A stretch of 64,000 nt of DNA from Triglochin maritima (Eukaryota > Streptophyta > Magnoliopsida > Alismatales > Juncaginaceae), in the NCBI GenBank assembly GCA_963682175.1, contig OY821791.1:15652542-15716541 (forward strand), read 5' to 3'. Below are positions 1 through 64,000 of the stretch, piece by piece (positions within the stretch are counted from its first letter, which is position 1; every line of letters starts with the position of its first letter). Both the position numbers and the translations under genes were made by a program. The notes beneath the pieces were generated by a model. It worked only from the letters and a program-made list of their open reading frames with translations, was not told the DNA's origin and did not search any database.

Positions 1-704
1 GAGTGTTTGTGAAATATAGGCACAATGCTGGTTTTGTTGAAATTTTATATGTAATGGATGCTAAGTTTAATAAATATTGGAATACTACTCCATTTAGTTT
101 TTCTTTAGCTTTTGTTATGAATCGTAGATTTAAGATTACTGGTTTACAAGTTTCTTAGAAGAATTTTTTGAAAATATGAATTATGAAATTTTCCAAAATC
201 ATGTAGATAGGTGTAGATCTTTGTTAATCAAATATTTTGAAAAATATGGAAGACCATATAATGTAAATCAAATGAGTTCAAATGTTGCTAGTTCATCATC
301 ACAACCACCTTCAACTACAGTGAATTCAGATAATGACGACTCCCAATAGAATTGGTTTAGTTAAAAGAAGACAAAATTAGTGCAAATCGACAATCAAAAT
401 GAATTAACTATATATTTAAACACTGAACTTTACTTAAGCACGATTTCGTTAATTTTTTTGACGTTTTAGGCTGTTGGAGAAAAAACTCAGGTAGGTTTCC
501 ACTGGTCTTTTTTATGGCGCCAGACTTATTATGTCTTCCGGTGTCGGAGGCTGTTTTTAGTGCAGGTAAACACGTCTTGTCTGACAAAAGACAAAGCTTG
601 TCCGACAAATCAATCGAGAGGAGCACATGCCTGAAAGATTGGATCGATGTTGCGGACAGAATGCAGAACATGAATATTCACGACAGCAGCGACAACGAAA
701 ATTG
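1..704 (+). pseudogene. hAT-family transposase, degenerate C-terminal part
   Basis: The sequence enters the window inside a transposase. From position 3 one frame reads VFVKYRHNAGF...MDAKFNKYW...VMNRRFK, the pattern of the domain before the dimerisation region of plant hAT (Ac/RICESLEEPER-like) transposases. It stops at TAG 157-159. After a frame change, 178-350 reads YEIFQNHVDRC...LLIKYFEKYG, ending in a Ser-rich tail. After another change, about 410-660 carries the hAT C-terminal dimerisation pattern: NELTIYL, then FDVLGCWRKNSGRFP, then MAPDLLCLPVS, FSAGKHVLSDKR and CLKDWID. The usual S-T-V-A-S-E segment before AFS is shortened. The stops and at least two frameshifts make it non-functional. 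A Copia insertion follows at 705. What is seen is protein-family pattern matching by eye; the family call is firm, the subfamily is not. Confidence 0.8.
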
Positions 705-1327
705 TGTTGGAGGACGGGGAGCTACTGATTAACCCACCACAGGAGAATGCCCGTCTCCTGATAAAAGGCGCACCTCGTGCGCTGCCTTAGACCGCCCTGA
801 TCACCATTCCTTTTGCCTTCTTTTGACACCACTAGATCCATTCTTGATCTATTCTACTGGGGGGCACGAAGGAAAGAATGTGGCTCTCTCCTTGACACTC
901 ACAAAGCAAAAAACGATTTTGCAATGCACACTCTTCTTCTTTTTTCTACTCACATACTCACTCTTTTCTCACACAATTTCGTGGATGAACTTCTAATGCT
1001 TGATATATATTGTTGTTCTGTTACAAATGATGAATTCTAGTGCTTTATATAGGCACTTACATGACCCTACAACTTCCAAATATAAAGACTACATAAACAT
1101 GATCATTCAAGATCATTACACCCTCTACTTAAATTGCATACATAATTAGGACGAAAATTACACAAAAAATGAAAAGACTCTTGTCTCTTCCACTCCCTCA
1201 ACCTTTTGTCTTCTCATGTGTTGACTCTTCACCCCTTGATGAGTCATCAAGCAATGATGATGTGGCGGGTGATTAGGACGCCACATAGGGTTAAGTTGCC
1301 ACCTAGGATTAAGTTCAATTCTCAATA
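705..1327 (-). repeat. 3' LTR of Copia-1
   Basis: About 623 bp, matching 3865-4543 but lacking the palindrome-bearing segment of about 48 bp. Its inner edge (1328 on) is preceded in element orientation by a purine-rich stretch (rc of CTCCTCCTTGAAC) that serves as a polypurine tract. Confidence 0.85.
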
Positions 1328-2375
1328 CTCCTCCTTGAACTTAATCCTCTTCCATCCTCCATCCCAAGTTGATTTCTCAACTTCACTTACAAGCGGATTG
1401 CCAATGCTTTTGTTTTGTGTGAGAAGACACACCATGTGCAACTCACTCGTCGTCTCGTAGATTTCACAAAGTGTCTTGAACTTCCTTGGTCTCATCTCGT
1501 CATGTTTGTCAAATGGAACCATTTCATGATCAGTGGGGTTGGCTATCTCCTATTCTTGTTCTTCATTTGGCACTTGTGGAATCTCCTCTTTGGACTCCCA
1601 TGTTACCTCCTCGTTAACCTGTACATCACGACTAATGACAATTTTGTTGTTAGTCGGATCGAGAACCCTATAAGCTTTCGATCGTTCATCATAGCCAACA
1701 AATACAAGCTTGATGCTCCTATTATCAAGTTTTATCCTTCTTTCTTTTGGTACATGTGCATATGATGTGCTTCCAAACACCTTCATATGTGCTACGGTTG
1801 GCTTGTAGCCACTCCACGCTTCTTGTGGAGTTACTCCCTCCAAGCTTGCAGTTTTGCAACGATTCAACGTGTACACTGCACAGGCCACTGCTTCGGCCCA
1901 TAGCTCTTTTGACACGTTCTTGCTTTTCAACATACTTCGAACCATGTCCATGATGGTTCTACTTCCTTTCAGCTACACCATTTTGTTGTGGTGAGTATGG
2001 AGCCGTCAAATGGCGTTTTATGCCATTCTCCTCACATATACCTCCTCGATCAGACCTTAATGTCTTGATGTTGTTGTCACTTTGTTTCTCCACATATGCC
2101 TTGAACTTCTTGAACATGCGAAATGCCTCAGATTTCTCCTTCAAGAAGTACACCCACGTTTTCCGTGAAAAGTCATCAATAAACGTTAAGAAATAATGAT
2201 TCTTACTAATCGAGTGTGTAGTAATCGGTCCACATATGTCGGTATGCACCAACTCTAGCACCTTCTTTGCTCTATGTTCAGCTTGCTTTGGAAAACTCTT
2301 CCTTGGTAATTTTCCAACCATGCAACCTTCACAAAATCCGTCTTTGGATTCGATCATCGGCAGACCATGCACCAT
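1322..2375 (-). pseudogene. Copia-1 integrase region, broken and followed by a pol deletion
   Basis: From 2375 the frame shows the zinc-binding CEGCMVGK, then the rve core: HTDICGPI (first catalytic Asp), [23 protein letters not shown] (second Asp) and [10 protein letters not shown] (Glu). A two-base loss near 1970 shifts the frame; it resumes as TIMDMVRSMLKSKNVSKELWAEAV and runs through the VFGSTSYAHVP / FVGYDERSKAYRV signature to a TAG at 1552-1550. It then continues in frame as RPRKFKTLCEIYETT, the linker that normally leads to reverse transcriptase. It switches after about 1425 to non-coding 3' sequence, so the whole RT-RNase H block is deleted. Confidence 0.85.
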
Positions 2376-2376
2376 T

Positions 2377-3827
2377 CACTTTTGTGCCATTTATTGGATC
2401 CCGCCGAAATTCAAGTGTCTAAGTCGCATATGCCACAACCAATCTCCCTCAATGCATGCATTCAAGCATCTAGCACGAGCACAGGTTAGATTCAATTTAA
2501 ACATTCGATTTTTGGACATTTCTACCTTTGCAATCAGATGTCCATCTTGTCCTCGCACGGTCATTTGTCGATCCTTCATCAAGATCGTGAACTCTTTCTC
2601 CAGGAGTTGTCCCATGCTTAATATGTTCGTCTTCATATCGAGCACAAAGAACACATTGGAGATAAGCTTTTGAGATCCATCCTTTACTTGGATCATGATG
2701 TGGCCTTTCCCTTCCACGCGCACCTTTGATGCATCTCCAAACGAAACGTGCCCATGTACTCCTTCCTCCAAATGTGCGAACATGTGTCTATTTCCACACA
2801 TGTGGTTGCTTGCTCCCATATCGAGATACCAAAGTCCTTCTTGTTCGGCCTCCACTCCTTTGTCGGCAAGCAAGACTACATCCTCATCACAAGCATTCTC
2901 CTCCACGGCCACAAGGTTGGAGTTTTCTTCCACCCTTTTCTTCGACCAACACTCGTTTGCGTAGTGTCCATGCTTCCCACAATTGAAGGACTCAATCACC
3001 TTCTTCGATCCGCGATCACCACGGACACGGCTGGAGCTCTCCTCCACCTTCTTTTGCGACCAGCATTCTTTCGCAAAATGACCACGCTTCCCACACTTGA
3101 AGCATTCAACCTCCTTCTTTCTTGGATGGCCTCCATAATCACGACCGCTTCCACGATCTACGTTGCGAGGTTTCTCCTCCTTAAGCGACATCTTCGCTTG
3201 CAACGCCTCCTCCAAGACATCTTGTCTTTTCTTCTTCTTTCTTTTCTCGTGTGCCTCCAACGAGCTAGCTAGATCATCAATAGTCATCTTCTCGAGGTCC
3301 TTTGATTCCTCGATTGTGCACACCACATTCTCGAAGTCCTCGGTGAGAGAACGCAACACCTTCTCCACCACTCTTCCTTCGGTCACTGCCTCCCCATTTC
3401 TTTTTAACTTGTTCGCCACCATGCGAACTCTCGTCACGAAATCGGCAACTCCTTCCGGTTCTTTCATCTTTAATGCCTCGAACTCGCCTCGAAGCATTTG
3501 GAGGCGCACTTGCCTCACTCGATCAGCACCCTTGTAGCTCCTCTCAAGGGTGTCACATGCCTCTTTCGACGTCCTCGCTTCAGCGATCTTTTCAAAGCCA
3601 CTCTCATCCACCGCTTGGAAGAGAGCACTCTTATCTTTGGCTCTTCTCTCCTTTTGTGCTTTGATTTGTGCGACAGTTTCTTCTCCCATCTCGGCCTCCT
3701 CCTTGAAGCCGCTCTCCACAAGATCCCAAGCATCATGCGCACCCAGCAGCGCACGCGTTTGGATACTCTAATTGTCGTAGTTGCCTTTCGAAAATCGAGG
3801 CAACGACGCATGACAAAACGAAGTCAT
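2377..3827 (-). pseudogene. Copia-1 gag-protease region, broken
   Basis: The likely start is ATG at 3827 (MTSFCHASLPRFSKGNYDN), with a nonsense TAG at 3770-3768 where the family has Trp in the N-Y-x-x-W motif. The frame then stays open to 2389. It shows the UBN2-type Copia gag (LESSY-like LERSYKGADRVR..LRGEFEALKM, then VRSLTEDFE-like VLRSLTEDFENVV), two CCHC zinc knuckles (CFKCGKRGHFAKEC and the degenerate FNCGKHGHYANEC, first Cys replaced), the aspartic-protease motif as WYLDMGASNHMCG (family usually D-S/T-G-A, here D-M-G-A) and the GAG-pre-integrase motif LWHMRLRHLNF. Two in-frame stops follow (about 2389-2387 and 2378-2376) before integrase. Protease activity is doubtful because of D-M-G. 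Confidence 0.85.
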
Positions 3828-3848
3828 TCCCGAGCTTCCCATCGGACG

Positions 3849-3862
3849 AGGCTCTGATACCA
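3849..3862 (-). promoter_or_regulatory. Primer-binding site of Copia-1 (initiator tRNA-Met type)
   Basis: The plus strand reads GAGGCTCTGATACCAG just inside the LTR; its complement contains TGGTATCAGAGC, the usual plant LTR-element primer-binding site complementary to the 3' end of initiator tRNA-Met. This fixes the element orientation as minus. Confidence 0.85.
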
Positions 3863-3864
3863 GA

Positions 3865-4543
3865 TGTTGGAGGACGGGAGGAGGACCGGGAGCTACTGAT
3901 CAACCCACCACAGGAGAATGCCCGTCTCCTGGGCTACAGGGACCGCTGATTGGCGGTCCCCAACCGCCGATTGGCGGTCTAAAAGGCGCACCTCGTGCGC
4001 TGCCTTAGACCGCCCTGATCACCATTCCTTTTGCCTTCTTTTGACACCACAAGATCCATTCTTGATCTATTCTACTGGGGGGCACGAAGGAAAGAATGTA
4101 ACTCTCTCCTTGACACTCACAAAGCAAAAAATGATTTTGCAATGCACACTTTTCTTTTTTCTACTCACATACTCACTCTTTTCTCACACAATTTCGTGGC
4201 TCAACTTTTAATGCTTGATATATATTGTTGTTCTGTTACAAATGGTGAATTCTAGTGCTTTATATAGGCACTTACATGACCCTACAACTTCCAAATTTAA
4301 AGACTACATAAAAATGATCATTCAAGATCATTACACTCTCTACTTAAATTGCATACATAATTAGGACGAAAATTACACAAAAAATGAAAAGACTCTTGTC
4401 TCTTCCACTCCCTCAACATTTTGTCTTCTTATGTGTTGACTCTTCACTCCCTTGATGAGTCATCAAACAATGATGATGTGGCGGGTGACTAGGACGCCAC
4501 ATAGGGTTAAGTCGCCACCTAGGATTAAGTTTCATTCTCAATA
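3865..4543 (-). repeat. 5' LTR of Copia-1
   Basis: About 679 bp, matching 705-1327. In element orientation a TATA-like box (rc of CTTTATATAGG near 4259-4269) lies upstream of the rest. Unlike the other LTR it keeps an extra stretch of about 48 bp (3931-3979) holding two palindromes, ACCGCTGATTGGCGGT (3942-3957) and ACCGCCGATTGGCGGT (3963-3978), and a further insertion of about 10 bp near its outer GACGGG motif. Confidence 0.85.
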
Positions 4544-5248
4544 AATTAAAGACAAATTAGCTAAACCATTATGGTTAAAGAAATAAATGTTTTTCTAATA
4601 CCACTTAGTGTTTTTTCGTTACTCCTTAGGTTTACTTTTTTTATTTGTACCAAAATATTATTAATAAATAAATTGGTTACTTTGGGAAAATTGTGTTTCT
4701 GTTTTTATTAATTCAATTGTGATTGTATACTTATATTAAATTTTAAAAAAATAATCGAAAAATCATAAACACAAACAAACGAAGAAAACCCAACCAGTCT
4801 ACTCAGTTGTTGTGAAAAGTAACAGGTTGGAAAGCAAAAGAAACCGTTAAAGTTAGCACTCGAAATGGTTTCCGGTGGTGTTTTGGCTGCATTTCTCGAA
4901 AAGAGATGATATATCTGTGTTAATTTTATTCTTACGGCATAGGTGAAATACTCCCCTCCAGTTTGAGTTTTTAAATTAACTTATTTTGCTGGACACAAAC
5001 ATGACTACAAGACAACAAGATAAAAAATTTAGTGTGGTAAAAGCCAAGTAAAGTAGTCAAAGAGTCGTAGTGATATGTACGCAAGTGACGATTTTATTAC
5101 AACTAACCTATTTTGATGTTGCATCAGTAGTCGAAAGAAAGAAATTAATTGGAAAAAGTTTTTTTGCATTCTTATTATCAAGTCGATATGAGACTTATGT
5201 TTTGTCTATTCGTTTCTACATTTTTCAAGACTTGGATTTTTGCTTAGT
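4544..5248. other. AT-rich spacer, no gene recognised
   Basis: Between Copia-1 and the MITE. Short AT-rich stretches only, no frame with protein-family resemblance. The left part may be sequence downstream of the hAT element, but nothing proves it. Confidence 0.5.
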
Positions 5249-5251
5249 TAA

Positions 5252-5964
5252 GAGCACCCTTAACGGGTGCTCTTTGCCCGGGCGCCCTCCGGGGCGCCCG
5301 GGCAGCCCTCCCTTAACGGGAGGGCGTGCCCTGGGCGTCCGGGAGGGGGGCCACGTACCCCACATTCGTCCAATTTTTTTTGTTTTAAAAATAAAGATTA
5401 TTTATATATAATTAGGATAATGTATTAATTAGGTAAATGAAATTTAATTAATTAGGTATTACAAAATAATTGAAAAAATATTTTATAATTAATTAACAAT
5501 TTTTTGATTTACTTAAAAAAATCATAAACAAATTAAGAAATATAAAATACAAATACAATACATATACACTTCGGAAACAAAATACAATACCAGTACAGAA
5601 TACGAAATATTGTAGGTCCTTGATGCTTGAGAAGTCCAAGCCTCGATCCAATCGTCTCGTCTTTAGTGAGTCACGCGCGTACTATAGGTTTTCGATGCTT
5701 GAATTAAATGTTAATTAAAAACGAAGGAATTGTGATATTAAATAATTACGATAATGATTATTAATACATTTTGTTGATTGTTGAAAGAGTTTTGGAGAGA
5801 AGAATAAAAATAATGACGTGACAACAAATACTGTAGGGTGGATTGGGTAATGGTTAAGGATTTTGTAGGGAGTTGTTTGTGCTGACATGGCAGAGAGAGA
5901 AGCTGACGTGCCTGAGAGAGAAAGCAGGACACCCGGAAACCGACTGGACGCGTTAATGTTGCTC
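5252..5964. mobile_element. PIF/Harbinger-like (Tourist-type) non-autonomous element, 713 bp
   Basis: Imperfect terminal inverted repeats GAGCACCCTTAACGGG (5252-5267) and, reading the other strand from 5964, GAGCAACATTAACGCG. Both ends abut TAA (5249-5251 and 5965-5967), the 3-bp T-W-A target duplication of PIF/Harbinger elements. There is no transposase frame. The left end holds three consecutive GC-rich hairpins: arms GAGCACCC/GGGTGCTC around TTAAC (5252-5272), arms TGCCCGGGCGCC/GGCGCCCGGGCA (5275-5304), and arms GCCCTCCC/GGGAGGGC again around TTAAC (5305-5325). The interior is AT-rich. It lies about 310 bp past the stop codon of the GST gene. Confidence 0.8.
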
Positions 5965-5967
5965 TAA

Positions 5968-6278
5968 GTTTATGAAATGGTACTGTGCATGAAACCGGTT
6001 GGACATCTTTTCATGAATAGATTCTGACATGTTTTCAAATTTCCATTGGAGACCAAACAAAGTTCTCATCAGTTATCATTCCTGAATAGCATAACATTAA
6101 TCCATCAACAGAGGCTACTATGGGAACTAAATTGTGATTTAAGTAAAAAATAACTGATATTCCAGATGAATGGTACCATACATATCAGACTGTAGCCTAA
6201 GATGGTAATAAGGTTTGTTTGGGACATATTTAAAGCAGAACACAAACTACATACGTGGACAGATAGACAATTGATCAG
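5968..6278 (-). other. 3' flank of the GST gene
   Basis: Stretch between the GST stop codon and the MITE. It should contain the GST 3' UTR and poly(A) site on the minus strand. I see no canonical AATAAA that I would commit to, and no other gene. Confidence 0.5.
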
Positions 6279-9024
<2,746 letters not shown>

Positions 9025-9785
9025 TGAGATCCTAATCCTAATTGGGTTTTATTTGTTGTTTAGGTGGTGTTTAGGAGATGAGATGGACGACTAAGATGGA
9101 GTGATGTTGGATGAGTGGTTGAGATGAAAGGTGGGTTGCTTAAGGTGGATTTTCTCTCTCTCTCACTCGTCTCTCTTCCACTCTCTCACGCATCTCTCTC
9201 CCCCCCTCTCAGCGATTGTGCTTCGGCGTGGAGGTGTTCTCCGACGAGGAGAAGTGGGGTTTGGCGAGTGTTGGTTGGTGGAGGTGAGTGTTGGTTGCTA
9301 AACCCATCCCTTGTTTCTTCTTCTTTCTTTCTCTCTCTCTTAACCTTCATCGTTTCCAGTTGGTGTGGAGATTGACAAAGGTGGAGGTGTGCCTGTGAAA
9401 GAGCGAGGAGGTACGAACATTGATCAAGCGAGCGTTTGTCGATGGATCGTGATATTGGGAGAAGTGCTCGAGGAAACGCTGTCGAGGTTCTTCGAAGGTT
9501 TCTTCAAACGTTCATGGTATGTCAAACTTGTGGTTGTAGCTCACTTTTGGTGTGTGAGTATTTGGAAGTTGATGGTAGGCCGAAAGGCTTGTCGCAAGCA
9601 AACTTGCAGCAGATTTTACTGCTGGATGGGTCGACCGGTTGGTGCAAACGATCGACCGTTCCAAGTGAGAATTTGGGTTTCTGCCTCACACCGGTCGAAC
9701 CATGCCCTTGGGTGGTCGACCGGTTGTGCATTTGAGGCAGGCCTGGTTGGTTTCGGTCGAACGGAGCCTCTTTGCCTTTCGACAG
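9025..9785 (+). repeat. 5' LTR of element B, left part
   Basis: Matches 35525-35996 and the start of 38167 on. It begins TGAGATCCTAATCC, contains a CT-rich stretch (9160-9210), and from about 9640 carries GGTCGACC-type palindromes. It is cut at GACAG (9781-9785) by element A. Confidence 0.85.
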
Positions 9786-10245
9786 TGTAATAACCTAATC
9801 TAAAACATCTTAATTAACTAAACCTAAACCTAATTAACCCTAATTAATCATGCATGAAGAGGTGGAGGTGTTGGACATGTGGAGATTGAGGTGGATGACT
9901 TGGGTTGGAGGCTTTGGAGGTGGAATGGGAGATAAGATTTGAACTCTTCTATAAATAGGATTGTTAGATTAATTGCAAACGTTTTCTTCATCTTTTGCTT
10001 TTACCAGAGAGTGAGAGAGAGATATTCGGAGAGAAGAAGTAAAGAAGAAGAAGAAGAAGGAGAGAAGAAGTGAAGAAAGAGAAGAAGAAGTGGAGTGAAG
10101 TGGTGCAAGCTTGGGAGGCGTCTACAAACTCCTTCAAGGTATGCCAAGTCTTCATATTAACTCCCCAAGAGGTGTGGGAGTGTAGAGGACGGCGTTGGTG
10201 TCGTTTCTCCGGTGAAAACCCTACTGGACGGAGGTTGAAGACGAC

Positions 10246-10985
10246 TGGTTCGGTCGACCGTTGGGTGTTTCGGTCGACCGAACAACGTCTAAATGATGCC
10301 TGTCCAGTAGGAAGATGTATTGTTCGGTCGACCGGTAGTTGGGTCGGTCGACCGATATTTATAAATATTAACTTGGTTCCCGGAACGGTCGAACGATGTC
10401 TGTGAGACGGTCGACCGTTATGCCAAATTTAAGCGGGAAAATAAAGGGTTACATTAGCCGGTCGACCGGTGTTGTTTCGGTCGACCGAACCCAGTATATA
10501 GATTAGACAGGCCTTCGGCCGACTGAGTGTGTGTCTCGGTCGACCGAACTGCGCAAGGTCGGTTCGAGCGTTGACCATCTAAACGGTCGACCGCTCTGGA
10601 TCCGGTCGACCGACCGCGTGCAGTTTTCCTGTAGTGAAGTGCTTGTTGATCCGGTTAACCGGAAGAGTTCCGGTCGACCGAATTCAGTGGGCAGGATTCA
10701 TGCAGGCATTCTTATCGGTTGAACGGACCCTGGTTCGACCGACAGGATATATATGTATATAAAATGTATAGCATAGACCTTCCAAACGGTCGACTGCTAG
10801 ATGACTTTTGTTCGACCAATTGGTAGGTATTTCGGTTGGCGTGGTTCGACCAGTAGACTTGTTTGTACAGTACCGTGTACTGTGTGGGGGACCGGTTGAC
10901 CGGTGTGCTTTTAGCGGTTGACCGATCTGCCGCAGGTTGGTGGATTTATCCACACGCGAGCCGTCGATGTCAGGTCGACTACCGG
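10246..10985 (+). repeat. Array of CGGTCGACCG palindromes in the 5' LTR of element A
   Basis: About 23 sites in 740 bp, 11 of them exact CGGTCGACCG, the rest one- or two-base variants such as CGGTTGACCG, CGGTTAACCGG and GGTCGAACG. Spacing is irregular, roughly 15-55 bp. Flanking bases are often complementary too (TTCGGTCGACCGAA, ACGGTCGACCGT, CCGGTCGACCGG), so symmetry extends beyond the core. The same array is in the other LTR at 16841-17580. Confidence 0.9.
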
Positions 10986-11463
10986 CTCCGAGGCGACGGT
11001 TGATTACCGGCTTTGAGAGCTACGGATTTCACCTTCGACGAAGGCGTATTATTGTACTACCATTTTTCCTCTCTTACCGAGCGGGGTGTGAGGGATGTGT
11101 ACCGTAAACCTTGGGCAGTTTGCGAGGGTTTAGCGGTAGGCCGAGGATGTTCCGGCAGGGTGCGCGCTAGGCGACTCTTGGGGGAGCAGTGGCTGTCGTC
11201 TGACCCGAGTTGTGTATTCGGCGGGCTGACTCGCTCCTTGGGTGCGGCGTGTACCGGGGGTTCCTTCCTGCACTTTTGGGGAGCAGTGGTGTCGACTGAC
11301 CCTTGTGAGGCAGCGGTGGACTGACTTGACCCTAGTGGCAGGAGTGGTTCAGTGCCGCGGAGGCGGTGAGGGCATTATTGTGGGCCCGAGGCGGATGATC
11401 ATGTGCATTGTATTGCATTGTCTTTAATTCCTTTTTATATTTTTAGGAGACTTGGTATACGGG

Positions 11464-11478
11464 GTTCCTGCAGGGAAC
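11464..11478 (+). other. Small conserved hairpin in the LTR of element A
   Basis: GTTCC-TGCAG-GGAAC between the conserved words ATACGGG and TCAGGCAT. Element B has GTTTCC-TTCT-GGAAAC in the same context (19371-19386). Stem bases differ while pairing is kept. The A copy repeats at 18059-18073. Confidence 0.6.
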
Positions 11479-11769
11479 TCAGGCATGTTTGTTGTTTGCA
11501 TTTCAGGTAGCGAGCAGGTTTAGAGTCAGGTGGTGACCGAGGACGGTGCCCCCGAGATCAGATCCTGTAGTTGTCAGTCTCTTCCTTTTGAGGTGATTAC
11601 ATATTGTATAGCTTTTGTCATAATCACAGTCAGTTTGTATAGTTGACTTCCACGTGGATCATATTTATATTATATATGTTGGTTTGTTTCCCGTGACGTG
11701 CCCAGTGTTGACCGTTGACGGTCTTTATTATTGTTTAAATTTTCCGTTGTTTTCGGGTACATTACAATT

Positions 11770-11782
11770 TGGTATCAGAGCG
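11770..11782 (+). promoter_or_regulatory. Primer-binding site of element A (tRNA-Met type)
   Basis: TGGTATCAGAGCG, three bases after the 5' LTR end. It is the standard initiator tRNA-Met site of plant LTR elements. Confidence 0.9.
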
Positions 11783-11888
11783 TTGATCGCGGCGTACTTG
11801 TCCAAAGAAACCACCTTGAGTTAGGAGTTAGGTCTAGAGGATCATGCATGCACAGATTATATTGATATTGTCTTGTTTCCTTTGGCAG

Positions 11889-14800
11889 ATGCTTCCTAGA
11901 CGGGGAAAGGCGGTTGCCCATACTCGCGGTGAGAGTGAGACTGCGAGGGATGAGGCTTGGGAGGATGAGCGTCGGACGTTGTTCGATACGGTCGGACGTC
12001 TGACAGAGATGCTACAGCAGCAGACGGCACAGACTGGGCAGACGGGGACTGGCGCTATGCATGACCGGTTTATGCGCCAGCATCCGCCTACCTTTCTGGG
12101 GCAGTACGACGCAGAGGCTGCGGAGGAGTGGATCTTCACTATGCAGAAGATCTTCAGTGCTATTGGTTGTCCTCCAGAGGCGAGAGTGGGCCTGGCTACA
12201 TATGTGTTGGGCGGTGCTGCGTCCAACTGGTGGAGGTCCACATCTGCAGTGGTGTTTGCGGACAGAGATGATATAGCCTGGGAGGAGTTCGTTGGCGAGT
12301 TCAACGAGCAGTATTTTCCGCAGCATGTCCAGGATGAGAAGAGGGAGGAGTTTCTGAGTCTTCAGCAGGGAGACATGACCCTGGCAGGCTACATCAGGAA
12401 GTTCAACGCCCTTGAGCGTTACTGTCCCGAGATGTATATTACACAGGAGCAGAGAGCAGGGAAGTTCGTCCGAGGGCTCCGGAAGCAGTTGAGGACGAAG
12501 GTGCTGACACACATGCCGAGCACGTTGGCCGATGCAGTGAAGAGTGCCTCTGTTCTTGATCGTGACTACAGGGAGAACTACCAGGATGAGAGGAGGCCAT
12601 CAGGTAGGTTCTCTGGGAGGCCAGGAGGTCAGACTGGAGGGAATCCGGGCAAGAAGCCCCGGTTCGAGGGAGCAGGAGTTGCAGTACCGCGACCTGAGCC
12701 TTGTGGTAGATGTGGGAGGTTTCACTCCGGGCCGTGCTTCACCCCTGGAGCATGTCATGGGTGTGGCCAGCTGGGCCACTTTATTAGGAGCTGTCCGAGC
12801 CGAGGAGCTGGGCCGAGCAGACCACCGGGTTTACCCGCACCAGGCAGAGGAGGAGGCGGAGGTAGACCACCTTTCAGACCACAGCAGGGGCAGCGCACTG
12901 GCAGAGTTTTCACCATCCAGGCAGAGGAGTCTCGGGATGGAGGCGCTGTCGTGGAAGGTACACTTCTTGTCGCAGGTTCAGTAGCTAGGGTGCTCTTTGA
13001 TTGTGGCGCGACACACTCGTTCATCTCAGAGCGATTTGCGGGAGTGTTGGGCTGTACCATTGCGATGTTGACTGCCACGTTGGAGGTCAGCACACCCCTG
13101 GGTCTGGTGGGCACTGTGGGGAGATTTGTCCCCGGCGCCACGGTTGTTTCGGGAGATCAGGAGTTTCCGGCAGACCTGGTCTTGCTACCGATGGAGGACT
13201 TTGATGTCATACTTGGGATGGATTGGCTGTCCCAATATGATGTTCGAGTCTTGTGCCGTGAGAAGAAGATTTTGATCCCGAGGAAGGGTTTGCCTGATAT
13301 TCTGATTAGAGGGATCAAAAGCAGAGGGGGTCGCATTATTGTATCTGCTGTGAGAGCTCAGAGACTGTTGCAGCAGGGTTGTGCAGCATTTCTGGCGACA
13401 CTTGTGGTTGCGGAGGCAGAGTCTCAGAGGCTAGAGGACATTGAGGTGGTGCAGGAGTTCGCGGATGTTTTTCCAGCGGAGATTCCAGGTTTACCACCAC
13501 ACCGGGAGTTGGAGTTCGGCATAGAGTTGGTAGCTGGTACTACACCACAGTCGAAGGCTCCATACCGGATGGCACCTGCTGAGTTGACAGAGTTGAAGAA
13601 GCAGTTGCAGGAGTTGATGGACTCTGGATTTATCAGACCGAGCGTCTCGCCTTGGGGTGCACCAGTTTTGTTTGTGAAGAAGAAGGACGGATCCTTGAGG
13701 ATGTGCATAGACTACAGGATGCTGAACCAGGTGACGGTGAAGAATAGGTATCCCTTACCTAGGATCGAGGACCTCTTTGATCAGCTGCAGTCAGCGAAGG
13801 TTTTCTCGAAGATTGACCTACGTTCAGGATATCACCAGTTGAGGATTCAAGATGAGGACATCCAGAAGACAGCCTTCAGGACGAGATATGGACACTATGA
13901 GTTCTTGGTGATGCCATTTGGATTGACGAATGCTCCGGCAGCGTTCATGGATCTGATGCACCGGACATTCAGGCAGTATATTGATATATTTGTGATTGTC
14001 TTCGTGGATGACATTTTGATTTATTCACCAGATGTGGAGCAGCACAGAGAGCATCTGAGGATTATACTCAGCATCTTGAGGGCTCAGCAGTTATATGCTA
14101 AGTTCTCAAAGTGCGAGTTTTGGCTGGACAGAGTGGCATTTCTCGGACACATTGTATCGGCAGAGGGGATATCAGTGGATCCGGCAAAGGTAGAGGCAGT
14201 GACACAGTGGAGGACCCCTACGAGCGTGACGGAGATTAGGAGCTTTGTTGGACTGGCGGGTTATTACCGTCGCTTCATCAAAGACTTCTCGAGATTGGCA
14301 GCACCACTGACGGCTCTGACGCAGAAGGGAGTCACTTTTGTTTGGTCGCAGAAGTGCGAGGACAGCTTTCAAGAGCTGAAAAGACTGTTGACCACAGCAC
14401 CAGTTTTGTCATTGCCGAGTGGCACGGGTGGATTCGTGATTTATAGCGACGCTTCAGGAGTTGGCTTAGGATGTGTACTTATGCAGCACGGGAGGGTGAT
14501 CGCGTACGCATCCAGACAGCTGAAGGTCCATGAGAGGAATTACCTGACACATGATTTGGAGTTAGCAGCAGTGGTTCATGCACTGAAGACCTGGAGACAC
14601 TATCTTTATGGCGAGCAGTTCGAGGTGTTTACAGATCATCAGAGTCTGAAGTACCTGTTCTCGCAGAAGGAGCTGAACATGAGGCAGCGCAGATGACTTG
14701 AGTTCATTTAGGACTATGACTTCACTATCTCTTACCATCCGGGGAAGGCGAACACAGTTGCAGACGCTTTGAGCCGGAAGGTAGAGGTATCAGTAGCAGG

Positions 14801-16331
14801 CCTATGCATTCAGGAGTGGAGACTGCTAGAGTCCTTGGCAGAGTGGAGGCCATTTGCTGATAGCTCTGAGGGCGCAGTGATTGCCGGAGTGAGAGTAGAG
14901 CCTCAGACAGTATCAGCAGTGATTCATGCTCAGACTACAGATGAGGAGTTGAGCAGTTTGTTACAGTTAGCTGCCAGAGATGGGTCAGACTTCAGAGTTG
15001 GAGTGGATGGAGGTCTGAGATTCAGAGACCGTATCTGGGTGCCGAAGACAGAGGACCTAAGACATGATATCATGGAGGAGGCACACAGATCGAGATATTC
15101 CATTCATCCAGGGAGCACCAAGATGTACAAAGACCTGCAGCGGAACTTCTGGTGGCGAGGTATGAAGAAGGACGTTGCAGACTTCGTGTCGAGGTGTTTG
15201 GTCTGTCAGCAGGTGAAGATCGAGCACCAGAGACCAGCAGGACAGATGCAGAGGATTGAGTTGCCTGAGTGGAAGTGGGAGCACGTGACGATGGATTTTG
15301 TTACGGGGCTACCGAGGACACGGAGATTCCACAATGCGATTTGGGTTATAGTCGATCGACTGACCAAGTCGGCGCATTTCTTAGCTATTAAGACCACTCT
15401 TGCTCTGGAGGGTCTAGCTAAGTTATATATTGATGAGATTGTCAGACTTCATGGCGTACCAGTCAGTATCATTTCAGACAGAGATTCCAGATTCACTTCG
15501 AGATTTTGGGAGAGTCTACACAGAGCACTGGGGACACGTCTGAAGTTTAGCACAGCTTTCCACCCACATACTGATGGCCAGTCAGAGCGGACGATACAGA
15601 CATTGGAGGACATGCTGAGAGCGTGTACACTGGACTGGGCCGGGCATTGGGATGAGCACTTGCCGTTGATAGAGTTTGCCTACAACAACAGCTACCACTC
15701 GAGTATTGGGATGACACCATATGAGGCATTATACGGGAGACCGTGTAGATCGCCGGTATGCTGGAGTGATGTGGGCGAGAGACAGCTAGTTGGACCTGAC
15801 ATTATTCAGTTGTATTCAGAGAAGGTCGACGTGATTCGGAGACGACTAGCTACGGCACAGAGCAGGCAGAAGAGTTATGCTGATACGCGGAGGCGTGAGC
15901 TGACTTTTGATGTAGGAGATCATGTCTTCCTGAAGATCTCACCTTCCAGAGGTGTGATGAGATTCGGGAAGAAGGGGAAGCTGAGTCCGAGATATGTTGG
16001 ACCTTTTGAGATATTGGATCGGGTCGGTGAGGTGGCATATAGGATTGCACTACCACCACAGTTCGCAGGACTTCACAACGTCTTCCATGTTTCTATGCTG
16101 AGGAAGTACGTGGCCGATCCAGCTCATGTGATAGAGATAGCAGTGCCAGAGATCCGGCAGGATTTGTCATTAGATGAGAGACCAGTTCAGATTGTGGATC
16201 AGATGGTACATCAGCTCAGGAGGAGAGCAATTCCGATGGTGAAGGTCAGGTGGCAGCATCACACGGTCAGAGAGGCTACCTGGGAGATCGAGGAGGATGT
16301 CAGGAAGCAGTATCCAGAGTTATTCCGGTAA
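11889..16331 (+). pseudogene. Element A gag-pol polyprotein, two nonsense codons
   Basis: One frame of 1481 codons. The start chosen is ATG 11889 (MLPRRGKAV), which aligns with element B's start (MPPRRVRPP); an in-frame ATG at 11844 adds 15 hydrophobic residues and is less likely. Approximate order: gag with WIFTMQKIF...NWWRST...FNEQYFP (residues 55-170); CCHC knuckle [14 protein letters not shown] (288); aspartic protease FDCGATHSF (370), where D-C-G replaces the usual D-S/T-G, a known variant in this lineage; reverse transcriptase with FVDDILIYS (704); RNase [11 protein letters not shown] (854); integrase HHCC zinc domain [16 protein letters not shown] (1066-1110) and D, D, E core (MDFVTGLP, IISDRDSRF, GQSERTIQ); C-terminal chromodomain-like VRWQHHTVREATWEIEED. 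TGA at 14694-14696 (Trp in the family) and TAG at 14709-14711 (Lys or similar) break it inside RNase H. Otherwise intact. Confidence 0.92.
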
Positions 16332-16367
16332 GTTACTTGTTTCAAATTTCGCGGACGAAATTCTTTT

Positions 16368-16380
16368 AAGGAGGGTAGAT
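16368..16380 (+). promoter_or_regulatory. Polypurine tract of element A
   Basis: AAGGAGGGTAGAT directly before the 3' LTR, preceded by the GACGAAATTCTTTT motif that also precedes element B's 3' LTR. It primes plus-strand synthesis. Confidence 0.85.
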
Positions 16381-18361
16381 TGTAATAACCTAATCTAAAA
16401 CATCTTAATTAACTAAACCTAAACCTAATTAACCCTAATTAATCATGCATGAAGAGGTGGAGGTGTTGGACATGTGGAGATTGAGGTGGATGACTTGGGT
16501 TGGAGGCTTTGGAGGTGGAATGGGAGATAAGATTTGAACTCTTCTATAAATAGGATTGTTAGATTAATTGCAAACGTTTTCTTCATCTTTTGCTTTTACC
16601 AGAGAGTGAGAGAGAGATATTCGGAGAGAAGAAGTAAAGAAGAAGAAGAAGAAGGAGAGAAGAAGTGAAGAAAGAGAAGAAGAAGTGGAGTGAAGTGGTG
16701 CAAGCTTGGGAGGCGTCTACAAACTCCTTCAAGGTATGCCAAGTCTTCATATTAACTCCCCAAGAGGTGTGGGAGTGTAGAGGACGGCGTTGGTGCCGTT
16801 TCTCCGGTGAAAACCCTACTGGACGGAGGTTGAAGACGACTGGTTCGGTCGACCGTTGGGTGTTTCGGTCGACCGAACAGCGTCTAAATGATGCCTGTCC
16901 AGTAGGAAGATGTATTGTTCGGTCGACCGGTAGTTGGGTCGGTCGACCGATATTTATAAATATTAACTTGGTTCCCGGAACGGTCGAACGATGTCTGTGA
17001 GACGGTCGACCGTTATGCCAAATTTAAGCGGGAAAATAAAGGGTTACATTAGCCGGTCGACCGGTGTTGTTTCGGTCGACCGAACCCAGTAGATAGATTA
17101 GACAGGCCTTCGGCCGACCGAGTGTGTGTCTCGGTCGACCGAACTGCGCAAGGTCGGTTCGAGCGTTGACCATCTAAACGGTCGACCGCTCTGGATCCGG
17201 TCGACCGACCGCGTGCAGTTTTCCTGTAGTGAAGTGCTTGTTGATCCGGTTAACCGGAAGAGTTCCGGTCGACCGAATTCAGTGGGCAGGATTCATGCAG
17301 GCATTCTTATCGGTTGAACGGACCCTGGTTCGACCGACAGGATATATATGTATATAAAATGTATAGCATAGACCTTCCAAACGGTCGACTGCTAGATGAC
17401 TTTTGTTCGACCAATTGGTAGGTATTTCGGTTGGCGTGGTTCGACCGGTAGACTTGTTTGTACAGTACCGTGTACTGTGTGGGGGACCGGTTGACCGGTG
17501 TTTTTTTAGCGGTTGACCGATCTGCCGCAGGTTGGTGGATTTATCCACACGCGAGCCGTCGATGTCAGGTCGACTACCGGCTCCGAGGCGACGGTTGATT
17601 ACCGGCTTTGAGAGCTACGGATTTCACCTTCGACGAAGGTGTATTATTGTACTACCATTTTTCCTCTCTTACCGAGCGGGGTGTGAGGGATGTGTACCGT
17701 AAACCTTGGGCAGTTTGCGAGGGTTTAGCGGTAGGCCGAGGATGTTCCGGCAGGGTGCGCGCTAGGCGACTCTTGGGGGAGCAGTGGCTGTCGTCTGACC
17801 CGAGTTGTGTATTCGGCGGGCTGACTCGCTCCTTGGGTGCGGCGTGTACCGGGGTTTCCTTCCTGCACTTTTGGGGAGCAGTGGTGTCGACTGACCCTTG
17901 TGAGGCAGCGTTGGACTGACTTGACCCTAGTGGCAGGAGTGGTTCAGTGTCGCGGAGGCGGTGAGGGCATTATTGTGGGCCCGAGGCGGATGATCATGTG
18001 CATTGTATTGCATTGTCTTTAATTCCTTTTTATATTTTTAGGAGACTTGGTATACGGGGTTCCTGCAGGGAACTCAGGCATGTTTGTTGTTTGCATTTCA
18101 GGTAGCGAGCAGGTTTAGAGTCAGGTGGTGACCGAGGACGGTGCCCCCAAGATCAGATCCTGTAGTTATCAGTCTCTTCCTTTTGAGGTGATTACATATT
18201 GTATAGCTTTTGTCGTAATCACAGTCAGTTTGTATAGTTGACTTCCACGTGGATCATATTTATATTATATATGTTGGTTTGTTTCCCGTGACGTGCCCAG
18301 TGTTGACCGTTGACGGTCTTTGTTATTGTTTAAATTTTCCGCTGTTTTCGGGTATGTTACA
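16381..18361 (+). repeat. 3' LTR of element A
   Basis: 1981 bp, offset 6595 from the 5' LTR with no length change. Most differences are transitions (for example 10196/16791 T to C, 11532-region GAG to AAG). It has the same internal array, at 16841-17580. Confidence 0.93.
16841..17580 (+). repeat. Array of CGGTCGACCG palindromes in the 3' LTR of element A
   Basis: Copy of the array at 10246-10985. Two of the few LTR differences create better palindromes here (CGGCCGACCG at about 17111 and GTTCGACCGG at about 17440). Confidence 0.9.
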
Positions 18362-18366
18362 GACAG

Positions 18367-18800
18367 AGTGCGCTGTTGTAGGTCGATTGGGGCGTTGACC
18401 ATCCAAACGGTCGACCGCCTGTTTGACTCGTCTGACCGATGACTTAAGTTGATTTGTGGTTGGGTTCGACCGAAAGTGGTTAGGTCAACCAGTGTTGTTT
18501 GGACGCATCGTGGATTTTACTGGTGGAATTCGGTCAACCGAGACTCCTCGGGGGTTCGACCGTTGATGATGTTGAGCGATGGTGGATTTCACTGGTGGGT
18601 TTCGATCGAACGGGTCCCCTTTACCGTTTGACCGATTGGTCGTTATGTTCGTTGAACCTGGGAGGTGACCTTCTAAACGGTCGACCGGTCCCTGACTTTG
18701 GTTCGATCGAACGTATGGAGTGTTGGTCGAACCAATTGCCATGTTTTGGTGAGATTCGATCGACCGGGACTCTTGGTTTGGTCGACCATTTGTGTCCAGT
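18367..18800 (+). repeat. Palindrome array in the 5' LTR of element B
   Basis: Together with five or six sites at 9640-9785, about 20 GGTCGACC-like sites (for example ACGGTCGACCGCC near 18408, GTTCGATCGAACGT near 18700, ATTCGATCGACCGG near 18755). They are more degenerate than in element A, in keeping with its age. The 3' LTR copy is at 38260-38860. Confidence 0.8.
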
Positions 18801-18904
18801 TTCTCACATTGGAGGTGCGGTTGTTGTGGTCGTCCGTGTGATGCTAGTTGTGGTACCGATGTTCTTCCGACAAGTGTGCTAGTGAGGTCGAGTTTTGAGG
18901 TGGT

Positions 18905-19290
18905 TGGGTGAAAGAGCACTGGAGCCCCGTAACTGTCGTGAGAGTTGTGGTTGGGTGAAAATGTCCTGGAGCCCAGCTAGTCTGTGCGGGGTTGGGTGAA
19001 AAAGTCGTGGAGCTCCGTAGTGCGTTCAGGTTGGGTGAAAAAACCCTGGAGCCTGACTATGGACCGTGTGATAAGGGTTGGGTGAAAAAGCCCTGGAGCC
19101 CTTAGACGTTCGAGTTGAGTGAAAGAGCCCTGGAGCCATGGTTGTATCGTGGTAGTTGTGGTTAGGTGAAAAAGCCCTGGAGCCCAGCTTGACGACATTG
19201 TGTGTTGCGGTGGTTGGGTGAAAAAGCCCTGGAGCCCCGTAACTGTGGTGTGTGCTGTGGTTGGGTGAAAAGGCCCTGGAGCCCAGCCTT
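18905..19290 (+). repeat. Minisatellite in the 5' LTR of element B, about 9 units
   Basis: Units of roughly 38-50 bp share the core GGTTGGGTGAAAAAG followed by CCCTGGAGCCC; the linker between cores varies in sequence and length. About eight units are in the 3' LTR (38950-39295). The core is much better conserved than the linkers. Confidence 0.85.
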
Positions 19291-19370
19291 GTTGTTTATA
19301 CTTTTCTTTGTTGATAGAATTGTATGCTAGAGTATTTCAGTTTCATACATTGTAGAGTTTTGCATACGGG

Positions 19371-19386
19371 GTTTCCTTCTGGAAAC
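19371..19386 (+). other. Small conserved hairpin in the LTR of element B
   Basis: GTTTCC-TTCT-GGAAAC, flanked by ATACGGG and TCAGGCAT, the counterpart of 11464-11478 in element A. Confidence 0.6.
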
Positions 19387-19547
19387 TCAGGCATTGTTGC
19401 ATGTTTGCTTTTCAGGCTGTGATCGGTGTTAGGGGTGTGGTGACTGAGGAGAGGAACACCGCTACCAGATCAAGCTTTCTCTCGTTTTGAGGTCGGAGTG
19501 ATTACTTGTATTTGTTGTATAGCCTTTTTGATGTAATCACACTTTTG

Positions 19548-19548
<1 letters not shown>

Positions 19549-19588
<40 letters not shown>
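19549..19588. repeat. TA microsatellite
   Basis: About 20 TA units near the end of element B's 5' LTR; the 3' LTR has a shorter, interrupted version at about 39560-39582. Confidence 0.9.
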
Positions 19589-19589
<1 letters not shown>

Positions 19590-19685
19590 TGGTGCACCTG
19601 TTTCCTTATATTTGAGTAATATCCTTTGCTTTGTTTGTATGTTATAAAATTTTAAATTCTTCCGCTGTTTGAGGATGTTACAACT

Positions 19686-19698
19686 TGGTATCAGAGCG
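19686..19698 (+). promoter_or_regulatory. Primer-binding site of element B (tRNA-Met type)
   Basis: TGGTATCAGAGCG, three bases after the 5' LTR end (19682). Confidence 0.85.
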
Positions 19699-19804
19699 GC
19701 CGGTTCCGGTGTCCTTATCCAAAGAAACCACCCTTAGAGTTTTAGAGTCTGCATTAGTTCATGCATTTTATGATTTTGATGTGTGTTGTCATGTTTGTGT
19801 ATAG

Positions 19805-20117
19805 ATGCCTCCGAGACGCGTAAGACCTCCCACACGGGACCGTAGCACCAGCGATGATACTAGGGGCACGAACTGGGCTGAGGAGTGGCGGATGCTCTAT
19901 GACACAGTGGAGCGACTAGGTGCGATGTTGGATCGCCAGCTAGGCAAAGGAGAGTCAGCCATGGCAGGAGCGATGCTCGATCACTTTATGAGACAACACC
20001 CGCCTACCTTCGATGGTTGAGACGATTCTGAGGCTGCAGAGGATTGGGTCCAGAAGATTCATGACATTTTCAGGCAATTGAGTTCCTTCCGAGAGCAAGG
20101 CAGACATGGCAGCTTAT
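19805..20117 (+). pseudogene. Element B gag, N-terminal part
   Basis: ATG 19805 (MPPRRVRPPTRDRS), then MLYDTVERLGAMLDRQ and [12 protein letters not shown], matching the N-terminus of element A's gag. TGA at 20018-20020 breaks it and a frame change follows. The remainder (SEAAEDWVQKIHDIF-like, then AAY) stops at 20117, where element C is inserted. Coding resumes at 23922. Confidence 0.85.
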
Positions 20118-21593
20118 TGTAGGATCGTATGGGTCAGTTATGCTAATCACAATTAATCCTAAATACCCACTTGTTTAACTATCAAAGATAAGTGCAGCGG
20201 AATTTAAACAAACAAGCGAGTAAAGGAAAAGAAACACAAACCACAATCGACACGGGGGTTTTACAGAGGTTCAGCCACCGCCTACGTCCTCTCTTGCAAG
20301 CTCCGCTCGACACTTCGAGCTCCGCTCACGTCTTCACTATCCACTCCCCGTTCCGGGCCGGGAGAGAACACCTTTTACAAAACACGCTCCACAAACACCC
20401 TCGTGAGCTTGACTTTCTTCTCTCACAATCCGAGAGGAACACTTCGGACTTTCACCGAAGTCCTTGCTTCTTTTACAAGTGAGAACTTGAGTGGAATACA
20501 CTCTCTAGCTTGAGCACATTTGAATGAGATTGGATTTGTGATTAAAGTGTGGAAGGTTTGAGGCTTTGAGTGTGTTGGGTTTCTCTCTAATGTATTGGAC
20601 AAGTAGTGGTAGGAGTGTTGTGTTAAAATGTGTTTTACAACTCTATTTATAAGCCTTAGAGAGAATAGAGCCGTTGGGATTGATTGGGTGTTAGTTGATG
20701 TGTGATACACAAAATAGAAATTTGTAGGACCCAATTCAGGATGAATTCGGTCGACCGGATCGGGCTGAACGGTCGACCGTTAGGCAGTTTTGAACTAAGT
20801 TCGGTCGACCGGTTAAGCAACGGTCGACCGCCCAACGCTACGATTTAGGTACACTTAAGTGATCGGTCGAACACCTATAGGGAAACGGTCGACCGATTTG
20901 TACCGGGCACTTTGGGGTTGACAAACAGTGATGTATTCGGTCGACCAAAACAGGTCTAGCGGTCGACAGTTTTTCAACAGGAGATTTGGGTTTGTCAAGA
21001 GATGGACAAACGGTCGACTGATCATGGTCCTCGGTTGACCGATACATGAAATGTATTTGGGGTATAATTGGTTTAATACGAATACGACCGTTGGGTATAT
21101 ACGACAAAAGTAACGGTCGGGAAAATAAGTTCAGACGGTCGACCGAAAGGCAAAACACGGTCGACCGAAACTAGACAGTGAAACACAAACAGGATACTTG
21201 ATCATTCGGTCGACCGAACGGCATGTTGCGGTCGACCGAATGTGGGCAGACAGTTAGGGTCTAAGTTTGGTGATCTATTGAAGTCCATATTATGTGAAAT
21301 TTCATGTGTGACTTCTATAAGGAACCTAGTGTGTGTTTAAGTTGATTTTAGCTCAAGTATGCTCAATTTACACATGTTCCGAAAGACTCAAAGAAATACA
21401 AAATACATGTCTTCAAAAGAGCTTGATTACATGTCTTGACTTGATTTTCCTTTCTTCCTTGAGTCTTGATCACCTGTAGAGGTTAGCACAAAGCAATATA
21501 CATGCAATGCAATATGTGTGCTACTCTACATTATATAATTAAGATTAGGTTAATTAAATCATCAAAACATAGATTAACGCCAAAAAGCCAACA
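20118..21593 (-). repeat. 3' LTR of element C
   Basis: 1476 bp; in element orientation TGTTGGC...CCTACA. Its inner end adjoins a G-rich polypurine tract. A TATA-like box lies on the minus strand near 20655 (rc of CTATTTATAAG). Because no second LTR exists here, the outer end at 20118 is inferred from the TG...CA rule and the break in B's gag. Confidence 0.75.
20745..21245 (-). repeat. Palindrome array in the LTR of element C (Copia)
   Basis: About 15 sites in 500 bp, most of them full CGGTCGACCG (for example near 20748, 20770, 20800, 20820, 21135, 21157, 21206, 21229), the same word as in the Gypsy elements A and B. In element orientation the array lies upstream of the TATA-like box, in U3. 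Confidence 0.88.
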
Positions 21594-21611
21594 ATCTCCC
21601 CCTTTTTGATG
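21594..21611 (-). promoter_or_regulatory. Polypurine tract of element C
   Basis: The plus strand reads ATCTCCCCCTTTTTGATG; its complement (AAAAAGGGGGAGAT) directly precedes TGTTGGC, as in SIRE-type Copia elements. Confidence 0.85.
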
Positions 21612-22249
21612 ATGGCAACCTATATCTTAACTATATCTTAATACATGGAATTTGTATATGTAAACTATGCATATTAATGCTCCCCCTATGAATGTGCATA
21701 GTTTTTGTTCAATTTTATTCCAAATTCCAAGTTACCCCCTTAATTATCTCTCCCCCTTTGACATCCATCAAACAATTGATATGAATAAAAACAAAGATTA
21801 TACAATTGAAGGTCAATGTGGATGTCTTGTTATGAAGTCGCTCCCCCTAAATTTTGCACTTCATTACTCTAACAAAATGATATTGATTAAGCTCCCCATA
21901 TAGATATGAATATGATTTTGCAATTTGGTTCAATTTTTATTTGCTCCCCTATTAACATCAAGTGAATATTACAATTAAGCATGTGATGTTTCATTTCCCT
22001 TTTTTACATCCATTTAGACAATTTGACTCTAAACATTATGAATGTTATTAAAACATAAAGATTTGCAATGAATGGGTATATGATATGTCAATTGAGCATA
22101 TAACCTAGACTAGAACCAATTTGATTGATAAAGTTTAGAGGATAGGAATTTATACCAACTTGAGGCTTGAATTGGTTCCAATCTCATTTGGTGATGCAAG
22201 CGGATTTGAATTTAACTCTTAAGCTCGCCCGGTCACCACCGATTTCTTC
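21612..22249 (-). other. 3' non-coding region of element C
   Basis: Between the gag remnant and the polypurine tract, where pol would lie in a full element. AT-rich, with recurring CTCCCC words (21681, 21734, 21753, 21840, 21891, 21952) on the plus strand, that is GGGGAG-like purine words in element orientation, resembling repeated polypurine tracts. No coding. Confidence 0.6.
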
Positions 22250-23869
22250 CTCAAGCACCTACAAGTGTAGATTTAGGTACCCAAACAACTTTGGGTCCTT
22301 GAATATTAGCTTTGGGAACCCAAACCATTTTGGTTTTAGGAGCCCACACACTTGAGGAAGTATGTTTTACAACTAAGTGCTTTCCATTCAAAGTTGAATA
22401 AGATGCATGGTTTTTCAATTTTGCATTAAATCCTAAACCATGTTTTTGCAAAGATTGTTTTTGACTTCCTAATAGCATGTTAAGCATCTTAGTTCCATGT
22501 GTGAACCTTTCTAAATCTTTTTTAATTGCACATTGCAAGCTTGAAGATCTAGTTGTTCACAATCTATAGGTGTTGCTTTTAATTTATCAAAATTTGATGC
22601 ATAATTTTCTAGTTTAGCAACCACCTCATTTTTCTCATTCATGCATGTTTCAATTTGGCTTTGGAGATCTTTAATTTGCTTTCTAGCATTTTTGTTCTTT
22701 TCACAAATGATCTGATATTGTTTAACTAAGTCATGAAATTCATTTTGAAGCTCAACATGTGTATAAGTTTCTTCATTAACACTAGAATGTGAGCTATCAC
22801 TATAATATGACTTAGTTGAGCAAGAATTACTAGAGCAAGAGTTAGATTCTACCTCACTTTGATCTTCAATAGCCATGAAACATGAGTGAGCCACTTCTCT
22901 TCTACTTTGCAAGGAAGACGACGATGATGATGGTGATGAATAATCATCCAATGTAGCCTTGTGTGCTTCCTCCTTCCTTTCTCTTCTCCTCTCCCTTCTC
23001 TCCTTTTTCTTCTCCCATTCTTTTCTGTCATTTTCACTCTCCTCCTTCTCCTTTTCTTTTTCTCTCTTTTCATTTCTTCTACCTCTTCTTTGATTCTTTT
23101 CTCCCATATCCTTCTTGAGGTATTTGAATAAGTCTTTGGCTAGGACTTCAATGCCCTCATCTTCTACACTCCTTCTTGGTTGGTCAATGTTTGCATGTAA
23201 TGACAAGAAGGGTTTGTTCCGTGAAGCTTCCTTCTCCTTTCGATGGTTGATTTGGAGTTCATACGCCATCAAATTACCAATTAATTCCTCCATTTTGAGT
23301 TGGGAAAGGTCGCGTGCTTCTTCAATTGCGACCACCTTGTCTTCCCAATCGTGTCTTAACGACCGGAGGAATTTCCTTGTCATCTCTCCTTCATTTAATC
23401 TTCTTCCAAGAACCAAAAGAGAGTTAGTGATATCGGTGAAGCGAGTGTTCATTTCGCTTATGTTTTCACCGATTTGCATAGAAAAAATCTCATATTTATG
23501 CATGAGGAGACTAATGCGGGTTTCCTTAGTTTTACTATCCCCCTCATGATGCATTTGTAGTCTATGCCAAATCTCATATGCACTAACACAACCTCTAATC
23601 CTATTATATTCACCCTCATTAAGGCCACAATACAAGATGTTCATGATTTTCGAATTCATTTCGATTTCTTTCATTTTGGGTCTTGTAAGTGAATCTAATT
23701 CATCTTCATTTGGGGGTGTGTATGGATTTTGGAGAAACATCCAATACTTAAGGTCATTTGAAATTAGGAATATTTTCATCCTATTCTTCCAATAATCATA
23801 ATTTGACCCATTTAGCAAAGGAGGTCGAGTTGTGCATAATCCCTCTACATGATTACATGTGCTAGCCAT
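22250..23869 (-). pseudogene. Element C gag-like protein (Copia), truncated
   Basis: ATG 23869 (MASTCNHVEGLC), open to 22513, about 452 residues. The N-terminal part has PPLLNGSNYDYWKNRM, IWHRLQMHHEG and FTDITNSLLVLGR, the DUF4219/UBN2 gag domain of SIRE-like Copia elements. A middle stretch (about 22960-23110) is extremely rich in Lys, Glu and Arg, then Ser-rich, then a coiled-coil-like segment. After a frame change near 22520 the C-terminal VWVPK repeats (VWAPKTK, VWVPKAN, VWVPKST) appear, which normally sit just before protease; here non-coding 3' sequence follows. No zinc knuckle was noticed. The protein could still be made to 22513, but no enzymes remain in this copy. Confidence 0.8.
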
Positions 23870-23906
23870 GCTAAAAATACGATTAAGTAATGAATTTAGC
23901 GCACAA

Positions 23907-23921
23907 GGCTCTGATACCAAA
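23907..23921 (-). promoter_or_regulatory. Primer-binding site of element C (tRNA-Met type)
   Basis: The complement reads TTTGGTATCAGAGCC. It forms the extreme right end of element C, where a 5' LTR would be expected. Confidence 0.8.
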
Positions 23922-25142
23922 CGAAGACACAGCCAACTGGTGGACCACATCTACGGTGGTGTTTGAGGGCAGGAGTGACCTAAGCTGGGAGGAATTCTTG
24001 CGGGAGTTCAATGAGCAGTATTTCTCAGAGCATGTCAGCGATGGGAGGAGAGAGGAGTTCATGACCCTCGAGCAGGGAGAGACGACCCTGGAATAGTATA
24101 TCTAGAGGTTCAACGTGTTGGAGCGTTACTTTTCGAAGATTTGTGTGACGCCTATGCAGAGGGCGAGGAAGTTCGTACGGGGGCTCAGGAAGCACCTCCG
24201 TACTCAGGTGACATACAGTATGCCACAGACGCTGGCCGATGCCGTGAGGTTTGCTACGATCATCGATCAGGACGATGAGCAGATTTATGCTGAGGCCAGG
24301 AGAGCATAGGGGAAGGTTAGTGGACGTCCAGGTGCTCTGCTAGCAGGGAATCCGGGCAAGAGGCCCCAGATTGGAGGAGGTGGATCACGCCAGCCTGAGG
24401 TGTGCAGAGGTTGTGGTCGAGTTCACTCCGAAGAGTGTTGGGGTTGTTCTGGGGTTTGTCACGAGTGGGGCAAGCCATGCCATTTTGTTAGAGATTATCC
24501 GAGTGGGCCCGGTGGGTCCAACAGGCATCCAGGGCCGCCAGCAGCAGGCAGAGGTGGAGGTCGCTGTCCTTTTGCGCCACCACAGCAGGGTCAGAGGACT
24601 GGACGAGTCTTTACCATCCAGGCGGATGACGCGAGAGACGCCAACACGGTGGTGGAAGGTACGCTCTTTGTTGTTGTGTTGAATGCTAGAGTGTTGTTTG
24701 ATTGTGGGGCTACACATTCGTTCATTTCGGAGAGATTTGCGAGTGTGTTGGGCCATACCCCTACGATGTTGACTGCCACGTTGGAATTCAGCACACCCTT
24801 GGGTCTGCTGGGCATTGTGGGGAGCTTCCTCCCCGGTGCCACGATTGTTTCGGAAGATCAGGAGTTTCCGGCAGACTTGATCTTGTTGCCGATGGAAGAC
24901 TTTGACGTCATACTGGGGATGGATTGGCTATCCCCGTACGATGTGCGAGTCTTGTGCCAGGAGAAGAAGATTCTGATTTCGAGGAAGGGTCTACCTGATG
25001 TGCTGATCAGGGGGACGAAGGACAGAGGAGGCAGAGTAGTCGTATCAGCAGTAAAGGCACAAAAGTTGTTACAGTAGGGTTGCAGAGATTTCGTGGCCAC
25101 ACTAGTAGTTCCAGATCCAGAGGCGAGGAGATTGGAGGACAT
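23922..25142 (+). pseudogene. Element B gag C-terminal part, zinc knuckle and protease
   Basis: Continues gag as NWWTTSTVVFEGR...WEEFLREFNEQYF (23930-24040), stops at TAG about 24094, then GLRKHLRTQV, TAG at 24307, the Cys/His region CRGCGRVHSEECWGC...GKPCHFVRDYPS (24400-24500; knuckle degraded) and the protease motif FDCGATHSF (about 24698) with the second motif VILGMDWLS. It stays open to TAG 25075-25077 (Gln in element A). It closely follows element A's sequence. It is interrupted at 25142 by element D; the last 114 bases reappear at 32531. Confidence 0.85.
25029..25142 (+). repeat. 114-bp flank duplication, left copy
   Basis: Part of element B between protease and reverse transcriptase, AGGCAGAGTAG...GAGGACAT, directly followed by the first base of element D's LTR. 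Identical to 32531-32644 apart from one base (TTACAG here, TTGCAG there). Confidence 0.93.
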
Positions 25143-26350
25143 TGATGAGAATTTTATTTATACCGCAAGTGCACGGCGTCAATGAAGACGTGACAAGTAC
25201 GGGTCGAACACAAGGAGGGAGAGATTTGTTATTTGTGTGATTTCGATTGGGGGAAAGAAGGAGAGAAGAAATAAATTGGGTTTTGAGATTTTTGATTTTT
25301 AATTTCCTAAAGCATGAAACATGAACAAATAAAACTAAAGCAAGAACAAAGATGGTGAATTCCGTTGGGTGGAGGTTTAGGTATTGGGTTTAGATTAGAG
25401 AATTCAGAAACTTATAATAAATCATATTAGTTATAAAGCATTACATGATAAATGATTTAACATAAACTCAAGTAATCAAAATATACTAACACGAAATTAA
25501 AATAATAACTTTTATTCTTCTTCTCTTCAACATAAATCCGTCACCTCCACCATTTGGGAAGAGTTAGAAACTCATGGATGGAAATGAGGAGAAGGGGTCC
25601 TAGAGGAATTATAAAAGAAAACTAAAAACAAGAAATAAAACAACAGAAATTTATTAAACTAAGGAATAAAAACTAGAACATAAGCTAAGGACTCTCACAA
25701 CATCGTTTCAGGGCTATTTATAGCCGATACAAGGGACTTAGGTATAAAATAGGAAAGTACACGCGTCAACACGCAACCGGTAAAATTTTTTGAGCATTAA
25801 TCTAATTTGGTGCGGCGGCTTTGCCGCATTTTGTACATAAAGTGCGGCGGATTCACACCTTTTTAGCTCCGATTTAATCCGGATTTTTCCTGTGTGTTTA
25901 TGGTATGATTTCAATATCCTTTGCGCATCTGGATTGATTCTTTCCTTTCTTTTGAGCTCCGACTTTATTTCTTTATATATTTGGAGATCCACATTGATTT
26001 TCTTTAGATTTTCTCCATAATAATAAAAGCTACTCGTAATTTGCAATTAGGTCCTTGGCTTTTTTCAATTAAGTCCTTGTCTACTTTTGTGCTTAAGTCC
26101 TTGTTCTTTTTGTAATTAGGTCTTGAATGCTTTTATGCTTGGATACATTTCCATTCGTAACCCGATAATCTTGAACTTGGTCTTTATGCCAGTAATGAGT
26201 CTCTTGCACGCATTTATGCTCGGGATGTGGGTAATTTGCATTCAGGTCCCTGTATTCTGTAAATAAGACTAAACACATACCTTAGTAGCATTTATTGATA
26301 TAAAATTAATCTAAATGAAAGACATATGATGCAATGTATGCAATGCATCA
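25143..26350 (-). repeat. 3' LTR of element D
   Basis: Same layout as the 5' LTR. The first module reads TGCGGCGGCTTTGCCGCA (25811-25828): the outer arms are kept while the centre is replaced. The second (25843 on) has lost its right arm. Confidence 0.9.
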
Positions 26351-26365
26351 AATACCCCCACACCT
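26351..26365 (-). promoter_or_regulatory. Polypurine tract of element D
   Basis: The complement reads AGGTGTGGGGGTATT directly before TGATGC, the Athila-type polypurine tract; the same word adjoins the E-family LTRs at 40114-40128 and 43704-43718. Confidence 0.9.
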
Positions 26366-27441
26366 AGATTTTGCTAGTCCCTTAGCAAAACAGAATATAA
26401 GAAAAATGAAAACAGGGAAATCCTAACTCACTTTCGTAGGAATCACGGTTGCACTTAGCATGTGCAACAAGCCTTTAAACCCCCAAGTTTCCTTAGAGGA
26501 CGAGTTTTGTCTCGTGAGGGTTTTCAGTTGACTCACCCACAAAGTCTTAATTCAACATTCCATTAAGAACTTTCAATATCCCCACCTCAACCTTATACAT
26601 CTCACTTAGAATTCTTGCATGCTCATTATATAAATCTAACTCATCAAAATTCTGACTTGATCTTCATTCCTCCAATATTCACACCACTAACCCTTCTACA
26701 CATGTTATCACTTAAATTATTTTGCACGCCTCCTCTGGTGGTGAAGTATCATTCGGATCAACCATGACATGGATCATTCTTTTAGCTTTGGGCCTTGAGT
26801 ATCTTAAAGTATTTTTTTTCTTTTTCCGTGATTCAACACATTTGCTTTTTCTGACACTTTTACCCTTTTTGCATTCGTGTAGCGAGTTTGGTCGATAATC
26901 CCGAGCTGATAGACTCAAGTTACCGGGTTTCAAGATACCCCTACGGACCAGTGGCTCAAAGGCTTGGGCTTTTGTAATCATTTTGCAAAATGTGCTTTCC
27001 TCACTTTTATTCCGCTTTTATTTTCCTCAAGGCTTAATTGCTATTAGAAGTCCACACTTCCCGGTATATTTTCCTCAACCTCTGTTTTTTATCAACCACT
27101 TCAAAGATTTGATTCATCCAATTTAAGTGCATACATATCTTAAAGGGCAATGTGTTATTTCTTTGGAACTTAGATTTATGTCATAATTTCTACAAGCAGA
27201 GCTATATAATAAGGAACAAAAACTCAATGCAATTTGTACACGGGTTTTGGCAGTTCAATCTTAAGCTATGTCATGAAACATTGTTTTTTTTATTTAGAAA
27301 TAAAAGACAGATCTATAGATAAATATATACATAAACACCCCCCACACCTAAATCATGCATTGTCCTCAATGTATGCAAATATAAAGCAAATGCACTTATT
27401 ACCTTGGTGAATTGCGGTGGAAGGATGAAATTTGCTCAAAG
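26366..27441 (-). other. 3' non-coding region of element D
   Basis: Between the end of the gag-protease frame and the polypurine tract. No RT, integrase or envelope-like frame. It contains the GCACATGC-type stretch near the polypurine tract that it shares with element E. Confidence 0.6.
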
Positions 27442-30012
27442 TCAACCATAGTCAGAACTGGATTGAATGACACCATATTGGTGCATGTATCCAGTTGAGT
27501 TGTTCCCCATGTTGCAATGAGAGTCCTGAGTCACAGGTTCCACACCCCTCACATAAATTGCTTCTCTTATTTGCTCGAGTGATGGTGGGTGTGTAGATGA
27601 ATTCCTCCCCTTTTTCTTACTTCCTTTTTGATTTTGTGATGATTCAGAAATCTTATAGATACGCGATTTCATCACAACATCACTTTGATTGCATATTATT
27701 TCTGGCTCACTATCAATATGAAAGATATTAAATTCAGCTTTTAAGTTCCCAAAAGATAGTTGCATGAGCCCATTTAGACAGTTTATCAATGCTTCAGAAG
27801 TGGCTAAAAAGGGTCTGCCTAGAATTACAGGGATTTGTTGTTTAGGATTTACAACAGGTGTGGTATCTAGTACGACAAAATCCACTGGGTAAATGAAGTC
27901 ACCGACCTTGATCAAAACATCCTCTACTATACCTCTTGGTTTCTTAATAGAGTAATCAGCAAATTGAAGGGTTGTCTTAGAGGGTTTTAGTGGACCAAGG
28001 TTCATTTGCTCATAGACAGAGTACGGGAGTAAGTTAACACAAGCACCAAGGTCTAGAAGGGCTTTGTTGATATAAGTATCTCCTATTGCACATGAAATTG
28101 TGGGACATCCAGGATCCTTATATTTTATAGGAGATGTGTTTGACAAAATAGAACTTATGTTTGCAGTTAAGAATGCCTTCTTTGGTACGTTTGTTTTTCT
28201 CTTTTTAGTGCACAAATCTTTTAAGAATTTAGCATAAGCAGGTATTTGTTGAATCATGTCTAAGAGTGGAATGTTCACCTTAACTTGCTTAAATACTTCC
28301 AAGATTTTCTCTATTTGTGCACTTGAGTTCTTTTTTAGTCTATTGGGGAATGGGTCTTTAGGAACATAGACTCGCTCAGGTTCAGGTTGAGCTATGGGTT
28401 CAGGTTAAGTAGGTGGGTTGTGCATTTCAGATTGGACGTCGGGTTCAATGGTTAGGTCATATGTGATAGCTTGATGGCTAGATTGATTAGACGTTCTGGG
28501 ATTTTCCACATTGTTATCGACTTGTCTCCCGGACCGTAATGATACTACAACATTTATTTGTTGGAACGGTCCTTCCTCATTAACCATTTGAACCGGTCTA
28601 GGGTTGTTATTTCCTGAAGGTGCTTGATAGGATTGATATGAATTATTAGATCTAGGGTTCACCTCAGGTTGACTTGGAAACCGACCTTTTTCTCTTTCAC
28701 CTACTATTTGTGCTAGTTGGCTGACTTGTGTCTCTAGCCTTTGGAAGGTCTGGTTGGTTGTTTGTATAAAGGTTTTCATCAAATTTTCCAAGCTTGTCAA
28801 CCTAACCTCATGATCGCTATTGTTACTAAACCCAGATGATGTATTATTTTGGTTATACGGGTTTGGTAGTTGTCTAGGAGGTTGACCTTGTTGGCTTGAT
28901 GAGAAATTGGAATTATTACGCCAACCCGAGTTATAGGTTGATGCCTACGGGTCATTTCTAGCATGGTTATACATGACATTAACTTGTTCCCAGTCTGCAC
29001 AATCCTCCATTACATGACCTGTCTGACCACATCTAGAGCACGGGATAGTCGAGGCTTGATTCACTCGGTTTTGGGTTTGTAGCTCTAAACTTTCCATTCT
29101 GCGCATAAGAGTAGCTAGTTTTGCTTCAGCCGCTATGTTGGCATCTACAGCTAAGACACCTGGTTTGGGTTGACTTGCTATTCTAGATCCAATACTCGGG
29201 TTAAGCGGTGTTCTAGCATTGTCCCATTGCATACTGTTTTCAGCTAATTCCTCAAGGAAAGTCCAGGCATCATTTTCATTTTTCGACATAAAGTTCCCTT
29301 GGCTTACGGATTCTACCATAACCCTAGATGCGGGTGTCAATCCCTCATAAATAATTTGACATAATTGCCATCTCGGAATTCAATGATGAGGGCATTGGGT
29401 CAGAACACTTTTGAATCTTTCTAGATAGGAATAGAACGGCTCGCTCTCAGACTGAACGAATGCAACAATTTCATTCCTAATCCTCATAGTCTTATGGTTG
29501 GGAAAATATTTTTTCAGGAATATTTGAACAAACTCAGCCCAACTCCTAATAGATCTTTCGGCTAGACTATATAGCCATTTCTTAGCGTCATCCTTCAGTG
29601 CTAGAGGCACGAATTTCAGACGCACTGCCTCCTCAGGAATATGCTGGTATTGCATAAGAGAGCAGATTTCCTCAAATTCTCTAAGGAAGAGGTATGGGTC
29701 TTCCCTAGAGGTGAACTTAGGCAACATACTCATGTATTGTGCCTTAAGTTCGAAGTCGCGACCCGGTATGGTGGGCATAACGATGCACGATGGCTGAGCA
29801 GCCATCGCTGGATAGCATTGATCCCTCAGAGTTATGGGTTGCACAACAGGTGGGTCCACTACGTTCTCACCCATTGGATCTGGGTGAGGTGGTGCAACAT
29901 GTGGATTTGGGCTAAGTTCCAGACTGGAATCTAGATAAACTCGTGAGAGTCGATTGCTCAAGTCCCGAATCCAAATTTGAGTGCACCGGGTTGAATCAAT
30001 TTTTGAAATCAA
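27442..30012 (-). pseudogene. Element D gag-protease, three nonsense codons
   Basis: A single reading frame. The first in-frame ATG is 29874; the frame is open upstream to 30012. Gag has the core DFELKAQYMSMLPKF, EDPYLFLREFEEIC, LKDDAKKWLYSL and SWAEFVQIFLKKYFP (about 29390-29770), then TAG-type stops near 29380, 28945 and 28405, each a simple substitution because the frame continues. A single knuckle CSRCGQTGHVMEDC lies near 29010-29050. The retropepsin motif ALLDLGACVNLLP is near 28040 (D-L-G as in element E), with [12 protein letters not shown] near 27810. It ends at 27442 in a region unlike pol. Strong similarity to element E's protein in the same order supports an Athila-like gag. Confidence 0.87.
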
Positions 30013-31295
30013 ATTCGAAATTTAAATTCCAAATTTAATTTCAAGAATTAATTACAAATATTTTTTTTAATATTTTTTTTATGTTTTTTTTTCAAAAGGA
30101 AAACAAACAATAGAATGGGGCAAGATGAGAAAGGAATCATAATCTAGAGAATTTAGGTGAGAAGAGAAAGAAGACTCAGATGAGAAGGAAAACCTAACTC
30201 TAAAGATAGAAAGAGGGTTGGTCAGAAAATTCCTAAGAAAGCACGGTTCAAACAATCCTAGACCTAGTGTCGCTTAGATCTAGACGACTCCTAACTGGTT
30301 GAGTCGAATTGATTCGCTTGATTCACCTCCCTCACTAGTCAAACCAACTTGGCCAGGTAATGTATAGCTAGTGGGGGCGCTTCCGACAGAGTCGGTGCCA
30401 ATTAGACAACCACTTCGCTTGGAAGACTTGCGTCAACAAAAAAACACTTCCTAGGCACCAAATTAAATTCGATCAGCTTCAAGTCATAGCAAGTCAAACC
30501 AATTCTTCTCCTTAAATGAGTCCGAGTCCTTAGGGGTCAATGTCTAATTGATTTTAATTTTAAGGCTTGGGTGACACTTTAGGATTGTGATTTGTGGGCC
30601 ACGGAAGGGTGATGAAATCCCCATCGTATTTTTTCCTACGGAGTTGCCCTTAAGATAGTTTAACCTAAATCTAGCAGAGATAGTCAAACAATGGTCTTTA
30701 GAGGGGGGCAATTGCAAGGTTGTATGCAACTAGATTATATGCTTAAATGCGATCGATGAAAACCACGATACGTACCTTGACTCCAGCACTCTTCAACAGA
30801 AATTGATTTGCAAGAATTTAGCAAGAATAATGCATACAAAACACTAGATGATGCATGCACTAAAGCCTTTCTAATTTTGCCAATTTTAGGTCAGAGTTGA
30901 ATTATTGCAAATTATGGAATTTTGCCCTAACACATGCAGTTCTATGAAAAGGAAATTTTCTGAAAATAGAAATTACGAGGAAAAAGGCAACAAAAGTTAC
31001 CTACGCAATGCTCAGTCGGGTTCACCGCCCGCTCTCGAAATTTCAGATGCTCTATGCGTCCACCCAGAGATGGCGCGCGTCCCAGAAAAGTTTGAAGCCC
31101 AGAAGTTCCAAGTGTGCGGCGATTCCGCCGCAGGTTGTTCTTGGTATGCGGCGATTCCGCCGCTCGTTAAACTCAGAATGTGCCCGGAGTTTTCCACGCA
31201 CTCTGTTGTCTCCTGAAACACAAATCCAAATACTTAGATCGCGCACAAGATAAACAGAATAAAATCGAAATCAACAAAAAACAAAATCTGCGTCG
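30013..31295 (-). other. 5' leader of element D
   Basis: Non-coding leader between primer-binding site and gag. It includes a T/A-rich stretch at 30060-30095 and two palindromic modules TGCGGCGATTCCGCCGCA (31115-31132) and the same word less its last base (31147-31163), about 160-205 bp inside the LTR. Confidence 0.75.
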
Positions 31296-31315
31296 CCTCC
31301 CCGGCAACGGCGCCA
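31296..31315 (-). promoter_or_regulatory. Primer-binding site of element D (tRNA-Asp type)
   Basis: The complement reads TGGCGCCGTTGCCGGGGAGG, the primer-binding site known from Athila/Tat elements, six bases inside the LTR. Confidence 0.9.
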
Positions 31316-31321
31316 AAAACT

Positions 31322-32530
31322 TGATGAGAATTTTATTTATACCGCAAGTGCACGGCGTCAATGAAGACGTGGCAAGTACGGGTCGCACACAAGGAGGGAG
31401 AGATTTGTTATTTGTGTGATTTCGATTGGGGGAAAGAAGGAGAGAAGAAATAAATTGGGTTTTGAAATTTTTGATTTTTAATTTCCTAAAGCATGAAACA
31501 TGAACAAATAAAACTAAAGCAAGAACAAAGATGGTGAATTCCGTTGGGTGGAGGTTTAGGTATTGGGTTTAGATTAGAGAATTCAGAAACTTATAATAAA
31601 TCATATTAGTTATAAAGCATTACATGATAAATGATTTAACATAAACTCAAGTAATCAAAATATACTAACACGAAATTAAAATAATAACTTTTATTCTTCT
31701 TCTCTTCACCCTAAATCCGTCACCTCCACCCTTTGGAAAGAGTTAGAAACTCATGGATGGAAAGGAGGAGAAGGGGTCCTAGAGGAATTACAAAAGAAAA
31801 CTAAAAACAAGAAATAAAACAACAGAAATTTATTAAACTAAGGAATAAAAACTAGAACATAAGCTAAGGACTCTCACAACATCGTTTTAGGGCTATTTAT
31901 AGCCGATACAAGGGACTTAGGTATAAAATAGGAAAGTACACGCGTCAATACGCAACCTGTAAAAATTTTAGAGCATTAATCTAATTTGGTGCGGCGAATC
32001 CGCCGCATTTTGTACATAAAGTGCGGCGGATTCGCCACCTTTTTAGCTCCGATTTAATCCGGATTTTTCCTGTGTGTTTATGGTATGATTTCAATATCCT
32101 TTGCGCATCTGGATTGATTCTTTCCTTTCTTTTGAGCTCCGACTTTATTTCTTTATATATTTGGAGATCCACATTGATTTTCTTTAGATTTTCTCCATAA
32201 TAATAAAAGCTACTCGTAATTTGCAATTAGGTCCTTGGCTTTTTTCAATTAAGTCCTTGTCTACTTTTGTGCTTAAGTCCTTGTTCTTTTTGTAATTAGG
32301 TCTTGAATGCTTTTATGCTTGGATACATTTCCATTCGTAACCCGATAATCTTGAACTTGGTCTTTATGCCAGGAACGAGTCTCTTGCACGCATTTATGCT
32401 CGGGATGTGGGTAATTTGCATTCAGGTCCCTGTATTCTGTAAATAAGACTAAACACATACCTTAGTAGCATTTATTGATATAAAATTAATCTAAATGAAA
32501 GACATATGATGCAATGTATGCAATGCATCA
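31322..32530 (-). repeat. 5' LTR of element D
   Basis: TATA-like box on the minus strand (rc of CTATTTATAG, 31894-31903). Upstream of it in element orientation are two palindromic modules: TGCGGCGAATCCGCCGCA (31990-32007) and its inverted partner TGCGGCGGATTCGCCAC (32022-32038). Confidence 0.9.
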
Positions 32531-32644
32531 AGGCAGAGTAGTCGTATCAGCAGTAAAGGCACAAAAGTTGTTGCAGTAGGGTTGCAGAGATTTCGTGGCC
32601 ACACTAGTAGTTCCAGATCCAGAGGCGAGGAGATTGGAGGACAT
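32531..32644 (+). repeat. 114-bp flank duplication, right copy
   Basis: Starts at the base after element D's LTR and then continues into the rest of element B's pol. It shares the nonsense TAG of the left copy, so B already carried that mutation before the duplication. Confidence 0.93.
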
Positions 32645-35500
32645 TGAGATAGTCCAGGATTTTCCAGAGGTATTTTCCAACGATGTCTCCGGGTTGTCGC
32701 CTCAGAGATAGATTGAGTTGGGTATTGATTTGGTAGCTGGGACTACGCCGCAGTCGAAGGCTCCGTATAAGATGGCACCTGCTGAGCTGGCAGAGATGAA
32801 GACGTAGTTGTAGGATCTGATGGATATTAGGTTTATCCGACCTAGTGTCTCGCCTTGGGGAGCGCTGGTACTCTTCATGAAGAAGAAGGATGAATCGTTA
32901 CGGATGTGTATCGACTACTGGATGCTGAACAAGGTTACCGTTAGGAATCAATATCCTTTGCCAAGGACCGAGGACATGTTTGACCAGTTGCAGTCAGCGA
33001 AGGTGTTCTCGAAGATTGATCTGCGATCCGGTTACCATCAGTTGAGGATCAGAGAGGCAGATGTACGGAAGACAGCTTTCAGGACGAGGTACGGGCATTA
33101 TGAGTTTTTGGTGATGTCGTTCGGGTTGACGAACGTGCCTGCAACATTTATGGAATTGATGAACAGGACGTTCAGTTAGTACCTCGACCGGTTTGTGATT
33201 GTTTTCGTGGACAGCAATTTGGTCTACTCGCCAGATGTAGAGCAGCACCGAGAGCACTTGAGAGTTGTACTTGGTATTTTGAGAGATCATCTGTTGAATG
33301 GCAAGTTTTCGAAGTGCGAGTTCTAGCTGAGCAGTGTTGCTTTTCTGGGGATTGTATCAGGAGCTGGGATTTCAGTAGATCCAGCGAAGGTCGCGGCCCG
33401 TGACGCAGTGGAGAGCCCCGACTAGTGTGGCAGAGATCAAGAGTTTTATGGGTCTGTCGGGTTACTATCGCCGTTTTATTCAGGATTTCTCCAGGTTGAC
33501 TTCGCCTCTGACGGCTTTGACGCGGAAGGGCGTCAAGTGTATGTGGTCCCAGAAGTGCGAGGACAGCTTCCAGGAACTGAAGAGTCGGCTGACGGCTGCT
33601 CCAGTTCTGACACTTCCCAGTGGCAGCGGTGGGTTTGTGATTTACAGTGACGCGTCAAGCGTTGGGCTGGGATACGTACTCATGCAGCACGGGCAGGTGG
33701 TTGCGTACACTTTGAGATAGCAGTAGTGCACACATTGAAGACTTGGAGACATTATCTGTATGGCAAGCAGTTCGAGGTTTTCACAGATCATCAGAGCCTA
33801 AAGTATCTGTTTTCGTAGAAGGAGCTAAATATGAGGCAGCGTAGATGGCTCGAGATGATTAAGGATTATGAGTTCACCATCTTGTATCGTCTAGGGAAGG
33901 CAAATTCGATTTCAGATGCTTTGAGCAGGAAGGTGGAGGTTACCGCGGCACGTCTTTGTATCCGGGAGTGGAAATTGGTTGAGGCATTGTCTGAATGGAG
34001 ACTGTTCACCGATGAGTCGCGAGGTGTAGTGATTGCTGGGCTGAGAGTGGAGCCTCAGATGGTCTCGAGTATTATTCAGGCTCAGAGTTTAGATGATGAG
34101 TTAGCTGGGTTGTTGCAATTAGCTGCCAGAGATGGATTAGACTTCAGTATTGAAGTCGATGGTGGACTGAGATTCAGGGGGCGTGTCTGAGTGCCGAAGG
34201 GAGGAGATCTGAGGAAGGACATCTTAGAGGAGGCACACAGATCCCGATATTCGATCCACCCGGGCAACACGAAGAGGTATAAAGATCTTCAGAGAATTTT
34301 CTGGTGGAAGAGGACGAAGACGGAGATAGCAGAGTTTGTTGACAGATGTCCGATTTGTCAGCTGGTGAAGATTGAGCATCAGAGACCTGCAGGAACGATG
34401 CAGAGGATCGAGCTTCCAGAGTGGAAGTGGGAGCACGTGACGATGGATTTTGTCATCGGCCTGCCGAAGACGAAAGGATTCCATGATGCGATTTGGGTTA
34501 TAGTCGATCGACTGACCAAATCGACACACTTCTTAGCTATCCGGACCACTTTACCTCTGGAGGATCTAACTAAGTTGTATATTAAGGAAATTGTCAGACT
34601 TCATGGAGTGCCTATGAGTATTATTTCCGATCGAGATCCTAGGTTCACTTCTAGATTTTGGGGGAGTTTGCAGCAGGCTCTGGGGACTCGATTGAAGTTC
34701 AGTACGACATTCCATCCGCAGACAGATTGTCAGTCTGAGAGGACCATCCAGACATTAGAGGATATACTACGAGCTTATACTCTGGATTGGTCAGGACATT
34801 GGAATGAGCATTTGTTGTTGATAGAGTTCGCCTACAACAACAACAACTACCATTCAAGCATTGGGATGTCACCGTACGAGGCTCTGTACAGGAGACCGTG
34901 TAGATCAACGGTATGCTAGAGTGATGTAGGCGAGAGATATCTAGTTGGTCCTGAGATTGTGTAGATGTATGCCGAGAAGATTGATGTGATCAGACAGAGA
35001 CTAGTGACAACTCAGAGTAGGCAGAAGAGCTACGCTGATAGGCGTAGGCGAGAGTTGAGGATTGAAGTGGGCGATCATGTCTTCCTGAAGATTTCACCAT
35101 CTCGTGGAGTGATGAGGTTCGGGAAGAAAGGGAAGCTCAGTCCGAGGTATCAGACCGTTTGAGATTCTCGATCGTGTTGGAGATGTTGCCTACAGGGTTG
35201 CGCTGCCACCGCAGTTTTCAGGTCTTCACAACGTCTTCCACGTTTCGATGCTGAGGAAGTACGTAGCTTTCTCATTTGATTCAGTTGGAGGTTCCTGAGA
35301 TCCATCAGGATTTGTCTCTTGAGGAGAGACCTGTAGAGATTGTGGATCGGATGGAGCATCAGTTGAGGAGGAGGACCATTACAATGGGGAAGGTCTGGTG
35401 GCAGCACCACAGTGAGTGAGAGGTCACTTGGGATATTGAGGAGGAGGTTCGGAAGGAATTCCCGGAGCTGTTTGGTGAGTTTGCTCTAATTTCGAGGACG
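32645..35500 (+). pseudogene. Element B pol: reverse transcriptase, RNase H, integrase, decayed
   Basis: Colinear with element A's pol. Reverse transcriptase at 32820-33330: [36 protein letters not shown]. The catalytic motif near 33205 reads FVDSNLVYS, so the second catalytic Asp is replaced by Ser. RNase H at 33400-33850 includes [15 protein letters not shown]. Integrase at 34190-35160 has the [16 protein letters not shown] zinc domain, MDFVIGLP and IISDRDPRF, with a Gly to Cys change in the DGQSE motif (DCQSE). There are stops at about 33178, 33718, 33817, 34188, 34917 and 34963, and a frameshift after 35150 in the C-terminal region. The chromodomain end (35390-35480) is still recognisable. 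Dead copy. Confidence 0.88.
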
Positions 35501-35524
35501 AAATTCTTTTAGGATGGTGGATTA

Positions 35525-35996
35525 TGAGATCCTAATCCTAATTGGGTTTTATTTGTTGTTTAGGTGGTGTTTAGGAGGAAATGGGATGGATGGCTGAGAT
35601 GGAGTGGTGTTGGAGGAGTGGTTTAGATGAAAGGTGGGTTGGTTAAGGTGGTTTTTTTTCTCTCTCTCTCTCTCACTCTTCTCTCTTCCACTCTCTCACG
35701 CATCTCTCTCCCCCCCAACGATTGTGCTCCGACGTGGGCGCGTTCTCCGGCGAGGAGAAGTGAGGTTTGGCGAGTGTTGGTTGGTGGAGGTGAGTGTTGG
35801 TTGCTAAACCCATCCCTTGTTTCTTCTTCTTTTTCTCTCTCTTAACCTTCCTCGTTTCCAGTTTGTGTGGAGATTGACAGAGGTGGAGGTGTGGCTGTGA
35901 AACAGCGAGGAGGTGCGAACGTTGATCAAGCGAGCGTTTGTCGATGGATCGTTATTTTACGAGAAGTGCTTGAGGAAACGCCGTCGAGGTTCTTCG
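35525..35996 (+). repeat. 3' LTR of element B, left part
   Basis: Begins TGAGATCC after the polypurine-like stretch AGGATGGTGGATTA; aligns with 9025-9497. Interrupted by F after TTCTTCG. Confidence 0.85.
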
Positions 35997-38166
35997 TGAA
36001 AGGAATGTGTTCTAAAAGTTTTACTTTTATATGTCAATTATTATGAATTGAATGTGCAAACATTTTGTTCCTTGATTATGGTATTCGTCTTTTGGAAGTG
36101 TTAAGGAAGAGGCGCTTGGTCCTTAACCGTAGAGCTCTAAAAGATAATGGTTTACATAAATCAAAAGTTATTCACAATCATGGTAACTAACATGGAACAT
36201 TAATCACAGAGATAAGATTGTCGTGTTGGTCAACGATTGTTGTAGCTCTACAAATAATTGACGAAACAAGTATATAAAAGTGGAAAAGATTACTTTTATA
36301 TATTGAATAGACCTAACAAGTAAAACATTATGGAATTGTGTTTCATGTCATTAATGTTTTACTGTGTCTTGGATCCTAAGATATGAGACTTATATCTTTT
36401 CACTCAAGAAGTGCTTAATTTGATTATTGTCAAAAGCTATCAATGAGTGTAGTGATAAAGGCAATAGTTGGTTGAACATGACTTGTGCTGGAAAAGATAG
36501 CTAGTCAAACGATTATCATTGCCCCTCTTAATTGAGTGATGATATTAGTAGGCCCTTGATAAAGCAAAATTATAATGTGCACAATGTAACTTCAGTTAAG
36601 TTACATAGTTATAATTAGCTTAAAGAGATCAAGAAATGGATATAATACAAAGATGAGACATTTCTACTTCGTATATATTCTTAATATAATGAGGCAAGGG
36701 ACGGACACAAGTGGTGCACCTACATCACTAAATGGATCGTGTTTTGGTTCGGGTAGAACAAAGACATCTATGCTAATTGGGTAACTATAATGTGTAGCAA
36801 GATACCACTTATAGTTTGAGATAAAGTGTTTAATATCACTGCCAATTTGGCTTAGATCCTCCTATAGGTCACACCACAAAACTGGGAAACAAGATGTTTG
36901 ATTTTACGTTCATATGATGTGTCGGGTTTCATGTGAAAATATGACAGATGTGGTGAATGAATAGAATCAATATGTCATGAGAATTGACATAATTAGAATA
37001 ATAATAAATTCATATGAGGTGTATATATTATGGGGTGTAATAATTAAATATTACATATGATAATATATTACATAAGATGTGAATTTGCTAAAACCCCCAA
37101 AAGATCAAATTTTGTTGGAAATAAATCCAAAATTTGACAGGCAAAATCGGGGTCAAACACGGTGAACCGTTCATGGTTCGGTCGACCGGTGCATCTTCGG
37201 ATCGGTTAACCGAATAGGGAACCAGTAAGCACAATTGGTTGACCGAGATTGTCTGGAGTGCATGGACATTCAGGTTCGGTTAACCGAGTGTGCACGGTCA
37301 ACCGAGAAGTAGTATTCTCGGTAGATCGAAGGTGATACGGTCATCCGATTACTATGTCCCAGGAGCGATTCTGGTGGGTCAACGGTCGACCGAGTAGAAG
37401 ACGTGGTTCGTCTGAATTCTTCCAGGGAATATTTCTCATAAGGATTCGGTCGACTGTTTAGCTCACGGTGCACCGAACATGTGTTATAACCGAACGGGTC
37501 GGTTGACCGAATAATTCTCGGTCGACCGAACAAGAACGATTCTGCCTGAATTATTAAGAGATTAATTAGATCATGGACGGATTAATTCCAGATTTAATTA
37601 AAACGTTTTTGTGGGTGCTTATGTGAAAATTAGAGATTAAGTTTAGGAGAGAATAAGCAAGAGATCATGGCTAAAGAATATTTATTGATAAGGATGTTTT
37701 GGGAGACTATAAAAGGACCCATACTCCTACTTGTTTAATACTAATGCAAAAATTCTTTCTCTCATTAATCTCGCCACAATCACCACGAAAATCTCTTAGT
37801 AAATTTGAGTTTTAGAGATAAGAATCTCAGGAGCTTAAAGAGTGGTTATTAGTTTGGTTCTAAACCTTATTAGAGATTGATTGCCTAGCTCCTTTCTCTC
37901 TAATCTTGTTTAGAGTTTGGTGAACAGTCGGAGGCAAATCCGTGGATGATTCAATGGGCAACGCGACTCCGGATCTTCAAAAAAGTTTTAGAGAACCTTT
38001 AGGTATGATTCTACATTTGTGGTTTATTTTAATAAATGTAGGGTTGCATGTTATTAGAATAAAACACAAAGTTATGTACATAAAATTGTTGAAAATATGA
38101 AATTGATCTTGTATGTTGTATTAAAATTTTAAAATATATACATACATAGGGACACGAAATCCTACA
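35997..38166 (+). mobile_element. Element F: solo-LTR-like insertion in the 3' LTR of element B
   Basis: 2170 bp with TGAAAGG...CCTACA ends and no internal coding or primer-binding site. It holds a TATA box (TATAAAAGG at about 37698-37706) with about 13 palindromic words upstream (37150-37535). Flanks CTTCG and CTTGT do not match, and 32 bases of the B LTR (present at about 9498-9529) are missing at the join, so it did not arise by clean integration, or the edge has since been deleted. The superfamily is not determinable from an LTR alone. Confidence 0.6.
37150..37535 (+). repeat. Palindrome array in element F
   Basis: Includes TTCGGTCGACCGG (37178), TCGGTTAACCGAA (about 37204), TTCGGTTAACCGAG (about 37275), ACGGTCGACCGAG (about 37383), CGGTTGACCGAA (about 37500) and CTCGGTCGACCGAA (about 37517). 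TA-centred and TCGA-centred versions both stay symmetric. Confidence 0.85.
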
Positions 38167-39665
38167 CTTGTGGTTGTAGTCCACTTTTGTTGTGTGAGTA
38201 TTTGAAAGTCGAGAGTAGGCCGAAAGGCTTGTCGCAAGCAAACTTACAGCAGATTTTACTGCTGGATCGGTCGACCGGTTGGTGCAAACGATCAACCATT
38301 CCTAGTGAGAATTTGGGTTTCTGCCTCACACCGGTCGAACAATGCCCTTGGGCGGTCGACCGGTTGTGCATTTGAGGCAAGCCTGGTTGGTTTCGGTCGA
38401 ACGGGGCCCCTTTGCCGTTCGACAGTGTGCACCGTTGTAGGTCGGTTGGGGCATTGACCATCCAAACGGTCGACCGCCTGTTTGACTCGTCCGACTGATG
38501 ACTTAAATTGAATTGTGGTTGGGTTCGACCAAAAGTGAATAGGTCGATCGGTGTTGTTTGGACGCATCGTAGATTTTACTAGTGGAATTCGGTCGACCGA
38601 GAGTGCTCGGGGGTTCAACCGTTGATGTTGTTGAGCGATGGTGGATTTCACTTGTGGGTTTCGGTCGAATGGGTCCCCTTTACCGTTCGACCGATTGGCC
38701 GTTATGTTCGTCGAACCTGGGAGGTGACCTTCTAAACGATCGACCGGTCCCTAACTTTGGTTCGACCGAACGTTTGGAGTGTCAGTCGTACCAATTGCCC
38801 TGTTTTGGTGAGATTCGGTCGACCGGGACTCTTGGTTCGGTCGACCGTTTGTGTCCAGTTTTGCACATTAAAGGTGCGGTTGTTGTGGTCGTCCGTGTGA
38901 TGCTAGTTGTGGTGCAGATGTTCTTCCGACAAGTGTGCTAGTGAGCACGGGGGTGGTTGGGTGAAAGAGCCCTGGAGCCCCGTAACTATTGTGAGAGCTG
39001 CGGTTGGGTGTAAAAGTCCTGGATCCCAGCTAGTTTATGCGGGGTTGGGTGAAAAACTCGTGGAGCTCCGTAGTGCGTTCAGGTTGGGTGAAAAAGTCCT
39101 AGAGCCCTAGACGTTCGGGTTGGGTGAAAGAGCCCTGGAGCCCTGGTCGTGTCGTGGTAGCTACGGTTGGGTGAAAAAGCCCTGGAGCCCAGCTTGATGA
39201 CGTTGTGTGTTCGGTGGTTGGGTGAAAAAACCTTGGAGCCCCGTAACTGTGGTGTGTGTTGTGGTTGGGTGAAAAAGTCCTGGAGCCCAGCCTTGTTGTT
39301 TGTGCTTTTCTTTGTTGATAGAATTGCATGCTAGAGTGTTTCTGTTTCATGCATTGTAGAGTTTGGCATACGGGGTTTCCTTCTGGAAACTCAGGCATTG
39401 TTGCATGCTTGCTTTTCAGGCCGTCATCGGTGTTAGGGGGGGTGGTGACCGAGGACAGGAACGCCACTACCAGGTCCAACTTTCTCTCGTTTTGAGGTCA
39501 GAGTGATTACTTGTATTTGTTGTATAGCCTTTTTGATGTAATCACACTTTTGAAATACTCGGATATATATTATATATATATGTTGGTGCACCTGTTTCCT
39601 TATTTTGAGTAATATCCTTTGCTTTGTTTGTATGTTATAAAATTTAAAATTCTTCCATTGTTTGT
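38167..39665 (+). repeat. 3' LTR of element B, right part
   Basis: Aligns with 9530-9785 joined to 18367-19670. It shows the uninterrupted GACAG site (38421-38425) used by element A in the other LTR, the palindromes (38260-38860) and about eight minisatellite units (38950-39295). The terminal GAGGATGTTACA of the 5' LTR is not found; similarity fades after CTTCCATTGTTTG (about 39665). Confidence 0.82.
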
Positions 39666-39944
39666 TGCCTTACTGGAATAACTATGCAATTGACCCGCGC
39701 GTTGCACGACAACACCAACTGCCCCACGATAATTAGGTTTTTACATGAAACTTGTTTAGATAGAGGCAGCAAAACGTGAATCAAACTTAAATACACACAC
39801 AAAATGTTTGTAAGACATGGCTGAGAGAGGTATATTTAGACATTATGCTGGAATGAAAGGAAACAATTTACAAAGATATATGGATTTTCAAAATAATACC
39901 TACCAGACTACCACTCTTAAATGCTAAGTATTAATTAACAACAT
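39666..39944. other. Unassigned repeat-like spacer
   Basis: Short stretch with GACCCGCGCGTTGCACG near 39697, a phrase resembling those seen at ends of dispersed plant repeats. No frame recognised. Confidence 0.35.
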
Positions 39945-41655
39945 CAGACAACATTCCTCCTCATTGGCGACAATGAGATTTAACGGCTTGATGCACGTGC
40001 TAAGTGCAACCGTGATTCCTACGAAAGTGAGTTAGGATTTCCCTGTCCTTCGTATGCTTTTTCCTTTGTTTCATTTTTCTCTTTCTCTATTTTGCTCAGG
40101 ACTAGCAAAAGTTAGGTGTGGGGGTATTTGATTGACATTATATCATGCATATATTTGTGTCTTATATCCTTTATTCTTAGCCTAAGCAATGCTACATAAC
40201 GAGTTTTATGTTAAGTTTCAGGAATAAATAAGTTTGAGAAGGAGATACTCTAAAAGGACTTCAAAGTAAGAAAATGGACTAAGTTGCAAGACTTATGGAC
40301 TAAGATGCAAGAGAGAATGCAAAGCCAAAGGACCAATGAGCAAATAAAGAAACTCCACACCATCATGAGGAGTATTTTCACAATTGGATTCGGGTCGCAA
40401 GCTACACAACCAATTATGGTGCATCAGACATGAAGAAATCAAGCCAGGCAACCACACACCAAAACACAACCTGATCTGGACTTTATAGACTGCTGATCGG
40501 CGGCCTGTTTTGGTCCGGATCCGATGCGGTTTAGTCGGGTCATGTATTAAAGTGTGTTATGTCTATTTTTAGTATTGTTTTATTCCCATATCGGGGGATT
40601 GTCCCCGATTACCTTTTTCTTTGACTATAAATAGAACTCCTCCTTTGTAATGTACACATGCTTGGTGTCCATGCTCTCTACTTGAAGTGAGCCTTGGAGC
40701 AAAATCTCAAGTAGGGAGAGACTACTTGTATTGTGAGTTTGGAATTAATAAAGTTTTCCTTTAGTTATGTTGCTTATTTCTTAGTTTAATTTCCTTTCAT
40801 ATGTCTTGCATGCTTCTTTAGTTTTATGTCCTTTCAATTAACTTCTTTAATATTTGTTGCTTGCTTAGTTTAATTTCCTTTAAGTAGAATGTTTCATTTT
40901 GTTAATGTAGGGTGTAGTGTAATGACTAGTGAGTAGTTCCATCCTCATTTGGGGGTGGAGAAAAATGTGATGTGATTATGTGATGTATTAGGTGTGTGTG
41001 TTATCTTAATCCTTTGAACCTTACATGATTTCCATAACCATCTAATAGGATTTCACTCTTGTCTTTGATATGCTAATGCTCTTGAATGAAGCTTAGCATA
41101 TGCATAGATTAGTGGACCTATTTTATGGGGAATGATGAGGTGAGGATATGGATGGAATTTATAAAGGAAACATGACTTGTAGTTGCATGTATTCTTGTTG
41201 CCTTTACCTTGGTTAATGGCTTGTATGTTTTAATGATTGTGTAAATCTTATTCCGTGTGGAGGCATAGTGGGGTTTGGTCTTTATACATGAGTTCATTTA
41301 GCTTCATTCCAATTCTTGTCTTGTATGTTTTAATGATAATGTGTTATCTTATTTCATGTCGAGGAAAAGTTAGATTTGGTTTTTTGATTTTCATGCACTA
41401 CATTTTGTGATGAGCACAATTGAACACAAAACACATACATATATTTTTGTATTCACATTCTTTCTCTACCCCCTATGGGGTTTAGTTTTATTGCTTATTT
41501 TTCAATTACTTTCACATTTTGATGTAGTTTCGATCATAACTCGTTTCTCTCCTTTCTTTCCCACTCGCCTTCAAACTAACCATAGTTGACACACCAGTAT
41601 TTGCCACCACTTCAACGCGGTCGTACACTTGCGGTTATTTTAAAATGTTCAATCA
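39945..41655 (+). mobile_element. Truncated E-family Athila-like element: 3' end and LTR
   Basis: 39945-40113 matches (in opposite orientation) the 3' internal end of element E, including GTGCTAAGTGCAACCGTGATTCC. It is followed by the polypurine tract TTAGGTGTGGGGGTATT and an LTR 40129-41655 (1527 bp, TGATTGACATT...TTCAATCA). The rest of the element is missing. It is clearly older than E: many differences, and only a degraded palindrome (GACTGCTGATCGGCGGCC, 40488-40505). Confidence 0.85.
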
Positions 41656-42111
41656 ATGAGCTGCTAGTGCGTCTTCTTAAAAAAACCAAACAACTTTCAA
41701 AACTTTCCTCGTCCATTGTCAAATCCTCGTACACCATTACCTTTGCCCCCCATTTTCAGTTGGGCCGTTGAGTAATAGCAATAACAACACAAGGCACAAG
41801 TACACAACGTTGGTAAATTTATACCACATCCTTTACACCACTTGTTAGCACATTACTCTAGCAAGTCTCCTCTACCTACATTAAAAACTCTCAGTAATGT
41901 GTCTTCTCGTAATAGTAGAAGTTGCCTGCAAAGAAACTTGCTTCAATATAGTGTGGACACCACCATAGTGTGCCAGTAGTGGTCAAGGACATTAAGGTTA
42001 AGAGAAGACCACCTATAAATATAGTGTAGGGGCCTCCAATTCAAAGTGTGTGAAAAGAAAATCCTAATCCTAGTTGTCACCTCCACCTCTTTTTCTCACG
42101 TGGACCGCCCG
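41656..42111. other. Unassigned spacer left of element E
   Basis: No coding frame recognised. A TATA-like ACCTATAAATATAG at 42011-42024 could belong to a promoter now separated from its downstream sequence by element E, but nothing across the insertion (53557 on) confirms a gene. Confidence 0.4.
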
Positions 42112-42116
42112 AAGGA
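42112..42116. repeat. Target duplication of element E, left
   Basis: AAGGA, repeated at 53552-53556 directly after the other LTR. Confidence 0.9.
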
Positions 42117-43703
42117 TGATTGATCGTTTTATATTTCTACCGCAAGTGCACGGCCGCGTTGAAGCGGTGGCAAATACGGGTCGTCCACTGGGAGGTGTGT
42201 CGACACTTGGTTTGTTCGAAGGCGAGAGGTAAAAGAAGGAGAGAAATGTTTGGTTACACTAAACTACACTACAATGCTAAACTAGAATGCAAAAGGAAAT
42301 GAAGATAAGCAATAAAACTAAACCCCAAAGGGGGTAGAGAACTGATGTGAACATAAAGATGTGTGTGTGTGTGTGTGTGTGTGTGTGTTCAATTAAGCTC
42401 CTCACAACATGTAGTGCATGAAATCATAAAACTACATCCAATCTTGCCTCTACATGAATTAAGATAAGACTACATCATTAAAACATACAAGACAATGATT
42501 TGAATGAAGCTACATGAACTCAAGTATAAAGACTAGACCCTACTATGCCTCCACATGAATTAAGATGACTACATCATTAAAACATACAAGACATTAGCTA
42601 AGGAAAAGGCAACAAGAGTACATACACTACAAATTGTGTTTCCAACATTAACTTCATCCATATCCTAACCTTATCATTCCCCATAAAATAGGTCCACTAA
42701 TCAAAGCATAAGCTAAGCTTCATTCAACAGCATTAGCATATCAAAGATAAGAGTGGAGACCCATTAGATGGTTATGGAAATCATGTAAAGCTCAAGGGAT
42801 AAAAATAACACACACTTAATACACTACATTATTATATCACATATTTCTCGACCCCCCAAATGGGGATGGAACTACTCACTACTCATTACACTAACTAATT
42901 TAGCAAAGGAAAGCATAATACTGAAATGAAATTTATACTACTTAAGCAAGAAATATTAAAGAGGCATAAAACTAAACAAACAAACAAGCATGCAAATGAA
43001 AGGAAATTAAACTAAGAGAGAAACAACATCATTAAAAAAACTTCTATTATTAACTCACTCAATTACAAGTAGCTCTTCCTCCACTAGAGTTTTGCTTCAA
43101 GGCTTCACTCTTAGTAGGGAAGATGGCCACCAAGAGGGAGATGGATACAATGGGAGGTGAAGAGTTCTATTTATAAGCATGGAAAAAGCTAATCAGGGAC
43201 AATCCCCCGATGTGGGACTAAACCAATACCAAAAATAGCCTAAACGAACACTAATACAAGTCCAGGAGAAGTTGGGGCGGATCCTGCATGATCCAGACCG
43301 CCAATTGGCGGTTCCAGACCGCCAATTGGCGGCCTAGAAAGCCCAGATCCGTCTGGGTCTTCTCGTGGGCTTGCCTTGGTGTGTTTCTTGGTCTTGGATG
43401 CATCTAACTTGTTTAGTGGAGCTCCGACCCGAATCGAATTGACAAAATACTCCTCATGATGGTGTGGAGTTTCCTGTTTTGCTCTTAGGTCCTTCTGTCT
43501 TACGATCAGGTCCTTCTCCCTTGCATCTTGGTCCCCAGGTCACACAATTAGGTCCTTTTTTCCTGCTTTTGGGTCCTTTCATGGCTCTTCTCTTCAAACC
43601 TCTTTATTTCTGAAAACTAAACATAAAACTCGTCACGTAGCATTACTTAGGTGTAAGATAATGGATATAAGGTACAAATATAAGCATGAAATGATGTCAA
43701 TCA
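42117..43703 (-). repeat. 3' LTR of element E
   Basis: 1587 bp; TGATTGATCG...GTCAATCA on the plus strand. A TATA-like box (rc of CTATTTATAAGC, 43168-43179) has two palindromes 120-165 bp upstream in element orientation: ACCGCCAATTGGCGGT (43297-43312) and ACCGCCAATTGGCGGC (43318-43333). Confidence 0.95.
42362..42389. repeat. GT microsatellite in the 3' LTR of element E
   Basis: About 14 GT units; the twin in the 5' LTR (52214-52235) has about 11. The length change must postdate insertion. Confidence 0.9.
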
Positions 43704-43718
43704 AATACCCCCACACCT
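43704..43718 (-). promoter_or_regulatory. Polypurine tract of element E
   Basis: The complement reads AGGTGTGGGGGTATT, immediately before the 3' LTR. Confidence 0.9.
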
Positions 43719-45273
43719 AAGTTTTTGCTAGTCTCGAGCAAAACAAAGAAAGGAAAAAGCATACGAAAAAAAAAACAAGAAATCCTAACTCACTTTCGTA
43801 GGAATCACGGTTGCACTTAGCATGTGCAACAAGCCGTTAAACCTCCTTGTTGCCAAGGAGGAGGAGTGGTGTCTCCTGAGGGTTTTCAGCGGATATACCC
43901 ACAAAATCCGAACAAGATGCATTAATCAATCTAGCTACACGACTCGTTGGACTTATTTTGTCGATCATGGAATGCGGTAATACTACGGGTCGACTCTATA
44001 TATGTAATCAGTCCACACACCTAGCCTAATGAGTTATTCGTGAGAGTTAACTAAGGAATTAAGTGAAAGACATGGGCAACCTTAACTTCTGAATGTGAAA
44101 CAAAGTGTAAAGTCCATTTTGGTTCTTATTTGACTCTTCTTTTCTTTTCTTTTTTTCATTTTTTCTTTTCTTCCTTTTTTTTCTTTTTCTTTGGAACATT
44201 TATTGGTTGGTGTTTGATTCTCCCAGGGTCAGGTTTCGTGCATCATTGCCTATGAGGACTTACACTATCACGTACACCTTCCCCCAAATCTCCACATAGG
44301 GCGATCCCTACCACCCGTGTAACGGGAGTTCGGTCGGTGCATCCCAAGTCAGATGTCTCGAAAGCACCAGGCACAAAGTCCCCTCAGACCTACTTTCCCG
44401 AGTGATAGGAGCCGTGCGAGAAGAGAGAACACCACTTATTTATTCATTTATCTACATGGGAACCAAAACCCCTACACTTAAGTTTCACAAAAAGATATTA
44501 AGGGCCCTTGACTACAACAAACTTCCTAAACTAACAAACACGAATTATTTGACTCACTAGGTTCAGGGTGGACTTCTTTAAATGTTTGAGCACTGAAACC
44601 CACTGATTACTCACCCCCAAGGGAAAACTGGGGTGCATCCTAACGACTCGATAAATCCTAAAGCCACGTATTAGATATCCTAATGCATCAAGTTCAAGAC
44701 AATTTTGGGAGCTTTCTTTTTACTTTGCCTCTCAATGGTTTTGCACATGCTAAACACACGCAAAACCCACAAAACATTTTCTTTCGAAAACACATGAAGA
44801 TTTTGAAAGAAATGTGAAAATTTTGAAGCACTAGGCAAGCAAAAGAAGACAAGTCACCCAAGGATCATGGCAAGCAGATATATCGATATTAAATGCAGCA
44901 CACTATCATGACCCTAACAATGCAAACAAAAGAAAACAAAATCAAAGGAAAAAGACTCGACTATGTACACACGTAAAACACCCCCCCACACCTACTTCAT
45001 GCATTGACCTCAATGAATGCAAGCAAGAGACTACATGGATTGATGCATAAAAAGGAGAGATCTCACCAACATGAAGTACAAAGGGAAATGTATGGCTATG
45101 TTGATGGACACAACCCAAATTTCCTCAAAACCTGTGAGATGCTAAAGAAAGGGATACACATACGTGAAAGAAATGGGGCCCAAATACTCAAGGGTTGGGG
45201 CCCACAACAATCGATGCTCACTGAATGAGTTTTTTTTTTATGTAACTATGTACAAACATGAAAGCTCAACCAC
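43719..45273 (-). other. 3' non-coding region of element E
   Basis: About 1.55 kb between pol and the polypurine tract, where some Athila elements carry an envelope-like frame; none is seen. It includes a long pyrimidine tract on the plus strand (44138-44192) and GCACTTAGCATGTGC (43813-43827), shared with element D and the 39945 fragment. Confidence 0.7.
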
Positions 45274-48200
45274 TCATGTAGGAGCATGAATGGTTGAGTG
45301 CGAGGGAGGTTCATGAAGGAACATGACCTCCTCGACTTCGGCTGGTGCCCCCTCCAAGTAGGGTTTGAGGCGTTGTCCATTAACTTTGAACACGTCCCCA
45401 TTCCCTGGGTTCAAGATCTCAACCGCTCCATGAGGATAAACGGTTTGGACAATAAACGGGCCAGACCAGCGACTGCGGAGCTTACCCGCAAACAGATGAA
45501 GCTGGGAATTGTAGAGCAACACCTTCTGCCCGGCCGTAAACACCTTTCGCATAATCATGCGATCGTGAAACATCTTGGCTCGGGACTTATGAATTTTGGC
45601 ATTCTCGTACGCATCATTGCGTAACTCTTCTAATTCCACAATGTCGAACTTACGTTGTACTCCTGCTTGATCAAGATCCATATTCAGGTTCTTGATCGCC
45701 CAGAAAGCACGATACTCAAGCTCGACGGGTAGGTGGCAAGCCTTGCCGTACACTACCCGATAAGGGGACATACCCAAATTGGTCTTGTACGCGGTGCGGA
45801 AAGCCCACAATGCGTCATTCAATTTGGTAGACCAATCCTTCCTCGAGGAACTAACCGTCTTCTCAAGAATTTGCTTTAATTGACGGTTAGAGATTTCGAC
45901 CTGCCCACTAGTTTGCGGATGGTATGGGGTCGCAAGCTTGTGGGTGATCGAATATTTCCTCATAAGCGCTTCAAAGGAGCGATTACAGAAGTGGGTACCC
46001 CTATCGCTGATTATGGTACGAGGAGTACCAAATCGCGCAAAAATGTCCCTCAAGAATTTGGTGACCACCTTGTTGTCATTGGTCTTTGTGGGTATAGCCT
46101 CAACCCACTTAGACACATAGTCAACGGCCACCAGAATGTAAACATTCCCGAAAGAGTTCGGGAAGGGACCCATGAAATCGATGCCCCACACATCGAAGAT
46201 GTCGACAACAAGGACATTTTGCAAAGGCATCATGTCACGTCGTCCAATCCTGCCAAGGCGCTGGCACCTATCACATTGCTTACAAAAGTCGTAAGCATCC
46301 TTGAAAAGAGAGGGCCAGTAGAATCCAGATTGGAGCACCTTGGCAGCAGTTTTCTTTGCTCCAAAGTGTCCTCCACATGCCTTGGAATGGCAGAAATGGA
46401 GCACACTTTGGAACTCGGTATCTGGGACGCACCGCCTGAAAATTTGGTCAGAGCAGTATTTGAATAGGTAGGGGTCGTCCCAGTGAAAGAATCTGACATA
46501 CGATCTAAATTTGGATTGGTCAGATTTTGACCAACCCACAGGAAATTGCTCGGTCACGAGGTAGTTCACGATGTCGGCAAACCAAGGGTTATCTTCGATC
46601 ATGAACAACTGCTCGTCAGGAAATTTATCGTCAATGATTTGGTCCTGTGGGTTGGTCGTCTCTAGACGAGACAAGTGGTCAGCTACAACGTTTTCACACC
46701 CTTTTTTGTCCCGAATCTCGAGATCGAATTCTTGTAACAACAAGATCCATCTCAAGAGTCGGGATTTTGCATCTTTCTTCGCCATGAGGTGCTTGATGGA
46801 TGTGTGATCAGAATAGATAATCACGTGGGAGCCAATCAAGTACGACCGGAATTTCTCCAAAGCAAATATGATCGCTAAGAATTCCTTCTCGGTCACAGTG
46901 TAGTTCAATTGGGCATCATTGAGTGTTCTACTGGCATAGTAGATCACATGAGGCAATTTGTCCAATCGTTTCCCAAGCACTGCTCCCACAGCGAAGTCAG
47001 ATGCATCACACATTAACTCAAAGGGTTCAGTCCACACCGGTGCCTTAATAATGGGAGCTGAAGTCAACTCTTTCTTCAAGGTCATAAAGGCATGGTGGCA
47101 ATCCGGTGTGAACTCAAAAATGGCATCCTTAGCCAACAAGGCGGTGAGAGGTCGAGCGATTTTGCTAAAATCCCGAATGAACCGCCGATAGAATCCAGCA
47201 TGCCCCAAAAAGGCGCGGATATCCTTCACATTACGTGGCGGTGGGAGATTAGCAATGATACCCACTTTGCCGGGATCGACCTCAATTCCCCTACTTGAGA
47301 CCACATGTCCAAGTACAATCCCTCGCTTCACCATGAAGTGACATTTCTCCCAATTGAGAGCGAGGTTCTTCTCACGGCATCGCTTGAGGACAAGGCTCAA
47401 GTGATGAAGGCACTCATCAAAGGAAGCGCCAAATATGGAAAAGTCGTCCATGAAGATCTCAAGGAAACACTCAACCATATCGGAGAAGATGCTGATCATA
47501 CACCTCTGAAACGTTGCCGGCGCATTGCATAACCCAAAGGGCATGCGACGGTAGGCAAACGTGCCAAAGGGACAAGTGAATGTGGTTTTCTCTTGGTCCT
47601 CGGGGGCGATGGGAATTTGGTTGTAACCGGAGTATCCATCAAGAAAACAATAGTACTCATGTCCGGCCAACCTTTCCAACATCTGATCAATGAATGGCAA
47701 CGGGAAATGATCTTTCCGCGTTGCCGCATTGAGCTTGCGATAATCAATGCAAACTCGCCAGCCAGTTTGCAGGCGTGTCGGGATAAGCTCATTATGCTCA
47801 TTATCCACAACCGTCACGCCTGACTTCTTGGGAACCACATGGACAGGACTCACCCACGAACTATCAGAGATAGGATAGATTATGCCATGATCCAAGCACT
47901 TAAGAACCTCCTTTCGGACGACTTCTTTCAGTACAGGATTCAATCTCCGTTGTGGGTCCCTGCGGGGCCTAGAATCCTCTTCCATGTGGATCCGATGCTG
48001 AACAATACCAGGGCTAATTCCCTTGATATCCTTCAAGGACCACCCGATCGCCTCTTTGTTTTCAAAGAGTACTCTTTTGAGGGCAACCTCTTGATCTTTT
48101 TCAAGATCAGAAGCAATAATGAGTGGCAAGGTCTCATTATCCCCTAAAAAGATGTACTTTAGGTTATCGGGGAGCGGTTTAAGCTCGACCAGAGGTGGGT

Positions 48201-50892
48201 CCTTGTCGGATTCAGAGTTAATTTCAAGTGGCTCAAGGGCCGCGGGGTAAGAGGAGCAAGCACCCAGATGTGCCTCCTCGTCCAGAGATATGCTGGCGGA
48301 TTCCTCAAGATCCTCTTCACTCACAACCTGATCATTAGGCACCTCAATAATATGTCGATGTGAGTCGAACATGCCTAATGAATCGGGCTCATCCGTGTCC
48401 TGGATGAAATTGGCTCCGACTGAGTCGTCGAAGAGCCCAGGTTGCTTACCAAGAGTGAAGATGTTGAAATCCGCCGTGAGGTTTCCAAAAGACAACCTCA
48501 TCAAGCCATTGCGACAATTGATCAAAGCATTAGATGTCGCAAGAAATGGCCTCCCAAGGATTACAGGAATTTGTCCTTGTGGGTTGGACACGGGTTCGGT
48601 ATCCAAGATGATGAAATCAACTGGAAATACGAACTCACCCACTTTGATAAGGACATCCTCCACACTCCCTCGTGGGATTTTGACGGATCTATCAGCCAAC
48701 TGGAGGGTTGTCCTCGTTGGTTTAAGATCGCCTATCCCAAGGTTGACATAGACTGAGTAAGGCAGGAGATTCACAGATGCCCCCAAATCCAATAGAGCTT
48801 GAGAGATGGTCACATTCCCAATCATGCAAGAGACAGTTGGACAACCAGGGTCCTTGTACTTGACATTCATGGGTTGTGTCAATATGGAGCTCACATTGGC
48901 GGCCAAGAAGGCCTTCTTGGGCACATTTGTTTTCCTCTTGGTGGTGCAAAGGTCTTTGAGGAACTTGGCATATGGTGGCATTTGTTGAACAACGTCCAAC
49001 AACGGGATGTTCACCTTTACTTGCCTAAGTACCTCAACGATCTTATCCCAATGCTCATCACGTTTTTTAGTCAACCGATGAGGGAATGGTGCCTTGGGGA
49101 CATAGGAATCACGAGGAGGAGTCTCAGAATTAGGTTCCTTGACAGGCTCAAGACTCTCCTCGGAAGACTTGCCAACAGGGTTGGCTTCCGGCATGTTCAC
49201 ATTGTTGTCAACGACCCTTCCCGATCTCAAGGTGTGAATAACATTAGCATGTTGGGAAGGGTCACTTTCAACATTGTGTACATTCTGCCTGGTATTAGCA
49301 GGCTGACCCCTGGGATTTACCACAGGTTGACTCGGGAATTGACCCTTCTCGCGTTCATGGAGATGATGAGCCAACTGGCTTACTTGCATTTCCAATGCTT
49401 TGACCGTATTATTGTTGGCCGCAAGCATGGATTGAGTGCTCTGCATGAATGCTTGAAGGGTTTGTTCAATGGTAGAGTCCTTAGGGTCAACCCGCTGGGG
49501 TGGTGGAGTCTGGTTAGAATAACCCGACGAAGAGGCCTGACCAGGTTGGTAATTTTGGTGCTGAGACCTTTGATGTGGGGGTTGGTAGGTCGCCGATGGG
49601 CGTGGAGGTTGATAAGGTGGAGGTTGAGGTTGAGCGTGCGAGCTCTGACCGTGTCCTCCACTAGACCCCCAAGAGAAGTTAGGATGGTTACGCCATCCCG
49701 GGTTATAGGACTGACTGTACGGGTCGTTTCGGGGCCTTTGTTGATACATCGCATTTGCATGCTCAGTATCTCTTGGAGCGTAAGCGCACTCCAAGTCATC
49801 ATGTCCCGACAGTCCACACCTAGTACACCCGGGAGTAGCGACCTGAGCTACAGGAGCTCGGTCCATCTCCAAACTCTCTATCCTACGCATGAGAGCAGCC
49901 ATTTTCGCCTCAGACGCGATAGTCGACTCAACATGATATGATCCAGCTCGACCAGAAGACCTGGCGGCTGGTGGCTCTCTCATGGTGTCCCACTCGAAGG
50001 TGCGCTCAGCCATGGATTCAAAAGTGTCCCATGCCTCCTCGATGGGTTTCATTTGGAAGTCACCCTGACACATCGACTCCAACAATGTGCGGGTGTTGTA
50101 GTTGATGCCCTCATAAACAATTTGGCACAGCTGCCATAGCTCAAGTCCATGATGAGGGCATTGCTGGAGAAGGTCCTTGAACCTCTCAAAGAAACCATGA
50201 AAAGATTCGGTCTCGGTCTGATACATTTGATGTATCTGGTGCCGTATCTGTTGAGTTTTCCTTTGAGGGAAAAATCTCTTCAGAAAGACGGTCACAAAGT
50301 CATCCCAAGACCGAATCGAGCTCGCCGGGAGGCTATACATCCATTTCTTTGCATTATCCTTCAATGCGAACGAAATCATCCTCAACCGGACAGAATCCTC
50401 GTCAAGCTGTTGAAGCTTGAACATGGAGCATACTTCCTCGAATTCGCGTATAAAAATATACGGATCCTCCTTATTGGCAGTAAAGGTTGGAAGCATGCTC
50501 ACATACTGAGGTTTCAGCTCATAGTTGTTCCCGCGAGCAGGGGGAACAACTATGCAAGAAGGTTGCGCGGCCCGAACAGGATGGGTCCGCTCCCACAACG
50601 TCATCGGCCTATCCTGTCGAGCTAAAGGTGGTGGTGCACCTAGAACTCGATCCTGACCGAATTTCCCTTCCTCTCGAGTCAGAGGAGGAGGAGAAGGAGG
50701 TCTACGTGGTGGTGGGAATGGACCGAGGTAGTCCATGTATGGAACCCGGTCTCCCTCGCCACCACGAGACGACTCGCCTTCTTGCTCCAAAGGAGCACGA
50801 GGCGGAGATGGTCGATCACCAAGATCTTCCATCTCAGAAATAAGCACTCTCTCGAGTCGAGCGCTCTCACCAGAACGAGCCCAACCTCGCAT
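45274..50892 (-). CDS. Element E gag-pol polyprotein, intact
   Basis: One frame from ATG 50892 ([16 protein letters not shown]) to the stop at 45276-45274, 1872 residues, no interruption; a later ATG ([10 protein letters not shown]) is an alternative start. Approximate order: Pro-rich N-terminus; Athila-type gag with [39 protein letters not shown]; zinc knuckle [14 protein letters not shown] (357); Gln/Pro-rich linker; retropepsin [13 protein letters not shown] (700; D-L-G as in this clade) and [12 protein letters not shown]; reverse transcriptase with FMDDFSIFG (1147); RNase [14 protein letters not shown] (1297) and [10 protein letters not shown]; integrase zinc domain [20 protein letters not shown] (1495-1545) and D, D, E core ([27 protein letters not shown]); C-terminal basic part to 1872. 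Gag and pol share one frame, so no frameshift signal is needed. All catalytic residues are present; no chromodomain was noticed. Confidence 0.95.
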
Positions 50893-51944
50893 AAAAATGC
50901 TCGACTCGACTCTACGAAACACACAACAGAAGGTGTACTAGAGGAGGAGACTAAACGTAGAGAATAGATGAGGAGATGACTCAGGTGAGGAGAGAAGAAT
51001 CCCTAGAGCTAGCGTGGGTAGTGGGATCAGGAAGAAGCCTAACTAGCAAGCACGACTCAAACAAAGTAAGGCAATGGGTCCTTAAGCTAGACGACGCCTA
51101 ACTTCGAGGTCACTAGCCTCGACACGCCTCACCTCCCTACAACGAGGACCACAATGCCCAGCAAGTGATACCAGATCCGGAGATCCAGTACCTCCTACTA
51201 TCGACAAGGTAGGCAACGCCGATCAGGTCATGACGGTCTCGACTAGATTACTCTCCTAGTGCGTCCGAATTCCTTAGGGCCAATGTCTACTTGCTTTTAG
51301 TTAAGGCTTTATTAAGAGTGGTTTTTGGGGCCAAGGAAAGGGTGATGAAATCCCCCACCTTATCTTTTATGGGACAGCCCCTCCTTAGTAGCGATTTGAT
51401 CCTAGATCTAGCAATCAATCGCTCCAATCAAACGCTCTCTCACTCTTGTCCCGATGCACCTTACTAACTAATGCATGAAAGAAACATGCATGAATGAGGG
51501 ATGTGGGTGCACGTACCTCACGCCAGCAATCAACGACAAAATGTAAAGCAAAGAAAAGACAAATGCATGCAAGGTCTACCAATGGTGCATGACCTAGATG
51601 GCAAGAAGTCTAATCTTTTGCTTTGAGTTTTATGGTCCAAGTTGATTAATGGGAGAGTTATTAATGATCTGGGAGCAAACCAGAAGTCAAAGCATGCAAA
51701 ATAGAGCTCCCAGATAACCAAATAGAAGCAAACAACTACCAGAAAAAATTTCAAGGCAAGATGACCTCACCAGGCCGCCAGTTGGCGGTCTACAACCGCT
51801 GATTGGCGGTCCATTTTGGTCGTCTGGTCCTCAGATTTTCCCAGTAGCCTCCCCTTGATCAGAATGTTCCTTGAAACTAAGAAAAACTGAAAACAAAAAA
51901 TTAAAAACCCCTCGAATCGTCCAAACCAAGGTCTGGACAGAGCA
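50893..51944 (-). other. 5' leader of element E
   Basis: Non-coding stretch of about 1.05 kb between primer-binding site and gag. It carries two palindromic modules: GGCCGCCAGTTGGCGGTC (51773-51790) and ACCGCTGATTGGCGGT (51795-51810), 160-198 bp inside the LTR, the same offset as the D leader modules. The frame of gag is open a little further (to 50922) without an ATG. Confidence 0.75.
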
Positions 51945-51964
51945 CCTCCCCGGCAACGGCGCCA
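51945..51964 (-). promoter_or_regulatory. Primer-binding site of element E (tRNA-Asp type)
   Basis: The complement reads TGGCGCCGTTGCCGGGGAGG, six bases from the LTR, identical to element D's. Confidence 0.92.
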
Positions 51965-51970
51965 AAAACT

Positions 51971-53551
51971 TGATTGATCGTTTTATATTTCTACCGCAAG
52001 TGCACGGCCGCGTTGAAGCGGTGGCAAATACGGGTCGTCCACTGGGAGGTGTGTCGACACTTGGTTTGTTCGAAGGCGAGAGGTAAAAGAAGGAGAGAAA
52101 TGTTTGGTTACACTAAACTACACTACAATGCTAAACTAGAATGCAAAAGGAAATGAAGATAAGCAATAAAACTAAACCCCAAAGGGGGTAGAGAACTGAT
52201 GTGAACATAAAGATGTGTGTGTGTGTGTGTGTGTGTTCAATTAAGCTCCTCACAACATGTAGTGCATGAAATCATAAAACTACATCCAATCTTGCCTCTA
52301 CATGAATTAAGATAAGACTACATCATTAAAACATACAAGACAATGATTTGAATGAAGCTACATGAACTCAAGTATAAAGACTAGACCCTACTATGCCTCC
52401 ACATGAATTAAGATGACTACATCATTAAAACATACAAGACATTAGCTAAGGAAAAGGCAACAAGAGTACATACACTACAAATTGTGTTTCCAACATTAAC
52501 TTCATCCATATCCTAACCTTATCATTCCCCATAAAATAGGTCCACTAATCAAAGCATAAGCTAAGCTTCATTCAACAGCATTAGCATATCAAAGATAAGA
52601 GTGGAGACCCATTAGATGGTTATGGAAATCATGTAAAGCTCAAGGGATAAAAATAACACACACTTAATACACTACATTATTATATCACATATTTCTCGAC
52701 CCCCCAAATGGGGATGGAACTACTCACTACTCATTACACTAACTAATTTAGCAAAGGAAAGCATAATACTGAAATGAAATTTATACTACTTAAGCAAGAA
52801 ATATTAAAGAGGCATAAAACTAAACAAACAAACAAGCATGCAAATGAAAGGAAATTAAACTAAGAGAGAAACAACATCATTAAAAAAACTTCTATTATTA
52901 ACTCACTCAATTACAAGTAGCTCTTCCTCCACTAGAGTTTTGCTTCAAGGCTTCACTCTTAGTAGGGAAGATGGCCACCAAGAGGGAGATGGATACAATG
53001 GGAGGTGAAGAGTTCTATTTATAAGCATGGAAAAAGCTAATCAGGGACAATCCCCCGATGTGGGACTAAACCAATACCAAAAATAGCCTAAACGAACACT
53101 AATACAAGTCCAGGAGAAGTTGGGGCGGATCCTGCATGATCCAGACCGCCAATTGGCGGTTCCAGACCGCCAATTGGCGGCCTAGAAAGCCCAGATCCGT
53201 CTGGGTCTTCTCGTGGGCTTGCCTTGGTGTGTTTCTTGGTCTTGGATGCATCTAACTTGTTTAGTGGAGCTCCGACCCGAATCGAATTGACAAAATACTC
53301 CTCATGATGGTGTGGAGTTTCCTGTTTTGCTCTTAGGTCCTTCTGTCTTACGATCAGGTCCTTCTCCCTTGCATCTTGGTCCCCAGGTCTCACAATTAGG
53401 TCCTTTTTTCATGCTTTTGGGTCCTTTCATGGCTCTTCTCTTCAAACCTCTTTATTTCTGAAAACTAAACATAAAACTCGTCACGTAGCATTGCTTAGGT
53501 GTAAGATAATGGATATAAGGTACAAATATAAGCATGAAATGATGTCAATCA
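51971..53551 (-). repeat. 5' LTR of element E
   Basis: 1581 bp; palindromes at 53145-53160 and 53166-53181. Shorter GT repeat than the 3' LTR. Confidence 0.95.
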
Positions 53552-53556
53552 AAGGA
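53552..53556. repeat. Target duplication of element E, right
   Basis: AAGGA, matching 42112-42116. Confidence 0.9.
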
Positions 53557-54199
53557 CACTTGGCTTGTTGATTCACGCTCCTCCTTCAAGAGAGTTGGAG
53601 ACCGGCCGATATAAGAAAAAAGATTTTATGTTATTTTACTTCATGCTATTTTTGGAATAAAAGTGATGGTCTATTTTGCATTTGGATCATGAGTTTTGTT
53701 GTTTTTCCCCAAAAAGTAAGAGATGAATTTGATGATTGATGTGAAGAACATTGTTGGTCTTAAGGATATTTTTTGTAAATTACTAAACATCCCTGCAAAT
53801 TAATTATATCGCCCGCGCCAATTTCCATATTGTCCTTCTCTCCTTTCTACTTATATCATCTCTTCATTCCACTCTCCCACCACCACTCTCTCTTTATTTT
53901 CCTCTCAACCTCCAAAAACAATGTCTTGGAGACCAGGAAAGGCACCGACAGACGCACTGTTAGACTCGAATACAGTAAAATTTCTACCCGTTTTAAAAGA
54001 AAAAAGAAAAGAAGAGGAGGTGTCTTTGCGAGACGCCTCCCCTTAATTTTTTTAAAATTAATTAGTAATTAGTAATATTTGGTAATTAGTAAATAATAAT
54101 TTGTAAATTTAATAACCCAATCCATATAATGTTTTTTAAATGTAATTAATAGTCATCGAGTCACCGTGGAGGAAAAAGAAAATCAATATCATTACGCAT
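53557..54199. other. Spacer right of element E, no gene recognised
   Basis: CT-rich around 53830-53910, A/T-rich after 54040. A short open frame at 53830-54072 has no family resemblance and compositional bias that explains it. Nothing definite. Confidence 0.45.
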
Positions 54200-54339
54200 T
54201 GTGAGACCTTATAAGATGATTCAAGTCCTCGTCATCCTCATACCCGTTGTATATCTGTTTGGGTTAGGAGGGAGAGAGAGTATTCACGTCATCATCAGAC
54301 AAGTAATGACCTATTTGATGATGATGAAATTTTCGGTGA

Positions 54340-55020
54340 CGAGGGTGACGATTAGGGGTGGTATGGGTTGGGGTTGGAGCGGGAGAAGGAATATGGTAGC
54401 GGACGAGGGCGACATGGTAGTTATTCAACTGCTAAGTATATAGTTTGAAAGAACAAAGGTGGTAGGTTTGTGAGTGGCTAGTTTGAGCACTATAGATGCC
54501 CGAACACACAAAAAGAAGAGAGTTGATGACGATTCTTGGATGGTGACAGATATCATGCCCGATGTTCCTATAGATGGGAGCGTAATTCCTAGTTTTGGGG
54601 GTCACATTGCTAGACGCATTTGAGCAGACGAGAATCGGAAGATTCTGAAGTGTCATAATCGAAACATAGAATTCACTACATTTGGAGGTCAGTTTTGAGT
54701 ACCGATATCACGAAGACCTTCGTTGCTAGCAGAGTATGTCACTTGCCTTGGAGCATGTTCACTCACATTAACATGTCGTTGTATCTGTGTTTGTGGAGCG
54801 ATGCCAACCTGACACAAACTCTTTCCACCTGCCTTTTGGAGAGATGACAATCATGCTGCATGACGTGGTCTAGATCCTTCGCATTCCTGTTGAGGGTCAT
54901 ATGGTCAGTGCTCAGACATCGACGGTTGAACTGAAGGGTTATGTAGCTGAGATACTCGGAGTGATTGTTCTGGGTGGGTCCTATGACTTGATGTCTTGGA
55001 TATGATACATTGATGCACGA
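54340..55020 (+). pseudogene. Plant mobile domain (PMD, MAIN-like) protein, decayed
   Basis: The frame around 54560-54660 reads VPIDGSVIPSFGGHIARRI*ADENRKIL, the start of the aminotransferase-like plant mobile domain. After a frame change, 54785-54910 reads SVFVERCQPDTNSFHLPFGEMTIMLHDVV*ILRIPVEGHMV, its most recognisable stretch (FHLPFGEMTITLxDV with two stops). Upstream 54340-54430 encodes a Gly/Arg-rich segment typical of the N-terminus. PMD proteins occur as host genes and as passengers in Mutator-like and LTR elements; which applies here cannot be told. It is truncated after about 55020. Confidence 0.75.
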
Positions 55021-55935
55021 TATTATATATGTTACATGCATTCAATATGGTATATGTGCATTCTATATATATTCCCTTTAGTTGCTGCTCACGTCAGCCT
55101 AGTTTTATTCCTTTAATGTGCATTAGTTGGGAATGAAACGTCTCTGGCTTGATCATGCTTCTTGTTTAGTATGTGATACAATGAATGGTTATTGGTTACA
55201 ATTCCTTTTTATTTTTTTCCATAACAACATGATCATAATGAGCAGTGATAAATTATAGAATTGATACTATTTTATCACTTTCATGTTTTTTTTCATTGGA
55301 TGATTTCTAACATGTGGTGATTGACATTGCCCGGTAAACGTAGTCTTTATTGCCTAATATTGACATGTCATTTGTGAGGTTTATGGAAGTTCCCATGTTA
55401 TATGCTAAAGTCTTGTGTAGACATGATTAGTATTTTTTTAACATTTCCTTATATAAATCGAGTTAGAAACTATTGTTTGATGATAATTGATTGTGTATCT
55501 TTTGACATCAATATTTAGATCCTTCACTCGATTAAGGATTGTTAAAAAATATTTAATTTCTTTGTGATTTTGATAATATTGTTTTGTGTGAACAAATGTT
55601 TTTGGGAACTAAACAAATAACATACTTAGGGAGTTAAAAGGTAGAAGTGTTTTGTGTAAACCGCCTTGTAACATGATAGCTGGAAATTTATTGTTTATTT
55701 TCCACTGATTTTGCATGACATATATATAGGTCATTAAATCATGATTAAGCGTGATGTATAAATTAGTAAATGACTTATTGGACTATTGCATGAGGATTTG
55801 ATTGAATGCCTTTTGTTTTCTTTTGGTCTAAGTGCAATAGTTATTAAGTTATTTTATTATTTTAATGATGTTGTTGTTCGAATAATTTTATGCTAGGACC
55901 TATTATTTGTCGCTATAATTATGTCTTAGATTTTC
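55021..55935. other. AT-rich spacer
   Basis: No coding frame or repeat structure recognised. Confidence 0.5.
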
Positions 55936-56666
55936 ATGACTGCTTCCAAGAGCATTGTCACTGATCTGACTTGAGGAGACAAACTCAATGAGAGAAATTA
56001 CAATATGTGGTATCGTAAGATTGAGGATTTCCAAGAGGATCAGGACATGTTCGAGAACATAACCCAAACAATGACCCCATTTGAAGAAGGGAACACTACG
56101 CAGCATCGCAAAAATATGGATGTCTATAATGTCTGGAAAAAGAAGGATTGTATTGCTCGCATTACAATTATGAGTTCGATGCGAGATGATTTGTTGCTGC
56201 GGTTCGAAAAGTGTCGAACTGCAAAGACCTTGTGGGAACCTGTCTAGTTTCAATACGGAGTGACCTCCGTCACAAAGGCCCACCAGCTTGGGCTTATGTT
56301 TGAGGGGCATAAAACGCACCAAGGTCACACTATGAGGCATCATATTACCACGATGTCAAACATGATAAGCGAGTTGAGCGTTGTCGGTAGTACTAAGAAA
56401 GATGAGGAGCAAGTGTCCGCTTTTATCAGATCATTGCCTTTGAAGAATTGAAAGCACATGAAGGTCCATTTGACTAGGCTGCTAAACAACTTGAGTTAGA
56501 GGAGGACCGCATGTTTGCGGAAGCTCCTCAAGGTGAAGTGTTTGTTGCTGAAGCTAGTGCTCCTCGGAGGAGTGCAGGCTTTAAGCACAAAAGAGAGAAA
56601 GGTCATGGTTTTGGAGGCGAGAAAGGTGGAAATGGAAACAAAGCAGAAAAGAAAGCTGAATGTTGA
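55936..56666 (+). pseudogene. Copia gag fragment (H family), plus strand
   Basis: ATG 55936 (MTASKSIVTDLT), TGA at 55972-55974, then KLNERNYNMWYRKIEDF, TAG about 56247, and SVTKAHQLGLMFEGHKTHQGHTMRHHITTMSNMISEL. It is the same protein as in the minus-strand copy at 60533-61026 plus 63921 on, in the opposite direction. It breaks off after KRKL-like codons at 56660, where the foldback starts. No LTR or primer-binding site lies in front of it. Confidence 0.8.
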
Positions 56667-57043
56667 TGAGAATTAACATGAATTTTCCAACAATTCATGT
56701 AGCCTATAGGAGCCAGGTGCAAGCATCACATGTGGCGCAAGGTAGCACCCGCATGGCGTTGAGGTGACAATGATGAAGCTTGAGTTAGGCACAGAGGAGG
56801 TGCGACTAGATTAAGACTTGTATGTTGTATGATAAACGTGCTATTGTGGAGCACACTGTACACAACATAATCTATGTATCTCAAACACCATAAATGTCTT
56901 AGTCTAGTCGTGCCCCCTCTGCGCCTAACTGGAGCTTCATCATTGTCGCCTAACCATACGGGTGCTACCTGGCACCACATGTGGTGCTCGCACCTGGCTC
57001 CTATAGGCTACATGAATCATGGGAAAATTCATGTTAATTCTCA
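56667..57043. repeat. 377-bp foldback (inverted repeat) element
   Basis: The left end TGAGAATTAACATGAATTTT is mirrored by AAAATTCATGTTAATTCTCA at the right end. The arms pair over most of their length (about 160 bp each: for example CCTATAGGAGCCAGGTGC with GCACCTGGCTCCTATAGG, and ATGATGAAGCT with AGCTTCATCAT), leaving a loop of about 60-80 bases near 56820-56890. No clear target duplication. It lies between oppositely oriented pieces of the same Copia family. Confidence 0.8.
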
Positions 57044-57315
57044 TTACCATGGAGAATCTCATCTTGATTCCAAATCAATGAGACTCTTCAATTATGAATC
57101 TATCTGGATCCTTCACACAAGATTATTTCATAACCAGTCTGATCTCTGCTCGCTATCAAAGTTCTAGAGGCAAATGATTGTGTGAGTGAACATTCTATAT
57201 CCTATTGACATAATATTTTATACTAGAATAATAATCAACCATAATGAATAACAAATATAGTTGGGAAAATAAGAACTCAACTTATTCATATAAGGAAGTT
57301 AAACATGACAGTTCA

Positions 57316-58950
57316 TCAAAGTCTGCGTAAGCTTAGAGACTTCACATGACCCACAAACGAGTCTTTAGCTATCACTTTGGTGAGAGGGTCAGCTACCATA
57401 TGACTAGTAGATACATGTTTTAACACAACTTCCTTGCTCGCTATAATGTCTTTCACAAAGTGGTACCTAACTTGTATATGTTTGCTTTTTCCATGATATT
57501 TGGGGTCTTTCACATAACAAAGGGTTGTCATGCTATCACAACAGGCTCATCAGATGTCTCTACCAACCCAGTATGTTGTAAGAACCTCCTCAACCAAACA
57601 ACCTACTACACTGTTGCGGCAGAGCATGCAGCATATTGTGCCTCCATAATCGACAAGGCTATACAAGTTTGCTTCTTGCTGGACCACGAGATGACTCCAT
57701 TTGCAAGCAAGAAAGCATAACCACATGTAGACTTCCTTTCATCAATATCTCCAACCCAATCGGCATCACTATAGCCAAATAGATATAGTTACTCATTCCT
57801 CTGAGGTATCTCATGATTTTCTCGACCGCCTTCCAATGCTCAATGCTTGGGTTGGATTGGTATCGACTCACCATGCCCACAACATAGCAAATATCTGGCC
57901 TAGTACACATCATAGCATACATAAGACTTCCTACAACGCTGGAGTATGGAACCCTGTCCGTTTTGGCCTTCTCTCAAGATGTTTACCAAGGCTCAAGTGC
58001 AAACCCTTCTCAACAGGAGTGTCAATTGGGTTGCATTTATCCATATGGTATTTTTTTAAGACATTGTTAATGTAGGTCTCTTGAGACAATCCTAGAAGTC
58101 TCTTGGACCTATCTTTAACTATCTTGACACCAAGAACATAGCTTGCCTCACCCAATTTCTTCATATCAAATGTAAAGGACAACTGCTCTTTAGTGGATTT
58201 CAGCAGCTCTTTACTATTGCAGCCATGAGTATGTCATCAACATACAAAATCAGAATGACAAATTTACCATTGGATATTTTAACGTACACACAGTGATCTT
58301 CCTGAAGCATAGAGAATGTATTCTTTGTTATAGATTGGTGAAAGTGAATATTCTACTGTCTAGATGCTTGTTTTAAGCCATATATGGACTTGTTAAGCTT
58401 GCACACCTTGCACTCTTGTCCTTTGACTTTGAAACATTGAGGTTGATCTATAGATTTCCTCCTCAAGTTCTCCTTTGAGAAAAATAGCCTTTACATCCAT
58501 TTGGCAAAGTTCTAAGTCCATCTGATTTACAATAGCTAGAAGAAGACGAATTGAGGCAAACCTAACCACTAGTGAAAATGTTTCCTCAAAATCCACGCCT
58601 TCCCCCTAGGTATAGACTTTAGCTACCAATCTAGCCTTGAATCTTTCAACATATCTATCCGCCTTCCTCTTAATCTTGAGAATCAACTTGGCACCACTGG
58701 CCTTTCGGATTACCGGTATGTCAACCAAGTCCCAAACATGATTAACTTTCATTGACTCCAACTCCTCCTCTATAGCTTTTAACCACTCTTTTTCATTTGG
58801 ACCATCCAAAGCCTCTCTCAAAGTCTTTGGCTCTTGCTCATTGATTATTGTCATACCGGATGATTCACAATCAATTTCTTCTTGAGCTATCATAAGGGCT
58901 TCTTTTTCTAAGCCAAATTGTCGACGAGGAATGAACCACGTCTGCTTCAA
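57316..58950 (-). pseudogene. Element H reverse transcriptase and RNase H, broken
   Basis: Starts with the linker TLREALDGPNEKEWLKAIEEELESM (58800-58870) and the KASGAKLILKIKRKADRYVERFKARLVAK stretch, then VDFEETFSLVVRFASIR (about 58560), LCQMDVKAIFLKGELEEEIY, the YVDDILMA catalytic motif still readable at about 58222-58245, SQETYINNVLKKYHM, YAMMCTRPDICYVVGMVSRYQSNPS and the RNase H end HIQVRYHFVKD..ADPLTK (57330-57500). At least five breaks in frame. Confidence 0.85.
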
Positions 58951-59231
58951 TGCTGTCGAGGATCAGATTGCTCATCCTCTGTGAGAGCTATCTGATCATC
59001 AACGTTACCACCCCCACTGGGATCAACTGGTGGAACCTCATGTTCAACTTCCAGATCCAGATTTTGTGAAGTAGTAATTCATCCAACTTGTTGTTCAAAG
59101 AAGTCCACTAACTATTTCGTAGCTCTTACAAGACTTGGAAAATCACATTCCAAAAATGTGGCATCTCTAGACTCTAGTTCCATCCTTCTCTCATTCTCGT
59201 CTAACCCGATAAAACATAACCTGTAGATAAA

Positions 59232-59990
59232 TCACAGTATCTTACAAAGACAATTTCTCCATCTAGGTCCTAGCTTTCCATATCGGTGAGCAGCATAATG
59301 AAAATATGCAGTGCATCCCTGAGGACGCAGCAAACTAAAATCAGGCTTCCTCCCTGTCCACAACTCATATGCAGTTGAAGGGGCTGACTTTGACGGAACT
59401 CTATTAAGGATATAGGCAGCAGTTAACAGAGCATCTCCCCAATAGTAAATTGGTCTCATGCGCCATCATGGATCTAACCATGTCTAGCAACGTTCTATTC
59501 CTTCTTTCAGCAACACCATTTTGCTGAGGTGTATAAGGTATAGTGAGTTGTCTAGATATACCATTTTCATCACATAACTCTCTAAACATATCGGAGAGAT
59601 ATTCTCAACTCATGTCCATTTTGAGAGTTTTTATCTTATTATTCAATTGATTCTCAACCAAACTCATGAATTTCTTAAAACATTCTGGAGCTTCTGATTT
59701 GTGAGAAATAAGATAAATATGACCGTATCTAGTAAAGTCATCAATAAATGTGATGAAATAATTTTGTCCATGTTTAGTGCGCATATTCAAAGGTCCACAT
59801 ATATCTGAGTGAATTAGTTCTAAAAGAGAAGTAGCTCTAATAGTTTTTCCAAATTGTTTTCTAGTTGCTTTTCCTACTAGACAGACTTCACAGGTTGGCA
59901 ATTCAAATTTAGAGCATTCACCTAATACCCCCTCCTTTGCCAACTTATTCATCCGGTCAACACCAATGTATCCAAGTCTAGCATGTCACA
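59232..59990 (-). pseudogene. Element H integrase, broken
   Basis: GAG-pre-integrase end (GYIGVDRMNKLAKEGV), zinc Cys motif CEVCLVGKATRKQF, HSDICGPLN (first Asp), FIDDFTRYGHIYLISHK, a stop after TLKMDMS where S-D-x-G is expected, then [21 protein letters not shown] and [22 protein letters not shown] with one frame change near 59440. The second catalytic Asp motif is damaged. Confidence 0.85.
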
Positions 59991-60005
59991 TAACTTAATC
60001 AATAT

Positions 60006-61031
60006 TCATGGAATTTTGGCACATAAAAGTTTTAGTATTATGATCATTAAAATCATAAATTGCGTCCAAAACAACAATTGTCTGAGAGATCGATACTTAC
60101 GACCATAAAAAATACCACCAAGGTATAAACCCACATCATTGTTTTGAAAAATAACTTTAAAACCATGTATCATTAAAACAATAACAAAAACAACATTTGA
60201 TCGTATAGGTGGCACATACAACACATCGTGAAGTAATAGGATGCAGCCACTTCGCAAAGTCACTTTGCATGTGCCAATCCCAAGAACTTCAATGGTGGAG
60301 TTGTTTGCCATGCTAATTCGCCTCCCACTTGGAACACGACAATATTCCACGAAGGCAGAATGATCTTTTGTTAGGTGGTCCACTACACCTGAATCCACAA
60401 TCCACATAGGAGATTGTTCAATAAGCATCACATAACTAGTTACGTAACAACTCGAAGAATTACACACAGTAATCACCTTTTCCTCAGTGCATTCATGAGA
60501 AAAATGTCCAACTTTACGACAGTTAAAGCAAGTCACATTTGACTTGTCTTTCCCGCCTCCGGATCCTCGAGGTCATTTCTTTTCAGCTTTCGTTTCTGCT
60601 TTGTTTTCATTTCCACCTTTCTAGCCTCCAAAACCTTGAGCTGTCTCTCTTTTGTGCTTAAAGCTTGCACTCCTCCGAGTAGCAATAGCTTCAGCAACAA
60701 ACACTTCACCTTGAGGAGCTTCCGCAAACATGCGGTCCTCCTCTAGCTCAAGTTGCTGAATAGGCTGGTAAAATGTCCTAATGTCATCAGCGTGAGTCAA
60801 ATGGACCTTCATTTGCTTTCAATTCTTTGAAGGCAATGATCTGATAAGAGCGAACATTTGCTCCTCATCGGTCTTAGCACGACCGGCAGTGCTCAACTCG
60901 CTTATCATGTTTGACATCGTGGTAATATGTTGCCTCATAGTGTGACCTTGGCGCATTTTATACCCCACAAACATAAGCCCAAGCTGGTGGGCCCTTGTGA
61001 CGGAGGTCACTCCGTATTGAAACTTGACAGG
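60006..61031 (-). pseudogene. Element H gag C-terminus, zinc knuckle and protease
   Basis: SVTRAHQLGLMFVGYKMRQGHTMRQHITTMSNMISEL (61010 down), a stop after LPSKN, MKVHLTHADDIRTFYQPIQQLELEEDRMF, a basic Lys/Arg stretch, CFNCRKVGHFSHEC (60530-60490) and protease WIVDSGVVDHLTKD (D-S-G intact, about 60395). It continues to 60006 through a region that should lead to GAG-pre-integrase but is frame-shifted. Confidence 0.85.
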
Positions 61032-63920
61032 TGATTGGCATCATTTCATGCATATCTTTGTGTCTTATATCCATTATCTTTCACCCAAACAATGCTATGT
61101 AACGAGTTTTATATTTAGTTTTCAGGAATAAGTAGGTTTGAGAAGGAGAGACTATAAATAGACCTAATAGCAAGGAAAAGGACTGAGTTGAGAGACTCGA
61201 GGACTAAGAAGCAAGGGAGAAGGACCTGAACGTAAGACCGAAGGACCAAAGTGCAAAACATAAAACTCCACACCATCATGGGGAGTATTTTGGCAATTCG
61301 ATTAGGGTCGGAGCTCCAACAAGCGAAGTAGGTGCATCCAAGACCAACAAATATATAAAGAAAAGCCCAGAATGAATACCATATGGATGCGGATCCTGTA
61401 GACCGCCAATTGGCGGTCCGGATCTCTCCGAATCCGCTAAGATTTCACGTGCACATGTATTAGTGTTTTTTAGGCTATTTTTGGTATTTGTTTAGTCCCA
61501 TACTGGGGATTGTCCCGGATTACCTTTTTCTATGGCTATTAATAGAACTCCTCATCCTCCATTGTATTCTACCCATTGCTTGGTGACATTCTCTCTACTT
61601 GGAGTAAGCCTTGAAGCAAAACTCAAGGTGGAGAAGAGTGCTACCTTCAATGTGAGCCATTTTTAATAAATAATTGTTCTTAGTTTCTTTTAATCTTGTC
61701 TTTTAATTCTTGCATGTTTCTTTAGTTTTATGTTCATTTCAATTAGTTTCTTTAATGTTCCTTTCTTGCTTAGTTAAATTTCCTTTTAGTATAATGTTTC
61801 ATTTTGTTAATGTAGTTAGTGTAATGAGTAGTGAGTAATTCCATCCCCATTTGGGGGTGGAGAAATATGTGATATGATCATGTAGTGTATTAGGTGTGTG
61901 TTATCTTAATCCCTTGAGCCTTATATGATTTCCATAACTATTTAATGGGATTTCACTCTTATCTTTGATATGCTAATGTTTTCTTGAATGAAGCTTAGCT
62001 TATACTTAGATTAGTGGACCTATTTTATGGGAATGATAAGGTGAGGATATGGATGGAATTAATATTGGAAACACAATTTGTAGTGTATGTACTCTTGTTG
62101 CCTTTATCTTGGTTAATGCCTTGTATGTTTTAATGATATTGGGTTATCTTATTTCATGTGGAGGCATAGTAGGGTCTAGTCTTTACACATGAGTTCATTT
62201 AGCTTCATTCCAATTATTGTCTTGTATGTTTTAATGATATGATCGTATCTTATTTCATGTGGAGGCAAAGTTGGATTTAGTTATATGATTTCATGCACTA
62301 CATATTGTGAGGGGCATGATTGACATCATTTCATGCTTATATTTGTACCTTATATCCATTATCTTACACCTAAGCAATGCTACGTGACGAGTTTTATGTT
62401 TGAATTTCAGAAATAAAGAGGTTTGAAGAGAAGATCCATGAAAGGACCCAAAAGTAGGAAAAATGACTTAATTGTGAGACCTGGGGACCAAGATGCAAGT
62501 GAGGAGGACCTGAACGTAAGACAGAAGGACCTAAGAGCAAAACAGGAAACTCCACACCATCATGGGGAGTATTTTGTCAATTCGAGGCCAAGAAACACTC
62601 CAAGCAAAGCCCACAACCAAAACCAATCGGATCTGAAGTTTTTAGGCCGCCAATTGGCGGTCTGCATCAGCCCAGATCCGCTAAGCTTTCTCTTGGACTT
62701 GTATTAATGTGTGTTTAGGCTATTTTTGGTATTGGTTTAGTCCCACATTGGGGGATTGTCCCGGATTAGCTTTTTCCATGCCTATAAATAGAACTCTTCA
62801 CCTTCCATTGTAATCACCCATTGGTTGGTGGCATTCTCTCTACTAAGGAGTGAGCCTTGAAGCAAAACTCATGGTGGAGAAGAATGCTACCTTCAATGTG
62901 ATTCATTTGTTAATAAAATAATTCTTCTAGTTTCTTTTAATCTTGTCTTTTAATTTGTGCATGTTTGTTTAGTCTTTCCTTTCCTTTTATGCTTCTTTAA
63001 TATTTCTTGCTTGATTAGTGTAGTTTTATTTCAGTATAATGCTTCATTTTGTTAGAGTAGTTAGTTTAAATATGTGTGAGTAGTTCCATCCCCTTTGGGG
63101 GTGGAGTAGATGTATGTACATGTTATGTAGGTGGTATGAATGTTAGATTTTATTGTTTGTGAGAGATATTAGCATGCTTGCTTGAATTAATAAGAACTTT
63201 ACTTGATGGTTTCTGCCATAGTTAGGTACACTTCATGCTCGTTATGTTCTTAATAACAACCTTGCATTGCTCATATTAATCACCTAGGTTAGTGTTGTAA
63301 ATGATAGGTCTTGCCATGAGGTACTTCTTATGCATGAACAAACACTAACCACACTTGAGCTTATAGTATGCATTCAACACCACACTTATTTCATGTGCAC
63401 ACACACGCACTCCACCCCTTAGGGGTTTCCATTCCTGTCTTTTTATCTTCTTCATTAGTTGTTTAGCTTAGTTGTTTAGTTATTTCATTTCAGCTTGCTT
63501 GTTTACTAGTTTAGATTAGTGTAGTGTAATACATCTTTCTCTCCTTCTTTTACCTCTCGCCTTCGAATAAACCAATTGTCTACAGACCTCCCAATGGACG
63601 ACCCGTATTTGCCACCGCTTCAACGCGGCCGTGCACTTGCGGTTAATATAAAACGATCAATCAGAGCAAAATTGAACACACACACACATCTTTATACTCA
63701 CATTATTTCTCTACCCCCTATGGGGTTTAGTTTTATTGCTTCTCTTCCATTTCCTTCTTGCATTTTAGTGTAGTTTAGTGTAATCAACATTTCTCTCCTT
63801 TATTTCCCACTCGCCTTCGCACAAACCAAAAGTCGACACACCTCCCTGTGGATCGACCCGTATTTTCCACCGCTTCAACGCGGCCGTGCACTTGCGGTTT
63901 AATATAAAACGAATCAATCA
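61032..63920 (+). mobile_element. Solo LTR of the E family (outer), interrupted by a second solo LTR
   Basis: Outer LTR: 61032-62316 plus 63669-63920, 1537 bp in total, TGATTGGCATC...GAATCAATCA, with 5-bp duplications ACAGG (61027-61031 and 63921-63925) in the gag of element H. It has the TATA-like CTATTAATAG region near 61535 and one palindrome ACCGCCAATTGGCGGT (61402-61417). No internal sequence remains, as expected after LTR-LTR recombination. Confidence 0.88.
62317..63663 (+). mobile_element. Solo LTR of the E family (inner), nested in the outer solo LTR
   Basis: TGATTGACATC...CGATCAATCA, 1347 bp, same orientation as the outer LTR. Flanks GGGCA (62312-62316) and GAGCA (63664-63668) form a target duplication with one mismatch. 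It carries one palindrome GGCCGCCAATTGGCGGTC (62645-62662) and the TATA box CCTATAAATAGAAC (62780-62793). Confidence 0.87.
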
Positions 63921-64000
63921 ACAGGTTCCCACAAGATCTTTGCAGTTCGATACTTTTCGAACCGTAGCAACAAATCATATCACATCAAACTCAGAATTGT
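63921..64000 (-). pseudogene. Element H gag, part right of the solo LTRs
   Basis: Minus-strand sequence matches 56165-56247 of the plus-strand copy (MSSMRDDLLLRFEKCRTAKTLWEPV-like). It joins 61026 seamlessly once the inserted 61032-63920 and one ACAGG are removed. It leaves the window. Confidence 0.8.

Follow-up and report, generated by a model that had tools for sequence, protein, structure and literature searches.

Why should one 10-bp palindrome, CGGTCGACCG, be repeated in the LTRs of retroelements from two different superfamilies? In the window, that is, the whole 64-kb stretch of DNA analysed here, the word is present in 42 exact copies and in 25 copies with one mismatch. All 67 sites fall inside seven array stretches totalling 3,715 bp. 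As the initial annotation had recognized, the LTRs concerned belong to Gypsy elements A and B, to Copia element C and to F, an insertion of unassigned type. Sixty dinucleotide shuffles of the whole window contained 0.017 exact sites on average and never more than 1, so that within the window the amplification stands up to shuffled controls. In the same window, the 29 other palindromes made from the permuted half-word (30 tested in all) have no occurrence, and none of 11 other regions tested shows an amplified palindrome above shuffles.

Non-overlapping sites with up to three mismatches number 23 in A, 18 in the B 3' LTR, 14 in C and 13 in F, in agreement with the roughly 13 to 23 copies per element first reported. 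About 4 of these 68 array sites could be due to chance, as estimated from 104 sites with two or three mismatches in ca 60 kb outside the arrays. The symmetry does not extend past 10 bp. Flank complementarity is near expectation, with 20/43 at the second base (13.8 expected) and 4/43 at the third (12.1 expected). Clustered copies of the word were also encountered in viral contigs (23 stretches) and in genome contigs (at least 119 stretches). These were taken as chance occurrences; the genome records among the matches listed are bacteria and archaea, many of them GC-rich actinobacteria. The features of the locus are as follows.

9023..19683, + strand: 5' LTR of element B, interrupted by A (9023-9786 and 18362-19683)
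9628..9785, + strand: first part of the B 5' LTR array; three pairs, the last site ending where A is inserted
9786..18361, + strand: element A, complete Gypsy element, probably a chromovirus; 5' LTR 9786-11766, 3' LTR 16381-18361
10251..10981, + strand: array in the A 5' LTR, downstream of the TATA box; 11 exact and 4 one-mismatch sites, or 23 sites when up to three mismatches are allowed
16846..17576, + strand: array in the A 3' LTR; 11 exact and 5 one-mismatch sites
18380..18788, + strand: second part of the B 5' LTR array; 2 exact and 2 one-mismatch sites
20118..21593, - strand: 3' LTR of element C, a Sirevirus-type Copia
20748..21238, - strand: C array, upstream of the TATA box; seven perfectly alternating pairs, with 9 exact and 4 one-mismatch sites
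21602..21847, - strand: polypurine tracts preceding the 3' LTR of C; four exact GGGGGAG, with two more GGGGAG variants above, to 21950
22511..23950, - strand: open frame of C with a copia-type gag domain
35523..39664, + strand: 3' LTR of element B, interrupted by F (35523-35996 and 38166-39664), its end lost
35997..38165, + strand: insertion F in the B 3' LTR, unassigned; exact ends not found
37160..37528, + strand: F array, upstream of the TATA box; 3 exact, 3 one-mismatch and 7 two-mismatch sites, most pairs spaced by 19 bp
38268..38847, + strand: B 3' LTR array; 6 exact and 3 one-mismatch sites, nine pairs perfectly alternating at up to three mismatches

The two LTRs of A are 99.1% identical to each other, and a 5-bp target duplication, GACAG, is found at 9781-9785 and 18362-18366. 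Pfam domains for gag, protease, RT, RNase H and integrase are present in the Gypsy-type order. A Chromo match at the C-terminal end is weak (17.8 bits for a cut-off of 25.1, E 0.0033). The internal DNA of B is 71-75% identical to A. The coordinates initially given for B were incomplete, its LTRs starting at about 9023 and 35523. No target duplication flanking F was detected. Element C is without a 5' LTR, its primer-binding site (about 23907-23921) lying directly next to B. Its gag domain corresponds to PF14223 (E 1.3e-24) and pol is missing from this copy. The last polypurine tract is followed by ATTGTTGG; C thus combines several GGGGGAG tracts with an LTR start TGTTGG, as a Sirevirus does. 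At the LTR end, where the polyC-rich integrase signal of a Sirevirus is expected, only a short CCC was seen by eye.

The position of the arrays relative to the promoter agrees with the initial annotation. A TATAAA motif precedes the array in A (9950). It follows the array, in the direction of transcription, in C (20651, minus strand) and in F (37708). The first part of the B LTR contains no TATA[AT]A match. Since the array of A follows the TATA box, not every element can be explained by a plain upstream enhancer.

The spacing of the sites, originally described as irregular, proved to be ordered. The sites are grouped as pairs, 28 of 31 being spaced by 19-22 bp. When sites with up to two mismatches are considered in A, both B LTRs, C and F, 30 site pairs are 18-23 bp apart, compared with a mean of 10.6 and a maximum of 20 in 2000 trials of random placement. 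Short and long gaps alternate in 49 of 60 cases (permuted mean 31.9, maximum 47, 5000 permutations). B and C alternate perfectly. A is borderline, its score being equalled in 314 of 5000 permutations, and F, at 2901 of 5000, shows no alternation. The perfect score of B depends on the three-mismatch sites, and the count at up to two mismatches is 9/12. Two spacing peaks are visible, at 19 bp (9 intervals) and 22 bp (13 intervals), with F mainly at 19 and B and C mainly at 22.

Are the arrays related by descent? The initial annotation held that common descent could not explain them, and counted A and B as independent. This has to be corrected for A and B, the arrays of which share short homologous segments (39 bp at 89.7% and 61 bp at 70.5%) and show weak shared descent. 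The arrays of C and F have no convincing homology to those of A and B or to each other. The site-masked comparisons A-C, B-C, A-F, B-F and C-F are all within the range of 100 shuffles. We also considered whether template switching or recombination could have carried an array from one lineage to the other, between Sirevirus and Gypsy, so long ago that the linkers can no longer be aligned. The shared word would then reflect descent. Since the related A and B keep only short array homology, it could conceivably have been lost elsewhere. A and C match best over 54 bp (72%, E 2.4e-5, in the same transcriptional sense), and B and C over 46 bp (74%, E 1.6e-4), but these E-values are inflated because the palindrome sites themselves match. 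In each of A, B and C the third pair starts with CGGTCGAAC, and only 1 of 300 linker shuffles scores as high as the B 3' LTR array against C. However, this test is over-sensitive, as the same B array also scores high against the other B LTR when the two are wrongly oriented (1/300); B against C in the opposite orientation gives 6/300, and A against C gives 131/300. Taken as a whole, such a transfer seems unlikely.

Within the arrays, the mean identity of the sites to the word is 0.86-0.96, while the flanking columns are mostly at 0.2-0.4. Linkers within A, B and F align no better than shuffled linkers, whereas those of C are slightly more alike (9.40 vs 8.58, sd 0.27). The unlike linkers rule out a simple tandem duplication of one unit in A, B and F; this rejection is weaker for C. 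Comparison of the two B LTRs, the one element covered by this decay test, shows differences at 28 of 224 positions within sites and at 35 of 562 within linkers (Fisher p 0.005). A local mutation cold spot at the sites is therefore ruled out, the sites having changed more than the linkers. As the B sites decayed faster than linkers after insertion, their upkeep before insertion points to selection.

What would be selected could be an RNA structure. Two palindromes of one transcript would form a stem closed by a loop of 9-12 nt, either to the benefit of the element or, as has been proposed for maize Sireviruses, as a source for small-RNA silencing. Small RNAs are reported to map to the palindrome clusters of those elements (PMC10760457). 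Folding of the arrays beats dinucleotide shuffles by a wide margin (z -8.2 for A with 20 shuffles, -7.8 for C and -6.8 for F with 100 each), but any set of repeated palindromes folds well. Watson-Crick pairing is kept in 4 of 7 double changes within pairs, and deviations are somewhat commoner in inner than in outer half-sites (37 vs 25). Against this, complementarity within pairs amounts to 259/310, compared with 257.9 for pairs dealt anew in the array; 1990 of 5000 such deals reach it (2520 of 5000 when G-U is allowed), a test of low power as the sites seldom vary. The lack of excess complementarity is easier to reconcile with DNA sites than with a paired stem, and we judge the RNA reading improbable.

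Each CGGTCGACCG site contains three CpGs. The CpG observed/expected ratio is 1.27-1.63 in the arrays, 0.53-0.86 in their linkers and 0.72 in the window, for an array GC content of 0.49-0.53; CpG richness in the sense of an island was judged from these figures. CpG transitions account for 58 of the 150 site deviations in all seven stretches. These values would suit sites that serve as a target for silencing or anti-silencing, for instance through the methylation machinery or a VANC-like protein encoded by an element, but this is more improbable still, as Pfam on 10 of the 25 frames of at least 150 aa gave retroelement domains or nothing, and hence no candidate protein.

Among the three options of the initial annotation, a host dimeric factor remains the best supported, because the sites are kept amid unrelated linkers, C and F do not convincingly align to A and B, and hairpin covariation is not significant. 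That first interpretation had missed both the pairing and the published occurrence of the word in a Vitis Sirevirus. The unit would consist of two 10-bp palindromes about two helical turns apart, recurring roughly every 55-75 bp. Most simply, each palindrome would be the site of a host protein binding as a dimer, and one pair may hold two dimers, cooperatively. By sharing the word, Gypsy elements A and B and Sirevirus C (and F) would depend on, or be targeted by, the same host factor. As long as a lineage replicates, selection would retain its sites and leave the linkers to drift; after insertion and silencing of a copy, the CpG-rich sites would decay. What is observed are the sites, the paired arrangement in B and C, linkers without relation to one another and, for one pair of LTRs, a quicker decay at the sites; selection, a protein, its dimeric and cooperative binding and an activating role are inferred. 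That the arrays are cis-regulatory LTR modules bound by a host dimeric factor common to both superfamilies has, in our estimate, an even chance of being right. The fuller proposal is put forward tentatively: two dimers of a host protein on paired sites about two turns apart would be recruited by both LTR superfamilies, so that Copia and Gypsy elements of one genome use the same regulatory grammar, whatever its position relative to the promoter. The two spacing peaks do not correspond to one fixed helical phase, and this counts against the host-factor model. It also counts against this model that no DNA-binding protein for CGGTCGACCG is known or was found. LOB-domain proteins are an example of a candidate plant factor; a literature search for such candidates gave nothing, and no factor is favoured here.

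What the Sirevirus repeated motifs do has been a question since 2010. If the same word and paired layout are kept in unrelated Gypsy LTRs of one genome, a host cause is to be expected. A paired probe then offers a concrete bait for the protein, and a way to ask if much of a plant genome is driven or silenced by it.

Three known systems can be compared with these arrays. The target motifs of VANC proteins in VANDAL transposons are short and present in many dispersed copies inside a mobile element. The analogy finds no support here: the element type differs, and no VANC-like gene was identified in the frames submitted to Pfam. In maize Sireviruses, which are Copia elements, palindromes are likewise clustered in the LTRs, with strong predicted structure and a small-RNA hotspot (PMC5311732, PMC10760457). 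The Copia palindrome is also the top motif in structured regions of Helitrons (PMC10760457). However, the maize word (CACCGGAC...GTCCGGTG) differs from CGGTCGACCG; the passages of these two papers describe no Gypsy case, and the term gypsy is absent from PMC10760457. The closest system is the repeated motif (RM) of a Vitis Sirevirus, which is the identical word (Bousios et al. 2010, PMC2829016). There, 10 copies are reported in the 3' LTR and 2 more upstream of env. Such motifs sit just upstream of the TATA box and a regulatory role was proposed. The arrays described here have in common with RM boxes the word, the CpG-rich cluster and the palindrome with a CGG-CCG core, found in A, B, C and F, each above the minimum of eight copies per LTR of an RM box array when up to three mismatches are allowed. 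In the window, no site with 0-1 mismatch lies outside the LTR arrays; the C copy keeps gag only. A cluster upstream of the TATA box is matched by C and F, not by A. Of the host elements only C is a Sirevirus, A being of Gypsy type, B related to A and F unassigned. On its sequence hallmarks, C is thus read as a known case for this word. RM boxes were reported as Sirevirus-specific within a Ty1/copia data set, whereas the word is here also carried by two Gypsy LTRs. The words pairs, spaced and hairpin are absent from the main text of PMC2829016, whereas pairing is seen here. The word is therefore already known from the Sirevirus group; its use by a second group, Gypsy, and its pairing appear to be new.

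The palindrome CGGTCGACCG occurs in 42 exact copies in the 64 kb window, together with 25 sites that are one base off. All 67 sites fall within seven stretches totalling 3,715 bp. Dinucleotide-shuffled versions of the window contain a mean of 0.017 exact copies (60 shuffles). The proposal in the initial annotation of one palindrome amplified in the LTRs of the Gypsy elements A and B, of the Sirevirus-type Copia element C and in F, an insertion within the B 3' LTR, holds. The other 29 of the 30 palindromes obtained by permuting the half-word have no exact copy in the window. An amplified-dyad test of 15 regions brought out the A LTR, the distal B LTR, the C LTR and F, all with CGGTCGACCG; in the remaining 11, including three further LTRs (one from D and the pair flanking a Gypsy element at 42-53.5 kb), no dyad rose above shuffles. 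The palindrome pattern is real and striking. One deviation from the word, C9>T (CGGTCGACTG), recurs at 10516 and 10787 in A, 21011 in C, 38488 in B and 37447 in F. Across the seven stretches the count is 11 for this change and 0 for its mirror, G2>A, with both copies of an LTR included; this may be a strand asymmetry.

Along the arrays, short gaps alternate with long ones. With up to 2 mismatches allowed, sites 18-23 bp apart form 30 pairs, where random placement would give 10.6 (maximum 20 in 2000 trials); for exact sites the figures are 9 and 2.1 (maximum 7). Gap alternation is perfect in B (16/16, reached by 0/5000 permutations) and in C (12/12, 3/5000), partial in A (15/21, 314/5000) and absent in F (6/11, 2901/5000). 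At up to 2 mismatches it stays perfect in C, drops to 9/12 in B and is 14/17 in A. Among 31 non-redundant pairs of sites 16-23 bp apart, 28 are spaced by 19-22 bp. Spacing peaks at 19 bp, favoured by F, and 22 bp, favoured by B and C. Long gaps are mainly 32-57 bp, the exceptions being 104 (C), 64 (F) and 24 (A and F).

Two of the elements have the following extents:
9786-18361, plus strand: element A, complete; its two 1,981-bp LTRs show 99.1% identity
20118-23921, minus strand: element C, with primer-binding site, gag, polypurine tracts and 3' LTR

Element A has Gypsy-type domain order (gag, protease, RT, RNase H, integrase), a chromodomain match below threshold and the target duplication GACAG. 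It sits within the B 5' LTR. Its insertion point is the B palindrome array itself (9776-9786 and 18362), and GACAG forms the final five bases of a degenerate site; a weak palindrome preference of plant LTR elements is reported in PMC6911290. The extent initially given to B was too short, its LTRs starting further upstream, at ~9023 and ~35523; the 3' copy is interrupted by F. A second, degenerate tandem repeat (~GGTTGGGTGAAAAAGCCCTGGAGCCC) lies downstream of the palindrome array in the B LTRs (18890-19290 and 38952-39291).

In both A and B a donor-like GGTATG (10139 and 9517, respectively) precedes the array by ~111-112 bp, and their best conserved block (11452-11565 in A, 39363-39477 in B) includes an acceptor-like TTTCAG/TTTTCAG (A 11506, B 39419). 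Because of these motifs, both arrays could lie inside a putative leader intron. The same block contains a short inverted repeat that reads GTTCC...GGAAC in A (11464-11480) and GTTTCC...GGAAAC in B (39373-39391), the two versions differing by a matched change on both arms.

The Sirevirus marks of C are a copia-type gag, four exact GGGGGAG tracts and the 3' LTR junction ATTGTTGG. Its 5' LTR is absent, and no target duplication was found at the true LTR end, the scan's only matches beginning inside the B gag. This layout matches a reverse-transcription intermediate prior to plus-strand transfer, so C was perhaps captured through end joining. F carries a TATA box, but the window contains no second LTR for it and its ends are indistinct; its class is therefore left unassigned.

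Once the sites are masked, none of the array comparisons (A-B, A-C, A-F, B-C, B-F and C-F) leaves the range of 100 shuffles, and the two B LTRs score 347 against a shuffle maximum of 26. A more permissive test retained the sites and shuffled the linkers (300 shuffles); the observed score was reached by 7 shuffles for A-B, 1 for B-C, 6 for B-C reverse, 131 for A-C, 22 for B-F and 171 for C-F. We give this test no weight: comparing B with its own sister LTR in the wrong orientation gave 1/300 as well. Short-word BLAST aligned array segments of A with B over 39 bp (89.7%) and 61 bp (70.5%), and of A with C over 54 bp (72%), this last match having two sites in each element. On these sequences we read the A and B arrays as probably of common ancestral origin; descent of the C and F arrays from an array shared with A/B would be a further step, as yet unproven. 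Transfer of the array between families is kept as a rival, since linkers appear to change fast.

Site columns are conserved and flanks close to random; shuffled linkers align at least as well as the real ones in A, B and F, and slightly less well in C. The two B LTRs differ at 28/224 site positions and at 35/562 linker positions (p 0.005). Mutation of sites is thus faster after insertion, as expected of CpG-rich DNA. That sites are still alike despite this implies, from this one LTR pair, that they were kept up before insertion.

RNA folding of the arrays is strong (z -6.8 to -8.2). The two sites of a pair are as complementary to each other as those of re-dealt pairs (259/310 vs 257.9), and 4 of 7 double changes within pairs can pair. 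Recognition of the sites as DNA is therefore favoured, within the limited power of the test, with RNA structure a by-product that could feed silencing. We infer a host factor behind the shared word.

No report of the motif in Gypsy LTRs was found in the open-licence literature, as judged from part of the matching titles; its presence there, like the paired layout, is apparently unreported. Among the listed papers that contain the word, one deals with retrotransposons, Bousios et al. 2010 (PMC2829016). Its Table 3 lists 13 Sirevirus repeated motifs, 12 with a CGG-CCG core, and CGGTCGACCG is that of a Vitis Sirevirus. C, itself of Sirevirus type, thus carries a known motif. The data of that study are Ty1/copia elements and the motif is called Sirevirus-specific, whereas here the same word is also found in Gypsy LTRs.
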